Part shown: positions 1 to 64,000 of the stretch, piece after piece
How the letters are laid out: each line of letters starts with the position of its first letter
Numbering within the stretch: the stretch's first letter is position 1
From: Geodermatophilus marinus
GTDB taxonomy: Bacteria; Actinomycetota; Actinomycetes; Mycobacteriales; Geodermatophilaceae
Direction: 5' to 3'
DNA length: 64,000 nucleotides
NCBI RefSeq assembly: GCF_003428645.1
Contig: NZ_QVQH01000005.1
Location: 1 to 64,000, forward strand
Translations under genes and position numbers: made by a program
The notes under the pieces: generated by a model
What the model was told of the DNA's origin: nothing
The model's database searches: none
Seen by the model: the letters and a program-made list of their open reading frames with translations, nothing else

Positions 1-127
1 CACAGATACCGCTACCGAGGCCGCCGGAACGTGTAGTGACACGCCCCTGTCTCCCGCCGAGGCACATCTCCGCAGGTCAACGCACGAATTCGCCCATCTC
101 GTCGACCTACGAACTGCGGAACCCGGG
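1..127 (-). repeat. 127-bp repeat, left (inverted) copy
   Basis: Read on the minus strand, this copy begins CCCGGGTTCCGCAG, contains TTGACCTGCGGAGA and a small hairpin CGTGTCACTACACG, and ends GTATCTGTG at the window edge. The same order of blocks appears on the plus strand at 3359-3485, with indels and roughly four fifths of positions conserved by eye. The conserved blocks do not share an open frame, so the similarity is DNA-level. It may extend beyond base 1. Candidates are the end of an insertion sequence or a dispersed non-coding repeat. Confidence 0.7.
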
Positions 128-573
128 ATAACGCGCCTCAGGACGCTCTTGGTCATCTTCGCCATCGCAGGCCCGTGCTTGTCGGTGATGAGACGCAGGT
201 GCCGATCGATCGTGCCCACGCTGAGCTCGCGCACCCGGAGGTTGCCGAGGCCGGGAAGCACCTGCTGGTCGAGGCGATTGCGGTAGGCCTGCATCGTGGT
301 GGGGCTGAGGTTCTTCAGGCCGGCGAACCACGCCTCAGCCAGGACGTTGACGCGTGTGTCGGGGGTGATGTCCCCGCCGACGTCGAAGCGGGCACGGTCT
401 CGCAGAGCGAGCCGTAGCGCTGCCTCGGCGGCTGCTTTCGTCCTGCCGTGTCGTTCGACCTGACGACACTTGCCGTCGTAGTCCCGGTACCAGGCGACGG
501 CGCGGTGGCCGGACGGCGTGGCGTGTATTCGGACCTTGCCTGCCGTCCCCAGTGCGAGACCAGGCCTACCCAT
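1..573 (-). pseudogene. Tyrosine integrase, N-terminal fragment, open to the window edge
   Basis: Reading leftward from the ATG at 571-573, the frame is open to base 1. Its first ~145 codons closely resemble the start of the integrase at 876-2111: MGRPGLALGT at the start, then an arm-type domain (AWYRDYDGKCRQVERHG), a SAM-like core-binding domain (LPGLGNLRVRELSVGTIDRHLRLI) and KHGPAMAKMTKSVL. After KSVL, near base 142, the resemblance stops and the frame runs into the 127-bp repeat that recurs at 3359-3485. The catalytic domain with its R-H-R-H-Y residues is therefore absent from the window. This is best read as an integrase interrupted by, or recombined at, that repeat. The rest of the frame could continue beyond the window, so truncation is likely but not proven. 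Confidence 0.7.
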
Positions 574-711
574 GATCTACCCCTGAAAAATGACGGATCG
601 CGGTGGTGCGTCACGGTACGGGGCGGCCCCTCATGACGCCACATCTCTGCACGTCAAGGGCATGCTCGGTACTGGGCGGACAACCGCGGTCAGAGACTCT
701 CGCGAAATCGC

Positions 712-744
712 AGGGTTACTGGTTCAAGTCCAGTCGGGGGAGCA
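712..744 (+). repeat. tRNA 3'-end-like sequence, candidate attachment site (first copy)
   Basis: The 33 bases start AGGGTTACTGGTTCAAG and end CGGGGGAGCA. They contain a T-arm (CTGG stem, TTCAAGT loop, CCAG stem) followed by a plausible acceptor 3' strand ending in CA. No matching 5' acceptor (CTCCCCC) or D-arm is visible upstream, so this is a tRNA 3' fragment and not a gene. An integrase gene ends 132 bp away and points toward it, the usual layout for site-specific integration at a tRNA 3' end. A 30/33 copy lies at 4755-4787. Confidence 0.65.
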
Positions 745-875
745 AAGCCGCAGGTCAGCGGCCTGTTGGCGGCTTCTGGACGCTACCAGTGTTCGCCGGA
801 GTCGCAACAAGCCCGGAACTTTGGGGCGCGCAACGCCCCCGGCTGCGACCTCGGGGTCTGCGGGCCTGGCCGGCC

Positions 876-2111
876 TCACGGGCCGCTGGCGATGAGCCGG
901 CCAGGGGAGTGGTTGCCATGCCCGGCACGTGCTCGGCAGTGGCGAGGCGCAGCAGAGCGTGCGCGCGGGGTGCTACAGAGCCCGGCGGATGACCGCGGCG
1001 CTCCTGGGGTGGCGGTGCCGCGGCCGAGGTGGACGTCCTGGGTGAGGCTGGGGCGGTTGTGGCCGAGGTGGTCGGCGATCTGCCGGGCTGACAGCCCGGC
1101 CTCGTCCAGCCGGGTGGCGACGGTCTTGCGGAAGGTGTGGGAGGTGACCCAGTCGAAGCCGGCCCGGTCGAGTGCCTTGCGCAGGTCGCCGCTGGTGTTG
1201 CTCGGATCGCGGAGCCGCCCCTGCGGGCTGGGGAAGGCCACCGGGTGGTCCTCGGCGGTCGTTGGAGCGGTCCGGCGGCGGAGCAGGTCGGCGGTGCGCG
1301 CCGGCAGGGCGATGGTGCGCCGGCCGGCGGTGGTCTTCGGGGTGTCCTGGATGAGCAGGCCGCGACCGGGCTCGCGGATGACGGTGCCGGTGACGGTGAG
1401 CCTGGCGGCGTCCAGGTCGACCGCGGACGAGTGGAGCGCGCAGGCTTCGCCGATGCGCAGGCCGGTGCCGAGCAGGAAGGCGACGAGGTCGGGCAGGTCC
1501 TGGCGGGCCGCCGCGGGGTCGGTGGCCAGCCGGTCGTGGAGCAGGCCGGCTTCGGTGACGGTGAGCGCCCGGGGGCCGCGGGGGGTGCGGGCCGTGCGGT
1601 GGGCGGGGGTGCGGCGGACCGGGTTGGTGGTCAGCAGGTCGTGGCGCACGGCCAGGCCGAGGATGCCCGAGAGCACGCTGCGGGTGGACTTGGCCGCGCC
1701 GGGGCCGTGCTCGGCGTGGATCGAGGTGAGCAGCCGGTCGATGGCCGGGACGGTGATCTCGCGCAGCCGCAGCTCGCCCAGGCCGGGCAGGACGTAGGCG
1801 TCGACGGCGAACCGGTACAGCCGCTTGGTGCCGGCGGCCAGCTCGCAGGCCTCGACCTCGGCCAGCCAGCGGGCGGCCAGAGCGCCGAGCCGGCTGTCGA
1901 CCGGCACCGGCGGGGTGTCGGTGCGGCCGCGGTCACGGAGGGCCTCGCGCAGCCGCCGCTCAGCCTGCGCCCGGGTCGGCCCGTTGCGGACGACGTAGCG
2001 GTGGTGGCCGTCCAGGTCGCGGAAGCTGGCGCCGGCCTGCACCCGGTTCCGGCCGAGCACCCGGAGGTGGATGGCGCCGAAGGTCCCCACCGGCAGTGGC
2101 GGCCTTCCCAT
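876..2111 (-). CDS. int: Tyrosine recombinase/integrase with His at the nucleophile position
   Basis: This is a 411-residue phage-type site-specific recombinase. It has an arm-binding region (about 1-65), a SAM-like core-binding domain (about 72-165) and a catalytic domain from about 180. Visible catalytic residues are R219 (GTGLRIGE), H325 and R328 (HTFRKT) and H351 (LGHNR). The expected Tyr, in the TQDVYLGR-type motif of relatives, is His361 here (TQDVHLGR); one T-to-C change would convert TAC to CAC. The last ~45 residues look non-homologous. Shifting frame by one base after the CACCCC run near 1015 gives RSAAVIRRAL and a stop, a more typical end, so a C-terminal frameshift is also plausible. 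The gene points at the att-like site 712-744. It is probably inactive unless another residue substitutes. Confidence 0.85.
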   Translation of the reverse strand: MGRPPLPVGTFGAIHLRVLGRNRVQAGASFRDLDGHHRYVVRNGPTRAQAERRLREALRDRGRTDTPPVPVDSRLGALAARWLAEVEACELAAGTKRLYRFAVDAYVLPGLGELRLREITVPAIDRLLTSIHAEHGPGAAKSTRSVLSGILGLAVRHDLLTTNPVRRTPAHRTARTPRGPRALTVTEAGLLHDRLATDPAAARQDLPDLVAFLLGTGLRIGEACALHSSAVDLDAARLTVTGTVIREPGRGLLIQDTPKTTAGRRTIALPARTADLLRRRTAPTTAEDHPVAFPSPQGRLRDPSNTSGDLRKALDRAGFDWVTSHTFRKTVATRLDEAGLSARQIADHLGHNRPSLTQDVHLGRGTATPGAPRSSAGLCSTPRARSAAPRHCRARAGHGNHSPGRLIASGP

Positions 2112-2477
2112 GACGACTCCTCGCCCTTCCGCGGTCTGCTCGACGCTGAGCTGCGCCCGCCGCCCGGCCAGCGTCCGCGGCGCCGCGGTGCCAGACCAGC
2201 GACCCGAGCAGCGGCTGGGGACGGACCGAGACCTGTGGAAGCCGGCTTGACAGCTCGGGTCGTGACTCCGGCTTCGCGCGGTCGGGATTCCGGTTGTCGC
2301 CGGTTTCCTCCAGCCTGTCGGCGGCCCTCCGGTCGTTCTGCAGCAGGGGTCGTGGGTGGGGCCGGCGGCTCCGCGCGTGGACCGGCAGCCCGTACCGGAG
2401 GAGGACTGGAGATCGGCGCTGCGACTGGGTGGCGGCGACGTCGGTCGAAGCAGGAGGGGCCGGCGTCGTCGTCCGCG
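2112..2477. other. Non-coding stretch between the integrase and the VapC relic
   Basis: I see no gene with a credible start, codon pattern or family resemblance here on either strand, and no clear hairpin or repeat. It presumably carries the integrase promoter at its left end, but no recognisable -35/-10 pair stands out. Confidence 0.4.
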
Positions 2478-2857
2478 TCAGCGGATGACGACCACGTGCA
2501 CACTGAGCTCGTCGGCCCAGGTCAACCAGTCGCGGTCGGTGGTGTTCGTGGGCCTGGACAGGCTGCGCCCCAAGGCCAGGCCGACCCGGTCGGCCAGGCT
2601 CAGGTCGGACCGGTGCCGGTAGAAGGACGCCGCCAGCCGGGCGTCGAGCCGCCCGAAGGGGGTGACGGTGAGGTCAGCTCGTCGAGCGCGGAATCGATCT
2701 CCCCGGCGATGCCGACCCGGGCGGCCTTCTGCAGGACCTCCGAGTAGTTGACCGCGCTGATCGTGGCGTCGTCGCCGGCCGCGACGCGGGCCACGACCTC
2801 CCAGCCGGGCTCGCGGTTGATCAGGGCCAGCAGCGCGGAGGCGTCGAGGACGATCAC
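2478..2857 (-). pseudogene. vapC: VapC-type PIN-domain toxin, frameshifted
   Basis: The GTG start at 2857 gives MIVLDASALLALINREPG, the first acidic residue and strand of a PIN-domain ribonuclease, then SAVNYSEVLQKAARVG with the conserved Glu. After ALDEL, near base 2690, the frame is lost. The remainder (LTVTPFGRLDARLAASFY, then DLSLADRVGLALGRS and TTDRDW with the further conserved Asp residues) continues in the next frame to the stop at 2478. A single missing base accounts for this. All four acidic positions survive across the two frames, so the lesion is recent or is a sequencing error. The start overlaps the antitoxin stop by 4 nt (GTGA), a normal toxin-antitoxin operon. If functional it would cleave RNA; as read it should be inactive. 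Confidence 0.8.
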
Positions 2858-3097
2858 TCGCCGCTCGGACCGCCATCAGCCGACCGGGACGCGGAGCCGC
2901 GCTCGACGCCGCCCTCTGCGCCGATGCCGGCACGGCCGGCCGCCCGGGCGTCCTGTCGGCGTTCGGCCACGAGTTCGTCGATGAGGCGGACGTCGGCCCC
3001 GGCCTCCCGGAACCGCTGCCAGATGCGTTCCAGGGCGGCGCGGCGTCGGGGATCCCACCCGACCAGGGGATCGTCGACCGTCCCACGCTCGATCATG
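2854..3097 (-). CDS. Candidate antitoxin paired with the PIN-domain toxin
   Basis: This 80-residue protein is charged and mainly helical. It begins MIERGTVDDPLVGWDPRR, has an amphipathic central helix (RAALERIWQRFREAGADV, then RLIDELVAERRQDARAAG) and a Gly/Ser-rich tail. It shows no clear ribbon-helix-helix or AbrB signature, so the call rests on size and position: the stop overlaps the toxin GTG by 4 nt in the antitoxin-first order typical of type II modules. The same frame stays open upstream to about 3450, so a longer product starting at an earlier ATG (for example near 3253) cannot be excluded. It should bind and neutralise the toxin and probably autoregulate the operon. Confidence 0.6.
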
Positions 3098-3960
3098 GCT
3101 TCAGACGGAAGTCGCCAACAACAAGACCCGACCCGCCCGCCAGTCCCTGCAGCGCAGGATCCGCGTGCGGACCCCTCACACGCTCCGGCCCGCAGGTTCC
3201 CTGGAGGCATGAGGTGCAAGCCTTTGTGATCTTGATCGCTGCCCTTGGCCATGAGAATGCTCCTGTCGTCCGGCGACGCCGGAACACCGTGGTGCGGGCG
3301 AGCCCGCTGAGGTGTACCGCACGGGGCCCTCGGGAGCCTCTTGCTTGCTGCCGTGAGCCCCGGGTTCCGCAGTCCGTAGGTCGACGAGACAACTGAATTC
3401 CGGGGTTGACCTGCGGAGACGTGCCGCAGAATGAGGCAGAGGCGTGTCACTACACGCTTCGGCGGCCTCCGTAGGCGTATCGGTGCAGGTCAGGCCGGGT
3501 GGAGGGCAGTGATCCGGGGCGGCGGGGTGACTCCGCAACTCGCGAGGCGCGGGGCCACGAGCAGTCCGAGGGGCGGTCCGCGGGTGGTGGTGCAGCCGGA
3601 GAGCCGGCGTTGTCGGCCTGGCTGGTCGCCTCGACCCCGACCTCGACGGCGGCGCGGTCGGCGACCGTCCGGCCGGAGGTGGAGATCGATGGGCAACCGA
3701 TGCGGGTGCCGCCGAGCAGATCGCGCGGTCGGCCCGCAGGGGACCGGGGCCGGCGCCGGCCGCCTCGGCGTCGCCGAGGTGCGACCGCTCGACGCGGCGC
3801 TGCGACTGGTCCTGAGCCGGTGGAGCGGGGAGGGGTGCCGGCGAGCCCGAACGGACCAGGGTCGCGGCGGTGCAGGGCGCTCACCGTGGCATGGCTGCCG
3901 TGCCGGGTGCGGATCGGTTGCCCCTGTGCTCGGAGGGGTCACTCGGGATGGGGTCTCATG
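3098..3960. other. 863-bp stretch with a repeat copy and no convincing gene
   Basis: The only structure I can support here is the right-hand 127-bp repeat at 3359-3485. Open frames on both strands are Arg/Pro-rich and look like products of high GC content, not genes. The stretch separates two toxin-antitoxin modules on the same strand, consistent with a join between two mobile segments. Confidence 0.45.
3359..3485 (+). repeat. 127-bp repeat, right copy
   Basis: This is the plus-strand counterpart of 1-127. It begins CCCGGGTTCCGCAGTCCGT, includes GGTTGACCTGCGGAGACG, keeps the hairpin CGTGTCACTACACG unchanged, and ends GTAGGCGTATCGGTG. The two copies face outward from the 128-3358 segment, as expected if each marks the start of an element extending away from it. 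Neither copy has a transposase beside it in the window. Confidence 0.7.
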
Positions 3961-4254
3961 TCACGACCAGCCGCGGGTTCGGTAGGCGTCGCGGCGGTGG
4001 GCGATGTCGAGGACGGTGACGGTGCGGGTCTCGTCGTCGATGCGGTAGACGACCCGGTAGGTGCCGCGGCGGGCGCTGTGCCGGTCCTCCAGCGGCGGGC
4101 GCAGCCGCTTGCCGACGCGGTGGGGGTTGTCCGGCAGCGGCCCGGTGATGAACTCGTGTGCGGCCGCGGCGACGGCTTCGGGCAGGTGGTCGGTGAGCTG
4201 GCGACGGGCGGTGGGGGTGATGGCCAGGAGGTAGGGGTCGCCGTCGCCGGTCAC
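3961..4254 (-). CDS. relE: RelE/ParE-family toxin
   Basis: This 97-residue protein has the RelE fold order: an N-terminal strand (PYLLAITPTARRQL), two helices (TDHLPEAVAAAAHEFITG), then the PLPDNPHRVGKRLRPPLEDRHSARRGTYRVVYRIDDETRTVTVLDIAHRRDAYR core. The basic R-x-G-x-Y-R-V-V-Y-R strand and the C-terminal I-x-H-R-R-x-x-x-Y segment are the features of ribosome-dependent mRNA interferases of the RelE group. Its ATG overlaps the stop of the upstream antitoxin gene by 4 nt, so the two are translationally coupled. A decayed copy of its N-terminus lies at 5408-5555, showing that this module type has visited the locus more than once. Full length and intact. Confidence 0.88.
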   Translation of the reverse strand: MTGDGDPYLLAITPTARRQLTDHLPEAVAAAAHEFITGPLPDNPHRVGKRLRPPLEDRHSARRGTYRVVYRIDDETRTVTVLDIAHRRDAYRTRGWS

Positions 4255-4535
4255 CGCTGCTGGCTGCGCCGGCGGGCCATGGCTGCGTCCAGCTCGGCGC
4301 GGCTCTCGACCTCCCCGCGGGCGAGTTCGGCCTCGGAGGCGTGCAGCCGGCGCATGGCGTCGGCGTCGGCGAGGACCTCGATGGTCTCCTCGAGCGACTC
4401 GAGGTCCTCGGTGGCGATCAGGACCGCAGACGGCTTGCCGTGCACGGTCACGTAGACGCGCTCGTGCTGCCCGCTGACCCGCGCGACGAGCTTGGACAGA
4501 TGGGCCTTCGCGTCGGCCAGGGACAGCGTCGCCAT
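4251..4535 (-). CDS. Phd/YefM-family antitoxin
   Basis: The first 55 residues of this 94-residue protein match the Phd/YefM DNA-binding fold: MATLSLADAKAHLSKLVARV, then ERVYVTVHGKPSAVLIATEDLESLEETIEVL, with the characteristic G-K-P-x-A-V-L-I strand. The charged helical C-terminus (DAMRRLHASEAELARGEVES) would wrap the toxin. Antitoxins of this type dimerise, bind an operator over their own promoter and neutralise the partner RelE. The stop overlaps the toxin start by 4 nt. The module sits just inside the second att-like copy (4755-4787), the position where integrative elements often carry stabilisation genes. Confidence 0.88.
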   Translation of the reverse strand: MATLSLADAKAHLSKLVARVSGQHERVYVTVHGKPSAVLIATEDLESLEETIEVLADADAMRRLHASEAELARGEVESRAELDAAMARRRSQQR

Positions 4536-4754
4536 GGTCAGAAGTATGACCAGACCATCGTTGGCGGTCCAGTCCCCCGCCCGGTCGGGCCCACGGGGTG
4601 GAGTCGGGTGCTCCCTCGGCGACGCGACCGACTCACGACCGACGAACCGCCCTCAGCGGCCGACGACGGCCACGGCGTCCAGTGACCGACAGGCAGCTCG
4701 ACCTGCGTGTCCATCGCCAGCCACTGCCTGCCGACGATCTCAAGATCAACTCGT

Positions 4755-4787
4755 AGGGTTACTGGTCCACGTCCGGTCGGGGGAGCA
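4755..4787 (+). repeat. Second copy of the tRNA 3'-end-like att sequence
   Basis: This matches 30 of 33 positions of 712-744. The three changes fall in the T-arm (TTCAAGT becomes TCCACGT, CCAG becomes CCGG), while the acceptor-like end TCGGGGGAGCA is unchanged. Similarity continues to about 5171, so this is the edge of a ~415-bp direct repeat of 712-1113. The two copies bracket the integrase, the VapC module and the RelE/Phd module in a ~4.0-kb unit. Confidence 0.65.
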
Positions 4788-5024
4788 TCACCTCAGGTCA
4801 GCGACCCGTGGGCGGCTCCAGGTCCGTACCAGCATTCGCCCGTCGCAACGAACCCCGGACTGTGAGGACGGGCGATGGCCCCTGGCTGCGACCTCGGGCA
4901 GTGTGCGGACCTGGGCTCGGAATAGCTCCAGGTGGCCGCGGACTGTGAGCCGGCCAGGGGCGTGGTCGCCGTCCCTGGCAGGTGCTCGGCAGTGGTGAGG
5001 CGCAGCAGAGCGTGCGCGAGCGCG

Positions 5025-5171
5025 GGGGCGCTACGGAGCCCGGCGGATGACCGCGGCGCTCCTGGGGTGGCGGTGCCGCGGCCGAGGTGGACGTCCTGGG
5101 TGAGGCTGGGGCGGTTGTGGCCGAGGTGGTCGGCGATCTGCCGGGCTGACAGCCCGGCCTCGTCGAGCCGG
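5025..5171 (-). pseudogene. 3'-end remnant of a second integrase
   Basis: Read on the minus strand, the segment encodes RLDEAGLSARQIADHLGH, then NRPSLTQDVHLGRGTATP, nearly base-for-base the 3' end of the integrase at 876-2111. It carries the same His at the nucleophile position and the same apparent shifted C-terminus. Homology breaks off sharply at 5171, where unrelated sequence begins. It lies beside the second att copy just as the full gene lies beside the first, so it is the left-over end of a tandem relative. It is much better conserved against its twin than the adjoining att region is, which hints at gene conversion or selection on the DNA. Confidence 0.8.
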
Positions 5172-5231
5172 TCAGTCCATCCTGACGAACCTGTGGATCT
5201 GGTCGTACGGTCCAGCGCGCCTACGTGGTGA

Positions 5232-5414
5232 CGCCGCCAAGCCCGAGACCGTGAGGTTCATGCAGGCGCTGAGGGGCTCCTGGGCACCGACCTCGCACCC
5301 CGTCAGGTCATCTGCTCGGAGGGCGTCCGGGTCGACCCGGACGCCCTCCGGTTGCAGATCGGCGTGTCCGGCGTGGTCGCCGGCCACACGAACCACGTCC
5401 ACGTGGGCTACTGA
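5232..5414 (+). pseudogene. C-terminal relic of an unidentified protein ending HTNHVHVGY
   Basis: A 60-codon frame without a usable start codon ends QVICSEGVRVDPDALRL, then QIGVSGVVAGHTNHVHVGY and a stop at 5412-5414. The terminal N-H-V-H-V-G resembles the zinc-binding end of some D-Ala-D-Ala carboxypeptidase (M15-like) and related hydrolases, but too little is left to assign it. It begins where the integrase remnant ends, so it is probably a chromosomal gene truncated by integration or deletion. A 32-bp perfect palindrome lies within it. Confidence 0.4.
5318..5349. repeat. 32-bp perfect palindrome
   Basis: GGAGGGCGTCCGGGTC is followed immediately by its exact reverse complement, with no spacer. 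The sequence can form a 16-bp hairpin or cruciform. It lies within a relic frame between mobile-element debris and the first chromosomal gene. Confidence 0.85.
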
Positions 5415-5555
5415 TCCCCGTCCCCCGGACCGCCCCGTTCAGCGAGCGGCTCGACGACGAACCCGTAGCGGCCGGCGACGGCCTCGCAGGGGTGGGCGGT
5501 GAGCTGGCGGCGGGCGGCGAGGGGCCACGAGCCCGTCCGGGTCGCGGTTCGATGC
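5408..5555 (-). pseudogene. RelE-type toxin relic
   Basis: On the minus strand the frame reads LAARRQLTAHPCEAVAGRYG, then FVVEPLAERGG and a stop at 5408. This aligns with residues ~10-45 of the RelE protein at 3961-4254 (TARRQLTDHLPEAVAAAAHE, then FITGPLPDNP), and the DNA shares the block CGCCAGCTCACCG. The catalytic C-terminal half is missing. No antitoxin gene survives beside it. It indicates an older, decayed module of the same family. Confidence 0.55.
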
Positions 5556-5661
5556 GTGGTCCCGGCCGCCGCGTCGGTGGGTGGCCTCGAACTCCCCGAA
5601 CAGGTCCGGCAGGATCGCGCAGCACAGGGTGCCGCCCTCCCGCGCACGCCCGGGGGTGCCG

Positions 5662-6630
5662 TCACCGGAACGGGGAGCCGATGAGCTCCACCCGGATCGT
5701 CTCTGACGGGGAGAGGACTATCACCGGGTCCGCGCCGTTGTGCCGCCAGTCGACCGGCAGCAGGAAGTACCGGTCGCCGGCGTACACCAGCAGGCGGAGG
5801 TTGGTGTACCGGAAGCGGTAGGCGCCGCCCTCGCTGCGCGCGACGTCCTCCACGATCCCGGCGCGCCCGCCGAGGGCGAGCTGCTGAGCGCTGTAGACGG
5901 TGACGTCCGTCCGGTAGGCGATCGTCGCGGCGTCCTCCCGGGCCTGGGCCCGGCCGGCGTACCCCGCGTAGTCGCCCAGGAGCCAGAAGACGCCACCGAG
6001 CGCCAGCGCGGCCAGGGCGATGAGCTGGACGCCGACGCCTGACCGCCTCCCGGCCAGGGAGGAACGGACCAGCTCGAGGTAGGCGAGCAGACCGGCGCCC
6101 CAGGTGATCAGCCAGGGGATCGCCGGTCGTCCCCAGGAGATCCGCCAGGCGAGCGCCGCGAAGAAGCCGGCCGCGGCGAGCGCGACGAGCCCCCAACCCA
6201 CCGCCCGGCCGGCAGGCAGGAGGCTCCTGGCCGAGGGCAGCCTCCTGAGGAGGGCCACGACGCGCGGGTGCAGCGCGGTGACGAGGGCCGTCGCCAGGCC
6301 CACGCCCATCAGCGGCAGGTAGAGGGCGCCGACACTGCCCAGCACGTACTCCGAGGTCGAGAGCCCGACCATCGACGTGCTCAGGCCGAAGTAGCCGTAG
6401 TAGGCGGCGCTGCGCACCCAGCCGAGGTAGAACGCGAGCGCCGTCGCGATGCTGAACTGCCCGATGACCACCTTCAGCAGTTCGGCCGGGCTGCGCGCCT
6501 GTTCGTCCTCCGCTGCCGGTCCCCGGCCGGCCGCGGCGCTCCCGGCGTTCGTCCGCCGCGGCGGGAAAGGCCGCTCGGGGCCACGACCGGGTGGGCCCCT
6601 GCTGATCACCCGGCCGGCCTGCCGCGCCAT
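5662..6630 (-). CDS. Polytopic membrane protein with C-terminal soluble domain, function unknown
   Basis: The predicted protein has 322 residues. After a Pro/Arg/Gly-rich N-terminus of ~50 residues come five hydrophobic segments: about 58-80 (VIGQFSIATALAFYLGW), 95-122 (VGALYLPLMGVGLATALVTA), 145-165 (GWGLVALAAAGFFAALAW), 172-190 (PWLITWGAGLLAYLELV) and 200-222 (LIALAALALGGVFWLLG). A ~95-residue soluble tail follows (YRTDVTVYSAQQLALGG, then RYTNLRLLVYAGDRYFLLP) and probably lies outside the membrane. I do not recognise a family. The start has only a weak ribosome-binding site, and a later GTG is possible. It is the first clearly chromosomal gene to the right of the mobile region. Confidence 0.75.
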   Translation of the reverse strand: MARQAGRVISRGPPGRGPERPFPPRRTNAGSAAAGRGPAAEDEQARSPAELLKVVIGQFSIATALAFYLGWVRSAAYYGYFGLSTSMVGLSTSEYVLGSVGALYLPLMGVGLATALVTALHPRVVALLRRLPSARSLLPAGRAVGWGLVALAAAGFFAALAWRISWGRPAIPWLITWGAGLLAYLELVRSSLAGRRSGVGVQLIALAALALGGVFWLLGDYAGYAGRAQAREDAATIAYRTDVTVYSAQQLALGGRAGIVEDVARSEGGAYRFRYTNLRLLVYAGDRYFLLPVDWRHNGADPVIVLSPSETIRVELIGSPFR

Positions 6631-6669
6631 CGCCGACCGTTCCCGTCCGTCCCGCGCGAGTGGCCGACG

Positions 6670-7014
6670 CTAGGGGGACGGCGTCGTGGTCGTCGTGGTG
6701 GTCGTGGGCGTGGTGGTCGTGGGCGTGGTCGTCGGGGGCGTGGTCATCGGGTGCGTGGTCGTCGGGGGCGGACTCGCCGTGGTGGTCGGGCCCGGGGTCA
6801 CCGGCGGCGGCGGGGAGGACGTCGGGAAGATCGTCCCGCTGCGCGTGGGGAACTCGCCCCCGTCGGCCTGGCTGGTGGTGACCGACGTCGTGGTCACCTC
6901 CGAGCTCCCGTCCGTGGGATCCCCACCGGACGACCCGCCCGCCTCGGCGCAGGCGCCGAGGGAGACGACCGACAAGACGGCGACCACACCCGCGGCCGCA
7001 CCGCGTCCGCCCAT
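6670..7014 (-). CDS. Thr/Pro-rich lipoprotein
   Basis: This 114-residue exported protein starts MGGRGAAAGVVAVLSVVSLG and reaches the lipobox LGAC with Cys at about residue 21, so it should be lipid-anchored outside the membrane. The mature part is short and low-complexity: a Gly/Ser/Asp stretch, then a Thr/Pro tail (TTTASPPPTTTHPMTTPPTT and further Thr runs) encoded by imperfect GTGGTCGT-type repeats. Such tails usually act as a wall-spanning stalk and are often O-mannosylated in actinobacteria. No enzymatic domain follows the stalk, which is unusual. It is divergent from the AMIN-like gene at 7211. Confidence 0.75.
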   Translation of the reverse strand: MGGRGAAAGVVAVLSVVSLGACAEAGGSSGGDPTDGSSEVTTTSVTTSQADGGEFPTRSGTIFPTSSPPPPVTPGPTTTASPPPTTTHPMTTPPTTTPTTTTPTTTTTTTTPSP

Positions 7015-7169
7015 GCCGCTGTGTACCACGGAGTTGGCGGTGCGGAGCCGTTCGTCGTCACCGCGGGGACCTTGGTCCTCGGCGCCCTGCCCCGTCGCGG
7101 GCCGGGCCGCCTCCGCTGGGTTCACCGGTGGCACGACGGCCACGGCCCGGACGAGCCGGAGGTCAGGCC

Positions 7170-7197
7170 GTGATGCACACGTGACGGACCCGTGACG
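7170..7197 (+). promoter_or_regulatory. Triple 11-bp-spaced GTGACG element (site 1)
   Basis: Three hexamers start at 7170 (GTGATG), 7181 (GTGACG) and 7192 (GTGACG), exactly 11 bp apart. The same arrangement occurs upstream of four other genes between 12.8 and 20 kb. Direct repeats with 11-bp period are the binding pattern of OmpR/PhoB-family response regulators. The element ends only 13 bp before the GTG at 7211, so the true start of that gene may lie further downstream. Confidence 0.6.
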
Positions 7198-7210
7198 AGG
7201 GCAGGGTTCG

Positions 7211-7915
7211 GTGGGGCTCATGACCGAACTCCTGGGGCAGGCGATCTCGGGCACCCTGACGACGGGCCCGATCGAGGAGGCGGGGGCGGACCACGACGAG
7301 CGGACCCTCCTCGTGGGCGTCCGCGCCGGCCGGAACGAGGACTTCGACCGGCTCGTCCTCGACTTCGCGGGCCCGCTCCCCGGGTTCCGCGTCCAGTACG
7401 TGGACCGGCTCGTCGAGGACGGGACGGGCGACCCGGTCCCCCTCCGCGGTCGAGCGGTCGTCGAGATCACCCTGCAGCCCGCGGCAGCCCACCGGGACGA
7501 CGGCACACCGACGTGGACCGGCCCGCTCCCGGACGTGACGGGCTTCGCGGCGTTCCGCCAGATCGCCGACGCCGGTGACTCCGAGGCCGTGCTCACCTGG
7601 GGCATCGGGGTGGCCGCCGAGACGGGGCTCCGCGTCACCACGCTCCGCAGCCCGACCCGCGTCGCCGTCGACGTCGTCCACGCCGAACCGGGGACCGGGG
7701 ACCGGCTGCTGCGCCGCGGTGACCGCGGAGCTGCGGTGGCGACCTGGCAGTGGCGGCTCGCCCAGGCCCTCGACAGGCGGCTCGACGTCGACGAGGTCTT
7801 CGGGGCGATGACGGAGCAGGCCACCCGGAACTTCCAGGGTGCCCAGGGGCTCACTGCCGACGGCCTGGTGGGACCCCGCACCCGCGCCGCGATGGTGCGC
7901 GCCCTCGGCCTGTGA
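7211..7915 (+). CDS. AMIN-like domain plus peptidoglycan-binding domain protein
   Basis: The 234-residue protein has two parts. Residues ~40-155 form an AMIN-like domain (RNEDFDRLVLDFAGPLPG, then RVQYVDRLVEDGTGDPV and LRSPTRVAVDVVH), of the type found in actinobacterial cell-wall lipoproteins. Residues ~160-232 are a PG_binding_1 domain (LLRRGDRGAAVATWQW, then ATRNFQGAQGLTADGLVGPRTRAAMV). Together they suggest a murein-binding protein, yet no signal peptide or lipobox is visible from either the GTG at 7211 or the ATG at 7220. It may leave by a non-Sec route or be mis-started. The triple GTGACG element lies directly upstream, linking it to the metallopeptidase genes at 12.9-19.9 kb. Confidence 0.8.
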   Translation: MGLMTELLGQAISGTLTTGPIEEAGADHDERTLLVGVRAGRNEDFDRLVLDFAGPLPGFRVQYVDRLVEDGTGDPVPLRGRAVVEITLQPAAAHRDDGTPTWTGPLPDVTGFAAFRQIADAGDSEAVLTWGIGVAAETGLRVTTLRSPTRVAVDVVHAEPGTGDRLLRRGDRGAAVATWQWRLAQALDRRLDVDEVFGAMTEQATRNFQGAQGLTADGLVGPRTRAAMVRALGL

Positions 7916-8129
7916 CACAGGGACAGCCGGCAGCAGGGCCTGGGACGGGTGGACGCCCGTGGTGCTGCCCGGTGATCGGCACCACGGCGACCATCCAGCG
8001 GCCCGGTGCACGGCAGCGTCGCGCCCCGTCCGCACGGACAACCGTGTGTCGGAAGTCACGACATGGATACGCACGGGTGTGGCGCGCCCTGTGACAGGAG
8101 TGGCTGGCGGGACTCTTGTGCTGCGGCCC

Positions 8130-8462
8130 ATGACGGACGGCGTAGGGGCCAGCCTCACTGAGGAGTTGAGTTCGGCGATGTTCGAACCTGGTAGGTGCTC
8201 CGGTGGCAACCACGTGGCCCCGAGGGCCGGAGGGGCGTGCCCCTGCGGGATGGTCACCCGCATCCCCGCCCGCCAGCGGCCCGCTGCCGGCCCGCCGCCC
8301 GAGATCCTGGCGCTGATCGCGCGCTGCCTCGACGACGGGGTCGAGGTCCTCGACGCGGCGGCGTCCGGGCTGCTCCGCGAGCGGGCCGACCGGCTGCTGA
8401 CCGCGTTCACCACGGCCGGTCTGACGCTCAGCGCGGGTGCGGTGCACCGGCTGTCGGCCTGA
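8130..8462 (+). CDS. Small protein of unknown function
   Basis: A frame of up to 110 codons begins at ATG 8130 and ends just before a strong hairpin. The C-terminal part is convincing as protein: PPPEILALIARCLDDGVEVL, then DAAASGLLRERADRLLTAFT and TAGLTLSAGAVHRL, a compact helical segment with high third-position GC. The N-terminal part (RCSGGNHVAPRAGGACPCG) is less so, and translation may start at ATG 8250 to give ~70 residues. No family is recognised. It lies downstream of and on the same strand as the AMIN-like gene, ~215 bp apart. Confidence 0.5.
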   Translation: MTDGVGASLTEELSSAMFEPGRCSGGNHVAPRAGGACPCGMVTRIPARQRPAAGPPPEILALIARCLDDGVEVLDAAASGLLRERADRLLTAFTTAGLTLSAGAVHRLSA

Positions 8463-8473
8463 GCGCGTCCGCT

Positions 8474-8509
8474 CTCGCCGGTCGACGGGTCGACGGGTCG
8501 ACCGGCGAG
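8474..8509. terminator. Bidirectional terminator-like hairpin
   Basis: CTCGCCGGTCGAC (8474-8486) pairs perfectly with GTCGACCGGCGAG (8497-8509) around a 10-nt loop. It sits between two genes that end toward each other (8462 plus, 8588 minus), the usual place for a shared factor-independent terminator. No U-tract follows, as is common in high-GC actinobacteria. Confidence 0.7.
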
Positions 8510-8587
8510 GGCGGTGGGGCCACCTCCGGCCCGCCCCTGCGGCGTCCGCTGCCCTCGGCCCGTCGCCCTTCCGCCTCCCGGCTCGCG

Positions 8588-9574
8588 TCAGGGCGCGCGC
8601 GGTGTCCGGGCTCGACGCCGGAGGCCCTGCAGGCGCCGGCGGGGGTGGGGTTCCGGCGTGGTGGAGGTCGCGGCGACCTGCCGCGCGAGCCGCTCCACCT
8701 CCGCCCGGAGGGTGTCCCGGCGGTGCTCGAGGTCCGCCGCCTCCGCCAGGAGCGAGGCGGTGCGCGTCGCGGCGTCCCGGTCCCGGCCCTCCCGTCGCGC
8801 GACGGCCTCGCCGTCCGCCCGGAGCCGTTCCCGCCACCCGGCGCCCAGCATCCGCACCACCTCGTCCCGGGCGTTCAGCCGGGCGTCTTCGGCGTCCCGG
8901 GCGGCCCGCTGCCGGACCTGCTCGGCGTCGGCGGCGGCGCGCTCCTCGAGGGCGCGCACCTGCTCCAGGCGGATCCCGGCGGCGGCGCGGGCCTCCTCCC
9001 GGGCGCGTCCGGCCGCGTCGAGGGCACGCGCGGCCTCGGCCTGCAGCCGCTCGGCCTCGGCGCGGGCGCCGGCGCGCACCCGCTGGGCCTCGGCCCGGGC
9101 GGCGGCCCGCATCCGGGAGGCCTCGGCGCGCAAGCGCCTGGCCCGGGCCGCCGCGGCGCTCAGCTCGGCCGCCGCCTCGGCCCGGATGGTCGAGGCCTCG
9201 TCGGCCGCGGCGGCGAGCATCGACCCGATCCGGTCCGACAACCGCAGGAGCTCCGCGCCGTCGGACGAGTGCGCGCCCAGCCGCTGGGCCTCCTCGAGCT
9301 CCTGCCGCGTGCGCAGGAGGCCGGCCATGAGGTGCTCGCGCTCGTGCTCGGCCGCGGCGAGCTCGTCCTCGGCCCAGCGCACGTAGGTGTCGACCTGGAA
9401 GCGGTCGTAGCCGGCCAGGGTCCGGCGGAACATGGGGGCGGCGGCCTCGAGGACGGTGGGCAGGTCGCCGGAGACGTTCGGGGGCCGGCTCCCCGGCGGG
9501 TCGGGCGCGGGGCCCGCCCACGGCGCGCCCGGGAGGCGGGCAGCGCCCTCCTCGGCGTCCAGTTCGACGCTCAT
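8588..9574 (-). CDS. DivIVA-like coiled-coil protein
   Basis: I chose the ATG at 9574 because GGGGAGGC sits 8 nt upstream. The 328-residue product has a short acidic N-terminus, then a DivIVA-type segment (FRRTLAGYDRFQVDTYVRWA), followed by some 190 residues of Ala/Arg/Glu heptads (RAEAAAELSAAAARARRLRA, then EAQRVRAGARAEAERLQAEA) and a basic Pro/Arg-rich tail. The GYDRFQVD motif matches the membrane-curvature-sensing N-terminus of DivIVA/Wag31 proteins, but the rest is far more alanine-rich than the canonical polar-growth protein. It probably forms a scaffold at the membrane. It is not in the division cluster, so it is unlikely to be the main Wag31. Confidence 0.75.
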   Translation of the reverse strand: MSVELDAEEGAARLPGAPWAGPAPDPPGSRPPNVSGDLPTVLEAAAPMFRRTLAGYDRFQVDTYVRWAEDELAAAEHEREHLMAGLLRTRQELEEAQRLGAHSSDGAELLRLSDRIGSMLAAAADEASTIRAEAAAELSAAAARARRLRAEASRMRAAARAEAQRVRAGARAEAERLQAEAARALDAAGRAREEARAAAGIRLEQVRALEERAAADAEQVRQRAARDAEDARLNARDEVVRMLGAGWRERLRADGEAVARREGRDRDAATRTASLLAEAADLEHRRDTLRAEVERLARQVAATSTTPEPHPRRRLQGLRRRARTPRAP

Positions 9575-9793
9575 CGCACCTGCCTCCCCACGCACGCCGG
9601 GTGGAGGGCGGACGCTACGTCGACCGGGACCGGGAGTGAGCCGGATCTCCAGGACGCCTCACCCGGAGGGGCGGGGCGCACCCGCCGATCCGGGCCCCTC
9701 GTCGGGTGCCCCTCACGCCGAGCCATCCCCCCTGCGGGTGACCGGACCCGCTCCGGGCGTCCGGACGCACGCGACGGCGGGCACGCTGCTGGC

Positions 9794-10066
9794 ATGGCGC
9801 CCGCTCCGCCCACGCCGGCCCCCGGCAGCATGACCGTCCCGTTGCTGCACGGGTGGGAGGACGTCGCGACCTTCGTGGCGCTCGTCGTCCTCGCGGCCCT
9901 GCTGCTCCTGGTGGCCGGGGCGATCGGGCTCGCCGGGAACAGCCGGTCGGAGTGGCAGGCGTGGCTGGCCGCGAGGCCGAGCAGGCGGGACGCGGCAGAG
10001 GGCCCCCGCCGCGGGCTGCCGGGCGGGCCCGCGCGGGATCAGGCCGGGACGCGGTCGCGCACGTAG
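9794..10066 (+). CDS. Small single-span membrane protein
   Basis: The 90-residue frame has a Pro/Ala-rich N-terminus, one transmembrane segment at about 25-48 (VATFVALVVLAALLLLVAGA) and a basic cytoplasmic tail (SEWQAWLAARPSRRDAAEG). An internal ATG at 9830 would give ~78 residues. No family is recognised. Its 3' end overlaps the end of the PHA synthase gene on the other strand by 28 bp. Confidence 0.5.
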   Translation: MAPAPPTPAPGSMTVPLLHGWEDVATFVALVVLAALLLLVAGAIGLAGNSRSEWQAWLAARPSRRDAAEGPRRGLPGGPARDQAGTRSRT

Positions 10067-11769
10067 GAGCCGGGGGCGGGCTCCAGCGGCGGGTGCGCGG
10101 CGCTGCCGGGGGAGTCCGGCGCGGGCACCTCGTCCCCGGACCTCTCGATGGTCCACCCGGCCCACCGCTCCCACCAGCTGCCGGTGTGCCGTTCGGCCTC
10201 CGCGCGCCAGGAGTGCGGGTCCGGCCCGGGTTCCCCGCCGGTCCAGTAGTGCGCCTTGGGGTTGCCGGGCGGGTTGACCAGGCTCTGGATGTGACCGCTG
10301 TAGCTGAGCACGAAGGTGCTCGGCCCGGAGAGCAGCTGGGTCGTCCGGTAGCAGCCGTCCCACGGGGTCAGGTGGTCGGTTAGGGCGCCGGTGACGAACA
10401 TGGGGATGGTGATCCGGCTGAGGTGCACCGGGGTGTCCAGCACCCGCAGCGCGCCCGGCCGGACCAACGCGTTGCCGCCGAAGATGTCCAGGAACTGCTC
10501 GTGCAGCCGGGCGGGCAGGTTCGTGCCGTCGGCGTTCCAGGCCAGGATGTCGAACGCGGGCGGGTCCTCGCCCATGAGCCACTGGTTCACCACGTAGTTG
10601 AAGACCAGGTCGTCGGGGCGCATCCAGGTGAACACCGCCCCCATGTCCCGGGCGCTGATGACCCCGCGCCGGCGGCTGTTGCGGCGGGCGAGCTGGAGCA
10701 GCCGCGGTCCGGAGAAGGCACCGAGCGGCGCCCGGCTGGAGAAGTCGAGCAGGGTGACCGCGTACCCGGCGGCGGAGACCCGGTCGTCGCCGGTGGCAGC
10801 GAGGTGGTTGAGCGCGGTGGTCATGATCTGCCCGCCGGCGCAGAAGCCCATGGTGATCGCGTCGGGGGAGCCGGTGACCTCCCGGGCGACGTCGACGGCC
10901 CGCAGGACGCTGCCGGAGTAGGTGTCCAGGTCCCACTCGGACTGCTCCCGGGTCGGGTTGCGCCAGCTGATCATGAAGACCTGCAGGCCCTGGGCCACGG
11001 CGTACTCGACGAGGCTGCGCCCCGGACGGAGGTCCAGGAAGTAGAAGCGCCCGATGGGGGGCGGGACGATCACCAGGGGGCGCCGCCGGACCCGCGGTGT
11101 CGAGGGGGCGTACTGGATCACCTCGACGACCTCGTCGCGGTACACGACCGAGCCGGGGGTGATCCCGAGGTCCTCGCCCACGGTGAAGGCGCTGCGGTCG
11201 ACCTGCGTGGGCAGGCCGCCGTTGCGGACCAGGTCGGAGAGGGCGTTCCGCGTGCCGCGGACCAGGCTCCGGCCGGCGGTGTCGAAGGCGCGCTTGAGGG
11301 CCGCCGGGTTGCCGAGCAGCGTGTTGGTGGGCGCCATGGCGCTGGTGAACGCGGTGAGGACGAACCGCGCCTGCTCGACCTCGCGCCAATCGGCTCCGCC
11401 GGCCTCGTGGTCGGCGAGCAGCCGGTCCAGCGACCCGGCCACCGCGAGGTAGGACTGCAGCAGGCGCCGGTAGCCCGGGTGCAGGGTCCAGGCCGGGTCG
11501 GTGAACCGCTTGTCCCCGGGCCTCGGCGCGATCTCGGCGGTGCCGCGCAGGATCCGGACGGAGTCACGGGCCAGGTGTGCGACCTCCCGGGCGACCGGGC
11601 GGGGCTGGGTGAGGGTGGCGAGGACGCCGCGGACCATGCCCCGCGGGGTCGGCAGGCCCACGGGTTCGGCGCTCTCCACCGAGGCCAGCGCCTCGGACTC
11701 GGTCTGCGGGACGGCTCTGATCGGGCCGGTGCGGCGGCCCGGGCGCTGGTGCGAGGTCGTGGTCGTCAC
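10039..11769 (-). CDS. phaC: Polyhydroxyalkanoate synthase (class I/II-like PhaC)
   Basis: This 576-residue alpha/beta-hydrolase polymerises 3-hydroxyacyl-CoA into storage polyester. The lipase-like box is GFCAGG with the nucleophile Cys310. The general base pair is visible as Asp in GALTDHLTPW and His in SYSGHIQSLV. Family hallmarks include PLVIVPPPIGRFYFLDLRPG, FMISWRNPTREQSEW and the C-terminal NPPGNPKAHYW. Length matches class I/II enzymes, which work without PhaE or PhaR subunits. No phaA, phaB, phasin or depolymerase gene lies within the window, so precursors must come from elsewhere. A CRP-type palindrome ends 10 bp upstream of the start. Confidence 0.95.
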   Translation of the reverse strand: MTTTTSHQRPGRRTGPIRAVPQTESEALASVESAEPVGLPTPRGMVRGVLATLTQPRPVAREVAHLARDSVRILRGTAEIAPRPGDKRFTDPAWTLHPGYRRLLQSYLAVAGSLDRLLADHEAGGADWREVEQARFVLTAFTSAMAPTNTLLGNPAALKRAFDTAGRSLVRGTRNALSDLVRNGGLPTQVDRSAFTVGEDLGITPGSVVYRDEVVEVIQYAPSTPRVRRRPLVIVPPPIGRFYFLDLRPGRSLVEYAVAQGLQVFMISWRNPTREQSEWDLDTYSGSVLRAVDVAREVTGSPDAITMGFCAGGQIMTTALNHLAATGDDRVSAAGYAVTLLDFSSRAPLGAFSGPRLLQLARRNSRRRGVISARDMGAVFTWMRPDDLVFNYVVNQWLMGEDPPAFDILAWNADGTNLPARLHEQFLDIFGGNALVRPGALRVLDTPVHLSRITIPMFVTGALTDHLTPWDGCYRTTQLLSGPSTFVLSYSGHIQSLVNPPGNPKAHYWTGGEPGPDPHSWRAEAERHTGSWWERWAGWTIERSGDEVPAPDSPGSAAHPPLEPAPGSYVRDRVPA

Positions 11770-11779
11770 CGGTCCCCCT

Positions 11780-11795
11780 TGTGACTCAGGTCACT
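11780..11795. promoter_or_regulatory. CRP/FNR-type palindrome upstream of phaC
   Basis: The sequence TGTGACTCAGGTCACT is TGTGA-N6-TCAC(T), matching the CRP-family consensus at nine of ten half-site positions. It lies 11-26 bp before the phaC ATG, a position that suits repression or roadblock more than activation. Confidence 0.5.
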
Positions 11796-11982
11796 TCCGG
11801 GTCGACCGTAGCCGTTGGACCGGTCCGGCGACACCGGCCGGGCACCGGGACCGGCGAGCGGGACGTGGTCCTCGGGCAGGGCCGCCTCCTGGAGGCGCGG
11901 TGCGGTCGGGTGCGGCATCGTGGGGTACCCCCTCGAGGGCGGGGAGCCCGCGGTGCAGCGGGTCGCGCGTACGGAGGATGCG

Positions 11983-12297
11983 ATGACGGATCACCGGCCT
12001 GTGGAGCCCGACGCGATCATCGACGGGGACGGGACGGCGATCGCGTCCCGCCGCGCGGGGGACGGCAGGGCGCCGCTCCCGTCCGTGCCGAGGATCCCGG
12101 CACTGGTACGGCTGGCCGGCGCCGGGCCGGTCCTCGCCGCGTCGGCGTTCGCGCTCACCGCGGTGGCGGCCGCAAAGGTGGCGCAGCTGGCGGGGCGGAT
12201 GGCCTGGCAGGCCGCGGTCGGCGACGTGCCGCGGCAGCCGGTCCCCGGCCAGGTCGAGGTCACGTGGACCCGGATCGAGATCCGCGTCCTGCGGTGA
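11983..12297 (+). CDS. Small protein with a hydrophobic central segment
   Basis: ATG 11983 follows GGAGG at 11973 with good spacing. The 104-residue product has a polar N-terminus (MTDHRPVEPDAIIDGDG), a hydrophobic Ala/Val-rich stretch at about 48-68 (GPVLAASAFALTAVAAAKVA) that could cross the membrane, and a short C-terminal strand ending VEVTWTRIEIRVLR. No family is recognised. It is divergent from phaC, with the CRP-type site between them, which could connect it to storage metabolism; that is speculative. Confidence 0.6.
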   Translation: MTDHRPVEPDAIIDGDGTAIASRRAGDGRAPLPSVPRIPALVRLAGAGPVLAASAFALTAVAAAKVAQLAGRMAWQAAVGDVPRQPVPGQVEVTWTRIEIRVLR

Positions 12298-12312
12298 CCC
12301 GGGGTGCCGGGC

Positions 12313-12516
12313 TCAGGTCTCGACGGCGGTGCCGCAGATGCCGCAGACCTCCAGCCGCCGTCGTCCCCACCGGGCGACCGGCACGAAGAACACGGTCACC
12401 TGCGTGAACCGGCGCACGCGCGCCCACCGGGTGGTGTTGGCGCAGCGCGGGCAGGTGCGGACCTCTCCGGGGCCCAGGTCCCGCTGTCTCGTGCCGAAGC
12501 CGAAGAGGAAGAACAC
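12313..12516 (-). CDS. Zinc-ribbon protein
   Basis: This 67-residue protein begins MFFLFGFGTRQRDLGPG and holds two CxxC knuckles, CPRCANTT and CGICGTAV, separated by a hydrophobic/basic stretch (VRRFTQVTVFFVPVARWG). This is the layout of the small zinc-ribbon family common in actinobacteria, in which a hydrophobic loop lies between the two halves. It should bind one Zn(II). Its role is unknown. It converges with the plus-strand gene ending at 12297. Confidence 0.8.
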   Translation of the reverse strand: MFFLFGFGTRQRDLGPGEVRTCPRCANTTRWARVRRFTQVTVFFVPVARWGRRRLEVCGICGTAVET

Positions 12517-12556
12517 GGCGCCACCCTAGGCAGCCGCCCCCGGCCCGGCGCGGTGG

Positions 12557-12739
12557 TCACGGGCCCTTGGGGATGAGGATCCACAGCACGATGTAGGCGA
12601 GCTCACCCACCCCGAACAGGCCGAACAGCACGAAGCCGATGCGCACGAGCGTGCGGGAGAGGCCGAACCGGTCGGCCAGCGCGGCGCAGACACCGGCGAT
12701 GACGCGCTGCGAACGGGGACGCACCAGTTGCCCTGCCAT
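12557..12739 (-). CDS. PspC-domain protein
   Basis: This 60-residue protein consists of one PspC domain: a basic N-terminus (LVRPRSQRVIAGVCAALAD), the R-F-G-L-S-R-T-L-V-R-I segment and a hydrophobic helix (GFVLFGLFGVGELAYIVLWI) ending IPKGP. PspC proteins are inner-membrane partners in envelope-stress responses. Stand-alone minimal versions like this one are common in actinobacteria and are not necessarily tied to PspA. No PspA gene is nearby. Confidence 0.9.
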   Translation of the reverse strand: MAGQLVRPRSQRVIAGVCAALADRFGLSRTLVRIGFVLFGLFGVGELAYIVLWILIPKGP

Positions 12740-12820
12740 GCGGCCGTCCTACCCGTTACCGGGCGGGTGCAACGCCGGGACTCGTGCGTCGACCGGCCAC
12801 CCCGGTGCCGAGGAGGCGCG

Positions 12821-12848
12821 GTGACGGAGCGCTGACGGTCCCGTGACG
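12821..12848 (+). promoter_or_regulatory. Triple 11-bp-spaced GTGACG element (site 2)
   Basis: Hexamers GTGACG, CTGACG and GTGACG start at 12821, 12832 and 12843, each 11 bp apart and each followed by G or A. The element points toward the plus-strand gene whose ATG is at 12924, 75 bp downstream. Its spacing and orientation match the other four sites. Confidence 0.65.
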
Positions 12849-12923
12849 ATCCCCGCGCAGGCTCGTGCCCGAGCGGTCCGCGAGCCCGACGAGGGCGCCG
12901 CTCACCGGAGAGAGGAGCAGCTC

Positions 12924-13310
12924 ATGGCCGAGCCCGAACGCCAGCAGCCACCACTGAGCGAGGAGGAGCAGGAGCAGGCCCGTGCGGCCATCGACGAGTC
13001 CGCCGCGGCGGCCCCGGGGATGCTGTTCGCCGTCGTGAACGGCAACGGCACCCTGGCCCGCGGCTCGGGAGCGGTGTCGGCGACCAAGCTCCCCGCGACG
13101 GGCGAGTACCAGGTCCTCTTCAACCGCACCATCAACCGGGGGGCCTTCCTGAGCACCATCGGGCTGTCCGCCGACGCCGGCCAGTCCCCGCCCGGCGAGA
13201 TCATCGTCAACCTCCGCGTGGGGACCACCAACGGCGTCTTCGTGCAGACGTCGGACAGCACGGGGAAGGACGCGGACCGGTCCTTCCACCTGGCGGTGGT
13301 CCTGCCCTGA
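12924..13310 (+). CDS. Hypothetical protein, candidate member of the GTGACG regulon
   Basis: ATG 12924 is chosen for the GGAGAGAGGAG ribosome-binding site just upstream. The 128-residue protein has an acidic helical N-terminus (PPLSEEEQEQARAAIDESAA) and then a beta-rich domain: FAVVNGNGTLARGSGAVSAT, GEYQVLFNRTINRGAFLSTI, GEIIVNLRVGTTNGVFVQTS. The alternating strands suggest a small jelly-roll or C1q-like beta sandwich, but I recognise no family. There is no signal peptide. It stands alone between a triple GTGACG element and a bidirectional terminator, so it is a single-gene unit. Confidence 0.75.
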   Translation: MAEPERQQPPLSEEEQEQARAAIDESAAAAPGMLFAVVNGNGTLARGSGAVSATKLPATGEYQVLFNRTINRGAFLSTIGLSADAGQSPPGEIIVNLRVGTTNGVFVQTSDSTGKDADRSFHLAVVLP

Positions 13311-13330
13311 GGCACGGGGAGCGCGAGACC

Positions 13331-13363
13331 CGGCCCCGCTCCGCCGCTCGGCGGGCGGGGCCG
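13331..13363. terminator. Bidirectional terminator-like hairpin
   Basis: CGGCCCCGC (13331-13339) pairs with GCGGGGCCG (13355-13363), with a possible inner CCGC/GCGG extension. It lies between the convergent genes ending at 13310 and 13411. Confidence 0.65.
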
Positions 13364-13410
13364 GCTGCACCCCGTTCGGCGACCGTCGCCGCCCCCGCGC
13401 ACCCGCGACG

Positions 13411-13800
13411 TCAGCCGACGGCGGCGTCGCGATCCGCCTCCGGAGCGGCGGCCAACTCCTCCGCCACGGCGGGGGAGGCCTGCCGCAGCGCGTAGAAGCA
13501 GCCCGTCCCCGGGTTCGGGGGAGCGCTCGCGTACCCCTGGATCCCGGCGAGGGAGTTGCGGGTCACGGTGGCGGTGTAGACCAGCCCGGGGGCGTTGGTG
13601 AAGGTCCACACGGCCATGCCCTCGACCTGGAACCAGCGGCCTCCGCCGAACTGGTAGGTCCACGTGCCGTCGGCGTTGAAGGTGAAGGGGCTGGCGCGCA
13701 GCGGGCTGCCGGCACACCCCCAGTCGACGATGACGACGTTCCACGTCCCCACGATGCTCGTCCCCGCGGCGAGTGCAGCGGGTTCCACGGTCCGGGTCAT
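13411..13800 (-). CDS. Hypothetical protein, candidate member of the GTGACG regulon
   Basis: The 129-residue protein starts MTRTVEPAALAAGTSIVGTW and shows repeated beta strands with Trp and Tyr: VVIVDWGCAGSPLRASPFTF, NADGTWTYQFGGGRWFQVEG and AVWTFTNAPGLVYTATVTRN. The G-T-W, D-G-T-W-x-Y and W-x-F spacing resembles lipocalin-like or stress-protein beta barrels, where strands report on binding of small molecules; this is a weak resemblance. Two Cys residues (CAGS, GCFYAL) could pair. There is no signal peptide. It is divergent from the metzincin gene, and each has its own triple GTGACG element in the shared promoter region. Confidence 0.7.
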   Translation of the reverse strand: MTRTVEPAALAAGTSIVGTWNVVIVDWGCAGSPLRASPFTFNADGTWTYQFGGGRWFQVEGMAVWTFTNAPGLVYTATVTRNSLAGIQGYASAPPNPGTGCFYALRQASPAVAEELAAAPEADRDAAVG

Positions 13801-13876
13801 CCTGGCCTCCTCGGTCGACTACCGCGGCCTCCCGTCCCCCGGGGGCCCGACGGCGCTCGCACGGTAGGCGGCGGCG

Positions 13877-13905
13877 CGTCACGTCGGCGTCACCGCGCCC
13901 TCACC
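13877..13905 (-). promoter_or_regulatory. Triple 11-bp-spaced element (site 3), facing the 13800 gene
   Basis: On the plus strand the units CGTCACG, CGTCACC and CCTCACC start at 13877, 13888 and 13899. Read on the minus strand they are GTGACG-type hexamers facing the gene that starts at 13800, 76 bp away. This is the same relative orientation as at the other sites. Confidence 0.65.
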
Positions 13906-13923
13906 CGGACGGCCCGGGTGCCG

Positions 13924-13951
13924 GTGACGCGGGGATGACGGATCGGTGACG
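13924..13951 (+). promoter_or_regulatory. Triple 11-bp-spaced element (site 4), facing the metzincin gene
   Basis: GTGACG, ATGACG and GTGACG start at 13924, 13935 and 13946. The element faces the plus-strand gene at 14047, 95 bp downstream. It lies 18 bp from site 3 in opposite orientation, so the divergent promoters each have a private copy. Confidence 0.65.
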
Positions 13952-13973
13952 CCTCCCTGGAGAGGCTCGGCGC

Positions 13974-14028
13974 GCACCGCGCGGCCATGCACCGCGCGGC
14001 CCGCACCGCGCGGCCCGCACCGCGCGCA
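13974..14028 (+). repeat. 14-bp tandem repeat in a 5' leader
   Basis: About four units of GCACCGCGCGGCC(C) follow each other between site 4 and the ribosome-binding site of the metzincin gene. One unit carries an inserted AT that creates an upstream ATG (13987) in frame with the gene. The number of units may vary between strains and could change the length of the leader. Confidence 0.7.
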
Positions 14029-14046
14029 CCTCCAAGGGAGAGCGAC

Positions 14047-16257
14047 ATGATCGTCAAGCCCGATGCCCCCTCGACGGCCGACGTCAGCGTCGAGGGGATG
14101 CCCGAGATCCAGTTCCAGGGCGGACCGGAGCCGCTCAAGCAGCAGGTCAGCGGCCTGTACGAGGCCCGTCCCCACGACTCCGAGGACGTCTCGATCGACA
14201 TCCGGGACGCGGCCGACGGCGTCGCCGCGCTGGACGGCGCCGTGGACGGCGGCCTCGACGGGATGGCCCGTGCGGTACCGGTGACCCTGGTCTCGCAGGC
14301 CGGGCGCGAGGAGCTGCGCCTCGACGTCGACGGCCCCCACGCCCAGCAGGTGGCCAGCGGCGTCCTCGGCCTCGGCCTGGACCGGGTGCACTGGATCGCC
14401 GCGCTCACGCCGATGGGTCCCCGCCGGTGGCGTGGGCCCGTCCACTACAAGGACGGCCCCACCGCCGCCTTCCCCTACACCACCGTGACCATCCACGTCG
14501 GCGGCCACGGCGACGCGGGGGACATGCGGGCCATGGCCCGGTTCGAGGCCCCGGGGGGGCTGCGCCGCACCCGCCGCTACCGGTACTCCTCGCGGTACTT
14601 CCACACCGTCGACTTCGAGTTCGACGCCGCCACCGGGGAGTCGGCGACGACCAGCATCAACACCTGCGCCCACCCGAACCGGCCGGGGGCGCTGCCGTGC
14701 GAGCAGCTCAGCATCCGGACCGTGTTCCAGCGGGCCGGCTTCGACGCCACGGAGTCCCCCGGCGGGACCGTGCCGATCGCCGGCGCCGGGGCCGATGCCC
14801 GGTGGAGCGACGCGGAGATGCACGACGCCATGCAGGTCTTCTGGTCGCGCTTCTCGTCGAGCGCGCAGTGGGCCATGTGGGTCTTCTTCGCCTCGCTGCA
14901 CGAGCGGGGGACCGGCCTCGGCGGGATCATGTTCGACGACATCGGCCCGAACCACCGCCAGGGCACCGCGATCTTCAACGACTCGTTCATCGCCGAGGCA
15001 CCCGCGGGCGACGCCAACCCGCAGGCCTGGGTCCGGCGGATGATCTTCTGGACCGCCTGCCACGAGATGGGCCACGCCTTCAACCTGGCCCACTCCTGGC
15101 AGAAGTCCCTCGGGACGCCGTGGGTGCCCGGTCTCCCCGACGAACCGGAGGCCCGGAGCTTCATGAACTACCCGTTCCGGGTGGCCGGCGGGCAGGCGGC
15201 GTTCTTCGCCGACTTCGGCTTCCGGTTCAGCGACCAGGAGCTGCTGTTCCTGCGGCACTCGCCCGAGCGCTTCGTCCGGATGGGCGACGCCGCCTGGTTC
15301 GACCACCACGGGTTCGGCGAGGCCCGGGTCCCGGTGCAGCCGGCCCTCCGGCTGCAGCTGCGGGTCAACCGGGAGCGCCCCGTCTACGAGTTCCTCGAGC
15401 CGGTGGTCCTGGAGGCCAAGCTGACCAACACCTCCGGCAGCCCCCAGCTGGTGGACGCCCACGTGCTGGACTCCCTGGACGACATGACCCTGGTCGTCCT
15501 GCCACCGCGCGGGCCCGCCCGCCGGCACGTCCCGTTCGCCCGCTACTGCCACGCCCCGGAGACGATGGTGCTCGGACCGGGGGAGTCGCTCTACTCCTCG
15601 CTGCTGGTCTCGGCCGGCGTCGAGGGCCAGGCGATCGCCGAGCCGGGCACCTACCGGGTCCAGGCCGCCCTCCGCCACGGCGGGGAGGACGTGGTGTGCG
15701 AGCCGCTGACCCTGCGGGTGGCCGCCCCGGCCAGCCGCGAGGAGGAGGCCCTCGCCCCGGACGTCTTCACCGAGGACGTCGCCCGGGCCCTGGCCTTCGG
15801 CGGCACCGCGGTGCTCGAGGAGGCCAACGACACCCTGTCCACGGTGGTCGACCGCCTGGGTGACCGGCGGGTCGCCGTCCACGCGGCGCTCGCCCTCGCC
15901 CTGCCCGCCGCCGCCGACTACAAGGTGGCGACGGCGCGACCCGAGTCCCCGGCCGGCCTGTCGGTCGACGTCCGGAGGGCCCGGCCGGAGGAGGCCCGGC
16001 GGCTGCTCGAGCAGGCCCTGGTGGACCGCGCCGACGAGGCGGCCGCGACGCTGGGCCACATCCGGTTCGCGCAGGAGACCGAGACGGCCTCGGAGCGGCT
16101 GAGCACCTCCGACGACCCGGAGGTCGCGGGTCGGCTGATGGGCGTGGCCCACGACACCCTGGTCCGCCGCGTGGTGGACCGGCGGCGGGTCCTGCCGTCG
16201 GTCCTCGAGGAGCTGGCGCGCAAGCGGGACCGGTACACGCGGGCCGCGGTGGGCTGA
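14047..16257 (+). CDS. Metzincin-type zinc metallopeptidase without signal peptide
   Basis: ATG 14047 follows AAGGGAGAG. The 736-residue protein contains the extended zinc motif HEMGHAFNLAH (H339, E340, H343, H349) and a Met-turn 24 residues later (SFMNYP, M373), which together define a metzincin. Residues ~1-330 are an N-terminal region (YEARPHDSEDVSIDIRDAAD, then VHYKDGPTAAFPYTTVTIHV) of unknown fold. After the catalytic domain comes a beta-rich segment (~420-560: VLEAKLTNTSGSPQLVDAHV, then GEPGTYRVQAAL-like strands) and a helical C-terminus. I cannot place it in a named family. It has no Sec/Tat signal, unusual for a metzincin, so it either acts inside the cell or leaves by another route. 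It is controlled from its own triple GTGACG element. Confidence 0.85.
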   Translation: MIVKPDAPSTADVSVEGMPEIQFQGGPEPLKQQVSGLYEARPHDSEDVSIDIRDAADGVAALDGAVDGGLDGMARAVPVTLVSQAGREELRLDVDGPHAQQVASGVLGLGLDRVHWIAALTPMGPRRWRGPVHYKDGPTAAFPYTTVTIHVGGHGDAGDMRAMARFEAPGGLRRTRRYRYSSRYFHTVDFEFDAATGESATTSINTCAHPNRPGALPCEQLSIRTVFQRAGFDATESPGGTVPIAGAGADARWSDAEMHDAMQVFWSRFSSSAQWAMWVFFASLHERGTGLGGIMFDDIGPNHRQGTAIFNDSFIAEAPAGDANPQAWVRRMIFWTACHEMGHAFNLAHSWQKSLGTPWVPGLPDEPEARSFMNYPFRVAGGQAAFFADFGFRFSDQELLFLRHSPERFVRMGDAAWFDHHGFGEARVPVQPALRLQLRVNRERPVYEFLEPVVLEAKLTNTSGSPQLVDAHVLDSLDDMTLVVLPPRGPARRHVPFARYCHAPETMVLGPGESLYSSLLVSAGVEGQAIAEPGTYRVQAALRHGGEDVVCEPLTLRVAAPASREEEALAPDVFTEDVARALAFGGTAVLEEANDTLSTVVDRLGDRRVAVHAALALALPAAADYKVATARPESPAGLSVDVRRARPEEARRLLEQALVDRADEAAATLGHIRFAQETETASERLSTSDDPEVAGRLMGVAHDTLVRRVVDRRRVLPSVLEELARKRDRYTRAAVG

Positions 16258-16279
16258 CGGAGGGTCGGACAGGCGGGGA

Positions 16280-16678
16280 TCAGACGTAGCCGAACGGCGT
16301 CGGCGAGGTCCGGAACACCACGGCGTCCCCGTGGACCGAGACCCCGACGTGCAGCCGGTCGGTGACGTGGACCCGGAGCCGGCCGGTGACCGGGCGCGAC
16401 GGCAGACGCACCTCGACGTCGACGTCGCCCCCGTCGCCGGCCGGCACCTCCACCGTGTCGGCCAGCCCGATCTGCATGCGGGTGCGGACGCCGTCCCGCT
16501 CGAAGACCCGGCGGCCGTCCACCTCGACCACCACGGAGTCGCCTTCGAACCCCTCCTCGAGCGCGATGTCCAGCACCGCCACGACTGCCACCCACCTCTC
16601 GCCGGCCGCCCCCCGGTAGGGCTCCCAGGGGACCACACCCCCGGGGTCGATGCCCCCGGTCCGGTGCGGTCGGTGCAC
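16280..16678 (-). CDS. Hypothetical beta-rich protein, last gene of the M8/HAD-M28 operon
   Basis: This 132-residue protein starts 3 nt after the stop of the HAD-M28 gene, so the two are almost certainly cotranscribed. Its sequence alternates short strands: WVAVVAVLDIALEEGFEGDS, VVVEVDGRRVFERDGVRTRM, ADTVEVPAGDGGDVDVEVRL and LRVHVTDRLHVGVSVHGDAV. This looks like an immunoglobulin-like or C2-like beta sandwich. No family is recognised and there is no signal peptide. A role as binding partner, substrate or inhibitor of the neighbouring peptidases is possible but unproven. Confidence 0.75.
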   Translation of the reverse strand: MHRPHRTGGIDPGGVVPWEPYRGAAGERWVAVVAVLDIALEEGFEGDSVVVEVDGRRVFERDGVRTRMQIGLADTVEVPAGDGGDVDVEVRLPSRPVTGRLRVHVTDRLHVGVSVHGDAVVFRTSPTPFGYV

Positions 16679-16681
16679 GCG

Positions 16682-18571
16682 TCAGCGCGTGGCGGCCAGC
16701 CAGGCGGCGGCGGTGACCAGGCGGGCGATGTCCGCCGCGTACCCGGCGTCGATCGAGTCGTCCGCGGGCGTGTGGTAGTGGGGGTTCATCTCGGCCGGCG
16801 GCGCACCCGGCCCGGGGCCGGCGAACAGGTCCTCCGAGGCCAGGCACGCGGTGTAGCCGTTGAGCTGGAAGCTGTAGTGGTCGCTGCGCGCCTCCGCCGG
16901 GTCGGGCTCCCCGGGGTGCGGGTACAGCTGCGGGGCCGGCAGCGAGGGCGAGACCTGCGGGACGAGCGCGGCGACGGTCCGCGCGAGGGCCAGCGACCGC
17001 TGCTCGACCGCGGGTGAGTCGCCGAAGCCGGCGTGCAGCTCGAAGGTGCGCTCGGGCTGCACGTCCCAGCCGATCATGTCCATCTGGAACACGCCGACGA
17101 CGTCGGTGCCGAGCAGGGCCTGGTCGCGGGCGTAGGCCAGGCTGCCGACCAGACCGTGCTCCTCCGCGTTGAACAGGACGAACCGCACCGCCCGGCGGGG
17201 CGGTCCGAGCGCGGCGTCCAGCGCCTGGACGGCGTCCGCCGCGGCGAGCACCCCGGCGACCCCGCTGCCGTCGTCGTCGGCCCCGGGAGCCGGGTCGGTC
17301 GCCGGCCGGTAGCCCCGGTGCAGGGCTCCCGTGGAGTCCATGTGCGCCGTCACCAGCACGACGCCGTCGAGCCCGGTCCCGGGCAGCTCGGCCTCGACGT
17401 TCTCCAGCCGGCGCCCCTGGTGCGGGAACCGGTGCCGGCGGACGGCGAAGCGCCCACCGCCGATCCGCTCCAGGTCCGCGACGAGCGCGGCGACCGCCCG
17501 CGCGTTGTGCGGGTGGTGGATGTGCCTGCTGGCGATGACCCCGCCGTCCCCGGGGGCCGGGGCGGCCCCGGTGTAGCGCGCGAGGTGGTCGGTGAGCTCC
17601 TTCGGCCCGATCCGGGCGTCGAGGACCTCCTTCTCCGCGGGGGAGAGGACCGGGGGGACGGCGCCGGCCTCCGCCGCCGCGGCGCGCTCGTCGACCGGCC
17701 GGACCGCCGGGGCGGTCGGTGCCAGCTTCAGGTTGTGCCCGTGCCGGGTCCCGTCGAAGTGGTAGTCCTCCACGGACCGCCCCGCCGGCACGGCGACCAC
17801 GAGGCCGTCGTCGGTGGAGGTGAGGACGGCGCGGGCGGCCGGACCGGCCCCGAAGAAGTCGGTCGAGTTCCCGTCGAGGGCCAGGAAGCCGCTGGCGACC
17901 TGGCGGTCGTCGCGCAGCAGGTACAGCTCCGTCGTGAGCGGCTCGTCCTCGGCGCCCAGGCGGTCCACCCGGAAACCCAGGTCGTCGAGCCGCGCGGCGG
18001 CCGCCGCCGTCCCGATCGCGTAGACCGTGGTGCCGGCCCGGCCGGTGACGTGCAGCGGCACCAGCGGCAGGTCGCCGAGCGCGGTCCGCCAGTCCTCGCC
18101 GGCGTGGGCCGGCGGGACCGTGAGCCGCAGGTAGCGCAGGTGCTCCCGGTCGTCCAGCACCGCGGCCGCCAGCCGGGGGTGCGGCGCGACCAGCAGCCCG
18201 GCGCGCAGGGCCTGCGCCCGCTCGTCCGGGTCCTCCCCGACGAACAGCACGCGGTCCGCGCCGCCCGCGCGCTCCCGGGCCTGCTCGAAGAGCCGGGGGG
18301 AGTCCTTCGGCCCGTAGAGGACCAGGTCGGGCTCGAGGGAGCTGCGGAGGCCGGCGTCCTCGAGCGCCCGGTCGACCTCGTCGGCGGGGAGGGGACCGGG
18401 GTCCGAGAGGATCCCCAGGCGGGCGCCGCGCTCCCGGAGCTCTGCGAGCACCCCGCGCACGTACGGGTAGACCGCGAGCTCCTCGATCCGGTCCCCGCTC
18501 GCCGACAGCCTGGCCGAGGCCAGCGTGCCGCCGATGTCGAAGAAGACCACCGCGCCGGTCCGTGGGTCCAT
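16682..18571 (-). CDS. HAD-like domain fused to an M28-family zinc aminopeptidase
   Basis: I prefer ATG 18571 (GAGGAG five nt upstream) over GTG 18577. The 629-residue protein joins two domains. Residues ~8-145 resemble a haloacid-dehalogenase fold: FFDIGGTLAS, LGILSDPG, YGPKDSPRLFEQA and VLFVGEDPDE; the usual DxDGT is DxGGT here, so the second Asp is missing and phosphatase activity is doubtful. Residues ~365-625 are an M28 peptidase with all five zinc ligands visible: H410 in TAHMDSTG, Asp in GADDDGSG, Glu in NAEEHGLVGS, Asp in QMDMIGWD and His in HYHTPADD. M28 enzymes remove N-terminal residues from peptides. I know of no common HAD-M28 architecture. It follows the M8 gene in an apparent operon. 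Confidence 0.88.
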   Translation of the reverse strand: MDPRTGAVVFFDIGGTLASARLSASGDRIEELAVYPYVRGVLAELRERGARLGILSDPGPLPADEVDRALEDAGLRSSLEPDLVLYGPKDSPRLFEQARERAGGADRVLFVGEDPDERAQALRAGLLVAPHPRLAAAVLDDREHLRYLRLTVPPAHAGEDWRTALGDLPLVPLHVTGRAGTTVYAIGTAAAAARLDDLGFRVDRLGAEDEPLTTELYLLRDDRQVASGFLALDGNSTDFFGAGPAARAVLTSTDDGLVVAVPAGRSVEDYHFDGTRHGHNLKLAPTAPAVRPVDERAAAAEAGAVPPVLSPAEKEVLDARIGPKELTDHLARYTGAAPAPGDGGVIASRHIHHPHNARAVAALVADLERIGGGRFAVRRHRFPHQGRRLENVEAELPGTGLDGVVLVTAHMDSTGALHRGYRPATDPAPGADDDGSGVAGVLAAADAVQALDAALGPPRRAVRFVLFNAEEHGLVGSLAYARDQALLGTDVVGVFQMDMIGWDVQPERTFELHAGFGDSPAVEQRSLALARTVAALVPQVSPSLPAPQLYPHPGEPDPAEARSDHYSFQLNGYTACLASEDLFAGPGPGAPPAEMNPHYHTPADDSIDAGYAADIARLVTAAAWLAATR

Positions 18572-18646
18572 CGTCACTCCTCAGCACTGCCGGGCCACCC
18601 GGTCGGCGAAGGCGGCCCGGCCCTCGGCCGGTGGGGCCGACCGACG

Positions 18647-18853
18647 TCAGCGGCCCCCGTCCGCGTCCGCCGGCCGGTCCCGGTCCGTCCGCGCCGACCC
18701 GTCCTCGGTCCCCTCCCGATCGGCCGCGTCCGGGCCGGGGGAGGGGCTCTCCTCGCGTCCGACGACGCGGACCTCGTCACCGGCGACCTCGGGGACGGGG
18801 TGCTCGACGTGCTCGTCGATCCACCGCCAGTCCTCCTCGCCGGGCCGCTGCAC
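18647..18853 (-). CDS. Small acidic protein within the metallopeptidase operon
   Basis: A 68-codon frame starts at GTG 18853, ten bases after the M8 stop. It begins MQRPGEEDWRWIDEHVEHPV and continues into an Asp/Glu/Arg-rich, probably disordered tail. The spacing and high third-position GC favour a real gene, but the ribosome-binding site is weak and no family is recognised. It could be a partner or pro-peptide-like inhibitor of the adjoining peptidases; this is inference from position only. Confidence 0.4.
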   Translation of the reverse strand: MQRPGEEDWRWIDEHVEHPVPEVAGDEVRVVGREESPSPGPDAADREGTEDGSARTDRDRPADADGGR

Positions 18854-18862
18854 CGGAGCCCG

Positions 18863-19861
18863 CTACCGGTGGGTGAGCACCGAGGTCGGGGCGACCTCGG
18901 GTGTCGGGTGCTCGACGTAACCGCCGGTGCCGCCGACCTCCCCGATGGCCTCGTGCAGCCGCCCGGCCGTGAGCACGCCCATGATGGCGAGCGCGGTGGG
19001 GGACGGGAGGGTGTAGTCGTCGCAGGCGTCGAGGTCCACCTCGTAACCGAGGTCCTTCAGCGCGCCGCCGGTCACCCTGCTGAGCGGGTTCGCGCCCTGG
19101 TTGACGAAGCCGGTCATCATCTCGGCCCCGAAGACGCTCTCCCGCCAGTGGCTGCCGATGGTGCCCGGACCGAAGTTGTCCTCGATCGGGACGGGAACGC
19201 CCCCGCCCCCGCCGTCGCCGGCTCCGGCCGCCGCCCGGAGGTCGGGCAGCCGGGCGATCGCGGTGCCGGCGCACGGGTCCTGCAGCTTGCCGAACTCCGC
19301 CATGGCGGTCGGTCCGGTGAAGGACCACTGCGGCGTGTTCCGGTTGGCCACGAAGCCCTTCGCGTTCCAGACGAAGTCGAGCATCCCGATGACGTGACCC
19401 ATCTCGTGCATGATCACGGTGTTCCACAGGCCCTGGGCGATCATGGTCGGGATGTCGGCGACGTCGAACTCCATGATGCCGGTGATCGTCAGGAACTCGT
19501 GCGTGCTGCCGGCCGGCCGCAGCAGGCGGGGGCCGGCCCGGCCGAGGACGCGCCCGGGCCCGTCGATGGACACGCCGGCGGCGTCGATGCGGACGTCGTC
19601 CACCTTCGTGCCGTCGGGGAGGACGACGTCCTCGAGGTCACCGACGATGACCTGGGCCCACCTGTCCGCGGCCGTCCGGAAGGCCCCCTTCTGCTCCTCC
19701 GTGAGGCCGCCGAGGAAGCGGACCTCGATGCAGAACGGGTTGTCGGTGCCGGCCACGCGTTCCGCGGCGGCCTTGTCGGCGGTGGCCTGGTACACCTCCT
19801 CGACGTCGACCGCTTCCAGTCCTGACCCCAGGCCGGCGTAGAAGGTCTTCTGCTCGGGCAC
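18863..19861 (-). CDS. Leishmanolysin-like (M8-type) metallopeptidase without signal peptide
   Basis: The GTG start at 19861 has GGGAGGGGA upstream. This 332-residue protein carries HEMGHVIGM (H152, E153, H156), a distant third His in GSHWRES (H238) and a Met-turn in FGAEMMTG (M248/M249), the arrangement of leishmanolysin-type M8 metzincins in which the third ligand is separated by a long insert. The preceding segment FLTITGIMEFDVADIPTMIA and the later GALKDLGYEVDLDACDDYTL also fit the family. Classical M8 enzymes are secreted or surface-anchored, but here the N-terminus (MPEQKTFYAGLGSGLEAVDV) is hydrophilic. It is first gene of a four-gene minus-strand group with the small acidic ORF, HAD-M28 and the 132-residue protein. 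A triple GTGACG element lies 106 bp upstream. Confidence 0.9.
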   Translation of the reverse strand: MPEQKTFYAGLGSGLEAVDVEEVYQATADKAAAERVAGTDNPFCIEVRFLGGLTEEQKGAFRTAADRWAQVIVGDLEDVVLPDGTKVDDVRIDAAGVSIDGPGRVLGRAGPRLLRPAGSTHEFLTITGIMEFDVADIPTMIAQGLWNTVIMHEMGHVIGMLDFVWNAKGFVANRNTPQWSFTGPTAMAEFGKLQDPCAGTAIARLPDLRAAAGAGDGGGGGVPVPIEDNFGPGTIGSHWRESVFGAEMMTGFVNQGANPLSRVTGGALKDLGYEVDLDACDDYTLPSPTALAIMGVLTAGRLHEAIGEVGGTGGYVEHPTPEVAPTSVLTHR

Positions 19862-19967
19862 CTGAACTCCCCTCCCGGGCGTCGTGGTGACGACGGTCCG
19901 ACGTGGTCCCGGCCCCTGCCGGGAGTCGGTCCGCGGCGATCCGGCGCGAGCACGCTAGGCGCTGCCG

Positions 19968-19996
19968 CGTCACCCGCCCGTCACCCCGGCGTCACC
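19968..19996 (-). promoter_or_regulatory. Triple 11-bp-spaced element (site 5), facing the M8 operon
   Basis: CGTCACC occurs three times without mismatch at 19968, 19979 and 19990, the best-conserved copy. Read on the minus strand it points to the M8 gene start at 19861. It also lies 154 bp upstream of the divergent BCCT gene, which could be affected too. Confidence 0.7.
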
Positions 19997-20149
19997 GCCT
20001 GGCGTGTCCGGCGCGTTCCACCGACGTGACAGACCTCCCGCCGGAGCGGCGGTGTGTGAAGAATCACGTTCGGCCCTTGTCCGCCGCCGCGGCCTCTGGT
20101 TCCCTCATGCGAAGCCGGTCTCGGATGACGCAACAGAGAGGGGAGTGTC

Positions 20150-22111
20150 ATGGAGCAACCGCACAGCACGGAGGGCCCGGCCCACCGCCGACCGGGTGGA
20201 CCCGAAGCCGAGCCGGCGCCGGTGGATGGCGCCGCCGGGGCAGGGGAGCGGCGCACCGGGGTGCACGCCACGGACGTGACCGTGACCGGGACCCACCCGG
20301 CCATCGCGGAGCCGCCACCCTGCGTCGCCGACCGGCACGCTGCCGTCGACCGCGTCCTGTTCGCCATCGCCGCGGTCATGGCGCTGGGCTTCGTCGTCTG
20401 GGGCTTCGCCACCCCCACGGGCCTCGGCACCGTGAGCGGTTCGCTCCTCGGCTGGATCACCGGCAACCTGGGCTGGCTGTTCGTGCTGCTGGCGTCGGCG
20501 TTCGTGGTGTTCGTGATCTGGCTGGCGGCCGGCAAGTACGGGCGGATCCCGCTGGGCCGGGACGGCGAGCGGCCGGAGTTCCGCACCATCTCGTGGTGCG
20601 CGATGATGTTCAGCGCCGGCATGGGCATCGGGCTGATGTTCTTCGGGGTCGCCGAGCCGCTGTCGCACTACGTCGCCCCACCGCCGCTCACGGCCGAGCC
20701 CGAGACGTCGCAGGCGATCGAGACGGCGATGGCGACCACGCTGTTCCACTGGACGCTGCACCCGTGGGCGCTGTACGCCGTCGTCGGGCTGGCGATCGCC
20801 TACGGCACCTTCCGCCGGGGACGCCGGCAGCTGATCAGCTCCGCCTTCATCCCGTTGCTCGGCCGGCGTCGGGCGGAGGGGCCCGCCGGCCGGGTCATCG
20901 ACGTCCTGGCCATCTTCGCGACGCTGTTCGGGTCGGCGGCCTCCCTGGGTCTGGGTGCCCTGCAGATCGGCAGCGGCGTCGAGATCCTCGGGTGGGCCGG
21001 TGACGTCGGCAACGGCGTCCTGGTCGCGATCATCGCGATCCTGACCGCGGCCTTCGTCGTCTCGGCCGTCTCCGGCATCGAGCGGGGGATCCAGTGGCTG
21101 GCCAACACCAACATGGTCCTGGCGCTGCTGCTCGCGGTGTTCGTCTTCGTCCTCGGCCCGACCATCTTCATCCTCAACCTGATCCCGGACGCGGTCGGCA
21201 GCTACTTCTCCGACCTCGGCGACATGGCGGCACGCACGGAGGCCACCGGCGGTGACCCGATGGCCACCTGGCTGCGCGGCTGGACGGTCTTCTACTGGGC
21301 CTGGTGGATCAGCTGGACGCCGTTCGTCGGGCTGTTCATCGCCCGGATCAGCCGCGGCCGCACCATCCGGCAGTTCGTCACGGGCGTGCTCCTGGTGCCG
21401 AGCCTGGTCAGCCTGCTGTGGTTCGCCGTCTTCGGCGGCGCCGGGATCGCCGCCCAGCGCGGCGGCGTCGACGTCGCCGGCCAGGGCACCACGGAGGGGC
21501 AGCTGTTCGCCGTCCTCGAGCAGTACCCCCTGTCCACCGCCGCGACCGTGCTCGTCATGGTCCTCGTGGCGATCTTCTTCGTGTCCGGTGCGGACGCGGC
21601 CTCGATCGTCATGGGCTCGCTCTCGCAGCGCGGCACCCTGGAGCCGAGCCGCTCGGTCGTCGTCTTCTGGGGTGTGGTGATGGGCTCCGTCGCCGCGATC
21701 ATGCTGCTCCTCGGCGAGGACGGCGCCGCCCTGACGGGGCTGCAGAACCTGACGATCATCGCGGCGCTGCCCTTCGCGCTGGTGATGGCGGCGATGGCCG
21801 TGAGCCTGGTCAAGGACCTCCGCCACGATCCCATCGTGCTGCGCGGGAGCTACGCCACCCTGGCCATCGAGCAGGCCGTCGTCGACGGCATCACCCGTCA
21901 CGGCGACGACTTCGTCCTCGTCGTGGAGAAGACCCCGGGCGCGGCGCCGGCCGCTGCGGCCGCGCCGGAACGGCCGTCCGCGGAGGTGGGTGGCCGGCCG
22001 TCGGTCAGCCCCAACGGGAACTTCGTGGCGCCGGAGGGGATCGCGGCCGTTCCACCGCAGGGCCAGCCCAGGGAGGAGGCCCTCGGCCGCCCCCGGAACC
22101 CGCGCGCCTGA
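20150..22111 (+). CDS. BCCT-family betaine/choline transporter
   Basis: This 653-residue secondary transporter has the twelve hydrophobic segments of the betaine-carnitine-choline family and its signature WTVFYWAWWISWTPFVGLFI, followed by ARISRGRTIRQF. Also visible are the conserved Gly-rich TM1' segment FSAGMGIGLMFFGVAEPLSH and the aromatic FHWTLHPWALYAVVGL. The ~60-residue N-terminus and ~90-residue C-terminus (REEALGRPRNPRA end) are hydrophilic and may sense osmolarity or potassium, as in BetP. It probably imports glycine betaine, coupled to Na+ or H+, for the demethylation pathway encoded immediately to the right. Choline or carnitine are alternatives. The ATG has AGAGGGGAG upstream. Confidence 0.92.
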   Translation: MEQPHSTEGPAHRRPGGPEAEPAPVDGAAGAGERRTGVHATDVTVTGTHPAIAEPPPCVADRHAAVDRVLFAIAAVMALGFVVWGFATPTGLGTVSGSLLGWITGNLGWLFVLLASAFVVFVIWLAAGKYGRIPLGRDGERPEFRTISWCAMMFSAGMGIGLMFFGVAEPLSHYVAPPPLTAEPETSQAIETAMATTLFHWTLHPWALYAVVGLAIAYGTFRRGRRQLISSAFIPLLGRRRAEGPAGRVIDVLAIFATLFGSAASLGLGALQIGSGVEILGWAGDVGNGVLVAIIAILTAAFVVSAVSGIERGIQWLANTNMVLALLLAVFVFVLGPTIFILNLIPDAVGSYFSDLGDMAARTEATGGDPMATWLRGWTVFYWAWWISWTPFVGLFIARISRGRTIRQFVTGVLLVPSLVSLLWFAVFGGAGIAAQRGGVDVAGQGTTEGQLFAVLEQYPLSTAATVLVMVLVAIFFVSGADAASIVMGSLSQRGTLEPSRSVVVFWGVVMGSVAAIMLLLGEDGAALTGLQNLTIIAALPFALVMAAMAVSLVKDLRHDPIVLRGSYATLAIEQAVVDGITRHGDDFVLVVEKTPGAAPAAAAAPERPSAEVGGRPSVSPNGNFVAPEGIAAVPPQGQPREEALGRPRNPRA

Positions 22112-22228
22112 CAGGTGAGGCGCCCGGACGGGCAGGACAGGAGCCCCCCGCACCGGAGCGGCACCCAGCCGCGCCGGTGCCGGGAGGCTCCTGCTGCGTC
22201 CGGGGGCGGGCCGTCGAGGCCCGGGTGC

Positions 22229-22270
22229 CCGGTCTGCCGGCCGCGCCGGGGGCCGGGACCGGCAGACCGG
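22229..22270. terminator. Terminator-like hairpin between convergent genes
   Basis: CCGGTCTGCCGG (22229-22240) pairs perfectly with CCGGCAGACCGG (22259-22270). A second potential hairpin (CAGGAGCC to GGCTCCTG) lies at ~22136-22194. Both fall between the BCCT stop and the end of the ferredoxin reductase gene. Confidence 0.7.
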
Positions 22271-22336
22271 CCGTCGGCGGGCTCCCGGCGCGGCGGGCCC
22301 GCGGACGGAGGAGCGCCGGCTCGCCCGGCCGGGGGG

Positions 22337-23509
22337 TCAGGACCCAGCCGGCACGGCTGCGCGCAACTGGCGGCGCCAGCGGGTGAACAGCCGGGGCTGG
22401 TTCATGCCCAGGACGGCGACGGGTCGCCCGTCGCGCTCGTAGACCACCAGGAAGCTGCGGTCGGCGCAGCTGCCCTCCACCACGCGGGCGACGTCGCCCT
22501 CGCGGCGCGACCCCGCGAACTGGATGCGGGCGCCGTACTGGTCGGACCAGAAGTACGGCACGGGCGTCGGCGCCGGCCCCCCGGCGCCCAGGAGGGTGGC
22601 GACCGCGGTGGCCGGCTGCTCGAGCGCGTTGGTCCAGTGCTCGATGCGGACGTGCCGCTCCGCGGCGGCCGACCACGTGGCGGCGCAGTCGCCCACCGCG
22701 ACCACGCCCGGGATGTTGGTCGCACAGCGTGCGTCGGTGAGGACGCCGTTGCCGAGGGCCACGCCGGAGCGGGCCAGCCAGCCGATGTTCGGGACGGCGC
22801 CGATGCCCACGACCACCACGTCGGCCGGCAGGCGTGTGCCGTCGGTCAGCTCGACGGCCTCGACCCTGCCGGTGCCGACCAGCCCGGCGACCCCGGTGCC
22901 GAGCAGCAGGCGGGTGCCGTGGTCGGCGTGCAACCCGGCGCAGACCACACCCATGTCGGCGCCCAGCGGGCCGGCGAGCGGGACGGGCTGCGTCTCGACG
23001 ACGGTGACCTCCAGCCCGAGCGTGCGGGCCGTGGCGGCCACCTCCGCCCCGATGAAGCCGGCCCCGATCACGACGAGACGCCCGGCGGCGGCCAGGTCCT
23101 CCCGCAGCGCGATCGCGTCGTCCAGCGACCGCAGCACGTGCACGCCGTCGAGCCCCTCGCTGCCGGGGAGGCGCCGGGCCCGGGCCCCCGTGGCCAGGAC
23201 GACGCCGTCGGCCCGGATCGTGCTGCCGTCGTGCAGCAGCACCGAGCGGCTGGGGTGGTCCAGCCCGACGGCGGTGGTGTGCAGCCGCCACTCGAGCCCG
23301 AGGTCCTCGTCGTCGGGCGCGCCCAGGGCGATGTCCTCCAGGGACGCCGTGCCGGCCAGGAACTCCTTGGACAGGGGCGGGCGGTCGTAGGGGGCGTGCA
23401 CCTCGTCGCCGACCACGACGATCCGGCCGTCGTAGGACTGTTCCCGGAGCGCGCGCGCCGCGGAGAGGCCGGCCAGGGAGGCCCCGACCACGGCGATCGT
23501 GGAGCTCAC
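22337..23509 (-). CDS. FAD-dependent ferredoxin reductase for the Rieske demethylase
   Basis: The start is GTG 23509, overlapping the ferredoxin stop by 4 nt. The 390-residue protein has the double-Rossmann layout of oxygenase-coupled reductases: FAD motif VVGASLAGLSAARALR near residue 6, NAD(P)H motif VIGAGFIGAEVAATARTLG near 150, and the second FAD motif TNIPGVVAVGDCA near 270. It resembles rubredoxin/putidaredoxin-type reductases. It should move electrons from NAD(P)H to the adjoining Rieske ferredoxin, which then feeds a Rieske oxygenase, most likely the betaine demethylase at 25149. Gbc systems of Pseudomonas use a fused GbcB reductase instead, so this is a three-component variant. Confidence 0.9.
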   Translation of the reverse strand: MSSTIAVVGASLAGLSAARALREQSYDGRIVVVGDEVHAPYDRPPLSKEFLAGTASLEDIALGAPDDEDLGLEWRLHTTAVGLDHPSRSVLLHDGSTIRADGVVLATGARARRLPGSEGLDGVHVLRSLDDAIALREDLAAAGRLVVIGAGFIGAEVAATARTLGLEVTVVETQPVPLAGPLGADMGVVCAGLHADHGTRLLLGTGVAGLVGTGRVEAVELTDGTRLPADVVVVGIGAVPNIGWLARSGVALGNGVLTDARCATNIPGVVAVGDCAATWSAAAERHVRIEHWTNALEQPATAVATLLGAGGPAPTPVPYFWSDQYGARIQFAGSRREGDVARVVEGSCADRSFLVVYERDGRPVAVLGMNQPRLFTRWRRQLRAAVPAGS

Positions 23510-23826
23510 GCGACGCCGTCCCCGGTCGTCCCCGGCTGCACGTAGACCATGCCGTCCTGGACGACGACCCGGTGGGTGCGGACCGGTGTCTTGGCCGGCG
23601 GGCCGGAGACCTTCCCGGTCCGCAGGTCGAAACACGAGGCGTGCAGCGGGCACTCCACAGAGCAGCCGTCCAGCCAGCCGTCGGCCAGCGAGGCGTCCTG
23701 GTGGGTGCACGTGTCGTCGATCGCGTAGAACTCGCCGTCGACGTTGAAGACCGCGATGGGCTCATCGGCCTCGATGCGGGTGGCCTCGCCGGGCGGCAAC
23801 GCGGTCGTGGGGCAGACCGGGATCAT
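23506..23826 (-). CDS. Rieske-type [2Fe-2S] ferredoxin
   Basis: I choose ATG 23826, which has GGAG six nt upstream; an ATG at 23889 is also in frame. The 106-residue protein contains the Rieske cluster ligands CTHQDASLADG and CPLHASCFD (Cys-x-His, 17 residues, Cys-x2-His), in the compact form used by soluble oxygenase ferredoxins. It begins MIPVCPTTALPPGEATRIEA and ends YVQPGTTGDGVA. It is translationally coupled to its reductase and divergent from an IclR gene, with a palindromic operator-like site between them. It probably supplies single electrons to the Rieske terminal oxygenase at 25149. Confidence 0.92.
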   Translation of the reverse strand: MIPVCPTTALPPGEATRIEADEPIAVFNVDGEFYAIDDTCTHQDASLADGWLDGCSVECPLHASCFDLRTGKVSGPPAKTPVRTHRVVVQDGMVYVQPGTTGDGVA

Positions 23827-23848
23827 GGGTGCTCCAGGCTCATCGACT

Positions 23849-23885
23849 GTTGCGGATACCGCAACTGTTTGCCTTGTGCGCAACA
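23849..23885. promoter_or_regulatory. Candidate IclR operator between ferredoxin and IclR genes
   Basis: GTTGCGGATACCGCAAC (23849-23865) is a perfect 7-3-7 palindrome, and a further TGTGCGCAACA half-site follows to 23885. Similar half-sites TGTTGCG and TGCAACA recur at 25002-25039 upstream of the demethylase. The site lies 23 bp upstream of the ferredoxin ATG and ~95 bp upstream of the IclR start. Confidence 0.6.
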
Positions 23886-23959
23886 GCATGGCTGGGCTTC
23901 ACCCCATCGTCAAGGGGAACGCCGGCGGCGTCCCGCGGTTCGCCACCTACGCTGAGGTC

Positions 23960-24760
23960 ATGGGTGGTCCGCAGGGTGAGAACGGGGAGCGGGGCTCGGT
24001 CGCCGTCGTCCAGTCGGTCGATCGGGCGCTGAGCGTCCTCGAGATCCTCGCGGCCCACGGTGAGGCCGGCGTCACCGATGTGGCCGCCGAGCTCGGGGTG
24101 CACAAGTCCACGGCCTTCCGGTTGGTGGCGGCGCTGGAGAGCCGGGGCTTCGTCGAGCAGCTGGCCGATCGGGGCAAGTACCGGCTGGGCTTCGGCGTCG
24201 TGCGCCTGGCCGGCGCGGCCGCCGCGCAGCTGGACATCGCCCGGGAGGGGCGGCCGATCTGCGACGCGCTGGCTGCCGACCTCGAGGAGACGGTCAACAT
24301 CGCCATCCTGGACGGCGACCGTGCGGTGAACGTCAGCCAGGTCCGCGGGCCGGGAGCGCTCAGCACCCACAACTGGGTGGGCCAGGGCACCCCTGTGCAC
24401 GCGACATCGAGCGGCAAGGTGCTCCTGGCGTACGCTCCCGACGCCGTCCGCAAGGAGGTGCTCTCCCGGGAGCTGCAGAGCTTCACCCCGGCCACGATCA
24501 CCGATCCCGAGGTGCTGCACCAGCACCTCGACCGGATCGTCGAGCAGGGGTGGGGTGCCACCGTCGAGGAGTACGAGGTCGGGCTCAACGCCGTCGCGGC
24601 GCCCGTCCGGGGCGCGGACGGCGACGTGGTCGCGGCCCTCAGCGTCTCGGGGCCGTCCTTCCGCATCGACGCCGAGGACTTCCCGATGCTCGCCCGGCGT
24701 GTGGTGTCGGGCGCCGACGAGCTGGGCAGGAGGCTGGGCCACTTCGGCCGGGCTCGCTGA
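23960..24760 (+). CDS. IclR-family transcriptional regulator
   Basis: This 266-residue protein has a winged-helix N-terminus (SVDRALSVLEILAAHGEAGV, then TDVAAELGVHKSTAFRLVAA LESRGF) and the IclR effector domain with GTPVHATSSGKVLLAYAPDA and VEEYEVGLNAVAAPVRGADG. IclR proteins bind short palindromes as dimers and respond to small metabolites. Position between the ferredoxin/reductase pair and the Rieske demethylase, and matching operator-like sites in front of both, suggest that it controls betaine demethylation. Glycine betaine or dimethylglycine would be the obvious effectors. I placed the start at ATG 23960; an in-frame ATG upstream exists but would run through the operator. Confidence 0.9.
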   Translation: MGGPQGENGERGSVAVVQSVDRALSVLEILAAHGEAGVTDVAAELGVHKSTAFRLVAALESRGFVEQLADRGKYRLGFGVVRLAGAAAAQLDIAREGRPICDALAADLEETVNIAILDGDRAVNVSQVRGPGALSTHNWVGQGTPVHATSSGKVLLAYAPDAVRKEVLSRELQSFTPATITDPEVLHQHLDRIVEQGWGATVEEYEVGLNAVAAPVRGADGDVVAALSVSGPSFRIDAEDFPMLARRVVSGADELGRRLGHFGRAR

Positions 24761-24810
24761 CCGGGCGGGAGGCCGCTCCCGGGACGGCCGGCACTCCGCC
24801 CGACCTGGCC

Positions 24811-24878
24811 ATCTCCCCGCGTCCGCGCTGTGTCCACACCGCGCATCTCCCCGCGTCCGCGCTGTGTCCACACCGCGC
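24811..24878 (+). repeat. 34-bp tandem duplication
   Basis: A 34-bp unit starting ATCTCCCCGCGTCCGCGC and ending TCCACACCGCGC is repeated exactly, head to tail, at 24811 and 24845. It lies 50 bp after the IclR stop. Apart from this and the operator-like site at 25002, the 388-bp gap 24761-25148 holds nothing I can name. Confidence 0.85.
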
Positions 24879-25001
24879 GGCGCGGCCGGCGTGGGGGGCG
24901 TGCCTCGTGCGCACGTCATCACGTCAGCAGGCCGGTGCGGCGGGAGGGCGTCCGGCTCGGAGTTCCCGAGGAATGTCGGGTCGGGTCGTCCGTCCGATGC
25001 T

Positions 25002-25039
25002 TGTTGCGCTGTGCGCGATCCGCTGAGTAATGTGCAACA
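25002..25039 (+). promoter_or_regulatory. Candidate IclR operator upstream of the betaine demethylase
   Basis: TGTTGCG (25002-25008) and TGCAACA (25033-25039) form inverted half-sites that match those at 23849-23885. They lie 110-147 bp before the demethylase ATG. Confidence 0.5.
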
Positions 25040-25148
25040 CATCGGTCGTCTTGAGCCCGTCGGCAGGCGACGGCCGAGGCGTGTCGCAGACCCGTGCTGC
25101 CCGACTTCCGGCGTACCCCGATCGCCCGACGGAACCCCGAGGTGCCGT

Positions 25149-26270
25149 ATGACCACCACCGACCTGCCCGCGAGCCTCATCTCCACGCTGCCGGGCCAGT
25201 ACTACACGGACCCGGCCATCTTCGCCCTCGAGCAGACCCGGGTCTTCGAGGCCATGTGGTTCTGCGCGGTGCGGTCGGCCGACCTGCCGACGCCCGGGAC
25301 GTTCCGGAAGGTCCAGGTCGGCCGGGAGAGCGTGCTGGTCGTCCGCGGCCGTGACGGTCGGCTGCGGGCCTTCCTGAACATCTGCCGGCACCGGGGCGCG
25401 CAGATCTGCACGGACGACTCCGGCGAGGTCAAGCGGGCCTTCCAGTGCCCGTACCACGCCTGGACCTACGACCTCTCGGGCAAGCTGGTCGCGGCTCCGA
25501 ACCTGACCAAGATGCCCGACATCGACCGCGTGCGGTACGGCCTGGTGCCGGTGCACCTGCGGGAGTGGCTCGGGTACGCCTGGGTCTCCCTGGCCGAGCA
25601 GCCCCCGTCCTTCGAGGACGACGTCGTGGGCGCCATCGCCGACCGCCTCGGGAGCCGGGAGGCCATCGACGACTACGAGCTGGACTCGCTCACGGTCGGC
25701 CGCCGCATCACCTACGACGTGCAGGCCAACTGGAAGCTCATCATCGAGAACTTCATGGAGTGCTACCACTGCGCGACGATCCACCCCGAGCTCACCGAGG
25801 TGCTCCCGGAGTTCGCCGACGGCTACGCCGCGCAGTTCTACGTCGGGCACGGCGCGGAGTTCGGTGCGGACGTCCAGGGCTTCACCGTCGACGGCAGCGA
25901 GGGCTTCGGCAAGCTCCCCGGCGTCGACGAGGACCACGACCGCCGCTACTACGCGATCACCGTCCGGCCGACGGTCTTCGTCAACCTGGTGCCCGACCAC
26001 GTGATCTTCCACCGCATGTTCCCGGTGTCGGTCGACCGGACGATCGTGGAGTGCGACTGGTTGTACACCCGCGAGGTGGTGGAGTCCGGGAAGGACGTGT
26101 CCCGGTCGGTGGAGCTGTTCCACCGGGTCAACGAGCAGGACTTCGCGGCCTGCGAGCGGACCCAGCCGGCCATGTCGTCCCGGGCCTACGCCAACGGCGG
26201 TGTCCTTGTCCCGTCCGAGCACCACATCGGCGAGTTCCACCACTGGCTGACCCAGCGCCTGTCCGGCTGA
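25149..26270 (+). CDS. gbcA: Rieske oxygenase, glycine betaine demethylase type (GbcA-like)
   Basis: This 373-residue Rieske non-heme iron oxygenase has cluster ligands in NICRHRGAQICTDD and CPYHAWTYDLSG and a mononuclear iron site with ENFMECYHCATIHPELTEV. The latter segment and the closing SRAYANGGVLVPSEHHIGEF match the betaine/carnitine/stachydrine demethylase group. The expected reaction is glycine betaine plus O2 and reductant to dimethylglycine and formaldehyde. The context supports it: dimethylglycine oxidase, sarcosine oxidase, formaldehyde dehydrogenase and a BCCT transporter are all close by. It would receive electrons from the ferredoxin and reductase at 22337-23826. Stachydrine remains an alternative substrate. 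Confidence 0.88.
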   Translation: MTTTDLPASLISTLPGQYYTDPAIFALEQTRVFEAMWFCAVRSADLPTPGTFRKVQVGRESVLVVRGRDGRLRAFLNICRHRGAQICTDDSGEVKRAFQCPYHAWTYDLSGKLVAAPNLTKMPDIDRVRYGLVPVHLREWLGYAWVSLAEQPPSFEDDVVGAIADRLGSREAIDDYELDSLTVGRRITYDVQANWKLIIENFMECYHCATIHPELTEVLPEFADGYAAQFYVGHGAEFGADVQGFTVDGSEGFGKLPGVDEDHDRRYYAITVRPTVFVNLVPDHVIFHRMFPVSVDRTIVECDWLYTREVVESGKDVSRSVELFHRVNEQDFAACERTQPAMSSRAYANGGVLVPSEHHIGEFHHWLTQRLSG

Positions 26271-26306
26271 GGGAGGACCCCACGGGCCTGCCCGTGCCGT
26301 CCTCCC
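26271..26306. terminator. Bidirectional terminator
   Basis: GGGAGGAC (26271-26278) pairs with GTCCTCCC (26299-26306) around an inner stem CACGGGC-CT-GCCCGTG. The structure starts at the base after the gbcA stop and serves the convergent gene ending at 26325. Confidence 0.8.
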
Positions 26307-26324
26307 GCCGGTCGCCCACCCCCG

Positions 26325-27308
26325 TCACCCCGTGCCCGCGTCGGACAGCCGGGCCAGCCACTCCTGCCGCCACGCCTCCGTGCGCGCCACCTCGTTGAAG
26401 GTGAAGAAGTGGAAGCCCTGCACGCGGTGCTCGGGCCGACCGAGGGTGGGTGCGAGGCCGTCCACGAGGCGGTCCGGCCGGTAGCCGTGGGGCAGGAAGA
26501 AGCGCCCAAGCACGCCCTGCTGCTTCGCCAGGAACCGGGCCGACCGGCCGAGCCCGAGCCGGGCCGAGATCCGCACGAGCCTCTGCCGCGTCACCGCGCC
26601 GGGGAGCCCCACCCGGATCGGCAGGTCGACCCCCCGCCGGCTGACCTCTCGTGCCCAGGCCACCGTCGTCGCGGCCGAGAAGCACAGCTGCGTGGTCACG
26701 TGCGTCGCGTGCGGGGCCTTCTGCTCGAGGGCGCGGTCGATGAGCTCCGGGTCGATGTGCCCGTGCCCCTCGGGATAGCCGCCGATCCCCACGGTCTCGA
26801 AGCGGGAGCCGGTGGTGTCCAGCGCCTCGAGCAGGCTCAGCGCGTCGGGGAACGTCCCGGCGGGCTCGGCGGCGTCGCCCCCGACGACGAAGACCCCGGA
26901 CACCCCGGCGGCGCGCAGGCGGGCGACGACCTCGGCCAGGTGGGCCGCGTCCCGGACCAGCCGGGCGGCGAGGTGGGGCGTCGCGGTGAACCCGTGACCG
27001 GTCAGCCGCTCGGCCAGTTCGAGGGTCGGGACCAGACCCTTGGCCTCGGTCACCGTCACGGTGAGGGGCACGGCTCGAGGGACGTGCTCGACGACCGACT
27101 CCTCGGCGCCCCGCAGCGGCAGGACCTCGTAGCTGGCCGCTCGCAGCGCCCGCTCCAGCGCGGTGCGGGCACCGTGCCCCGTCGGCGGCCCGTCGGCGGG
27201 GGTTGGCAGCCCCGCCCGTGTCGGTGCACGGGTCCCGTCCCGGACCTCGGTGGGCACGGCTCGCCTCCGCGCCGCCGTTCCCGCCGGTGGGCTCACGAGG
27301 CCGCTCAC
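26325..27308 (-). CDS. Methylenetetrahydrofolate reductase-like protein
   Basis: I place the start at GTG 27308, which overlaps the dehydrogenase stop by 4 nt and gives 327 residues; GTG 27257 would also work. The TIM-barrel motifs of the MetF family are visible: [73 protein letters not shown] and [10 protein letters not shown]. It is more divergent than a housekeeping MetF and has a Pro/Arg-rich N-terminal extension. It probably reduces 5,10-methylene-THF, made by the dimethylglycine and sarcosine enzymes of this locus, to 5-methyl-THF, or works on it in reverse. It is coupled to the formaldehyde dehydrogenase. Confidence 0.8.
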
Positions 27309-28396
27309 TCGTCGAGCACCACCACGGAGCGCAGCACGTCGCCGGAGTGCATCCTGGTGAAGGCGGCCTCGACGTCGCCGAGGCCGATGGTCTCGGTGAC
27401 GAAGTCCGCCAGCGGGAAGCGGCCCTGCAGGTAGAGGTCGACCAGCATCGGGAAGTCCCGGGAGGGCAGGCAGTCGCCGTACCAGGAGGACGTGACCGCC
27501 CCGCCGCGGCCGAAGACCTCGATCAGCGGCAGGGTGATGGTCATGTCCGGGGTGGGCACGCCGACCAGCACCACCCGGCCGGCCAGGTCGCGGGCGGAGA
27601 AGGCCTGCTCGAACACCGCGGGGTGGCCGACCGCGTCGATGGCCACGTCCACGCCGAAGCCGCCGGTGAGGCCCTTGATCGCCGCGACCGGGTCGGTCTG
27701 CTTCGAGTTGACGGTGTGGGTGGCACCGAACTGCTTCGCCCACGCCAGCTTCCGGTCGTCGATGTCGACGGCGACGATCGTGCTCGCCCCGGCCAGCTTC
27801 GCGCCGGCGATGGCGGCGTCCCCGACGCCGCCGCAGCCGAACACGGCGACGGTCTCCCCGCGCTGCACGCCGCCGGTGTGGATCGCCGCGCCGACGCCGG
27901 CCATCACCCCGCAGCCGAGCAGCCCGGCGGCGGGAGCCGGGGCGGCGGGGTCGACCCTGGTGCACTGCCCGGCGTGCACCAGCGTCTTCTCGGCGAACGC
28001 GCCGATGCCCAGCGCCGGGCTCAGCGCGGTGCCGTCGGCCAGGGTCATCTGCTGCGCGGCGTTGTGGGTGTCGAAGCAGTACTGCGGCTGCCCCTTGCGG
28101 CAGGCGCGGCACTGCCCGCACACCGCCCGCCAGTTGAGCACCACGTAGTCGCCCACGGCGACGTCGGTGACGCCCTCCCCGACCGCGGCGACCGTGCCGG
28201 CGGCCTCGTGGCCGAGCAGGAAGGGGAACTCGTCGGTGATCCCGCCCTCGCGGTAGTGCAGGTCGGTGTGGCAGACCCCGCATGCGGCGATGTCGACGAC
28301 GGCCTCCCCCGGGCCCGGGTCGGGCACGACGATCGTCTCGACGGTGACCGGGGCTCCCTTGCTGCGGGCGACGACGCCCTTCACCTCGTAGGCCAT
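27305..28396 (-). CDS. mscR: S-(hydroxymethyl)mycothiol dehydrogenase
   Basis: This 363-residue zinc-dependent medium-chain dehydrogenase oxidises the mycothiol adduct of formaldehyde with NAD+. The opening [20 protein letters not shown] and [20 protein letters not shown] are close to the actinobacterial mycothiol-dependent formaldehyde dehydrogenases. The structural zinc Cys set is [15 protein letters not shown], and the NAD fold is [19 protein letters not shown]. It should remove formaldehyde released by betaine demethylation. It is divergent from glyA-sox across a region with a GntR-type operator-like site and is followed by the MTHFR-like gene with a 4-nt overlap. A related role in S-nitrosomycothiol reduction is known for the family. 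Confidence 0.93.
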
Positions 28397-28532
28397 GGTC
28401 GTGGGTCTCCTCTCTCGCGGATGTGCGGACCCGACGCGGCGGCGTCCCCGCAGGCCGTGCCCTGGCCTAGCCGAGAGGTCGTGCCCAGCACCCCTTGACC
28501 GCGTCCGGCCGTCACCCTACGGTGTTAGACGA

Positions 28533-28544
28533 CTGATATACCAG
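28533..28544. promoter_or_regulatory. Candidate GntR operator upstream of glyA-sox
   Basis: CTGATATACCAG is a near-palindrome (CTGRTATAYCAG) of the kind bound by FadR-subfamily GntR proteins. The identical 12-mer occurs at 38941-38952 in front of the GntR gene and sdaA. It is 37 bp upstream of the glyA start and 137 bp upstream of the divergent dehydrogenase. Confidence 0.7.
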
Positions 28545-28580
28545 TCCTTGACTACATCTCCTGGCAGGAGGGATCCCGGC

Positions 28581-29909
28581 ATGGTGATCCAGGTCGACGC
28601 AGCGCTCCAGGCCCCGACCGCTCCGAGCCAGGTGCTCGACCGGTCGCTGGCGGACACCGACCCGGAGGTCGCCGGTGCGATCGCCGCCGAGCTGACCCGT
28701 CAGCAGACCACCCTGGAGATGATCGCCAGCGAGAACTTCGCCCCGGTGGCCGTCATGCAGGCCCAGGGCTCGGTGCTGACCAACAAGTACGCCGAGGGCT
28801 ACCCCGGCCGGCGGTACTACGGCGGCTGCGAGCACGTCGACGTGATCGAGCAGCTGGCCATCGACCGGCTGGTGGCGTTGTTCGGCGCGGAGTACGCCAA
28901 CGTGCAGCCGCACTCGGGAGCGCAGGCCAACGCCGCGGCGATGTCCGCCCTGCTGGACCCCGGCGACACCATCCTGGGTCTCGACCTGGCCCACGGCGGT
29001 CACCTGACCCACGGGATGAGGCTCAACTTCTCCGGGAAGCTCTACGACGTCGCCGCCTACCACGTGGGCCGCGAGGACCACCGGGTCGACATGGCCGAGG
29101 TGGAGGAGCTGGCGCAGGAACGCCGGCCCAGGCTCATCGTCGCCGGCTGGTCGGCCTACCCCCGCCACCTGGACTTCGCCGGGTTCCGCCGGATCGCCGA
29201 CGAGGTCGGGGCCTACCTGATGGTCGACATGGCGCACTTCGCCGGCCTGGTCGCCGCTGGGCTGCACCCCTCCCCGGTGCCGCACGCGCACGTGGTCACC
29301 TCGACCACCCACAAGACCCTGGGCGGCCCGCGCGGCGGGTTCATCCTGGCCACGGCCGACCTGGCCAAGAAGTTCGACTCGTCGGTCTTCCCCGGCCAGC
29401 AGGGCGGGCCCCTGGAGCACGTTATCGCCGCCAAGGCGGTGGCCTTCCGGCTGGCCGGCGAGCCGGACTTCCGCGAGCGCCAGGAGCGGACCCTCGCCGG
29501 CGCCCGGATATTGGCCGACCGGTTGCTGGCCGCCGACTCCCGAGCGGCGGGCATCGACGTGGTCAGCGGCGGCACCGACGTCCACCTCGTCCTGGTGGAC
29601 CTGCGCGAGTCGGAGCTGGACGGCCGGCAGGCCGAGGACCGGCTGCACGCGATCGGCATCACCGTCAACCGCAACGCGGTGCCCTTCGACCCCCGCCCGC
29701 CCATGGTCAGCTCCGGGGTCCGCATCGGCACCCCGGCCCTGGCTGCGCGCGGGTTCGACCTCGAGGACTTCGCCGAGGTCGCCGACGTCATCGCCGCCGC
29801 GCTGCGGCCCTCGGTGGGCGGGGGCCGGCTCGCCGACCTGCGCGGCCAGGTCACCCGGCTCGCCGACCGCCACCCGCTCTACCCCGACCTGACGGAGGTC
29901 CCCCGATGA
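28581..29909 (+). CDS. glyA: Serine hydroxymethyltransferase
   Basis: This 442-residue PLP enzyme interconverts glycine plus 5,10-methylene-THF and serine. Hallmarks are [34 protein letters not shown], the PLP-lysine segment [16 protein letters not shown] and [18 protein letters not shown] 28581 has GGAGGG 12 nt upstream. The gene overlaps soxB by 4 nt, so it is the first gene of the glyA-soxBDAG operon. In this setting it uses glycine from sarcosine oxidation and the folate-bound carbon to make serine, which SdaA (39001) converts to pyruvate. A second housekeeping glyA is probably elsewhere. Confidence 0.96.
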
Positions 29910-31165
29910 GCCTCGGTTCCTCCCACGCCACCGGCACCCCCCCCACCCCCGGCGCGGACCTGCCGGAACACCCCGACCTCCTCTGGCGCGACACGGAGCC
30001 GAAGCGCACCTACGACGTGGTGATCGTCGGCGGCGGTGGGCACGGCCTGGCCACCGCGCACTACCTCGCCAAGAACCACGGCATCACGGACGTCGCGGTG
30101 CTGGAGAAGGGCTGGCTGGCCGGCGGCAACATGGCCCGCAACACCACGATCATCCGGTCCAACTACCTGTGGGACGAGAGCTCGGGCATCTACGAGCACG
30201 CCCTCAAGCTGTGGGAGGGGCTCGAGGACGACCTCGGCTACCCGATCCTGTTCAGCCAGCGCGGCGTGCTCAACCTGGCCCACACGCTGCAGGACGTCCG
30301 GGACAGCGTGCGCCGGGTCGAGGCCAACAAGCTCAACGGCGTCGACGCGGAGTGGCTGGAGCCGGACGAGGTCCGCAAGGTCTGCCCGGTCGTCAACACC
30401 TCGACCGACATCCGCTACCCGGTGCTCGGGGCCACCTACCAGCCGCGCGCCGGCATCGCCAAGCACGACTTCGTGGCCTGGGGCTTCGCCCGCCGCGCGG
30501 ACGAGGCCGGGATCGACCTCGTCCAGGACTGCGAGGTCACCGGTTTCACCACCGACGGCGACCGGGTCACCGGGGTGCGGACCACCCGCGGCGCGATCGG
30601 CGCGGGCACCGTGGTCCTCTGCGCGGCCGGCCACACCTCCGTGCTCACCGACATGCTCGGCATCCGCGTGCCGATCCAGAGCCACCCGCTGCAGGCGCTG
30701 GTCTCCGAGCTGCTCGAGCCGGTGCACCCCACGGTGGTCATGTCCAACGCCGTCCACGTCTACGTCTCGCAGGCGCACAAGGGCGAACTGGTCATGGGCG
30801 CCGGCGTCGACTCGTACAACGGCTACGGCCAGCGGGGCGCCTTCCACGTCATCGAGCGCCAGATGGCTGCCGCGGTCGAGCTCTTCCCGGTGTTCGCGCG
30901 GGCGCACCTGCTGCGGACCTGGGGCGGCATCGTCGACGTCAGCCCCGACGCCTCGCCGATCGTCGGGCGCACGCCCTACGAGAACGTCTACCTCAACTGC
31001 GGCTGGGGCACCGGCGGCTTCAAGGCCACGCCCGGCATCGGCTCGGCCCTGGCGCACACCATCGCGCACGACGAGCCCCACCCGCTCGTGGCGCCGTTCA
31101 GCCTCGACCGGTTCGTCACCGGTGCACTCGTCGACGAGCACGGCGCCGCCGCCGTTGCCCACTGA
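29906..31165 (+). CDS. soxB: Sarcosine oxidase, beta subunit
   Basis: This 419-residue flavoprotein subunit of heterotetrameric sarcosine oxidase starts 4 nt inside glyA. The FAD-binding motif is [20 protein letters not shown], followed by [20 protein letters not shown], typical of SoxB. The C-terminal [19 protein letters not shown] and [20 protein letters not shown] close the flavin domain. Beta carries the non-covalent FAD that oxidises sarcosine and the covalent FMN shared at the alpha/beta interface. Electrons go to O2, giving H2O2, which the catalase-peroxidase at 48420 could help remove. Order soxB-soxD-soxA-soxG is the usual one. Confidence 0.96.
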
Positions 31166-31194
31166 CGCCGCAGCCCACTGATCCAGGAGTCCCC

Positions 31195-31506
31195 GTGCAA
31201 CTCATCGCATGCCCGTGGTGCGGCCCCCGCGAGGAGGTCGAGTTCCACTACGGCGGCCAGGCCCACGTCCCCTACCCGGACAGCCCCGCCGAGCTCTCGG
31301 ACGAGGAGTGGGCGCTCTACGTCTTCTTCCGCGACAACACCAAGGGCCGCTTCGCCGAGCGCTGGAACCACACCACCGGCTGCCGCCGCTGGTTCAACGC
31401 GATCCGCGACACCACCACCTACCGCTTCGAGAGCGTGTACCGCCTCGACGACCCGAAGCCGCCCGTGACCGAGCTCGCGAGGTCGCGAAGGAGCACAGCC
31501 CCGTGA
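31195..31506 (+). CDS. soxD: Sarcosine oxidase, delta subunit
   Basis: From GTG 31195 the 103-residue protein reads MQLIACPWCGPREEVEFHYG, with the zinc-binding CxxC and His of the delta subunit, then YVFFRDNTKGRFAERWNHTT and GCRRWFNAIRDTTTYRFESV. The small delta subunit binds zinc and caps the alpha subunit. A GGAG lies 9 nt upstream. The stop overlaps the soxA GTG by 2 bases, so translation is coupled. Confidence 0.95.
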   Translation: MQLIACPWCGPREEVEFHYGGQAHVPYPDSPAELSDEEWALYVFFRDNTKGRFAERWNHTTGCRRWFNAIRDTTTYRFESVYRLDDPKPPVTELARSRRSTAP

Positions 31507-34365
31507 GCCCCCCCTTCCGCACCGCCTCGGGCGGCCGCATCGACCGCGCCACCGCCGTCGAGTTCATCTTCGACGGGCAGACCCTCACCGGTCACCCCGG
31601 CGACACCCTGGCCTCGGCGCTGCTCGCCCACGGCCGGCACCAGGTCGCCACCAGCATCACGCTCGGCCGTTCTCGGGGCATCGCCGCGGCCTGGGCCGAG
31701 GACCCGGGCGGCCTGGTCCAGGTGGAGGAGCCCTTCCCCGAGCCCATGCTGCTGGCCACCACCGTCGAGCTCTTCGACGGGCTGGTCGCCCACGGCCTGC
31801 CGGGGCAGGGCCGCCTCGCCGACGTCCCCGACTCCGCCCGCTACGACGCGGTGCACCACCACGTCGACGTGCTGGTCGTGGGAGCCGGCCCTGCCGGGCT
31901 GGCCGCCGCGCTCACCGCCGCCCGGGCCGGTGCCCGCGTCGCCCTGGTGGACGAGCAGTCCGAGGCCGGCGGCTCCCTGCTGTCGGGCACCGAGCGGCTC
32001 GACGACGCCCCGGCGCTGGAGTGGGTCGCCGCGGCGGTCGCCGAGCTGGCCGGCTCCCCGGAGGTGCTGCACCTGCAGCGCACCACCGCGTTCGGCAGCT
32101 ACGACGACGGTTTCGTCCTCGCGCTGGAGCGGCGCACCGACCACCTGGGCGCCGCCGCGCCCCGGCACGTCTCGCGCCAGCGGGTGTGGCGCATCCGGGC
32201 GCGCTCGGTCGTCGTCGCGACCGGGGCGCACGAGCGCCCGGTCGTGTTCGCCGACAACGACCGCCCGGGGACCATGCTCGCCGGCGCCGCCCGGACGTTC
32301 CTGCACCGCTACGGCGTGCTGCCCGGCCGCGCGGCCGTCGTGTTCACCACGAACGACAGCGCCTACGACACCGCCCTCGACCTGTCCCGCGCGGGTGTGC
32401 ACGTGCAGGCGGTGGTCGACGCCCGGCCGGAGGGCTCACCGCGGCGCCGGGAGGAGTGCGAAGCCGCCGGCATCCGACTCCTGCCCGGCGCCGTCGTGAC
32501 CGGCACGCAGGGCGTCGAGCGGGTCACGCACGCCCTCGTCGCGCCGTTCGCGGACGGCGCGGTCGGTGCCGGCAGCGCGATCGCCTGCGACCTGCTCCTG
32601 GTCAGCGGGGGCTGGAACCCCGCGGTGCACCTGTACAGCCAGGCCCGCGGCCGGCTCCGCTACGACGAGGTCCTGGGCGCCTTCCTCCCGGGGGAGCGGC
32701 TCGACGGCCTGACCGTCGCCGGCTCGGCGGCCGGCGTGCTCGACCTGGCCGGGTGCCTGGCCGACGGGCGGCGCGGAGCGCGCGCGGCGCTGACCGCGCT
32801 GGGGATCACGCCGGCGGCCGACGACCGGCTGCCCGCCGCCCCGGAGTCCGCCGTCCCGACCGCGCCGCTGGTGCTGTGGCGGGTGCCGGACACCTCCGGC
32901 GCCGACGGCAGCACGTCGTTCGTCGACCTGCAGCGCGACGCCACGGTCGCCGACATCGCCCGCGCGATCGGCGCCGGCCTGCGCTCCATCGAGCACGTCA
33001 AGCGCTACACGACCATCGGGACGGCGCACGACCAGGGCAAGACCTCCGGCGTCCTCACCTCGGGGATCACCGCCGAGCTGCTCGGGATCCCGGTGCAGGA
33101 CACCGGGACCACCACGTTCCGGCCGCCCTACACCCCGGTCGCCTTCGCCGCCCTGGCCGGCCGCGACCGCGGCCGGCTGTTCGACCCGGAGCGGGTCACG
33201 GCCCTGCACGAGTGGCACGTGGCGGCCGGCGCGGTCTTCGAGGACGTCGGCCAGTGGAAGCGGCCCCGCTACTACCCGCGGCCCGGCGAGGACATGGCGG
33301 CCGCGGTCCTGCGGGAGTGCGCCGCGGCCCGGACCGGCGTCGGGATCCTCGACGGCTCCACCCTCGGCAAGATCGACGTCCAGGGCCCGGACGCCGCCGT
33401 CCTCCTCGACCGGCTCTACACGAACATGATGAGCAGCCTGAAGGTCGGCTCGGTCCGCTACGGGGTCATGTGCGGCGTCGACGGCATGGTCATCGACGAC
33501 GGCACCGTGCTGCGCCTGGCCGAGGACCGCTTCCTCGTCCTCACCACCACCGGCGGCGCGGCGAAGGTGCTCGACTGGATGGAGGAGTGGGTCCAGACGG
33601 AGTGGCCGGACCTGCGGGTGCACTGCACCTCCGTCACCGAGCAGTGGGTCACCCTTCCCGTCGTCGGCCCCCGCTCCCGCGACGTCGTCGGCGCGGTCTT
33701 CCCCGGCGTGGACGTCTCGGCCGAGGCCTTCCCGTTCATGACCTGGCGGGACACCTCCCTCGAGGGGGTGCCGGTCCGGCTGGCCCGGATCAGCTTCTCC
33801 GGCGAGCTGGCCTACGAGGTCTACGTCAACCCCTGGTACGCCGTCGCGGTGTGGCAGCGGCTGCTCGAGGCCGGGCGCCCGCACGGCATCACGCCGTACG
33901 GCACGGAGACCATGCACGTCCTGCGCGCGGAGAAGGGCTACCCGATCATCGGGCAGGACACCGACGGCACCGTCACCCCGCACGACCTGGGCATGGCCTG
34001 GGCGGTGTCGAAGAAGAAGCCCGACTTCATCGGCAAGCGCTCCTTCGCGCGCCCGGCCAACGCCGACCCGCTGCGCAAGCAGCTGGTGGGGCTGCTGCCC
34101 GTGGACCGGGAGACCGTGCTGCCGGAGGGCTCGCAGGTCGTCGAGTTCCTCGCCGACGGCGAGCTACCGCCGCCGCCGGTCCCGATGCTGGGCCACGTCA
34201 CCTCCAGCTACCGCAGCGCCGAGCTCGCCCGCCCGTTCGCCCTCGCACTGGTCAGGGGCGGCCGGGAGCGCATCGGCGAGACCGTCCACGTCCCCGTCGA
34301 CGGCACCCTCGTCCCGGCCGAGGTCACCGGCTCGGTGCTGGTCGACCCCGAAGGAGCCCGTCGCG

Positions 34366-34373
<8 letters not shown>
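31503..34373 (+). CDS. soxA: Sarcosine oxidase, alpha subunit
   Basis: From GTG 31503 the protein has 956 residues, the usual length. It begins with a 2Fe-2S-ferredoxin-like fold segment (VEFIFDGQTLTGHPGDTLAS), then a NAD-binding flavoprotein domain (HVDVLVVGAGPAGLAAALTA) and a C-terminal GcvT-like aminomethyltransferase domain (SSLKVGSVRYGVMCGVDGMV, then ISFSGELAYEVYVNPW and EKGYPIIGQDTDGTVTPHDL). The GcvT part captures the formaldehyde-level carbon on THF as 5,10-methylene-THF. It overlaps soxG by 8 nt. Complete and unremarkable. Confidence 0.96.
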
Positions 34374-37513
<3,140 letters not shown>

Positions 37514-37520
37514 ACGAGGA

Positions 37521-37567
37521 CCCGTCCTCCGCACCGCTCGCAGGCTCGCGGCGAGCCCTTGGACGGG
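37521..37567. repeat. Intergenic hairpin repeat, copy B
   Basis: CCCGTCC (37521-37527) pairs with GGACGGG (37561-37567), with inner stem GCTCGC/GCGAGC and the same loop core CGCAGGCTCGCGGCG as copy A. The stem bases differ from copy A in a compensating way (CTCT/AGAG versus GTCC/GGAC), so the fold is what is kept. Confidence 0.75.
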
Positions 37568-37606
37568 GCCGGTCGCGACCCGCCCCGCACAGATCGGAGC
37601 AGTCAG

Positions 37607-38128
37607 ATGACCGGCACGGCGTTGGCCGCCCGCCCGCCCGTGGGCACGCGGACCGCGACGCACCCCCTCGGCCGGGTCCTCCGCGCAGGTCGGCCCCTGG
37701 TCTGCGGCATCCTCAACGTGACCCCCGACTCCTTCTCCGACGGCGGGCGCTACTGCCGCTCCGACCGGGCCGTGGAGCACGGGCTCACCCTGGCCGCCGA
37801 GGGTGCCGACATCATCGACGTCGGCGGGGAGTCGACCCGGCCCGGCTCGCGCCCGCCGACCACGGCCGAGGAACTGGCGCGCGTCGTCCCGGTGGTCGAG
37901 GCCCTCGCGCCGCGGGTCCCCGTGCCGTTGTCCGTGGACACCTCGCGGCCCGAGGTCATGCGGGCCGCCGTCGCGGCCGGGGCGAGCATGGTCAACGACG
38001 TCCGGGCGCTGCGGTCGCCGGGCGCCCTGGTGGCCGCCGCCCAGCGGGGTGCCGCGGTGCTGCGGGTGCACGACGTCGCGGCCACGAGGGACGTCCTGAC
38101 GGTGCTCGACGCCGTCGGCCCGGTGTGA
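37607..38128 (+). CDS. Shortened dihydropteroate synthase-like protein
   Basis: This 173-residue protein begins as a normal DHPS (PLVCGILNVTPDSFSDGGRY, GADIIDVGGESTRPGSRPPT, SVDTSRPEVMRAAVAAGASM, VNDVRAL) and ends as one (AAVLRVHDVAATRDVLTVLD). About 100 residues between VNDV and RVHDV are absent, including the regions that normally carry DPGxGFGK and SRK, which bind pterin pyrophosphate and pABA. The reading frame across the join is clean, so this looks like a fixed internal deletion. DHPS catalysis is doubtful. Its place between folate-dependent demethylases and sdaA/purU suggests a folate- or pterin-binding role, or a decaying gene. Hairpin repeats flank it on both sides. Confidence 0.82.
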   Translation: MTGTALAARPPVGTRTATHPLGRVLRAGRPLVCGILNVTPDSFSDGGRYCRSDRAVEHGLTLAAEGADIIDVGGESTRPGSRPPTTAEELARVVPVVEALAPRVPVPLSVDTSRPEVMRAAVAAGASMVNDVRALRSPGALVAAAQRGAAVLRVHDVAATRDVLTVLDAVGPV

Positions 38129-38132
38129 GGAA

Positions 38133-38170
38133 GGCCCCCTCCGCCCCCCACCGGCGCCGGCAGAGGGGCC
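38133..38170. repeat. Intergenic hairpin repeat, copy C
   Basis: GGCCCCCTC (38133-38141) pairs with GAGGGGCC (38163-38170), with one bulged C and a GGCGCC loop centre. The flanks AAGG and GGCCGAC match copy A. It follows the DHPS-like stop by five bases and also lies 30 bp beyond the end of the convergent GntR gene, so it may serve as a terminator. Confidence 0.7.
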
Positions 38171-38199
38171 GACGAGCGATGAGCCGGACGCCGGTTCCC

Positions 38200-38925
38200 C
38201 TAGATCACCTCGCGGATCGCCCGCTCGAAGCCCAGGACGTGCTCGCGGGCGAGGTCGTCGGCCCGATCGGCATCGCCGGCGGCGATCGCGCGGAGCAGGT
38301 CCACGTGCTCCCGGACGTGCTCGTCGACCGTGGGCAGCCGGTCGAGGAACAGGCAGAAGATCCGGGTCGCCAGGTTGTCGTAGCGGATCAGGACGTCCTC
38401 GAGGTGGGGGTTGCCCGCGGCCCGGTAGATGGACCGGTGCACCGCGAGGTCCCAGCGCATCAGCTCGGTCCGGTCGATCCGGCCGACGTCCAGGTGCTGG
38501 ATGCGCGAGGCGAGGTCCTCGAGCTCGGCGCGCGCCGTGCGGACGGCCCGCTCGGCGGCACGGCGGGCGGCCAGCGGCTCGAGCTGGGCGCGGATGTCGG
38601 AGATGTGCGCCAGGTCGGAGATGTCCATCCCGGTCGCGAAGGTCCCCCGCCGCGGGTAGGACACCACGAGCCGGTCGCCCTCCAGGCGCTTCAGCGCCTC
38701 GCGGACCGGGGTCCGGCCCACCCCGAGGTCCTGGGCCAGGTCGTCGTCGTCGATCGGATCGCCCGGCCGGATGTCGAGCATGATGAGCCGATCCCGGATC
38801 GCCACGTAGGCCTTGTCCGCCAGGGACGCGGCAGCGGACGGGTCGAGGTCCAGGGGCGCAGCGCTCACGACCAGATCGTAGAGGTTGGCGGCCACCGGAC
38901 CTTGCCTCGTCAGAGGGATCGACAT
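38200..38925 (-). CDS. GntR-family regulator with FCD domain
   Basis: This 241-residue protein has an N-terminal winged helix (ADKAYVAIRDRLIMLDIRPG, then DPIDDDDLAQDLGVGRTPVR, EALKRLEGDRLVV) and a C-terminal FCD effector domain with metal-type ligands in LMRWDLAVHRSIYRAAGNPH and FLDRLPTVDEHVREHVDLLR. FCD-GntR proteins are usually repressors of catabolic operons relieved by a carboxylic or amino acid. The 12-mer CTGATATACCAG lies 16 bp upstream of its start and again upstream of glyA-sox, so it probably controls itself, sdaA-purU and the sox operon. Sarcosine, dimethylglycine or glycine are likely signals. Confidence 0.9.
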   Translation of the reverse strand: MSIPLTRQGPVAANLYDLVVSAAPLDLDPSAAASLADKAYVAIRDRLIMLDIRPGDPIDDDDLAQDLGVGRTPVREALKRLEGDRLVVSYPRRGTFATGMDISDLAHISDIRAQLEPLAARRAAERAVRTARAELEDLASRIQHLDVGRIDRTELMRWDLAVHRSIYRAAGNPHLEDVLIRYDNLATRIFCLFLDRLPTVDEHVREHVDLLRAIAAGDADRADDLAREHVLGFERAIREVI

Positions 38926-38940
38926 ACCGTCACACTACAT

Positions 38941-38952
38941 CTGATATACCAG
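38941..38952. promoter_or_regulatory. Candidate GntR operator between the GntR gene and sdaA
   Basis: CTGATATACCAG is identical to 28533-28544. It lies 16 bp upstream of the GntR start and 49 bp upstream of the sdaA GTG, positioned to act on both divergent genes. Confidence 0.7.
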
Positions 38953-39000
38953 CTGTGTACCTAGCTTCGCAGTGGGTGCGGCGGGGAGAGGGAGGCACGG

Positions 39001-40374
<1,374 letters not shown>

Positions 40375-40384
40375 GGAGGCACCC

Positions 40385-41233
40385 GTGTCCCACCCGTTCA
40401 CCCTCACGCTCAGCTGCCAGGAGCGCCCGGGCATCGTGCACGCGGTCAGCTCGTTCCTGTTCGGGCACGGCTGCGACATCGTCGAGCACCAGCAGTTCGA
40501 CGACGCCGTCCGCGGCCAGCTCTTCCTGCGCACCGCCTTCGTCTGCGCCGAGGACACCGACTGCGAGCGCCTGTCGGCGGGTTTCCGCGCCGTGGCCGAC
40601 GAGTTCGGCATGAGCTACCAGGTCAGCGGCGACCGGCCGCAGCGCGTGCTCGTCATGGTGTCGAAGCTCGGGCACTGCCTCAACGACCTGGTCTTCCGCT
40701 GGCGGGCCGGCAGCCTCGGCGCCGACCTCGTCGCCGTGGTGTCCAACCACGAGGACCTGCGCCCGATGGCGGAAGCGGCCGGGCTGCCGTTCGTCCACGT
40801 CCCGGTGACCCCGGCGACAAAGCGGGCGGCCGAGGCGCGGCTGCTCGAGCTGGTCGACGAGCACCGGGCCGACCTCGTCGTCCTCGCGCGGTACATGCAG
40901 GTGCTCTCCGACGAGACGTGCGCCGCCCTGCACGGCCGGGCGATCAACATCCACCACTCGTTCCTGCCGGGCTTCAAGGGCGCCAAGCCCTACCACCAGG
41001 CCTTCGACCGGGGCGTGAAGCTGGTCGGCGCGACCGCGCACTACGTCACCCCCGACCTGGACGAGGGGCCGATCATCGAGCAGGAGGTCATCCGCATCGA
41101 CCACACCCACGACCCGCGCGCGCTCGCCACGGTCGGCCAGGACGCCGAGGCGCTGGCGCTGTCGCGCGCCGTCCGGTGGCACAGCGAGCGGCGGGTGCTG
41201 CTCAACGGGCACAGCACGGTCGTCTTCCGCTGA
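40385..41233 (+). CDS. purU: Formyltetrahydrofolate deformylase
   Basis: This 282-residue enzyme hydrolyses 10-formyl-THF to formate and THF. It has an N-terminal ACT domain (FTLTLSCQERPGIVHAVSSF, then FGHGCDIVEHQQFDDAVRGQ) and a formyltransferase-like catalytic domain with ARYMQVLSDETCAALHGRAI, NIHHSFLPGFKGAKPYHQAF and HYVTPDLDEGPIIEQEVIRI, including the catalytic Asn-His-Asp set. PurU in sarcosine/betaine loci recycles THF when folate-bound one-carbon units accumulate. It is cotranscribed with sdaA and followed by a long GC-rich hairpin. Confidence 0.95.
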   Translation: MSHPFTLTLSCQERPGIVHAVSSFLFGHGCDIVEHQQFDDAVRGQLFLRTAFVCAEDTDCERLSAGFRAVADEFGMSYQVSGDRPQRVLVMVSKLGHCLNDLVFRWRAGSLGADLVAVVSNHEDLRPMAEAAGLPFVHVPVTPATKRAAEARLLELVDEHRADLVVLARYMQVLSDETCAALHGRAINIHHSFLPGFKGAKPYHQAFDRGVKLVGATAHYVTPDLDEGPIIEQEVIRIDHTHDPRALATVGQDAEALALSRAVRWHSERRVLLNGHSTVVFR

Positions 41234-41240
41234 CCCGGCC

Positions 41241-41289
41241 GCCCCCGCCCCGAGCCGGCCGGACGGCCCGGCCGGGGGTGGGCGGGGGC
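41241..41289 (+). terminator. Nested GC-rich hairpin after purU
   Basis: GCCCCCGCCC (41241-41250) pairs with GGGCGGGGGC (41280-41289) outside an inner CCGGCCGG/CCGGCCGG stem. It starts 8 bp after the purU stop and precedes the M23 gene promoter. Confidence 0.75.
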
Positions 41290-41341
41290 GGGCCCGGCGT
41301 CGCGGTGTAGCGTTCGCGTCCCGGTCTGTCGAGGAGCGGCC

Positions 41342-42598
41342 ATGTGGACACCCTCGGTCACCTCACGGCGCCGCACCTCCCCGGTGACCGGGATCGTGCT
41401 GGCCGCGGTGCTGCTGGGGGCCTGCGCGTCGGGTCCCCGAGCCCCGGAGGTGGTCGGGACCGCACCGGCCGCTGCCGGTCCGGCCGGCGTGTCCTACACC
41501 CCGCTCGTGCCGACGGTGCTGTCCACACCGAGGTGGTTCGAGGGCAGCGACGGCACGGTCCGGATCGTCCACGAGCTGCAGCTGCTCAACGCCTTCCCGG
41601 CGCCGGTCACGGTGACCGCGGTCGAGGTCGGACCGCCCGGTGGGCCGCCCCTGGCGAGCCTGACCGGAGCCGACCTGTCCGCGGCCACGTCGCTCATGAC
41701 CTCGGGGGGTGAGCCCGCCACGACGGTCCCGCCGTCGGCTGCCGGCGTCGTCTGGCTCGACCTCCCCGTGCCCGGTGGTCCGTCCGCGGTCCCCGAGCGG
41801 CTGCAGCACACGGTCACCGTGTCCGTCCCACCCGAGCTGCCGGTGCCCGGCACGATCACCTACACCGGTGCGGCGGTCGAGGTCGACCGCCGGGCGCCGG
41901 TCGGCCTCGGGCCCCCGCTGGTCGGCCCGGGCTGGGTCGCCGTGGGCAGCTGCTGCGACGGCCCCCACCGCCGGGCCCTGCAGCCGATCAACGGGCACCT
42001 GACCCTGGCCCAGCGCTTCGCCGTCGACTGGAACGGGGTGGACGCCGACGGGCGGATGGCGACCGGGCCGGTCGACCGGAACGAGAGCTGGGTCTTCCAC
42101 GGCGCGCCGGTCCTGTCGGTCGCCGACGCGACGGTCGTCGTGGCCGTCGACGGGTATGCCGACCAGGTCCCGGACGCGCCGGCGCCGGTGGGCCTGGAGG
42201 AGGCCGACGGCAACCACGTCGTGCTCGACCTGGGGGACGGCCGCTACGCGCTGTACGCCCACCTCGCCCCGGGCAGCGTGACGGTCGAGCCGGGGGACCG
42301 GGTCTGCCGCGGCCAGCAGATCGGCCGGCTGGGCAACTCGGGGAGCTCGAGCGGCCCGCACCTGCACTTCCACGTGGCGACCGGTCCGACGCTCGACGCC
42401 GACGGGCTGCCCTACGTCTTCGACCAGTTCACCCTCACCGGCCGGTTCCCCGTCCTGGACGACCGCGTCGCGCAGCTGGTCGCGGAAGGGGCGCCCGTCC
42501 CGATCGATTCCGTCGAGCCGGGCGTCCACCGCCACCAGCTGCCGCTCGGCCGCGACGTCGTGACCTTCCCGCCGCAGAGGCCCGCCCCCTGCCGGTAG
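41342..42598 (+). CDS. M23-family peptidase-like lipoprotein
   Basis: This 418-residue protein starts with a basic N-terminus and the lipoprotein signal VTGIVLAAVLLGAC (lipobox LGAC, Cys ~29). A ~180-residue beta-rich domain follows (VRIVHELQLLNAFPAPVTVT, QHTVTVSVPPELPVPGTITY), then an M23/LytM-type domain: AQRFAVDWNGVDADG, GNHVVLDLGDGRYALYAHLA, VEPGDRVCRGQQIGRLGNSG and the zinc motif SGPHLHFHVATG. The HxH pair and the upstream Asp are present; I am less sure of the first His ligand. It probably acts on, or binds, cell-wall peptides outside the membrane. It stands alone and is unrelated to the sox genes to its left. Confidence 0.85.
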   Translation: MWTPSVTSRRRTSPVTGIVLAAVLLGACASGPRAPEVVGTAPAAAGPAGVSYTPLVPTVLSTPRWFEGSDGTVRIVHELQLLNAFPAPVTVTAVEVGPPGGPPLASLTGADLSAATSLMTSGGEPATTVPPSAAGVVWLDLPVPGGPSAVPERLQHTVTVSVPPELPVPGTITYTGAAVEVDRRAPVGLGPPLVGPGWVAVGSCCDGPHRRALQPINGHLTLAQRFAVDWNGVDADGRMATGPVDRNESWVFHGAPVLSVADATVVVAVDGYADQVPDAPAPVGLEEADGNHVVLDLGDGRYALYAHLAPGSVTVEPGDRVCRGQQIGRLGNSGSSSGPHLHFHVATGPTLDADGLPYVFDQFTLTGRFPVLDDRVAQLVAEGAPVPIDSVEPGVHRHQLPLGRDVVTFPPQRPAPCR

Positions 42599-42623
42599 GC
42601 CCGGCGGGCCGACCCCGCGGCCG

Positions 42624-42680
42624 CCCGCGGCGGTGCGACCGGCGCCCGCGGCGGTGCGACCGGCGCCCGCGGCGGTGGGT
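42624..42680. repeat. 21-bp tandem repeat
   Basis: CCCGCGGCGGTGCGACCGGCG occurs twice exactly (42624, 42645), followed by a partial third unit. It lies between the convergent M23 and TetR genes. Confidence 0.8.
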
Positions 42681-43267
42681 CACGCGCCGATGCCCTCCAG
42701 GAGCATCGACCAGAAGCGGTCGGCCACCTCGTCGGTGGAGAGCGGGCCGCCGCGGTCGAACCACTGGTAGGTCCAGTTCACCAGCGACAGCACGGCGAGG
42801 CCGGCCAGCCCGGGGTCCACGTCCCCGAACTCACCGGCCTCCTTGCCGGCGGCGATGACGTCCACGACCATCTGCCGGTAGCGGGAGCGCTGGACCGCCA
42901 CCGACATGCGGGCCTCGAGGGGCAGCTCCCGGTAGCTCTCGAAGAAGATCCGCAGGTAGCCCGGGTGCGAGTCCATCAACCCGATGACGTCCCGCATCAT
43001 GGCCCGCAGCTCCTCCCGCGGTCCGCGCCCACCCGCGCCCTGCCGGTCCAGGTGGCGGCCGATGACGACGGCCATCAGCGTCCCGTGCAGCTCGACCAGG
43101 AGTTCGTCCTTGCTGCGGAAGTAGTGGTAGAGCGACGCCTTGCGGATCCCCGTCCCGTCGGCGATCGCCTGCATCGTGGTCTCGTGGTACCCGAGCCGGT
43201 CGAAGAGTTCGGTCGCAACCTCGAGGATCTGGGCCCGCCGCGGTCTCACGGCTCCGTCGCTGGTCAC
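42680..43267 (-). CDS. TetR-family transcriptional regulator
   Basis: This 195-residue protein has the TetR helix-turn-helix (RRAQILEVATELFDRLGYHE, TTMQAIADGTGIRKASLYHY FRSKDELL) and a helical ligand-binding C-terminus (DSHPGYLRIFFESYRELPLE, then LVNWTYQWFDRGGPLSTDEV). The overall pattern resembles KstR2/FadR-type regulators that sense acyl-CoA. It is divergent from a flavin monooxygenase gene. A near-perfect 20-bp palindrome lies in between, right after a plausible promoter for the plus-strand cluster. It probably represses that cluster, with a CoA thioester made by the ligase at 45645 as candidate inducer. Confidence 0.9.
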   Translation of the reverse strand: MTSDGAVRPRRAQILEVATELFDRLGYHETTMQAIADGTGIRKASLYHYFRSKDELLVELHGTLMAVVIGRHLDRQGAGGRGPREELRAMMRDVIGLMDSHPGYLRIFFESYRELPLEARMSVAVQRSRYRQMVVDVIAAGKEAGEFGDVDPGLAGLAVLSLVNWTYQWFDRGGPLSTDEVADRFWSMLLEGIGA

Positions 43268-43289
43268 GGCCGCGCAGATTACCAGCGAG

Positions 43290-43338
43290 TTGACAGCCCG
43301 AATGGCGCCGACCTAGCCTTCCGACCGGCCGGTAGGAA
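43290..43338 (+). promoter_or_regulatory. Promoter and TetR operator upstream of the monooxygenase cluster
   Basis: TTGACA (43290-43295) and TAGCCT (43314-43319) are spaced 18 bp. They are followed directly by TTCCGACCGGCCGGTAGGAA (43319-43338), a 20-bp palindrome with one mismatched pair. The operator covers the expected transcription start, which fits repression by the divergent TetR protein. Confidence 0.6.
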
Positions 43339-43369
43339 TCCTCGGGCCACCGAGCGATGAGGATCTGCA

Positions 43370-44644
43370 GTGAAGGTGTGCATCGTGGGCGCGGGCGCCT
43401 CCGGCGTGACCGTCGCCAAGAGCCTCCGGCAGCGGGGTGTGGCCTTCGACTGGTTCGAGAAGGGCTCGGCGCTCGGCGGCCTCTGGCGCTACGACAACGA
43501 CAGCGACACCTCCTCGGCCTACCGCTCGCTGCAGATCGACACCAGCTCGCGCAGCCTCGCCTACCCGGACTTCCCCGTGCCCCGCGAGTGGCCGGCGTAC
43601 CTCCGCGCGCGCCAGGTGCTGGAGTACCTGGAGCGCTACGCGGCCGAGTTCGGTGTCGCCGACGCGCTGCAGACCTCCACCGAGGTCACCTCGGTGGAGC
43701 CCGCGGGCAGCCGGTGGTCGGTGACGACGGACCGGTACGGCACCCGCGGGTACGACGCCGTCGTCGTCGCCAACGGGCACCTGAGCGTGCCGCGGCGCCC
43801 GCGGTTCCCGGGCACGTTCAGCGGCCAGGAGCTGCACTCCCACGACTACCGGACGCCGGAGCCGTTCAGCGGCAGGAGCGTGGTCGTGGTCGGGATGGGC
43901 AACTCCGGCTGCGACATCGCCGTCGACCTCGCGCGGGTCGCCGGTCAGGTGCACCTCTCGACGCGCCGCAGCGCGTGGATCCTCCCCAAGTACCTCCTCG
44001 GCGTGCCGACCGACCGCTGGTCGGCCTTCCTCACGCGCCGCCTGCGGCTGCCCACCCCGGTCGCCCGGAACCTGGTGGCGTCGCTGGCACGCCTGGCCGT
44101 CGGGCCGCAGGAGCGGTTCGGCGTGCCGAGGCCCGCGCACGCCGTCCACCGCGAGCACGCCACGATCGGCCAGGAGCTGCTGCAGTACGTCGCCTACGAC
44201 TGGATCCGGGTGCGGCCCGACATCGCCTCGCTGGACGGGGACCGGGTGCGCTTCACCGACGGCACGAGCACGACCGCCGACGTCGTCCTCTACGCGACCG
44301 GGTACGACCCGTCGTTCCCCTTCCTCCCCGCCGACCTGGTGGCGCGGGCCGAGCACGGCGGGCGGCTGTACCGCCGCATCGTGCACCCCGACGCCCCCGG
44401 CCTGTACTTCGCCGGCCTGGTGCAGCCGGTCGGCCCGACGATCCCGCTGGTCGAGGTCCAGGGCCGGTGGCTGGCCCGGGTGCTGACCGGGGACGTCGTG
44501 CTGCCCGGCCGGGACGCGATGGCGCAGGAGATCGCGGCGCACCGCCGCTGGGTGCGGGCGACCTTCGTCGGTTCGGAGCGCTACCGCCTCGAGGTCGACT
44601 TCCGCACCTACGCCGGCCAGCTCCGGCGCGACATGTCCGTCTGA
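43370..44644 (+). CDS. Flavin-containing monooxygenase
   Basis: This 424-residue class B flavoprotein monooxygenase has the FAD motif KVCIVGAGASGVTVAKSLRQ, the FMO fingerprint FSGQELHSHDYRTPEPF (FxGxxxHxxxY), the NADPH motif VVVVGMGNSGCDIAVDLARV and the terminal ATGYDPSFPFLPADLVARAE. It would oxygenate a heteroatom or, as a Baeyer-Villiger-like enzyme, a ketone, using NADPH and O2; the substrate cannot be told. It is the first gene of a TetR-controlled group with an epimerase, a CoA ligase and a 2-hydroxyacid dehydrogenase-like protein. Confidence 0.9.
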   Translation: MKVCIVGAGASGVTVAKSLRQRGVAFDWFEKGSALGGLWRYDNDSDTSSAYRSLQIDTSSRSLAYPDFPVPREWPAYLRARQVLEYLERYAAEFGVADALQTSTEVTSVEPAGSRWSVTTDRYGTRGYDAVVVANGHLSVPRRPRFPGTFSGQELHSHDYRTPEPFSGRSVVVVGMGNSGCDIAVDLARVAGQVHLSTRRSAWILPKYLLGVPTDRWSAFLTRRLRLPTPVARNLVASLARLAVGPQERFGVPRPAHAVHREHATIGQELLQYVAYDWIRVRPDIASLDGDRVRFTDGTSTTADVVLYATGYDPSFPFLPADLVARAEHGGRLYRRIVHPDAPGLYFAGLVQPVGPTIPLVEVQGRWLARVLTGDVVLPGRDAMAQEIAAHRRWVRATFVGSERYRLEVDFRTYAGQLRRDMSV

Positions 44645-44660
44645 GGTCCGAGGAGGGGAC

Positions 44661-45614
44661 GTGCGGGTGCTCGTCACCGGTGGCACCGGGATCATCGGCA
44701 GCCTGAGCGGCCGCAAGCTCGCCGACCGGGGTCACCGGGTCCGGCTGCTCGACCTCGCCCCCGATCCGGTCGCGGTGGCGCGCAACGGCGGAGGGGACGG
44801 CGTCGAGGTCGTGGCGGGTGACGTGCTCTCCTTCGGGGACGTCGGCGCCGCGGCGCGGGACGTCGACGTGGTCGTGCACCTGGCCTACAGCCTCGGCGAG
44901 GCCACGAACCGGCGCCCCTACGCCGCCACGCAGCTCAACGTCCAGGGGACCGCGACGGTGCTCGAGGCGGCACGGCTGTTCGGCGTGCACCGCGTGGTGC
45001 TCGCCAGCTCCATCGCCGTCTACGGATCCGACGGGGCCTACGCCCCGGCGGAGCTCCCGCTCACCGAGGACGCCGCCACCCGCCTCGCCCCGGGCATGCC
45101 GCTGTACGGCGCCGGGAAGCTCTACCTGGAGCAGCTCGCCCGGGTGTACCGCACGACCCACGGCCTGCTGGGCGTCGGGATCCGGCCGAGCCCCGTCTAC
45201 GGACCGGGGGGTGTGCGCGGGGTGTCGGGCTGGCTCTCCCGGGTCATCGAGGGGGCCGCCACAGGGCGGACCGTCACGGTCGACCGCGGCGATGCGCGGA
45301 TCAGCCTGGTCCACGTCGAGGACGTCGCCGAGCAGCTCGTCCGGCTGGTCGAGCTCGACGCGACGGCGTTCACCGACCGCCACTTCTTCAACACCGGAGG
45401 CGATGCCACCACGGTGCGGGAGCTCGCCGCGCTGGTCCGGGAGATCGTGCCGGAGGCCCGTCTCGAGGTCACCTCGGACGGGCAGCCGGACGTCGCGGGA
45501 CTGGCCACCCGGGTCAGCGGCCGGGCCCTGGCCGACCTGGTCGGCTACCAGCGCCGCTACGACCTCGAGTCGGGCCTGCGCGCCCACATCGCGGCCGCGC
45601 GGGCGACGGCCTGA
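44661..45614 (+). CDS. NAD-dependent epimerase/dehydratase-family (extended SDR) protein
   Basis: The GTG start at 44661 has GGAGGGG just upstream. This 317-residue protein opens with the nucleotide-binding MRVLVTGGTGIIGSLSGRKL. The active-site set is Ser in VVLASSIAVYGSDG and the YxxxK pair in LYGAGKLYLEQLARVYRTTH. RPSPVYGPGGVRGVSGW is the usual substrate-loop segment. Extended SDRs act on nucleotide sugars, steroids, aldehydes or dihydroflavonols. With a monooxygenase and CoA ligase as neighbours, oxidation or reduction of a hydroxy/keto acid or steroid-like compound is more likely than sugar chemistry. Confidence 0.88.
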   Translation: MRVLVTGGTGIIGSLSGRKLADRGHRVRLLDLAPDPVAVARNGGGDGVEVVAGDVLSFGDVGAAARDVDVVVHLAYSLGEATNRRPYAATQLNVQGTATVLEAARLFGVHRVVLASSIAVYGSDGAYAPAELPLTEDAATRLAPGMPLYGAGKLYLEQLARVYRTTHGLLGVGIRPSPVYGPGGVRGVSGWLSRVIEGAATGRTVTVDRGDARISLVHVEDVAEQLVRLVELDATAFTDRHFFNTGGDATTVRELAALVREIVPEARLEVTSDGQPDVAGLATRVSGRALADLVGYQRRYDLESGLRAHIAAARATA

Positions 45615-45644
45615 GGGCCGGCCGGCACCAGGGGAGGGGCGACC

Positions 45645-47288
45645 ATGGGCACGCAGGCACGCCGGTCGGGACGGCCGCGGGACCTGCCCGACCTCCTGGG
45701 CCGACTCGTGCGGCAGGACCCCGACGCGGTGGTGGCGCTGGACAAGGGGCCCGACGGGGGCACGGTGCCGGTGACCCGTCGCGAGCTGTGGCAGCGCGTC
45801 GGCGCCCTGGCCCGGGACCTGGGTGCGGCCGGTGTGGGCGCGGGGGACTGCGTGGCCGTGTGGCTGCCGAATTGGAGCGACGCGCTGGCGTGGCAGTTCG
45901 CCGCCGCCGCCCGCTCGGCCCACGTGGTCGGGATCAACACGCGCTACAACGTCGGCGAGGTCGCCCACGTCCTCGGCCGGGCCCGGCCGCGGCTCGTGGC
46001 GCTGCCGCAGGACTTCCACGGGCTGGACCTGGTGGGACGCCTGCGGGAGGCGGTCGCGCACGCCCCGTGGCCGGCGCCGGGGGTCGCGCTGGTGCCCGGT
46101 CCGGGCCGGGGGCGGCCGGATCCCGCGGCGGTCGCCGCTGCCGACGTCGGCGGCGGAGCCTGGACGCCGAGCCGCACCGCGGCACCCCCCGCGCTCCCCG
46201 ACCCGGACCCGGGCGCGCTGGCCGTCGCCTTCACCACGTCGGGGTCCACCGGCATGCCGAAGCTGGCCGCGCACACGGCCGCCGGCGTCCTGTCGCACGC
46301 CGTCGCGGACGCGGCCGTGCTCGGCATCGGCCCCGGCGAGCACGTGCTGTGCGCGCTGCCGCTGTCCGGCACGTTCGGCCACACCCTGGCGATGGCGGCG
46401 CTCGCCGCGGGCGGGGTGTGCGTGCTGGAACCGGTGTTCGACCCCGCGGCCGTCCTGGACGACATGGCCGCGCACGCGGTGACCCACGTGGCGTCCGGCG
46501 ACGACCTGGTGGCCCGGCTCGCCGAGGCCTGGCAGGAGCACCCGCGGGACCTCTCCTCCTGGCGCTGGTGGGGCGCCGCGGACTTCCAGGGCCGCGTGGG
46601 GGAACTGGCGGCGTGGGCGGCCGAGACCTTCGGGACGACCACCTGCGGGGTCTACGGCTCCTCGGAGCTGTTCGCCCTGACGGCCGTCCGGCCGCTCGAC
46701 GAGCCGGCTCCCGGTCGCTGGCTGGGCGGCGGCAGGGTGGTGCACGAGGGCATCGAGGTCCGCGTCGCGGACCCGGTGACCGGTGCGGTGCTGCCGCACG
46801 GGCGGGAGGGCGAGCTGCAGTTCCGCGGCCCCAACGTGGTCGACGCCTACCTCGGTGACGCAGCAGTGGCCGGGCGGTCGTCCACCGCCGACGGCTGGTT
46901 CCGCTCGGGTGACCTGGGGCTGCAGACCGCCGTGGACGCGTTCGCGTACGTCGTCCGGATGGGCGACGCCCTGCGCCTGCGCGGGTTCCTCGTCGACCCC
47001 GCCGAGATCGAGCAGCGCCTGGTCGCGCACCCCGACGTCGGGATCGCCAAGGTGGTGGGGGTCCAGGACGCCGACGGTGCGACCGCGGCGGTGGGGTTCG
47101 TCCAGGCCGCGGGGGGCCGTGCCCCGGACCCGGCCGAGCTGCGCCGGTGGTGCGCGTCGGCGCTGGCGGGGTTCAAGGTGCCCGCTGCGGTGCACGTGCT
47201 CGAGGCGATGCCCACCACCAGCGGCACGAACGGCACCAAGATCCGCGCCGACGTCCTCCGGGAGTGGGCGCAGCGGCTCTCCGGCTGA
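45645..47288 (+). CDS. AMP-dependent acyl-CoA synthetase/ligase
   Basis: This 547-residue ANL-superfamily enzyme activates a carboxylic acid as acyl-AMP and then CoA thioester. Visible are the P-loop VAFTTSGSTGMPKLAAHTA, the A5-like TTCGVYGSSELFAL, the A7/A8 hinge DGWFRSGDLGLQTAVDAFAY, VVRMGDALRLRGFLVDPAEI and the catalytic Lys in GTNGTKIRADVL. The substrate is not evident. It follows the epimerase by 30 bp and probably forms an operon with it and the monooxygenase, supplying the acyl-CoA that the TetR regulator may sense. Confidence 0.9.
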   Translation: MGTQARRSGRPRDLPDLLGRLVRQDPDAVVALDKGPDGGTVPVTRRELWQRVGALARDLGAAGVGAGDCVAVWLPNWSDALAWQFAAAARSAHVVGINTRYNVGEVAHVLGRARPRLVALPQDFHGLDLVGRLREAVAHAPWPAPGVALVPGPGRGRPDPAAVAAADVGGGAWTPSRTAAPPALPDPDPGALAVAFTTSGSTGMPKLAAHTAAGVLSHAVADAAVLGIGPGEHVLCALPLSGTFGHTLAMAALAAGGVCVLEPVFDPAAVLDDMAAHAVTHVASGDDLVARLAEAWQEHPRDLSSWRWWGAADFQGRVGELAAWAAETFGTTTCGVYGSSELFALTAVRPLDEPAPGRWLGGGRVVHEGIEVRVADPVTGAVLPHGREGELQFRGPNVVDAYLGDAAVAGRSSTADGWFRSGDLGLQTAVDAFAYVVRMGDALRLRGFLVDPAEIEQRLVAHPDVGIAKVVGVQDADGATAAVGFVQAAGGRAPDPAELRRWCASALAGFKVPAAVHVLEAMPTTSGTNGTKIRADVLREWAQRLSG

Positions 47289-47413
47289 CGGTCGGGACCG
47301 GGGTCCCCCCGAGCCGACCGGGCCGGTCCTCGGCAAGGTGTACGGGAGCCGGCCGGTCGAGGAGCCGGATGCCGGCCCCCCGTGCCGCGGGGGGCGCGAG
47401 GGAGGAATCCGAC

Positions 47414-48355
47414 GTGAAGCTGCTGCTGCCCGACTCGGTCCCGCTGTCCCCGGACCTGCCCGAGGGCGTCCGGGCGGTCGGCTACGACGCCGGCGCACCG
47501 GTGCCCGACGAGCACCGGGACGCCGAGGCGCTGGTGGTGTGGGGCAGCTCCGAGGACGACCTCGCCGCGGTCGCCGGGCGGATGCCGCGGTTGCGCTGGG
47601 TGCAGACCCTGGCGGCGGGGCCGGACGCGGTGCTCGCGGCGGGCTTCCCGGAGGGCGTCGTCCTCACCTCGGGAGCCGGGCTGCACAACCGGACGGTCAC
47701 CGAGCACGCGCTGGCCCTGGTGCTCGCGCTGGTGCGCCGGCTGCCCGCGGCCGGGCGGGCGCAGGCCGCGCACCGCTGGGCCGGGGAGCTCGGGGGGCTC
47801 CAGCCGCTGCACCCCGAGGGTGCGGTGACCACCCTCATCGACGCCCGGGTGCTGGTCTGGGGCTTCGGGTCGATCGGCCAGACCCTCGCGCCGGTGCTGC
47901 GCGCGCTCGGCGCCCGGGTGCGGGGCGTGGCGCGCAGCGCGGGGGAGCGGGCGGGGTTCCCCGTCGCCGCCGAGGCCGACCTGGAGCGCGAGCTCGCCGG
48001 CACCGACGTGCTGGTCATGATCCTGCCCGCGGCCGCCGGCACCCGGCACGCCCTGGACGCCCGCCGCCTCGGCGCGCTGCCGGCGCACGCCCTCGTGGTC
48101 AACGTCGGCCGCGGCTCCACCGTCGACGAGGCGGCGCTCACCGCCGCCCTGGCCGAGGGCCGCCTCGCCGGCGCGGCGCTCGACGTGACCGGGGCCGAGC
48201 CGCTGCCGCCGGACTCCCCGCTGTGGGACGCGCCGGGCCTCCTCCTCACCCCGCACGCCGCAGGGGGCCGGCCGGTCGGCGCCGACGAGCTGATCGCCGC
48301 GAACGCCGCGGCGCTGCTGGCCGGCCGGCGGCTGCGCAACGTCGTGGAGCGCTGA
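47414..48355 (+). CDS. D-2-hydroxyacid dehydrogenase family protein
   Basis: The start is GTG 47414, with GGAGG 8 nt upstream. The 313-residue protein has the NAD motif VLVWGFGSIGQTLAPVLRAL, the catalytic Arg in NVGRGSTVDEAAL and His in LLTPHAAGGRPVGADEL. The N-terminal lobe LRWVQTLAAGPDAVLAAGFP resembles glyoxylate/hydroxypyruvate reductases and phosphoglycerate dehydrogenase-like proteins without an ACT domain. It probably reduces a 2-keto acid or oxidises a D-2-hydroxy acid. It ends the plus-strand cluster and is followed by a strong terminator. Confidence 0.9.
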   Translation: MKLLLPDSVPLSPDLPEGVRAVGYDAGAPVPDEHRDAEALVVWGSSEDDLAAVAGRMPRLRWVQTLAAGPDAVLAAGFPEGVVLTSGAGLHNRTVTEHALALVLALVRRLPAAGRAQAAHRWAGELGGLQPLHPEGAVTTLIDARVLVWGFGSIGQTLAPVLRALGARVRGVARSAGERAGFPVAAEADLERELAGTDVLVMILPAAAGTRHALDARRLGALPAHALVVNVGRGSTVDEAALTAALAEGRLAGAALDVTGAEPLPPDSPLWDAPGLLLTPHAAGGRPVGADELIAANAAALLAGRRLRNVVER

Positions 48356-48369
48356 GCAGCCCGGACGCG

Positions 48370-48407
48370 CGGACGCCCCGGCCCGCGGGTGCGGGCCGGG
48401 GCGTCCG
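48370..48407. terminator. Bidirectional terminator with 17-bp stem
   Basis: GGACGCCCCGGCCCGC (48371-48386) pairs perfectly with GCGGGCCGGGGCGTCC (48391-48406) around a GGGT loop, extended by one outer C-G pair. It lies between the convergent dehydrogenase and katG genes. Confidence 0.85.
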
Positions 48408-48419
48408 GGGAGGTGGGGT

Positions 48420-51137
<2,718 letters not shown>

Positions 51138-51142
<5 letters not shown>

Positions 51143-51848
51143 AACTGGCCCGGCCCGGCGCGGCCGCGAGGTCGAGGGCCTGCCAGGAACCCGGTGTCCA
51201 GGGCCGTCGGCTGAACTCCAGGCGCAGGGCACCCGGGCGCGCCTCGATCAGCTGGCCGCACACGGTGGCGAAGACCAGCCCGTCCCGCTCGTGGCGGACC
51301 ACCAGCGCACCGGGGTCGTCCTGGGGTGGCGCCCCCTGGACGAGCGCGCGCCAGCCCTCCGGGACCGCCGCCGCGGTGAAGGCGGCCAGGTGGCGGTCGG
51401 CCTTGCGGTCCTCGGGGCCGCCGGAGGTGATCATCGTCGTCCCCTCGGCGTGGGCCGTGCGGGTCAGCGCGGCACCGTCGAAGTCCCAGGTGGTCAGCCC
51501 GTCCGGGGCCGCCAGCACCAGCAGGAAGCTCGCCATCCCCTCCAGCCGCACGTGCGCCGGCCAGTCCGCGCCGTGCGCGACCCCCCGCAGGGGGAGCACG
51601 CCGCGGCTGGCCGCGCCCGGCGCGGCGGCCGGCCGCTGCGGCCGGTTGAGCACCAGGGCGGTGACGCCGGTGCCGACGTCGGTGGCGCACCAGGTGCCAC
51701 CGGCGGCGCGGTCCCGCCCGCCGACGACCTCGGGCAGCCCGGGCCACCACCGGCCCGGGTCGTCGAACTCCCGAGTCGTCAGCTCGTCGCGCAGCGCGAG
51801 GACCCGGACCGGGCGTCCGGCGGCCCAGCGGACCACCACGGTGCACAC
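51138..51848 (-). CDS. NRDE (TANGO2-like) family protein
   Basis: GTG 51848 gives 236 residues beginning [20 protein letters not shown] with the N-terminal Cys of the family, then the NRDE-equivalent [19 protein letters not shown]. The motifs [20 protein letters not shown] and [15 protein letters not shown] fit as well. The family resembles Ntn-hydrolases by its Cys2 position; TANGO2 relatives are linked to heme or lipid handling. The true function here is unknown. It lies upstream of furA on the same strand, with the FurA operator at its 3' end, so it is not part of that operon. Confidence 0.8.
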
Positions 51849-51951
51849 CCGCCGATGATCCCAGCGCCCGGGGCGCCCGGTCGACGGCGGGGCCCGCGCG
51901 CGGCCCTGCGAGGATCGGGCGAGCCCGCATCCCGAGGAGGACGAGTCCGAC

Positions 51952-53163
51952 ATGCCCAGAGCCCTGCTGCTGGAGAACATCGACCCGGTGGCGGTGGACC
52001 TGCTGTCCTCGGCCGGGTACGAGGTGGAGGCGCGGCGGGGCGCGCTGGACGAGACCGACCTGGTCGCCGCCCTCGACGGCGTGGAGCTGCTCGGCATCCG
52101 GTCGAAGACGCAGGTGACCGCGGAGGTCGTGCACCGGCACCCCGGTCTCGCCGCGGTGGGGGCCTTCTGCATCGGCACCAACCAGATCGACCTGGCCGCG
52201 GCGGCGGGGGCGGGCGTGGCGGTGTTCAACGCGCCCTACTCCAACACCCGCAGCGTCGTCGAGCTGGCGATCGCGGAGATCATCAGCCTGGCGCGGCGGT
52301 TGAACGACCGGGACCGGGCGCTGCACGCCGGGGTCTGGGACAAGTCGGCGACCGGGAGCCACGAGATCCGCGGGCGGACGCTGGGCATCGTCGGCTACGG
52401 CAACATCGGCAGCCAGCTGTCGGTGCTCGCCGAGGCGCTGGGCATGCGGGTGCTGTTCTACGACCTGGAGGACAAGCTCGCCCTCGGCAACGCCGAGGCC
52501 TGCGGCAGCCTGGAGGAGCTGCTGGAGCGGGCGGAGACCGTGTCGCTGCACGTGGACGGGCGGGCCGGCAACGCCGGGCTCTTCGGCGCCGCGCAGTTCG
52601 CCCGGATGCGCCGGCGCAGCCTGTTCCTCAACCTCTCGCGCGGCTTCGTCGTCGACCACGGGGCGCTGCGCGAGCACGTCCTGTCCGGCCACATCGCCGG
52701 GGCGGCGGTCGACGTCTTCCCCGACGAGCCGCGCGAGCAGGGCGACCCCTTCGACTCGGTGCTGCGCGGGCTGCCCAACGTCATCCTCACCCCGCACGTC
52801 GGCGGGTCCACCCAGGAGGCGCAGTACGACATCGGCCGGTTCGTGGCCGGCAAGCTGGCCGACTACGGGCGCACCGGGACGACGACGCTGAGCGTGAACC
52901 TGCCCGCGGTCGCCCTGCACGGGTCCTCCGCCGGCCGGTTCGCGCTGCTGCACCGCAACGTGCCCGGCGTCATGGCGCGCGTCGACGCGCTGGTCGGCGA
53001 GCACGGGCTCAACGTGGACGGCCAGGTGCTGGCCACCCGCGGGGAGCTCGGCTACGTCGTCACCGACGTGGGTGGGCAGCTGCCCCCGGCCCTGCTGGCC
53101 GCGCTGCGGGAGCTGCCCGAGACCGTCCGCCTGACGACGTTCCCCCGGAGCTGCTGGGACTGA
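51952..53163 (+). CDS. serA: D-3-phosphoglycerate dehydrogenase
   Basis: This 403-residue enzyme catalyses the first step of serine synthesis. It has the E. coli-like architecture: substrate lobe, NAD domain (LGIVGYGNIGSQLSVLAEAL), catalytic Arg in LNLSRGFVVDHGALREHV, Glu in DVFPDEPREQGDP and His in ILTPHVGGSTQEAQYDIG. A C-terminal ACT domain (VPGVMARVDALVGEHGLNVD, QVLATRGELGYVVTDVGG) normally senses serine. GGAGGACG lies 10 nt upstream of ATG 51952. It is a stand-alone gene and would oppose the serine degradation at 39 kb, so the two must be regulated separately. Confidence 0.94.
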   Translation: MPRALLLENIDPVAVDLLSSAGYEVEARRGALDETDLVAALDGVELLGIRSKTQVTAEVVHRHPGLAAVGAFCIGTNQIDLAAAAGAGVAVFNAPYSNTRSVVELAIAEIISLARRLNDRDRALHAGVWDKSATGSHEIRGRTLGIVGYGNIGSQLSVLAEALGMRVLFYDLEDKLALGNAEACGSLEELLERAETVSLHVDGRAGNAGLFGAAQFARMRRRSLFLNLSRGFVVDHGALREHVLSGHIAGAAVDVFPDEPREQGDPFDSVLRGLPNVILTPHVGGSTQEAQYDIGRFVAGKLADYGRTGTTTLSVNLPAVALHGSSAGRFALLHRNVPGVMARVDALVGEHGLNVDGQVLATRGELGYVVTDVGGQLPPALLAALRELPETVRLTTFPRSCWD

Positions 53164-53223
53164 GCGACACCGGGCCTGCGACCGGGTGCAGCGGACCGCC
53201 GGTGACGGCGGAGGGTGCCGGCC

Positions 53224-54369
53224 TCACCGAGCTCCGGCCACGGAGACGCGGTCGAGGTGCAGGGCCTCGAGGACCGGGGTGTCGCTGAACCGGAACAGGT
53301 CCAGGGCACCGGAGTCGGAGTCGGAGGTACCGGCCTCCGACCGCACCGTCAGCGGCTGCCACGAGGGCACGACGAACAGGTCGCCACGCCCGACCCGCCA
53401 CGAGGCGTCGCCCACGGTCACGGTGCCGCTGCCGTCGAACACCTGCCAGACCGACGAGCCGGCCTCCCGGCGCGGCGCGGTCTCGGTCCCCCGGCGGACG
53501 CGGTGCAGCTCCGCCCGGATGGTCGGCAGCACGTCGCCGCCGGTGGTCGGGTTGGTGTAGCGGACGGCGGCGTGCCCGGGCTCGACGGTGCCGGGGTGCC
53601 CCTCGGCCTCCAGCTCCAGCTGGTCGGCCAGCGCGGCGTCGGTGTCGGCCCACCGGTAGTTCAACAGCGGGGTGCCGGGGGTCGCGCCGGGCGCGGAGAC
53701 CGGGCGCAGGCCCGGGTGGCCCCACAGCCGCTGCGAGCGGGACCGCTCCGGGGTGCTGTGCTCGGCCTCGCTGATCCGGTCGCGGCCGAACTCGAAGAAC
53801 TGTGACTCGGTGGCGTACTGGAACGGGATGTCCAGGCCGTCGATCCAGGCCATCGGCCGGCTCGCGGCGTTGTGGTGGGCGTGCCAGTTCCACCCCGCCT
53901 GCGGGAGGAAGTCGCCGCGGTTCATCGGCACCGGGTCGCGGCCCACCACCGTCCACACCCCCTCGCCCTCCACGACGAAGCGGAACGCGTGCTGGGTGTG
54001 CCGGTGCTCCGGGGCGTCCTCGCCCGGCATCAGGTACTGGATCGCCGCCCACAGCGTCGGGGTGGCGTACGGCTTGCCGCCCAGCGCCGGGTTGGCCAGC
54101 GCGATGGCCCGCCGCTCCCCGCCCCGGCCGACCGGCACGAGGTGCCCGGCCCGGTCGGCCAGCTCCAGCAGCTGCTGCCACCGCCAGACGTGCGGCACCG
54201 CCCGCGAGCGCGGGTGCACCGGCATCAGGTCGCCGATCTCGGTCCACAGCGGGACCAGCAGCTCCCGCTCGAACCCGCGGTACAGCTCCGCCAGCTCCGG
54301 CGTCGGCGTCGGCTGGTCGGGCGCGTCGACCGCCGTCAGCGAGACCGGCGAGGCGAGGTTCGAGGTCAT
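53224..54369 (-). CDS. Gentisate 1,2-dioxygenase
   Basis: This 381-residue bicupin iron enzyme opens the ring of gentisate to maleylpyruvate. The first cupin has AAIQYLMPGEDAPEHRHTQH and AFRFVVEGEGVWTVVGRDPV, then MNRGDFLPQAGWNWHAHHNA, with the His-x-His iron ligands. The second is VWQVFDGSGTVTVGDASWRV. SdgD of Streptomyces is the closest characterised role by context. It is the last gene of a four-gene operon, overlapping the ligase stop by 4 nt. Genes for the next steps (maleylpyruvate isomerase, fumarylpyruvate hydrolase) are not in the window. Confidence 0.93.
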   Translation of the reverse strand: MTSNLASPVSLTAVDAPDQPTPTPELAELYRGFERELLVPLWTEIGDLMPVHPRSRAVPHVWRWQQLLELADRAGHLVPVGRGGERRAIALANPALGGKPYATPTLWAAIQYLMPGEDAPEHRHTQHAFRFVVEGEGVWTVVGRDPVPMNRGDFLPQAGWNWHAHHNAASRPMAWIDGLDIPFQYATESQFFEFGRDRISEAEHSTPERSRSQRLWGHPGLRPVSAPGATPGTPLLNYRWADTDAALADQLELEAEGHPGTVEPGHAAVRYTNPTTGGDVLPTIRAELHRVRRGTETAPRREAGSSVWQVFDGSGTVTVGDASWRVGRGDLFVVPSWQPLTVRSEAGTSDSDSGALDLFRFSDTPVLEALHLDRVSVAGAR

Positions 54370-56063
54370 GGCAGGGCGTCCTCTCGTGCGGTGAGCCGCT
54401 GGGCGATGTCCTCGCGCAGCGCCTTCTTGTCGATCTTCCCGACCTTCGTGGTGGCCAGCTCGTCGACGATCTCGAGGTGCTCGGGCCACGTGAAGGAGGC
54501 GATGCCGGCGGCGGCCATCGACGCCCGGACGGCGTCGAGGGTGAGGGAGGTCCCGGGCCTCAGCACGGCGTACAGGCAGACCCGCTCGCCGAGCCGGGGG
54601 TCGGGCATGGCGACGGCGGCGACGTGCGCCACCTGCGGGCAGAGCCGGTAGGCGAGGTTCTCGACCTCCTCGGCGCTGATTTTCTCCCCGCCGCGGTTGA
54701 TCATGTCCTTGTCCCTACCCGCGACGACGAGGTTGCCGTCGGGTCGGCGGAGAACGATGTCGCCGCTGCGGTACCAGCCGTCGGGCGTGAACGCGCGGGC
54801 GTTCTGCTCCGGCGCCCGGTAGTAGCCGCGCGGGGTGTAGGGCCCGCGGGTGAGCAGGGCACCCGGCGTGCCGTCGGGGACGTCCCGGTCGAGCTCGTCC
54901 ACCACGCGGACCTCGTCGCCCTCGCTCATCGGCCGGCCCTGGGTGGTGCAGACGACGTCCGCGGGGTCGTCGAGGCGGGTGTAGTTGAGCAGGCCCTCGG
55001 CCATGCCGAACACCTGCTGCAGGGTGCAGCCGAGCACCGGGCGCACGGTCCGGGCGACCTCGTCGGCCAGCCGGGCACCGCCGACCTGCAGCAGCTGCAG
55101 GGAGGCGAGCCGGCCGGCGCCCTGCTCGGCGGCGGAGGCCAGCCAGCGCTGGGCGACCGCGGGCACCACCGCGGTCACGGTGACGCCCTCGGCGGCGACG
55201 GTGGCGAAGGCGCGCTCCGGCTCGGGGGAGGGCAGCATGACCACCCGGCCGCCGGTCAGCAGGGCGCCGAGGATGCCCGGGCACGCCAGGGGGAAGTTGT
55301 GCGACGCCGGCAGCGACACCAGGTAGACCGAGTCCGGGCCGAGGCCGCACACCTCTGCGCTGGCGCGGGCGTTGTAGGCGTAGTCGTCGTGGGTGCGCGC
55401 GATGAGCTTCGGCAGCCCGGTCGTGCCGCCGGAGAGCAGGAAGACCGCCACGCTGCGGCCGGCGGGCTGGTCGGCGTCCCACCGCGAGCGGACGGCGGCC
55501 GGGTCGTCGGGCTCGGCGCACAGCGCGGTGAGGTCGACGTGACCCGGGCGCACCGGGTCCCCGACCACGAGGACGTGCTCGAGGGTCTCCGACCCGGTGC
55601 GCAGCTCCTCGGCCATCTCGGCGTGGTCGAACCCGCGCAGCGTGCCCGGCACCGCCAGGGCCGCCGACGCGCTGTGCGCGGCCAGGTGGCCGAGCTCGTG
55701 CTGGCGGTGCGCCGGCAGGGCCATCACCGGCACGATCCCGGCGCGCAGGCAGGCCAGGGTGAGCACGACGAACTGCCAGCAGTTGGGCAGCTGGACGACG
55801 ATGCGGTCCTCGCGGACCAGGCCGAGGTCGTCGACCAGCCGGCCCGCGAGCGTGTCCGCCCGCGCGACCAGCGACCGGTAGGTCAGCCGGACGTCGCCGT
55901 CCACCAGGGCGACCGCGTCGGGGTGCGCGTCGGCGGCGGCGAGCAGGTCGGCGCCGAGCGCGACCCCGCGCCACCAGCCCCGCTCGGTGTACCGCCGCGC
56001 GAACTCCTCGGGCCAGGGGACGACGCCCTCGGCGATCGGCGGAACGGCGCGGGCGCGGGTCAC
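54366..56063 (-). CDS. Salicylyl/dihydroxybenzoyl-AMP ligase type enzyme (SdgA-like)
   Basis: This 565-residue adenylate-forming enzyme resembles EntE/DhbE: VVQLPNCWQFVVLTLACLRA, P-loop VFLLSGGTTGLPKLIARTHD, aryl-acid signature SLPASHNFPLACPGILGALL, GMAEGLLNYTRLDD, DGWYRSGDIVLRRPDGNLVV and catalytic Lys in TKVGKIDKKALRED. The His-Asn pair in SHNFPL is characteristic of 2-hydroxybenzoate-type substrates. In the sdg pathway it forms salicylyl-AMP, which the next enzyme turns into the CoA ester. Siderophore synthesis is the alternative for this family, but no NRPS genes are nearby. It is linked by 4-nt overlaps to both neighbours. Confidence 0.88.
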   Translation of the reverse strand: MTRARAVPPIAEGVVPWPEEFARRYTERGWWRGVALGADLLAAADAHPDAVALVDGDVRLTYRSLVARADTLAGRLVDDLGLVREDRIVVQLPNCWQFVVLTLACLRAGIVPVMALPAHRQHELGHLAAHSASAALAVPGTLRGFDHAEMAEELRTGSETLEHVLVVGDPVRPGHVDLTALCAEPDDPAAVRSRWDADQPAGRSVAVFLLSGGTTGLPKLIARTHDDYAYNARASAEVCGLGPDSVYLVSLPASHNFPLACPGILGALLTGGRVVMLPSPEPERAFATVAAEGVTVTAVVPAVAQRWLASAAEQGAGRLASLQLLQVGGARLADEVARTVRPVLGCTLQQVFGMAEGLLNYTRLDDPADVVCTTQGRPMSEGDEVRVVDELDRDVPDGTPGALLTRGPYTPRGYYRAPEQNARAFTPDGWYRSGDIVLRRPDGNLVVAGRDKDMINRGGEKISAEEVENLAYRLCPQVAHVAAVAMPDPRLGERVCLYAVLRPGTSLTLDAVRASMAAAGIASFTWPEHLEIVDELATTKVGKIDKKALREDIAQRLTAREDALP

Positions 56064-58126
56064 GGTCGCTCCTCCCTGCTACCGGTGGGGTCGCCCAGGG
56101 TCAGCACGGCGTCGAGCGCGAGCAGCCCGCGGGCGGTCACGCGCAGCGGGTTGATCTCCACGTCCTCGACCTCGGGGTGGGTGGCCAGCAGGTCCCCGAG
56201 GGCGGCCAGGACGCGGCCGAGCGCGGCGCGGTCGGCGACCGGGCCGCCGCGGAAGCCGTCGAGCAGCACCCGGCCGCCGAGCTCGTCGGCGAGCGCCCCG
56301 GCCTCCTCGACACCCAGCGGCGCCGGCGCGACCGCCACGTCGGCGAGGGCCTCGGCCACCACGCCGCCGAGCCCGAGCAGGACGACCGGCCCGAAGACCG
56401 GGTCGCGGGAGGCCCCGACGACGAGGTCGACCCCGGAGGGCGCCATCGACTCGACGAGGAAACGCTCGGCTCCGATCCCCGCCAGGGCGTCGAGGGCGGC
56501 GTCGAGCCCGGCGGCGTCCCGGATGCCGAGGTGCACGCCGCCGACGTCGGACTTGTGGGTCACCGTGGGGTCGAGCAGCTTCACCGCGACCGGCCCGGGC
56601 AGCTCGGCGAGGGCGCGGTGCGCGCCCGCCCGGTCGGCGCAGGCCCGCCGGGGTGGCGTGGGCACCCCGAGCCGGCCGAGGAGGGTCTTGGCCTCGTCCT
56701 CGTCGAGGGCGCGATGGGGGACGGTTGCCTGCACCGGCGGGCGCGGAGCCGCGGTCGCCGCGCGACCCCGGGCGCGGGCGTCCTCGACGAGGGCCGCGAC
56801 CGCGACGGTCAAGGCGGTCGGTCCGCCGAGGGCGGGCACGCCGAGCTTGCGCAGCGCCTGGCGCTGCGGTGCCACCTGCTCGGCCGGGCCGCCCAGGCCG
56901 ACGACGACCGGTCCGGCGCCGTCGGCGAGGGCGCTTTCCACGGCCGCCGGGAGGTCGAGCGCGTCGGGCTCGGAGAGGGCGTAGACGCTGACCAGGTCGA
57001 CCCCCGGGTCCGCGGCGACGGTGGCCATCACCCGGCCGAAGCCGGGGCCGGGGCGGCCGGTGTCCACGGGGTTGGCCTGGTAGGTCAGCGGCGGCAGCAG
57101 CTCGCGCACCGCGGCCTGCGTGGTGTCGGCCAGCGGCGGGACCGCGACGCCGCGGCCGCGCAGCCCGTCGACGTGCAGCAGGGCGGGCCCGGCCTGGGCG
57201 GTGACCACCCCGACCCCGGGGGCGGGAACCGGCGGCAGCCGCAGCGCCGACAGCGCGGTGACCGCGTCGACCAGCTCGCGCTCGTCGTCGACCAGTACCG
57301 CGCCGGCCGCCCGGAGCGAGGCCCGGGTGGTGCGCCAGGACGTGACCAGGGCGCCGGTGTGCGAGCGGGCGAACTCGGCGACGTCGGTGCGCCCGACGAC
57401 GAGCGCGGCGACCGGGACCCGCGCGGTCAGGGTCCGCACCGCGGCGGTCAGCGCCGCGCCGTCGGCAACCGTCTCCACGTGCAGGGTCACGGCCCGGGTG
57501 GTCCCGTCCCCGGACAGGTGGGCCAGAACGTCGGCGGCGGTGACGTCGACGGCGTTGCCCAGGCCCACGGCGAGCGAGACCCCGACGTCGGCCTCGGCGA
57601 GCAGGAAGGCCAGCGCGTGGTTGACCCCGCCGCTGGCCGCGACCACCGCCGCCGGGCCGGCGGGCACCGCGCCCGCCCCGGGCACGAAGCTGGCGGTCAG
57701 GCCGCGGGCGGGGACGAGGAAGCCGGAGGTGTTCGGGCCCAGCAGCGCGATGCCGCCGTCCCGGGCCGCTGCCGCCAGGTCCTGCTGGTGGCCCGCTCCC
57801 GGGCCCCCGGCCTCGGCGTAGCCGCCGGAGCAGACCAGGGCGGCGCGCACGCCGGCCCGCGCCGCGTCGGCCACGGCCGGCGCGGACACCGCGGCCGGCA
57901 CGCAGAGCACCGCCAGGTCGATCGGGTCCGGGGAGGCCGCCGCGGCGTCGGCGACGGTGGCGTACCGGCCGGCCGCCGGGTCCACGTCGCGGGGGTTGAC
58001 CCCCACCACGCTGCCGGTGAAGCGGCCCAGGGAGCGGGCCATGACCGCGCCGAGCTTGGCCGGGTCGCGCGAGGCCCCGACGACCGCGATCCCGCGGGGG
58101 GCGAACAGCGGGTCCAGACGGCTCAC
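56060..58126 (-). CDS. Acyl-CoA synthetase of the NDP-forming/ATP-grasp type (SdgB-like)
   Basis: From GTG 58126 the protein has 688 residues. The N-terminal half is a CoA-binding plus succinyl-CoA-ligase-like region (LFAPRGIAVVGASRDPAKLG, LLGPNTSGFLVPARGLTASF, VAASGGVNHALAFLLAEADV). The C-terminal ~230 residues are an ATP-grasp domain (LLGRLGVPTPPRRACADRAG, VAVKLLDPTVTHKSDVGGVH LG, VEDVEINPLRVTARGLLALD). The usual phospho-His position reads AASGGVNHAL here. In Streptomyces WA46 SdgB acts with SdgA to make salicylyl-CoA. Here it lies between the SdgA-like and SdgC-like genes with 4-nt overlaps on both sides. Confidence 0.88.
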   Translation of the reverse strand: MSRLDPLFAPRGIAVVGASRDPAKLGAVMARSLGRFTGSVVGVNPRDVDPAAGRYATVADAAAASPDPIDLAVLCVPAAVSAPAVADAARAGVRAALVCSGGYAEAGGPGAGHQQDLAAAARDGGIALLGPNTSGFLVPARGLTASFVPGAGAVPAGPAAVVAASGGVNHALAFLLAEADVGVSLAVGLGNAVDVTAADVLAHLSGDGTTRAVTLHVETVADGAALTAAVRTLTARVPVAALVVGRTDVAEFARSHTGALVTSWRTTRASLRAAGAVLVDDERELVDAVTALSALRLPPVPAPGVGVVTAQAGPALLHVDGLRGRGVAVPPLADTTQAAVRELLPPLTYQANPVDTGRPGPGFGRVMATVAADPGVDLVSVYALSEPDALDLPAAVESALADGAGPVVVGLGGPAEQVAPQRQALRKLGVPALGGPTALTVAVAALVEDARARGRAATAAPRPPVQATVPHRALDEDEAKTLLGRLGVPTPPRRACADRAGAHRALAELPGPVAVKLLDPTVTHKSDVGGVHLGIRDAAGLDAALDALAGIGAERFLVESMAPSGVDLVVGASRDPVFGPVVLLGLGGVVAEALADVAVAPAPLGVEEAGALADELGGRVLLDGFRGGPVADRAALGRVLAALGDLLATHPEVEDVEINPLRVTARGLLALDAVLTLGDPTGSREERP

Positions 58127-59715
58127 CGGCCCGCCTCCTCGGCGGGTGCGCTCACCAGGTCGGTGCGGCCGGACACCACGGCGGTCACGGCGACGTCCCG
58201 GGCGGAACCGGGGTCGACCTCCTCGACCAGCAGGCTCACCGCTCCGTGCTCGAGCCGGGCCGCCTCGCACAGCAGCCGGCGGGTGAGCGCCGTGCCGCCG
58301 CCGGCGGCGACGAGGGCGGTACCGGCGGCGACGCCCTTCGCGACGGCGTCGAGGGCGGCGAGCAGCCCGTCCTCGCGGTCGGGAGCAGCCACCTGCAGGC
58401 CCCAGGGGCTGCCGTCGTCGGCGGGCCCCGGCCGCAGGGGGAGCGGGCCGCCGGGCAGGTGGGCCGCCCCGTCGCCGACCACGACGACCCGCCCCGCCAG
58501 CCGCTGACCGGCGACCTCGAGGGGGCTGTCCAGCGGCTCGGCCCCGTGGACCGCGCGCCAGCGGTCGTGGACGCCGGCGACGAACGCGTCGTCGCGGCGG
58601 CGCAGCTTCGACTCGGTCAGGCTGCGGGTGAAGAAGTGGTAGGCGAACTGCCACGCCGGGAGGGTGTCGTGGGAGCGGCCGAAGTGCTCCCACCACGACA
58701 GGCTGGGACGCGCGGAGTCCTGGATCCTCGCGACCTGGGGCTGCCGGACCGTCTCGTAGGTCGCCAGGGCGGCGTCGACGTCGTCCCCGTGCTCGTCCAG
58801 GGCGGTCACCAGCGCGACGGCGTCCTCCATGGCCATCTTGGTGCCGGAGCCGACCGAGAAGTGGGCGGTGTGCGCGGCATCGCCGAGCAGCGCGACCGCG
58901 GTGCCGCCCACCCGGTGCCGCCAGCGGCGGGCCCGGCGGGTGCGGAAGTTGCCCCACCGCGAGTTGTTGACCAGCAGCGGGTGCCCGGCGATCTGCCCGG
59001 CGAAGAGGTCCTGCAGGTAGGCCTTCGTCCTCTCGTCGCTCGGGCCCGGAGGCTGGGTGACGTCGAACCCGTCGAGGCCGGCGGCGCGCCAGGAGTCCTC
59101 GTCGGTCTCGACGATGAACGTGCCGACGCCGGTGCCGATCGGGTAGCCGTGCACCGCGAAGACCCCGTGCGGCCCGCGTTCGTGGAGGAAGGTCAGACGC
59201 TCGAACGGGTACGTGGTGCCCAGCCAGACGAACTTGGCGGTCGCGGTCTCGGCCGAGGGCTCGAAGACGTCGGCGAACCGGTCCCGCAGGCGGGAGTGGG
59301 CGCCGTCGGCGGCGACGACCAGGTCGTAGCCGGCCGCCAGGAGTGCGTCGGGATCGACCTCGGTGGAGAAGCGGACCTCGACGCCGGCCTCGACGGCGCG
59401 CCGCTGCAGCAGGTGCAGCAGCGTCCTCCGCTCCACGGCGGCCATGCCGTTGCCGTGGCAGAGGAAGCGCTCACCGTGCAGCCGGACCTCGATGGGGTCC
59501 CAGTGCACGCCGTGCTCGGTGAGCGCGTCGCGGACGACCGGGTCGGCCGCGTGGATGCCCTCGAGCGCGGCGTCGGAGAAGACCACGCCGAAGCCGAACG
59601 TGTCCTCGGCCCGGTTGCGCTCGAGGACGGTGACCTCACGATCTGGTCTGCCGGCTCTGGCCAGAGTGGCGGCGAACAGGCCCCCGGGGCCACCGCCCAC
59701 TACCGCGATGCGCAT
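58123..59715 (-). CDS. Salicylyl-CoA 5-hydroxylase (SdgC-like)
   Basis: I use ATG 59715 (MRIAVVGGGPGGLFAATLAR), since GGGGGG lies just upstream and the FAD motif begins at once; 24 bases further upstream another ATG is in frame. The 530-residue protein has an FAD monooxygenase domain with AADGAHSRLRDRFADVF and ALLGDAAHTAHFSVGSGTKM AMEDA, then a ~150-residue C-terminal extension (RVVVVGDGAAHLPGGPLPLR and LTRRLLCEAARLEHG). It resembles hydroxylases that act on CoA thioesters. The expected reaction converts salicylyl-CoA to gentisyl-CoA with NADH and O2. It is the first gene of the operon. Confidence 0.88.
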   Translation of the reverse strand: MRIAVVGGGPGGLFAATLARAGRPDREVTVLERNRAEDTFGFGVVFSDAALEGIHAADPVVRDALTEHGVHWDPIEVRLHGERFLCHGNGMAAVERRTLLHLLQRRAVEAGVEVRFSTEVDPDALLAAGYDLVVAADGAHSRLRDRFADVFEPSAETATAKFVWLGTTYPFERLTFLHERGPHGVFAVHGYPIGTGVGTFIVETDEDSWRAAGLDGFDVTQPPGPSDERTKAYLQDLFAGQIAGHPLLVNNSRWGNFRTRRARRWRHRVGGTAVALLGDAAHTAHFSVGSGTKMAMEDAVALVTALDEHGDDVDAALATYETVRQPQVARIQDSARPSLSWWEHFGRSHDTLPAWQFAYHFFTRSLTESKLRRRDDAFVAGVHDRWRAVHGAEPLDSPLEVAGQRLAGRVVVVGDGAAHLPGGPLPLRPGPADDGSPWGLQVAAPDREDGLLAALDAVAKGVAAGTALVAAGGGTALTRRLLCEAARLEHGAVSLLVEEVDPGSARDVAVTAVVSGRTDLVSAPAEEAGR

Positions 59716-59738
59716 CGTGCGCCCCCCTCGGGCCCTCA

Positions 59739-59777
59739 TGTGTCATGTGCGGCGTCGAGTAGCGCAACGTTGACACA
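59739..59777. promoter_or_regulatory. Inverted repeat in the salicylate promoter region
   Basis: TGTGTCA (59739-59745) and TGACACA (59771-59777) are perfect inverted 7-mers, 25 bp apart. They lie between the divergent sdgC-like and PaaX-type genes. Widely spaced inverted half-sites fit PaaX-family binding. Confidence 0.5.
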
Positions 59778-59869
59778 GAACGTCTCGCCGGGGCAACCTC
59801 CTGCCGGCACGGGTGCCGTCGCAGCGTGCTGGTCGGACGAACACCACGAGTGCGCGCCGAGGGAGCTGG

Positions 59870-60673
59870 ATGAAGCCGCGGTCCGTCGTCTTCGACCTGT
59901 TCGGGGACCACTTGCGCTACCACGGCGGCGCGGCGCGGACCCGGGCGCTGGTCGACCTGCTGGCGGTGTTCGACGTCGGGGAGCCGACCGCGCGCGTAGC
60001 CCTCGCGCGCATGCGGAAGGAGGGTTGGTTCGACACCCGTCGCGAGGGACGTCAGGCCGTGTACGCCCTGACGGACCGGGCCTGGCGGCTGCTGGACGAG
60101 GGGCGCACCAGGATCTTCGAGCGCGCCCACCCGCCGTGGGACGGGCAGTGGCGCATGGTCATCTACGCGGTCTCCGACCAGGACCGCGCCGAACGCGAGC
60201 GACTCCGGCGGACGCTGGCCTGGCTGGGCTTCGGGCCGCTGGCCACGGCGACGTGGGTGAGCCCGCACGAGCGGCTCGACGAGGTGGAGCGCGCGCTGCC
60301 GGGCACGTCGGCCCGGCTGGACCTCCTGACCTGCCGGTCCCGGAACCGGGCGACCGATCTCGACATGGTCGATCGGTGCTGGCACCTGACGGCGCTCGGC
60401 CGCGACTACCAGGACCTCATCTCCCGCCTGGAGGGGCTGCCCGCGCCGTCGGAACTGGCCACGATGCCCGGCCGCGAGGCGCTGCGGCTGCGCATCGAGC
60501 TGGTCGCCAGCTACCGGCACTTCCCGTTCCGCGACCCCGATCTGCCGGGAGAGCTGCTGCCGGAGGACTGGCCCGGTCCCCGCGCGCACGAACTCTTCGT
60601 GGCCGCCCACGAAGCGCTCGCGGAGCCGGCCGACGTCTTCGTGGCCACCGTGCTGGGGCGGCACGTGCCCTGA
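59870..60673 (+). CDS. PaaX-family transcriptional regulator
   Basis: ATG 59870 follows GGGAG. The 267-residue protein has a PaaX N-terminal winged helix (SVVFDLFGDHLRYHGGAART, RALVDLLAVFDVGEPTARVA, LARMRKEGWFDTRREGRQAV) and the PaaX central and C-terminal domains (DGQWRMVIYAVSDQDRAERE, RLRRTLAWLGFGPLATATWV, and ASYRHFPFRDPDLPGELLPE). PaaX repressors respond to aryl-CoA thioesters, classically phenylacetyl-CoA. Divergent position suggests control of the sdg-like operon with salicylyl-CoA as inducer, which fits the CoA-based route. Confidence 0.92.
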   Translation: MKPRSVVFDLFGDHLRYHGGAARTRALVDLLAVFDVGEPTARVALARMRKEGWFDTRREGRQAVYALTDRAWRLLDEGRTRIFERAHPPWDGQWRMVIYAVSDQDRAERERLRRTLAWLGFGPLATATWVSPHERLDEVERALPGTSARLDLLTCRSRNRATDLDMVDRCWHLTALGRDYQDLISRLEGLPAPSELATMPGREALRLRIELVASYRHFPFRDPDLPGELLPEDWPGPRAHELFVAAHEALAEPADVFVATVLGRHVP

Positions 60674-60701
60674 GCCCGCCGGCGGGTGCGGCGGCCCCCG
60701 G

Positions 60702-61091
60702 TCACCGCCCGCCGGCGGCACCTCCCTCCGGGCCGCGCCCGTCCCCGTCGCCGTCCCCCTGCTGGTCCGCGTCCTGGTCCTTCCCGAGCCGCACCCCGGG
60801 GGCCCGGGCGTCCATCCGCTCCAGGCGCTGGCGGATCGCCGCGACGTTGAGCGCGAGGTCCTCGAGCGCCTCGACGGCGCGCGTCCCGAGCGCGAAGGTG
60901 AGGTTCTCGCGCTGCCGCTCGGGGCTCGGCTCCCGCTCGGCCGGCGGGATCCGGGTGCGCCCGGAACCGCGCGTCGCCTGCGCCCACGGCTCGTCGCTGC
61001 CCTGGTCGCTGCCCTGGTCGCCGAGGAACTGGCGCAGCATCCGCTGCGCCAGCTCGAGGAACTCGCCCGGGTCGGGCCGGTCGCTGGCCAT
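60702..61091 (-). CDS. Hypothetical protein with a short helical core
   Basis: This 129-residue protein begins MASDRPDPGEFLELAQRMLR, has a Gln/Asp/Ser-rich low-complexity section (FLGDQGSDQGSDEPWAQA) and a helical core (LTFALGTRAVEALEDLALNV, AAIRQRLERMDARAP), and ends in an Asp/Gly-rich tail. No family is recognised. It lies between the PaaX gene, which converges with it, and the flavin hydroxylase gene upstream on the same strand, 149 bp away. The 149-bp gap shows no clear signal. Confidence 0.65.
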   Translation of the reverse strand: MASDRPDPGEFLELAQRMLRQFLGDQGSDQGSDEPWAQATRGSGRTRIPPAEREPSPERQRENLTFALGTRAVEALEDLALNVAAIRQRLERMDARAPGVRLGKDQDADQQGDGDGDGRGPEGGAAGGR

Positions 61092-61240
61092 CCGTCTCCT
61101 CCAGACCGTGTGCCGCTCGTCGCGCGGACCGGGGCCGGTCCGGGCCGATGCGACCAACGTACGACCACCGGCCGCTCCCGACAGCCTCAGGGACGCCCGG
61201 TGCCGCGAGCGCCGGGCTCCCGCGGCCACCCGGCGCCCGG

Positions 61241-63178
61241 CTACCGGGCGTCGAGGAGCACGCCGGACAGGAAGTCGGCCAGCTCGCGGTGCGCCTCCAG
61301 GGGCAGCACGGCGGCGACGTGCTGGTCCGGCCGGACCAGCACCGCGCAGCCCCGCTCCCGGTCGACGCCGCGCAGGTCGAAGACGTCCGCCCGCGGGTCG
61401 GCGCAGAACGCCTTCTCGTGGTCGACCAGGCCGAACCTGCCCTTGCGGGGCAGCAGCACCGCCGGCAGGGCCTCGACGGCGAGGTCGCGGTGGCCCTGCT
61501 GGAAGACGGCGCGGACGTCGATCACCGCGTCCGGGTCGGCGCCGGGCGGCGTGTGCCGCAGCAGCGGTGACCCCTCGGCGGCGAGCGCGTCGAGCAGCGC
61601 CCGGGCCCGGGAGCCCGCCGACGCCGGGTCGGCCCGGTCGGCGAGGACGTAGAGCCGCCAGGCGCCGTCGGCGCGGGCGGCGTGCCCGAGCTGGACCGGC
61701 CGGGCGTCGGCCAGCCGGACCACCGGGGCGGAGTGGAAGCGCATGCCCAGCGGGAAGCCCTCGGCGAGGTGCTGGTGGGTCGCGGGGCCGGTGATCATCG
61801 AGGGTGCGTACCGGGTGGCGACGCCGGCGGTGAAGCGGCCCTGCTGCACGAAGTACCGCTGGAACTCCGCGGGGTCGACCCCCTCGCCCTCCCCGGCGCC
61901 CTCCCCGGTGCCGTCGCCGTCCTTCGGTGGGGCGCTGAACATCCGGGCGAACTCGCGGTCGAAGTCGATGAGCTCCCGGGCGACCGCCTGCCGCTCCTCG
62001 GTGTAGGTGTGCAGCAGCTCCGGGCGGGCGGTGCCGCGCAGGACGGCGGCGAGCTTCCAGCCGAGGTTCCAGGCGTCGGCCATGGAGACGTTCATGCCCT
62101 GACCGGCCTTGGCGCTGTGCGTGTGGCAGGCGTCGCCGGCGATGAACACCCGCGGCAGGCGGGTGCCGGTCTCGGCGGCCGGCACGTCGTCGAACCGGTC
62201 GCAGAGCCGCTGGCCGATCTCGTACACCGACCACCAGCCGACGTCGCGCACGTCGATCGTGTAGGGGTGCAGGATCCGGTTGGCGACCGCGGCCAGCTTC
62301 TCGGGCGTGACGGTGCGCCGGTCGAGCAGCTCGCGGTCGTGCACCGCGTCCAGCTCGATGTAGAGCCGGACCAGGTACCCGCCCTCGCGCGGGATGATCA
62401 GCAGGTTGCCCTGGTTGGCCGAGTGGACGGCGCACTTGAGCCGGATGTCGGGGAAGTCGGTGACGGCCAGGACGTCCATCACGCCCCAGGAGGAGTTCAT
62501 CGGGTCGCCGACGAGCTCCCGGCCGATCGCCGTCCGGATGCTGCTGCGCGCGCCGTCGCAACCGACGACGTACCTCGCCCGGACGGTCGAGGTCCGGCCG
62601 GTCGGGTGGCCGCCCTCCAGGTGCTGCAGCGTGAGGGTGACCGGGTGGTCGGCGGCGTCGGGGTCGATGTCGACGGCGGTGGCGTGCAGGCCGTAGGAGG
62701 GGCGCAGCCGGCCGCCCGACCGCGCCATGTGCTCGCGCAGCCAGGCGAGCACCCGGGCCTGGTTGACGATGACGTGCGGGAACTCCGACAGGTCCTCCTC
62801 GGTGTCCCGGACGCGGCCGGTGCGGGTGATCCGGCTGCGGTCGTCCGGGTCGGGGCGCCAGAAGGCGACCTCGTTGACCCAGTAGGCCTCGTCGACCAGC
62901 CGGGTCGCCAGGCCGAACGCCTCGAACACCTCGACGGTGCGCACGGCGACGCCGTCGGCCTGGCCCACCTCCAGCGGCCCGTCCCGGCGGTCGACGACGA
63001 CCGTGCGGAGGTCGGGGAAGGCGGCCAGCTGCGCCGCCAGGACCAGGCCGGCCGGGCCGCAGCCGACGACCACGACGTCGGCCTCCTCGGGCAGGCCCTC
63101 GGGCCGCCCGGCGACGGCGGGGTGCGGCTCCTCGACCAGCGGGTCGCCGGTCCGGTATCCGTCCAGGTAGAACTGCAC
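61241..63178 (-). CDS. Flavin aromatic hydroxylase (3-hydroxybenzoate 4-monooxygenase / phenol 2-monooxygenase type)
   Basis: GTG 63178 gives 645 residues. It begins MQFYLDGYRTGDPLVEEPHP, then the FAD motif VVVVGCGPAGLVLAAQLAAF, the DG fingerprint YVVGCDGARSSIRTAIGREL, the GD motif VFIAGDACHTHSAKAGQGMN and the C-terminal thioredoxin-like domain found in phenol hydroxylase relatives (LVRPDQHVAAVLPLEAHREL). Length and motifs match MobA-like 3-hydroxybenzoate 4-hydroxylase and yeast-type phenol hydroxylase. The likely product is a catechol such as protocatechuate. A divergent IclR gene probably regulates it. No ring-cleavage gene for that product is in the window. Confidence 0.88.
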   Translation of the reverse strand: MQFYLDGYRTGDPLVEEPHPAVAGRPEGLPEEADVVVVGCGPAGLVLAAQLAAFPDLRTVVVDRRDGPLEVGQADGVAVRTVEVFEAFGLATRLVDEAYWVNEVAFWRPDPDDRSRITRTGRVRDTEEDLSEFPHVIVNQARVLAWLREHMARSGGRLRPSYGLHATAVDIDPDAADHPVTLTLQHLEGGHPTGRTSTVRARYVVGCDGARSSIRTAIGRELVGDPMNSSWGVMDVLAVTDFPDIRLKCAVHSANQGNLLIIPREGGYLVRLYIELDAVHDRELLDRRTVTPEKLAAVANRILHPYTIDVRDVGWWSVYEIGQRLCDRFDDVPAAETGTRLPRVFIAGDACHTHSAKAGQGMNVSMADAWNLGWKLAAVLRGTARPELLHTYTEERQAVARELIDFDREFARMFSAPPKDGDGTGEGAGEGEGVDPAEFQRYFVQQGRFTAGVATRYAPSMITGPATHQHLAEGFPLGMRFHSAPVVRLADARPVQLGHAARADGAWRLYVLADRADPASAGSRARALLDALAAEGSPLLRHTPPGADPDAVIDVRAVFQQGHRDLAVEALPAVLLPRKGRFGLVDHEKAFCADPRADVFDLRGVDRERGCAVLVRPDQHVAAVLPLEAHRELADFLSGVLLDAR

Positions 63179-63255
63179 GACTCGACTCCCTCGGCACGTC
63201 CGACGTCCTCCCGACGGTCCCGGACGTCCCGCACGGGGGGATAGCCTTTTCTGCT

Positions 63256-63993
63256 GTGAGGAACCGGCCGGCCTACGCGATCGGGTCGGTCGACTCCGCC
63301 CTGCTGCTGGCCACCCTGCTCCAGCAGGAGGGTCCACTCCGCGTGACCGACGCCGCCGCGCGCCTGGGGGTCTCGGTCTCCACGGCGCACCGGTTGCTGG
63401 GGATGCTCGTCCACCGCGACTTCGCCGAGCAGCTGCCCGACCGCCGGTACGGGCCCGGGCCGGTGCTGCGGCGGGGGGTGCTGCACCAGGCACCGGTCGC
63501 CCGGCTGCGCGAGGTGGCCCTGCCGCACCTGCGGGCGCTGGTCGAGGCGGTGGGGGAGACGGCCAACGTCGTGGTGCTCGCCGGCCCGGACGTGCGCTTC
63601 GTCGCGACGGTGGAGTGCGACCGGGTGCTGCGGGTCGGGGACCGCACCGGCCGGACGCTGCCGGCCCACCTGAGCTCGGCCGGCAAGGCGGTGCTGGCCA
63701 CGCTCGGGGGCGCGGAGCTCGCCCCGCTCCTCGCCCCGCTGGGGGAGGCCGGGGCGGCGCGGCTGGCACGGGAGCTGCGCACCGTCCGGCGCCGCGGGTT
63801 CGCGGTCAACGACCAGGGGACCGAGGAGGGGCTGACCGCGGTGGGTGTCGCCGTCCCGCCGGCCGGCGGCATCGGCGGTGCCGCCCTGTCGGTGGCCGCG
63901 CCCACGGTGCGCTGCTCGGCGGACCGGTGGCCGGGCTGGGCCACCCACCTCACCGCCGCGGCCGCGGCGATCGCCCGGGACCTGGGCGCCTGA
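63256..63993 (+). CDS. IclR-family transcriptional regulator
   Basis: This 245-residue protein has the IclR winged helix (GSVDSALLLATLLQQEGPLR, VTDAAARLGVSVSTAHRLLG, MLVHRDFAEQLPDRRYGPGP) and effector domain (LPAHLSSAGKAVLATLGGAE, FAVNDQGTEEGLTAVGVAVP). It is divergent from the flavin hydroxylase across 77 bp, so the two promoters must overlap, and it is the obvious regulator of that gene. IclR proteins in such positions are usually activators or repressors responding to the aromatic substrate. It ends 8 bp before the end of the window. Confidence 0.9.
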   Translation: MRNRPAYAIGSVDSALLLATLLQQEGPLRVTDAAARLGVSVSTAHRLLGMLVHRDFAEQLPDRRYGPGPVLRRGVLHQAPVARLREVALPHLRALVEAVGETANVVVLAGPDVRFVATVECDRVLRVGDRTGRTLPAHLSSAGKAVLATLGGAELAPLLAPLGEAGAARLARELRTVRRRGFAVNDQGTEEGLTAVGVAVPPAGGIGGAALSVAAPTVRCSADRWPGWATHLTAAAAAIARDLGA

Positions 63994-64000
63994 CCGTCAG

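What the first reader, a model, noticed from the sequence alone, without database searches (positions are those of the whole stretch)
7170..19996. Five promoters share a triple, 11-bp-spaced GTGACG element
Hexamers of the type GTGACG occur in groups of three exactly 11 bp apart at 7170/7181/7192, 12821/12832/12843, 13877/13888/13899, 13924/13935/13946 and 19968/19979/19990. Each points the same way relative to the downstream gene, and four of five lie 75-106 bp before it. Only one helical face is presented, as for OmpR/PhoB-type response regulators (for example the 11-bp direct repeats of actinobacterial PhoP boxes). The genes are an AMIN/peptidoglycan-binding protein, two unknown beta-rich proteins, a metzincin and the M8/HAD-M28 operon. 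I saw no such triple elsewhere in the window. This looks like an undescribed regulon tying leaderless metallopeptidases to wall-binding and unknown proteins.
Basis: partly seen in the sequence, partly recalled or inferred. Interest (0 to 1): 0.85.

Follow-up and report, generated by a model that had tools for sequence, protein, structure and literature searches.

The report
SARP-controlled triple-repeat promoter regulon
Five promoters in this bacterial DNA carry the same three-fold landing site, which most likely lets one small activator protein switch on a scattered set of protein-, lipid- and wall-attacking enzymes, and in some relatives phage-tail-like injection machines.

Summary
The five triples are real, exactly 11 bp apart, and the only ones in the window (no shuffle of 100 reaches the count). 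They are promoter parts: in 57 of 69 comparable sites a -10 hexamer follows the third repeat after 9 or 10 nt, the published plan of SARP activators. In all 112 family genomes held (Geodermatophilaceae), 58 genomes with a small SARP hold 259 triples; 54 without hold 5 (Fisher 6e-19; within-genus shuffles 0 of 100,000). Of 30 SARP loci outside the family, 16 carry the triple within 1 kb, permuted hexamers none. All 7 close orthologues of the AMIN-like gene have the triple at the start; 16 distant homologues have none. Targets include peptidases, lipases, peptidoglycan-binding and CHAT/caspase proteins and, in several relatives, contractile-injection operons; this genome has no sheath or tube gene. 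So: a SARP regulon rich in leaderless hydrolases. The regulator is well supported, binding untested; the purpose (self-lysis, attack or injected cargo) is inferred.

The parts
7170..7197 (+). triple element (GTGATG-GTGACG-GTGACG) of the AMIN-like/PG-binding gene
   Evidence: a triple at the same place in all 7 close orthologues found, window included
7211..7915 (+). AMIN-like (PF24837) + PG_binding_1 (PF01471) protein, 234 aa; the alternative ATG at 7220 begins 23 nt past the element, about where a transcript would start
12821..12848 (+). triple element (GTGACG-CTGACG-GTGACG)
12858..12863 (+). predicted -10 CAGGCT, 9 nt between it and the third repeat
12924..13310 (+). 128-aa protein, no Pfam match
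13877..13904 (-). triple element of the leftward divergent promoter (first repeat GTGAGG)
13861..13866 (-). predicted -10 TACCGT, 10 nt between it and the third repeat
13411..13800 (-). 129-aa protein, no Pfam match
13924..13951 (+). triple element of the rightward divergent promoter (second repeat ATGACG)
13962..13967 (+). predicted -10 GAGGCT, 10 nt between it and the third repeat
14047..16257 (+). 736-aa protein, no Pfam match, with HEMGHAFNLAH (metzincin-like zinc motif read by eye)
   Evidence: a homologue in L135 is also preceded by a triple
19968..19995 (-). perfect triple element of the M8 / HAD-M28 operon
19952..19957 (-). predicted -10 TAGCGT, 10 nt between it and the third repeat
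18863..19861 (-). Peptidase_M8 protein, 332 aa, HEMGHVIGMLD, no signal peptide apparent; the G004 orthologue (85% identity) has its own triple and lies next to a SARP gene
18647..18853 (-). 68-aa protein between M8 and HAD-M28; L071 has a 78-aa gene after its M8 gene
16682..18571 (-). HAD hydrolase + Peptidase_M28 fusion, 629 aa; a 629-aa protein of G030 with a similar N-terminus by eye has its own triple (L057:8962)
16280..16678 (-). 132-aa protein at the end of the operon, no Pfam match

Best explanation
The five elements are binding sites of a small SARP-type activator (247 aa: winged helix plus BTAD) encoded elsewhere in the genome (contig C67, L021:6917-7660, with a 68%-identical second copy at C67:228634-229365). 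Protomers would line up on one DNA face, one per 11-bp repeat. The last would sit directly upstream of the -10 hexamer, take the place of the -35 contact and recruit RNA polymerase, as shown for AfsR. The genes switched on are scattered hydrolases and wall- or membrane-active proteins, mostly without an evident signal peptide. In 8 of the 22 SARP-bearing genomes of the 57 sampled, a contractile-injection sheath gene is present too. Shown: the motif, its spacing, the -10 position, conservation at orthologues of two genes, co-occurrence with the SARP, and the SARP fold. Inferred: binding, activation, protomer number and the purpose of the regulon.
For: A -10-like NANNNT lies 9 or 10 nt after the third repeat in 57 of 69 sites (57 of 65 after merging overlapping registers); single other offsets have 0 to 5. 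Own genome 10 of 12. Presence and absence: 57-genome sample 20 both, 2 SARP only, 1 triple only, 34 neither; all 112 family genomes 52/6/5/49, p 6e-19, and the 55 genomes not in the first sample 32/4/4/15, p 8e-7. Thirty SARP loci outside the family: triple with -10 within 1 kb at up to 3 mismatches in 16; 25 permuted hexamers 0; other spacings with -10 0. AMIN-like gene: triple at the start in 7 of 7 close orthologues (over 300 bits, window included) plus a partial one, 0 of 16 weaker homologues. Model of a relative's SARP has pLDDT 92.5; its best PDB matches are AfsR in transcription complexes. AfsR's base-contacting T88 and R92 align with S72 and R76, invariant in 25 rows. Published SARP plan: repeats 11 or 22 bp apart, 3' repeat 8 bp from the -10 (passages of PMC10936776).
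Against: No binding or expression data. Six SARP genomes lack a triple and five triple genomes lack the SARP at E 1e-25. Many targets, the window's five included, are far from the SARP genes. Site 7170 has no NANNNT at 9-10 nt, and nor have the three orthologous promoters read by eye. Outside the family, 3 of 23 chosen motif-negative genomes have a SARP match over 200 bits, and 2 of 8 motif-positive genomes have no match at E 1e-8; the 106-bit match beside the motif of G211 is hardly stronger than matches in motif-negative genomes. S72 and R76 change to T and K in many Streptomyces copies (by eye). Two M8-like regions of G099, a SARP genome, have no close triple. A co-inherited second regulator is not excluded.
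Confidence: 0.88

Rival explanations
1. The triples are bound by an OmpR/PhoB-type response regulator of the AfsQ1, GlnR, MtrA or PhoP group.
For: AfsQ1 recognises GTnAC-n6-GTnAC (PMC6988585 passages), which perfect GTGACG repeats at 11 bp satisfy letter for letter. A PhoB-type regulator can also replace the -35 contact (recalled).
Against: Triples follow the SARP gene, within genera too. When bases 1, 3 and 6 are left free in the 77 SARP loci (three nTnACn at 11 bp plus -10: 43 sites), base 3 is G in 120 of 129 repeats and base 6 in 112 of 129, while base 1 is G in only 73 of 129: the code is nTGACG, not GTnAC. Base counts are not used for this, since those sites were chosen by GTGACG. No particular response regulator was tested for co-occurrence.
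Confidence: 0.08
2. Function, reading A: the regulon is a self-lysis, programmed death or attack programme. Leaderless proteases, lipases and wall enzymes are made inside, some held inactive, and released or unleashed when the cell lyses.
For: PG_binding_1, M23 and Endonuclease_NS members; Emfourin, an M4-protease inhibitor family (recalled), in 3 of 100 operon genes; M14 with a short propeptide-like partner (by eye); CHAT, caspase and TPR-S proteins. Present in genomes with no sheath or tube gene. 53 of 61 first genes lack an N-terminal hydrophobic stretch.
Against: I did not search for holins or lysis cassettes; no expression or phenotype data. Background genes lack a hydrophobic stretch just as often (106 of 117).
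Confidence: 0.35
3. Function, reading B: the targets are cargo or helpers of a contractile injection system that the same SARP controls.
For: Triples stand before sheath, ATPase or other injection-system genes in L073 and L079 (Geodermatophilus), L178 (Yinghuangia), L179 (Streptomyces), L195 (Nonomuraea) and L203 (a Thermoleophilia MAG). Sheath gene in 8 of 20 genomes with SARP and triple, 2 of 37 others. BTAD genes were already named as linked to eCIS operons (PMC8213781 passages).
Against: The window's genome and several with many triples (G030, G041, G043, G007) have no sheath or tube gene by Pfam. One eCIS_core match among 100 operon genes. In S. coelicolor and S. lividans the cluster is under a LuxR-type regulator, SCO4263/SlpR, and bldA, not a SARP (PMC8505568 passages).
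Confidence: 0.25
4. Chance or GC-rich simple repeat.
For: The window is 74.7% GC and GTGACG alone is common in it.
Against: Control patterns 0, 0/0/1, shuffles mean 0.48; one genome of 112, G108, has 5 control matches, the others 0.
Confidence: 0.01

Closest known systems
AfsR / SARP activators of Streptomyces (afs box; PDB 8hvr, 8k60)
   Same: winged helix plus BTAD; 11-bp direct repeats; last repeat about 8 bp before the -10; aligned base-contacting residues
   Different: stand-alone small protein; three nTGACG repeats rather than the two-repeat afs box; target set is scattered hydrolases, not an antibiotic cluster or afsS; 25-26% identity in the structural alignment
BTAD genes noted beside extracellular contractile injection loci (Geller et al. 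2021, PMC8213781)
   Same: a BTAD regulator next to injection-system operons
   Different: the passages seen give no site, promoter plan or genome-wide target set; here the same code marks genes in genomes without the machine
SCO4263/SlpR control of the Streptomyces coelicolor/lividans contractile particles (PMC8505568)
   Same: a cluster-linked regulator needed for a contractile injection operon
   Different: LuxR-type and bldA-dependent, not a SARP
AfsQ1 / GlnR sites (GTnAC-n6-GTnAC)
   Same: 11-bp direct repeats, compatible core
   Different: here nTGACG with free first base, three copies, fixed distance to the -10, presence tied to a SARP
Actinobacterial PhoP box
   Same: 11-bp direct repeats
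   Different: PhoP core is GTTCACC-like (recalled); not tested here

Membership tests
SARP transcriptional activator | BTAD domain | tested here: met
   PF03704, E 2.4e-18, 67.3 bits against cut-off 22.1
SARP transcriptional activator | N-terminal OmpR-type winged helix; overall fold of AfsR/EmbR | tested here: met
   Model of the L129 homologue (not of the own protein), pLDDT 92.5; the six PDB matches with E below 0.001 are AfsR (8k60, 8hvr) and EmbR (2ff4, 2fez), TM 0.70-0.74 by query length. No Pfam match to the winged helix itself
SARP transcriptional activator | target promoters with direct repeats spaced 11 or 22 bp | tested here: met
SARP transcriptional activator | 3' repeat 8 bp from the -10 element | tested here: met
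   9 or 10 nt from the end of the conserved hexamer, that is 8 or 9 if the repeat is counted as a heptamer; 57 of 69 sites
SARP transcriptional activator | binds these repeats and activates transcription | not testable with these tools
   needs EMSA, in vitro transcription or deletion
OmpR/PhoB-type response regulator | receiver domain in the regulator linked to the sites | tested here: not met
   the linked regulator has only BTAD by Pfam and its relative's model matches SARPs in fold; unlinked response regulators were not tested
Contractile injection system regulon | sheath and tube genes in the genome | tested here: not met
   0 in G000 for PF04984 and PF06841; sheath present in 8 of 20 SARP-and-triple genomes of the sample
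Regulon of leaderless peptidases | enrichment of peptidases among first genes | tested here: inconclusive
   55 first genes: M4 4, M10 4, S41 2, M8 2, M28 1, S8 1, M43 1, overlapping (25 of 35 families shown). 55 background genes: M20 2, M28 2 among the 25 of 131 families shown. Background from one genome, first genes from several

The most novel reading that the evidence does not exclude
A small SARP runs a genome-wide weapon or self-destruction regulon marked by a readable three-repeat promoter code. The code lets one list unlinked effectors, inhibitors and injection machines of Actinomycetota by sequence alone. The regulon predates or outlives the injection machine, so genomes such as this one keep the arsenal without the injector.
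Probability: 0.4. Interest if true: 0.82.

Novelty: new variant of a known kind. Interest (0 to 1): 0.68.

Why it matters
SARPs are known mainly as switches of antibiotic synthesis. Here one appears to control a scattered set of hydrolase genes and, in relatives, phage-tail-like machines. Finding cargo that is not next to an injection locus, and finding what turns such loci on outside the LuxR-controlled Streptomyces cases, are open problems. A cis code with very low background (259 sites in SARP genomes against 5 in the others) makes both testable.

Tried and rejected
Chance and GC bias: rejected. Response regulator: less likely, see rivals. A CATRA-type conflict system as the frame for the SARP/CHAT/S8 cluster: no such NCBIfam match for the ten proteins scanned; the word was seen once, in PMC8195603, without a definition in the passage, and PMC7159879 passages did not settle it; left as a lead. 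Contractile injection cargo as the explanation for the window itself: not supported, no sheath or tube in G000. Own-genome sites outside the window: C17 and C47 have a -10 but lie by insertion-like or poorly coding DNA; C70:172433 (GTGACG-GTTACG-GTGACG) has no -10, and like-shaped sites occur in G053 and G090, probably another operator. Evidence withdrawn or weakened on checking: the first count of 58 of 69 sites counted one site at both offsets, so it is 57; base frequencies and hexamer identity are partly circular, because sites were picked by GTGACG, so I added the unpicked orthologue test and the free-base test (its first run, had a wrong spacing and found nothing). Not used as evidence: 18 of 52 SARP genes with a triple within 1.5 kb, 40 of 52 within 15 kb, hand-picked rows biased upward; 100 of 117 sites with a -10, since 2-mismatch sites were admitted only with a -10. 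Rows dropped: 8 of 77 sites (no gene start within 260 nt); A1 used 54 of the 66 first proteins plus one 2-mismatch target; A3 35 of 38; A4 100 of 120. One search listed more sites than the loci I fetched. The match list was cut, so counts there come from its genome table. Orthologues are counted as separate sites.
Full report
Observation. The five groups of three GTGACG-like hexamers are at the stated positions with exact 11-bp pitch. Allowing three mismatches the window has seven matches, two of them shifted readings of the same sites; 100 dinucleotide shuffles average 0.48, largest 5. The own genome (5.2 Mb, 71 contigs) has 12 sites with at most one mismatch and 19 with at most two; the reversed pattern has none.

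Promoter anatomy. I read 77 sites with at most one mismatch in the window, in stretches of its genome and in stretches of relatives. Of the 69 with a gene start within 260 nt, 57 have a hexamer NANNNT separated from the third repeat by 9 nt (38) or 10 nt (20; one site has both); after merging overlapping registers it is 57 of 65. Other single offsets have 0 to 5. In the own genome 10 of 12 sites fit, including four of the five window sites. The fifth, 7170, has no such hexamer, but its ATG begins 22 or 23 nt past the third repeat in the window and in the three orthologous promoters L089, L149 and L151. That is about where transcription would start, so a leaderless message is possible (inference).

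Orthologues. I searched the window's AMIN-like protein in all 112 family genomes, without regard to triples. Seven matches exceed 300 bits, the window's own included; all seven have a triple with at most one mismatch at the start of the gene, and so has a partial match in G098. The other 16 matches (76 to 94 bits, other AMIN-domain proteins, one of them in the own genome) have none with at most 3 mismatches in the stretch held. The M8 protein has one close orthologue, in G004, with a triple; two weaker M8-like regions of G099 have no close one. In pairwise comparison of promoters of three genes the hexamers are 89-100% identical, the spacers 30-80% and the 60 bp upstream 23-47%; the first figure is partly by selection.

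Which protein binds. Published SARP promoters have direct repeats 11 or 22 bp apart with the 3' repeat 8 bp from the -10 (passages of PMC10936776). The genome has eight BTAD matches. Two close relatives lie on C67; the second copy ends 2.6 kb from a double element that precedes a patatin gene. I took the 247-aa protein and searched 57 family genomes: 20 have both SARP (at least 130 bits) and triple, 2 SARP only, 1 triple only, 34 neither. One SARP-only genome, G011, has a stop inside its copy. I then searched all 112 genomes held for the family, SARP threshold E 1e-25: 52/6/5/49, and for the 55 genomes not in the first sample 32/4/4/15, p 8e-7. SARP genomes hold 259 sites in 58 genomes, the others 5 in 54. 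Shuffling labels within genera never reached the observed agreement of 101 of 112 in 100,000 trials. One genome, G108, has 5 matches to the reversed control; the other 111 have none.

Letters of the code. In the 77 SARP loci I asked for three nTnACn at 11 bp plus the -10, leaving bases 1, 3 and 6 free: 43 sites, with G at base 3 in 120 of 129 repeats, at base 6 in 112, at base 1 in 73. The code is nTGACG. In 21 sites near SARP genes outside the family 42 of the 54 mismatches to GTGACG are at base 1.

Outside the family. A scan of named genomes for SARP relatives kept the best 77 loci of 332 relatives: Geodermatophilus, Blastococcus and Modestobacter, then Streptomyces, Yinghuangia, Nonomuraea, Streptoalloteichus, Naasia and others. 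Contig lengths identify G004 as G. saharensis, G051 as G. obscurus DSM 43161 and G052 as Modestobacter sp. DSM 44400, so the family is Geodermatophilaceae and the window's genus is that of the first two. In the 77 loci the GTGACG pattern has 8, 28 and 34 matches at 0, 1 and 2 mismatches; the control 0, 0 and 1. In the 30 loci I took as outside the family (19 Streptomyces), a triple with -10 lies within 1 kb of the SARP gene in 10, 16 and 21 at up to 2, 3 and 4 mismatches. Twenty-five permuted hexamers give 0, 0 and a mean of 0.12; other spacings at 3 mismatches with a -10 give 0. A strict pattern (TGACG x3 plus ANNNT) over 296 genomes of the phylum hits 9, the control 0. I checked the 8 hits other than G000 and 23 motif-negative genomes of my choice for the SARP. 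Matches over 200 bits are in 5 of 8 and 3 of 23 (p 0.013). A sixth positive, G211, has its motif beside a large SARP-like frame (1143 aa, 106 bits), hardly stronger than matches in some motif-negative genomes; two positives have no match at E 1e-8.

Structure. The model of the L129 SARP, from 37 sequences, has mean pLDDT 92.5; its best PDB matches are AfsR in transcription complexes, then EmbR. In AfsR, T88 and R92 contact specific bases. In the HMM alignment they fall on S72 and R76 of our protein, invariant in the 25-row alignment but T and K in many Streptomyces copies; the pairing is my reading.

What it controls. First genes behind the sites (55 scanned): M4, M8, M10/astacin-like, M28, M43, S8 and S41 peptidase matches, Tle1-like phospholipase (3), PG_binding_1 (3), AMIN-like (2), patatin, tyrosinase, CHAT, Pvc16_N and others. 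Further first genes (35): PG_binding_1 (4), Tle1-like (2), S8 (2), haem peroxidase (2), phage sheath (2), caspase, Endonuclease_NS. Operon genes (100): PG_binding_1 (6), M14 (4), tail tube (4), M23 (4), Emfourin (3), CHAT (2), sheath (2), eCIS_core (1). Many targets have no Pfam match: of the ten own-genome proteins, five. A background set of 55 own-genome genes shows mainly metabolic families, with M20 and M28 twice each. Lists are cut at 25 families, so I call the enrichment likely, not measured. Of 61 first genes 8 have an N-terminal hydrophobic stretch, of 117 background genes 11: no difference overall, though for peptidases and lipases the lack is notable.

Injection systems. Triples stand before injection-system genes in L073, L079, L178, L179, L195 and L203. 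Of the 57-genome sample, sheath PF04984 is in 10 and tube PF06841 in 9; 8 of each are among the 20 genomes with SARP and triple. The window's genome has neither, so its regulon must act without such a machine, or the machine was lost. Geller et al. already list BTAD as an eCIS-linked domain (passages), and the S. coelicolor/lividans cluster is under a LuxR-type regulator (PMC8505568 passages). My searches for eCIS with SARP and for GTGACG with SARP found no paper on this regulon; the one paper found for Geodermatophilus with SARP, seen in the listing only, is on another subject. Most subscription journals are not held.

Verdict. A SARP regulon, very probably; the purpose is open. Self-lysis or attack with leaderless enzymes is my first choice, injected cargo the second.

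Noticed in passing
L022:9434 (G000:C70:172433); G053:C1:3030543; G090:C113:21566: A like-shaped site GTGACG-N5-GTTACG-N5-GTGACG, in G000 before a sugar-type ABC transporter operon, without the -10 at 9-10 nt. Probably the site of another regulator; it is the only triple of G090, which lacks the SARP.
   Followed up: partly
L021:6587-7902; L071:8562-8783; L195:10723-10914: A 60-75-aa protein often lies beside the SARP gene in Geodermatophilaceae; a 63-aa gene in Nonomuraea resembles it by eye. No Pfam match for the member tested. A possible partner of the SARP.
   Followed up: partly
L020:6050-7511; L068:16561-18025; L074:9300-10732: An M14-type carboxypeptidase is followed by an 82-84-aa gene resembling its own N-terminal part, which could be a free propeptide or inhibitor (read by eye).
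   Followed up: no
L021:8128-12884: A subtilase, a CHAT-TPR protein of 905 aa and a 164-aa protein lie between the two SARP copies of the own genome; the same set recurs in L160, and the subtilase and CHAT protein in L168.
   Followed up: partly
window 1-4535: Integrase-like frames and two toxin-antitoxin-like gene pairs (PIN type; RelE/Phd type), judged from translations only: a mobile-looking edge next to the regulon cluster.
   Followed up: no
window 22337-41233: Rieske oxygenase, sarcosine-oxidase-like, glyA-like, serine-dehydratase-like and deformylase-like genes in a row, judged from translations only: looks like glycine betaine to serine breakdown.
   Followed up: no
G011:C11:15710-16402: A SARP copy with an internal stop in a genome without any triple: loss of regulator and sites together.
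   Followed up: no
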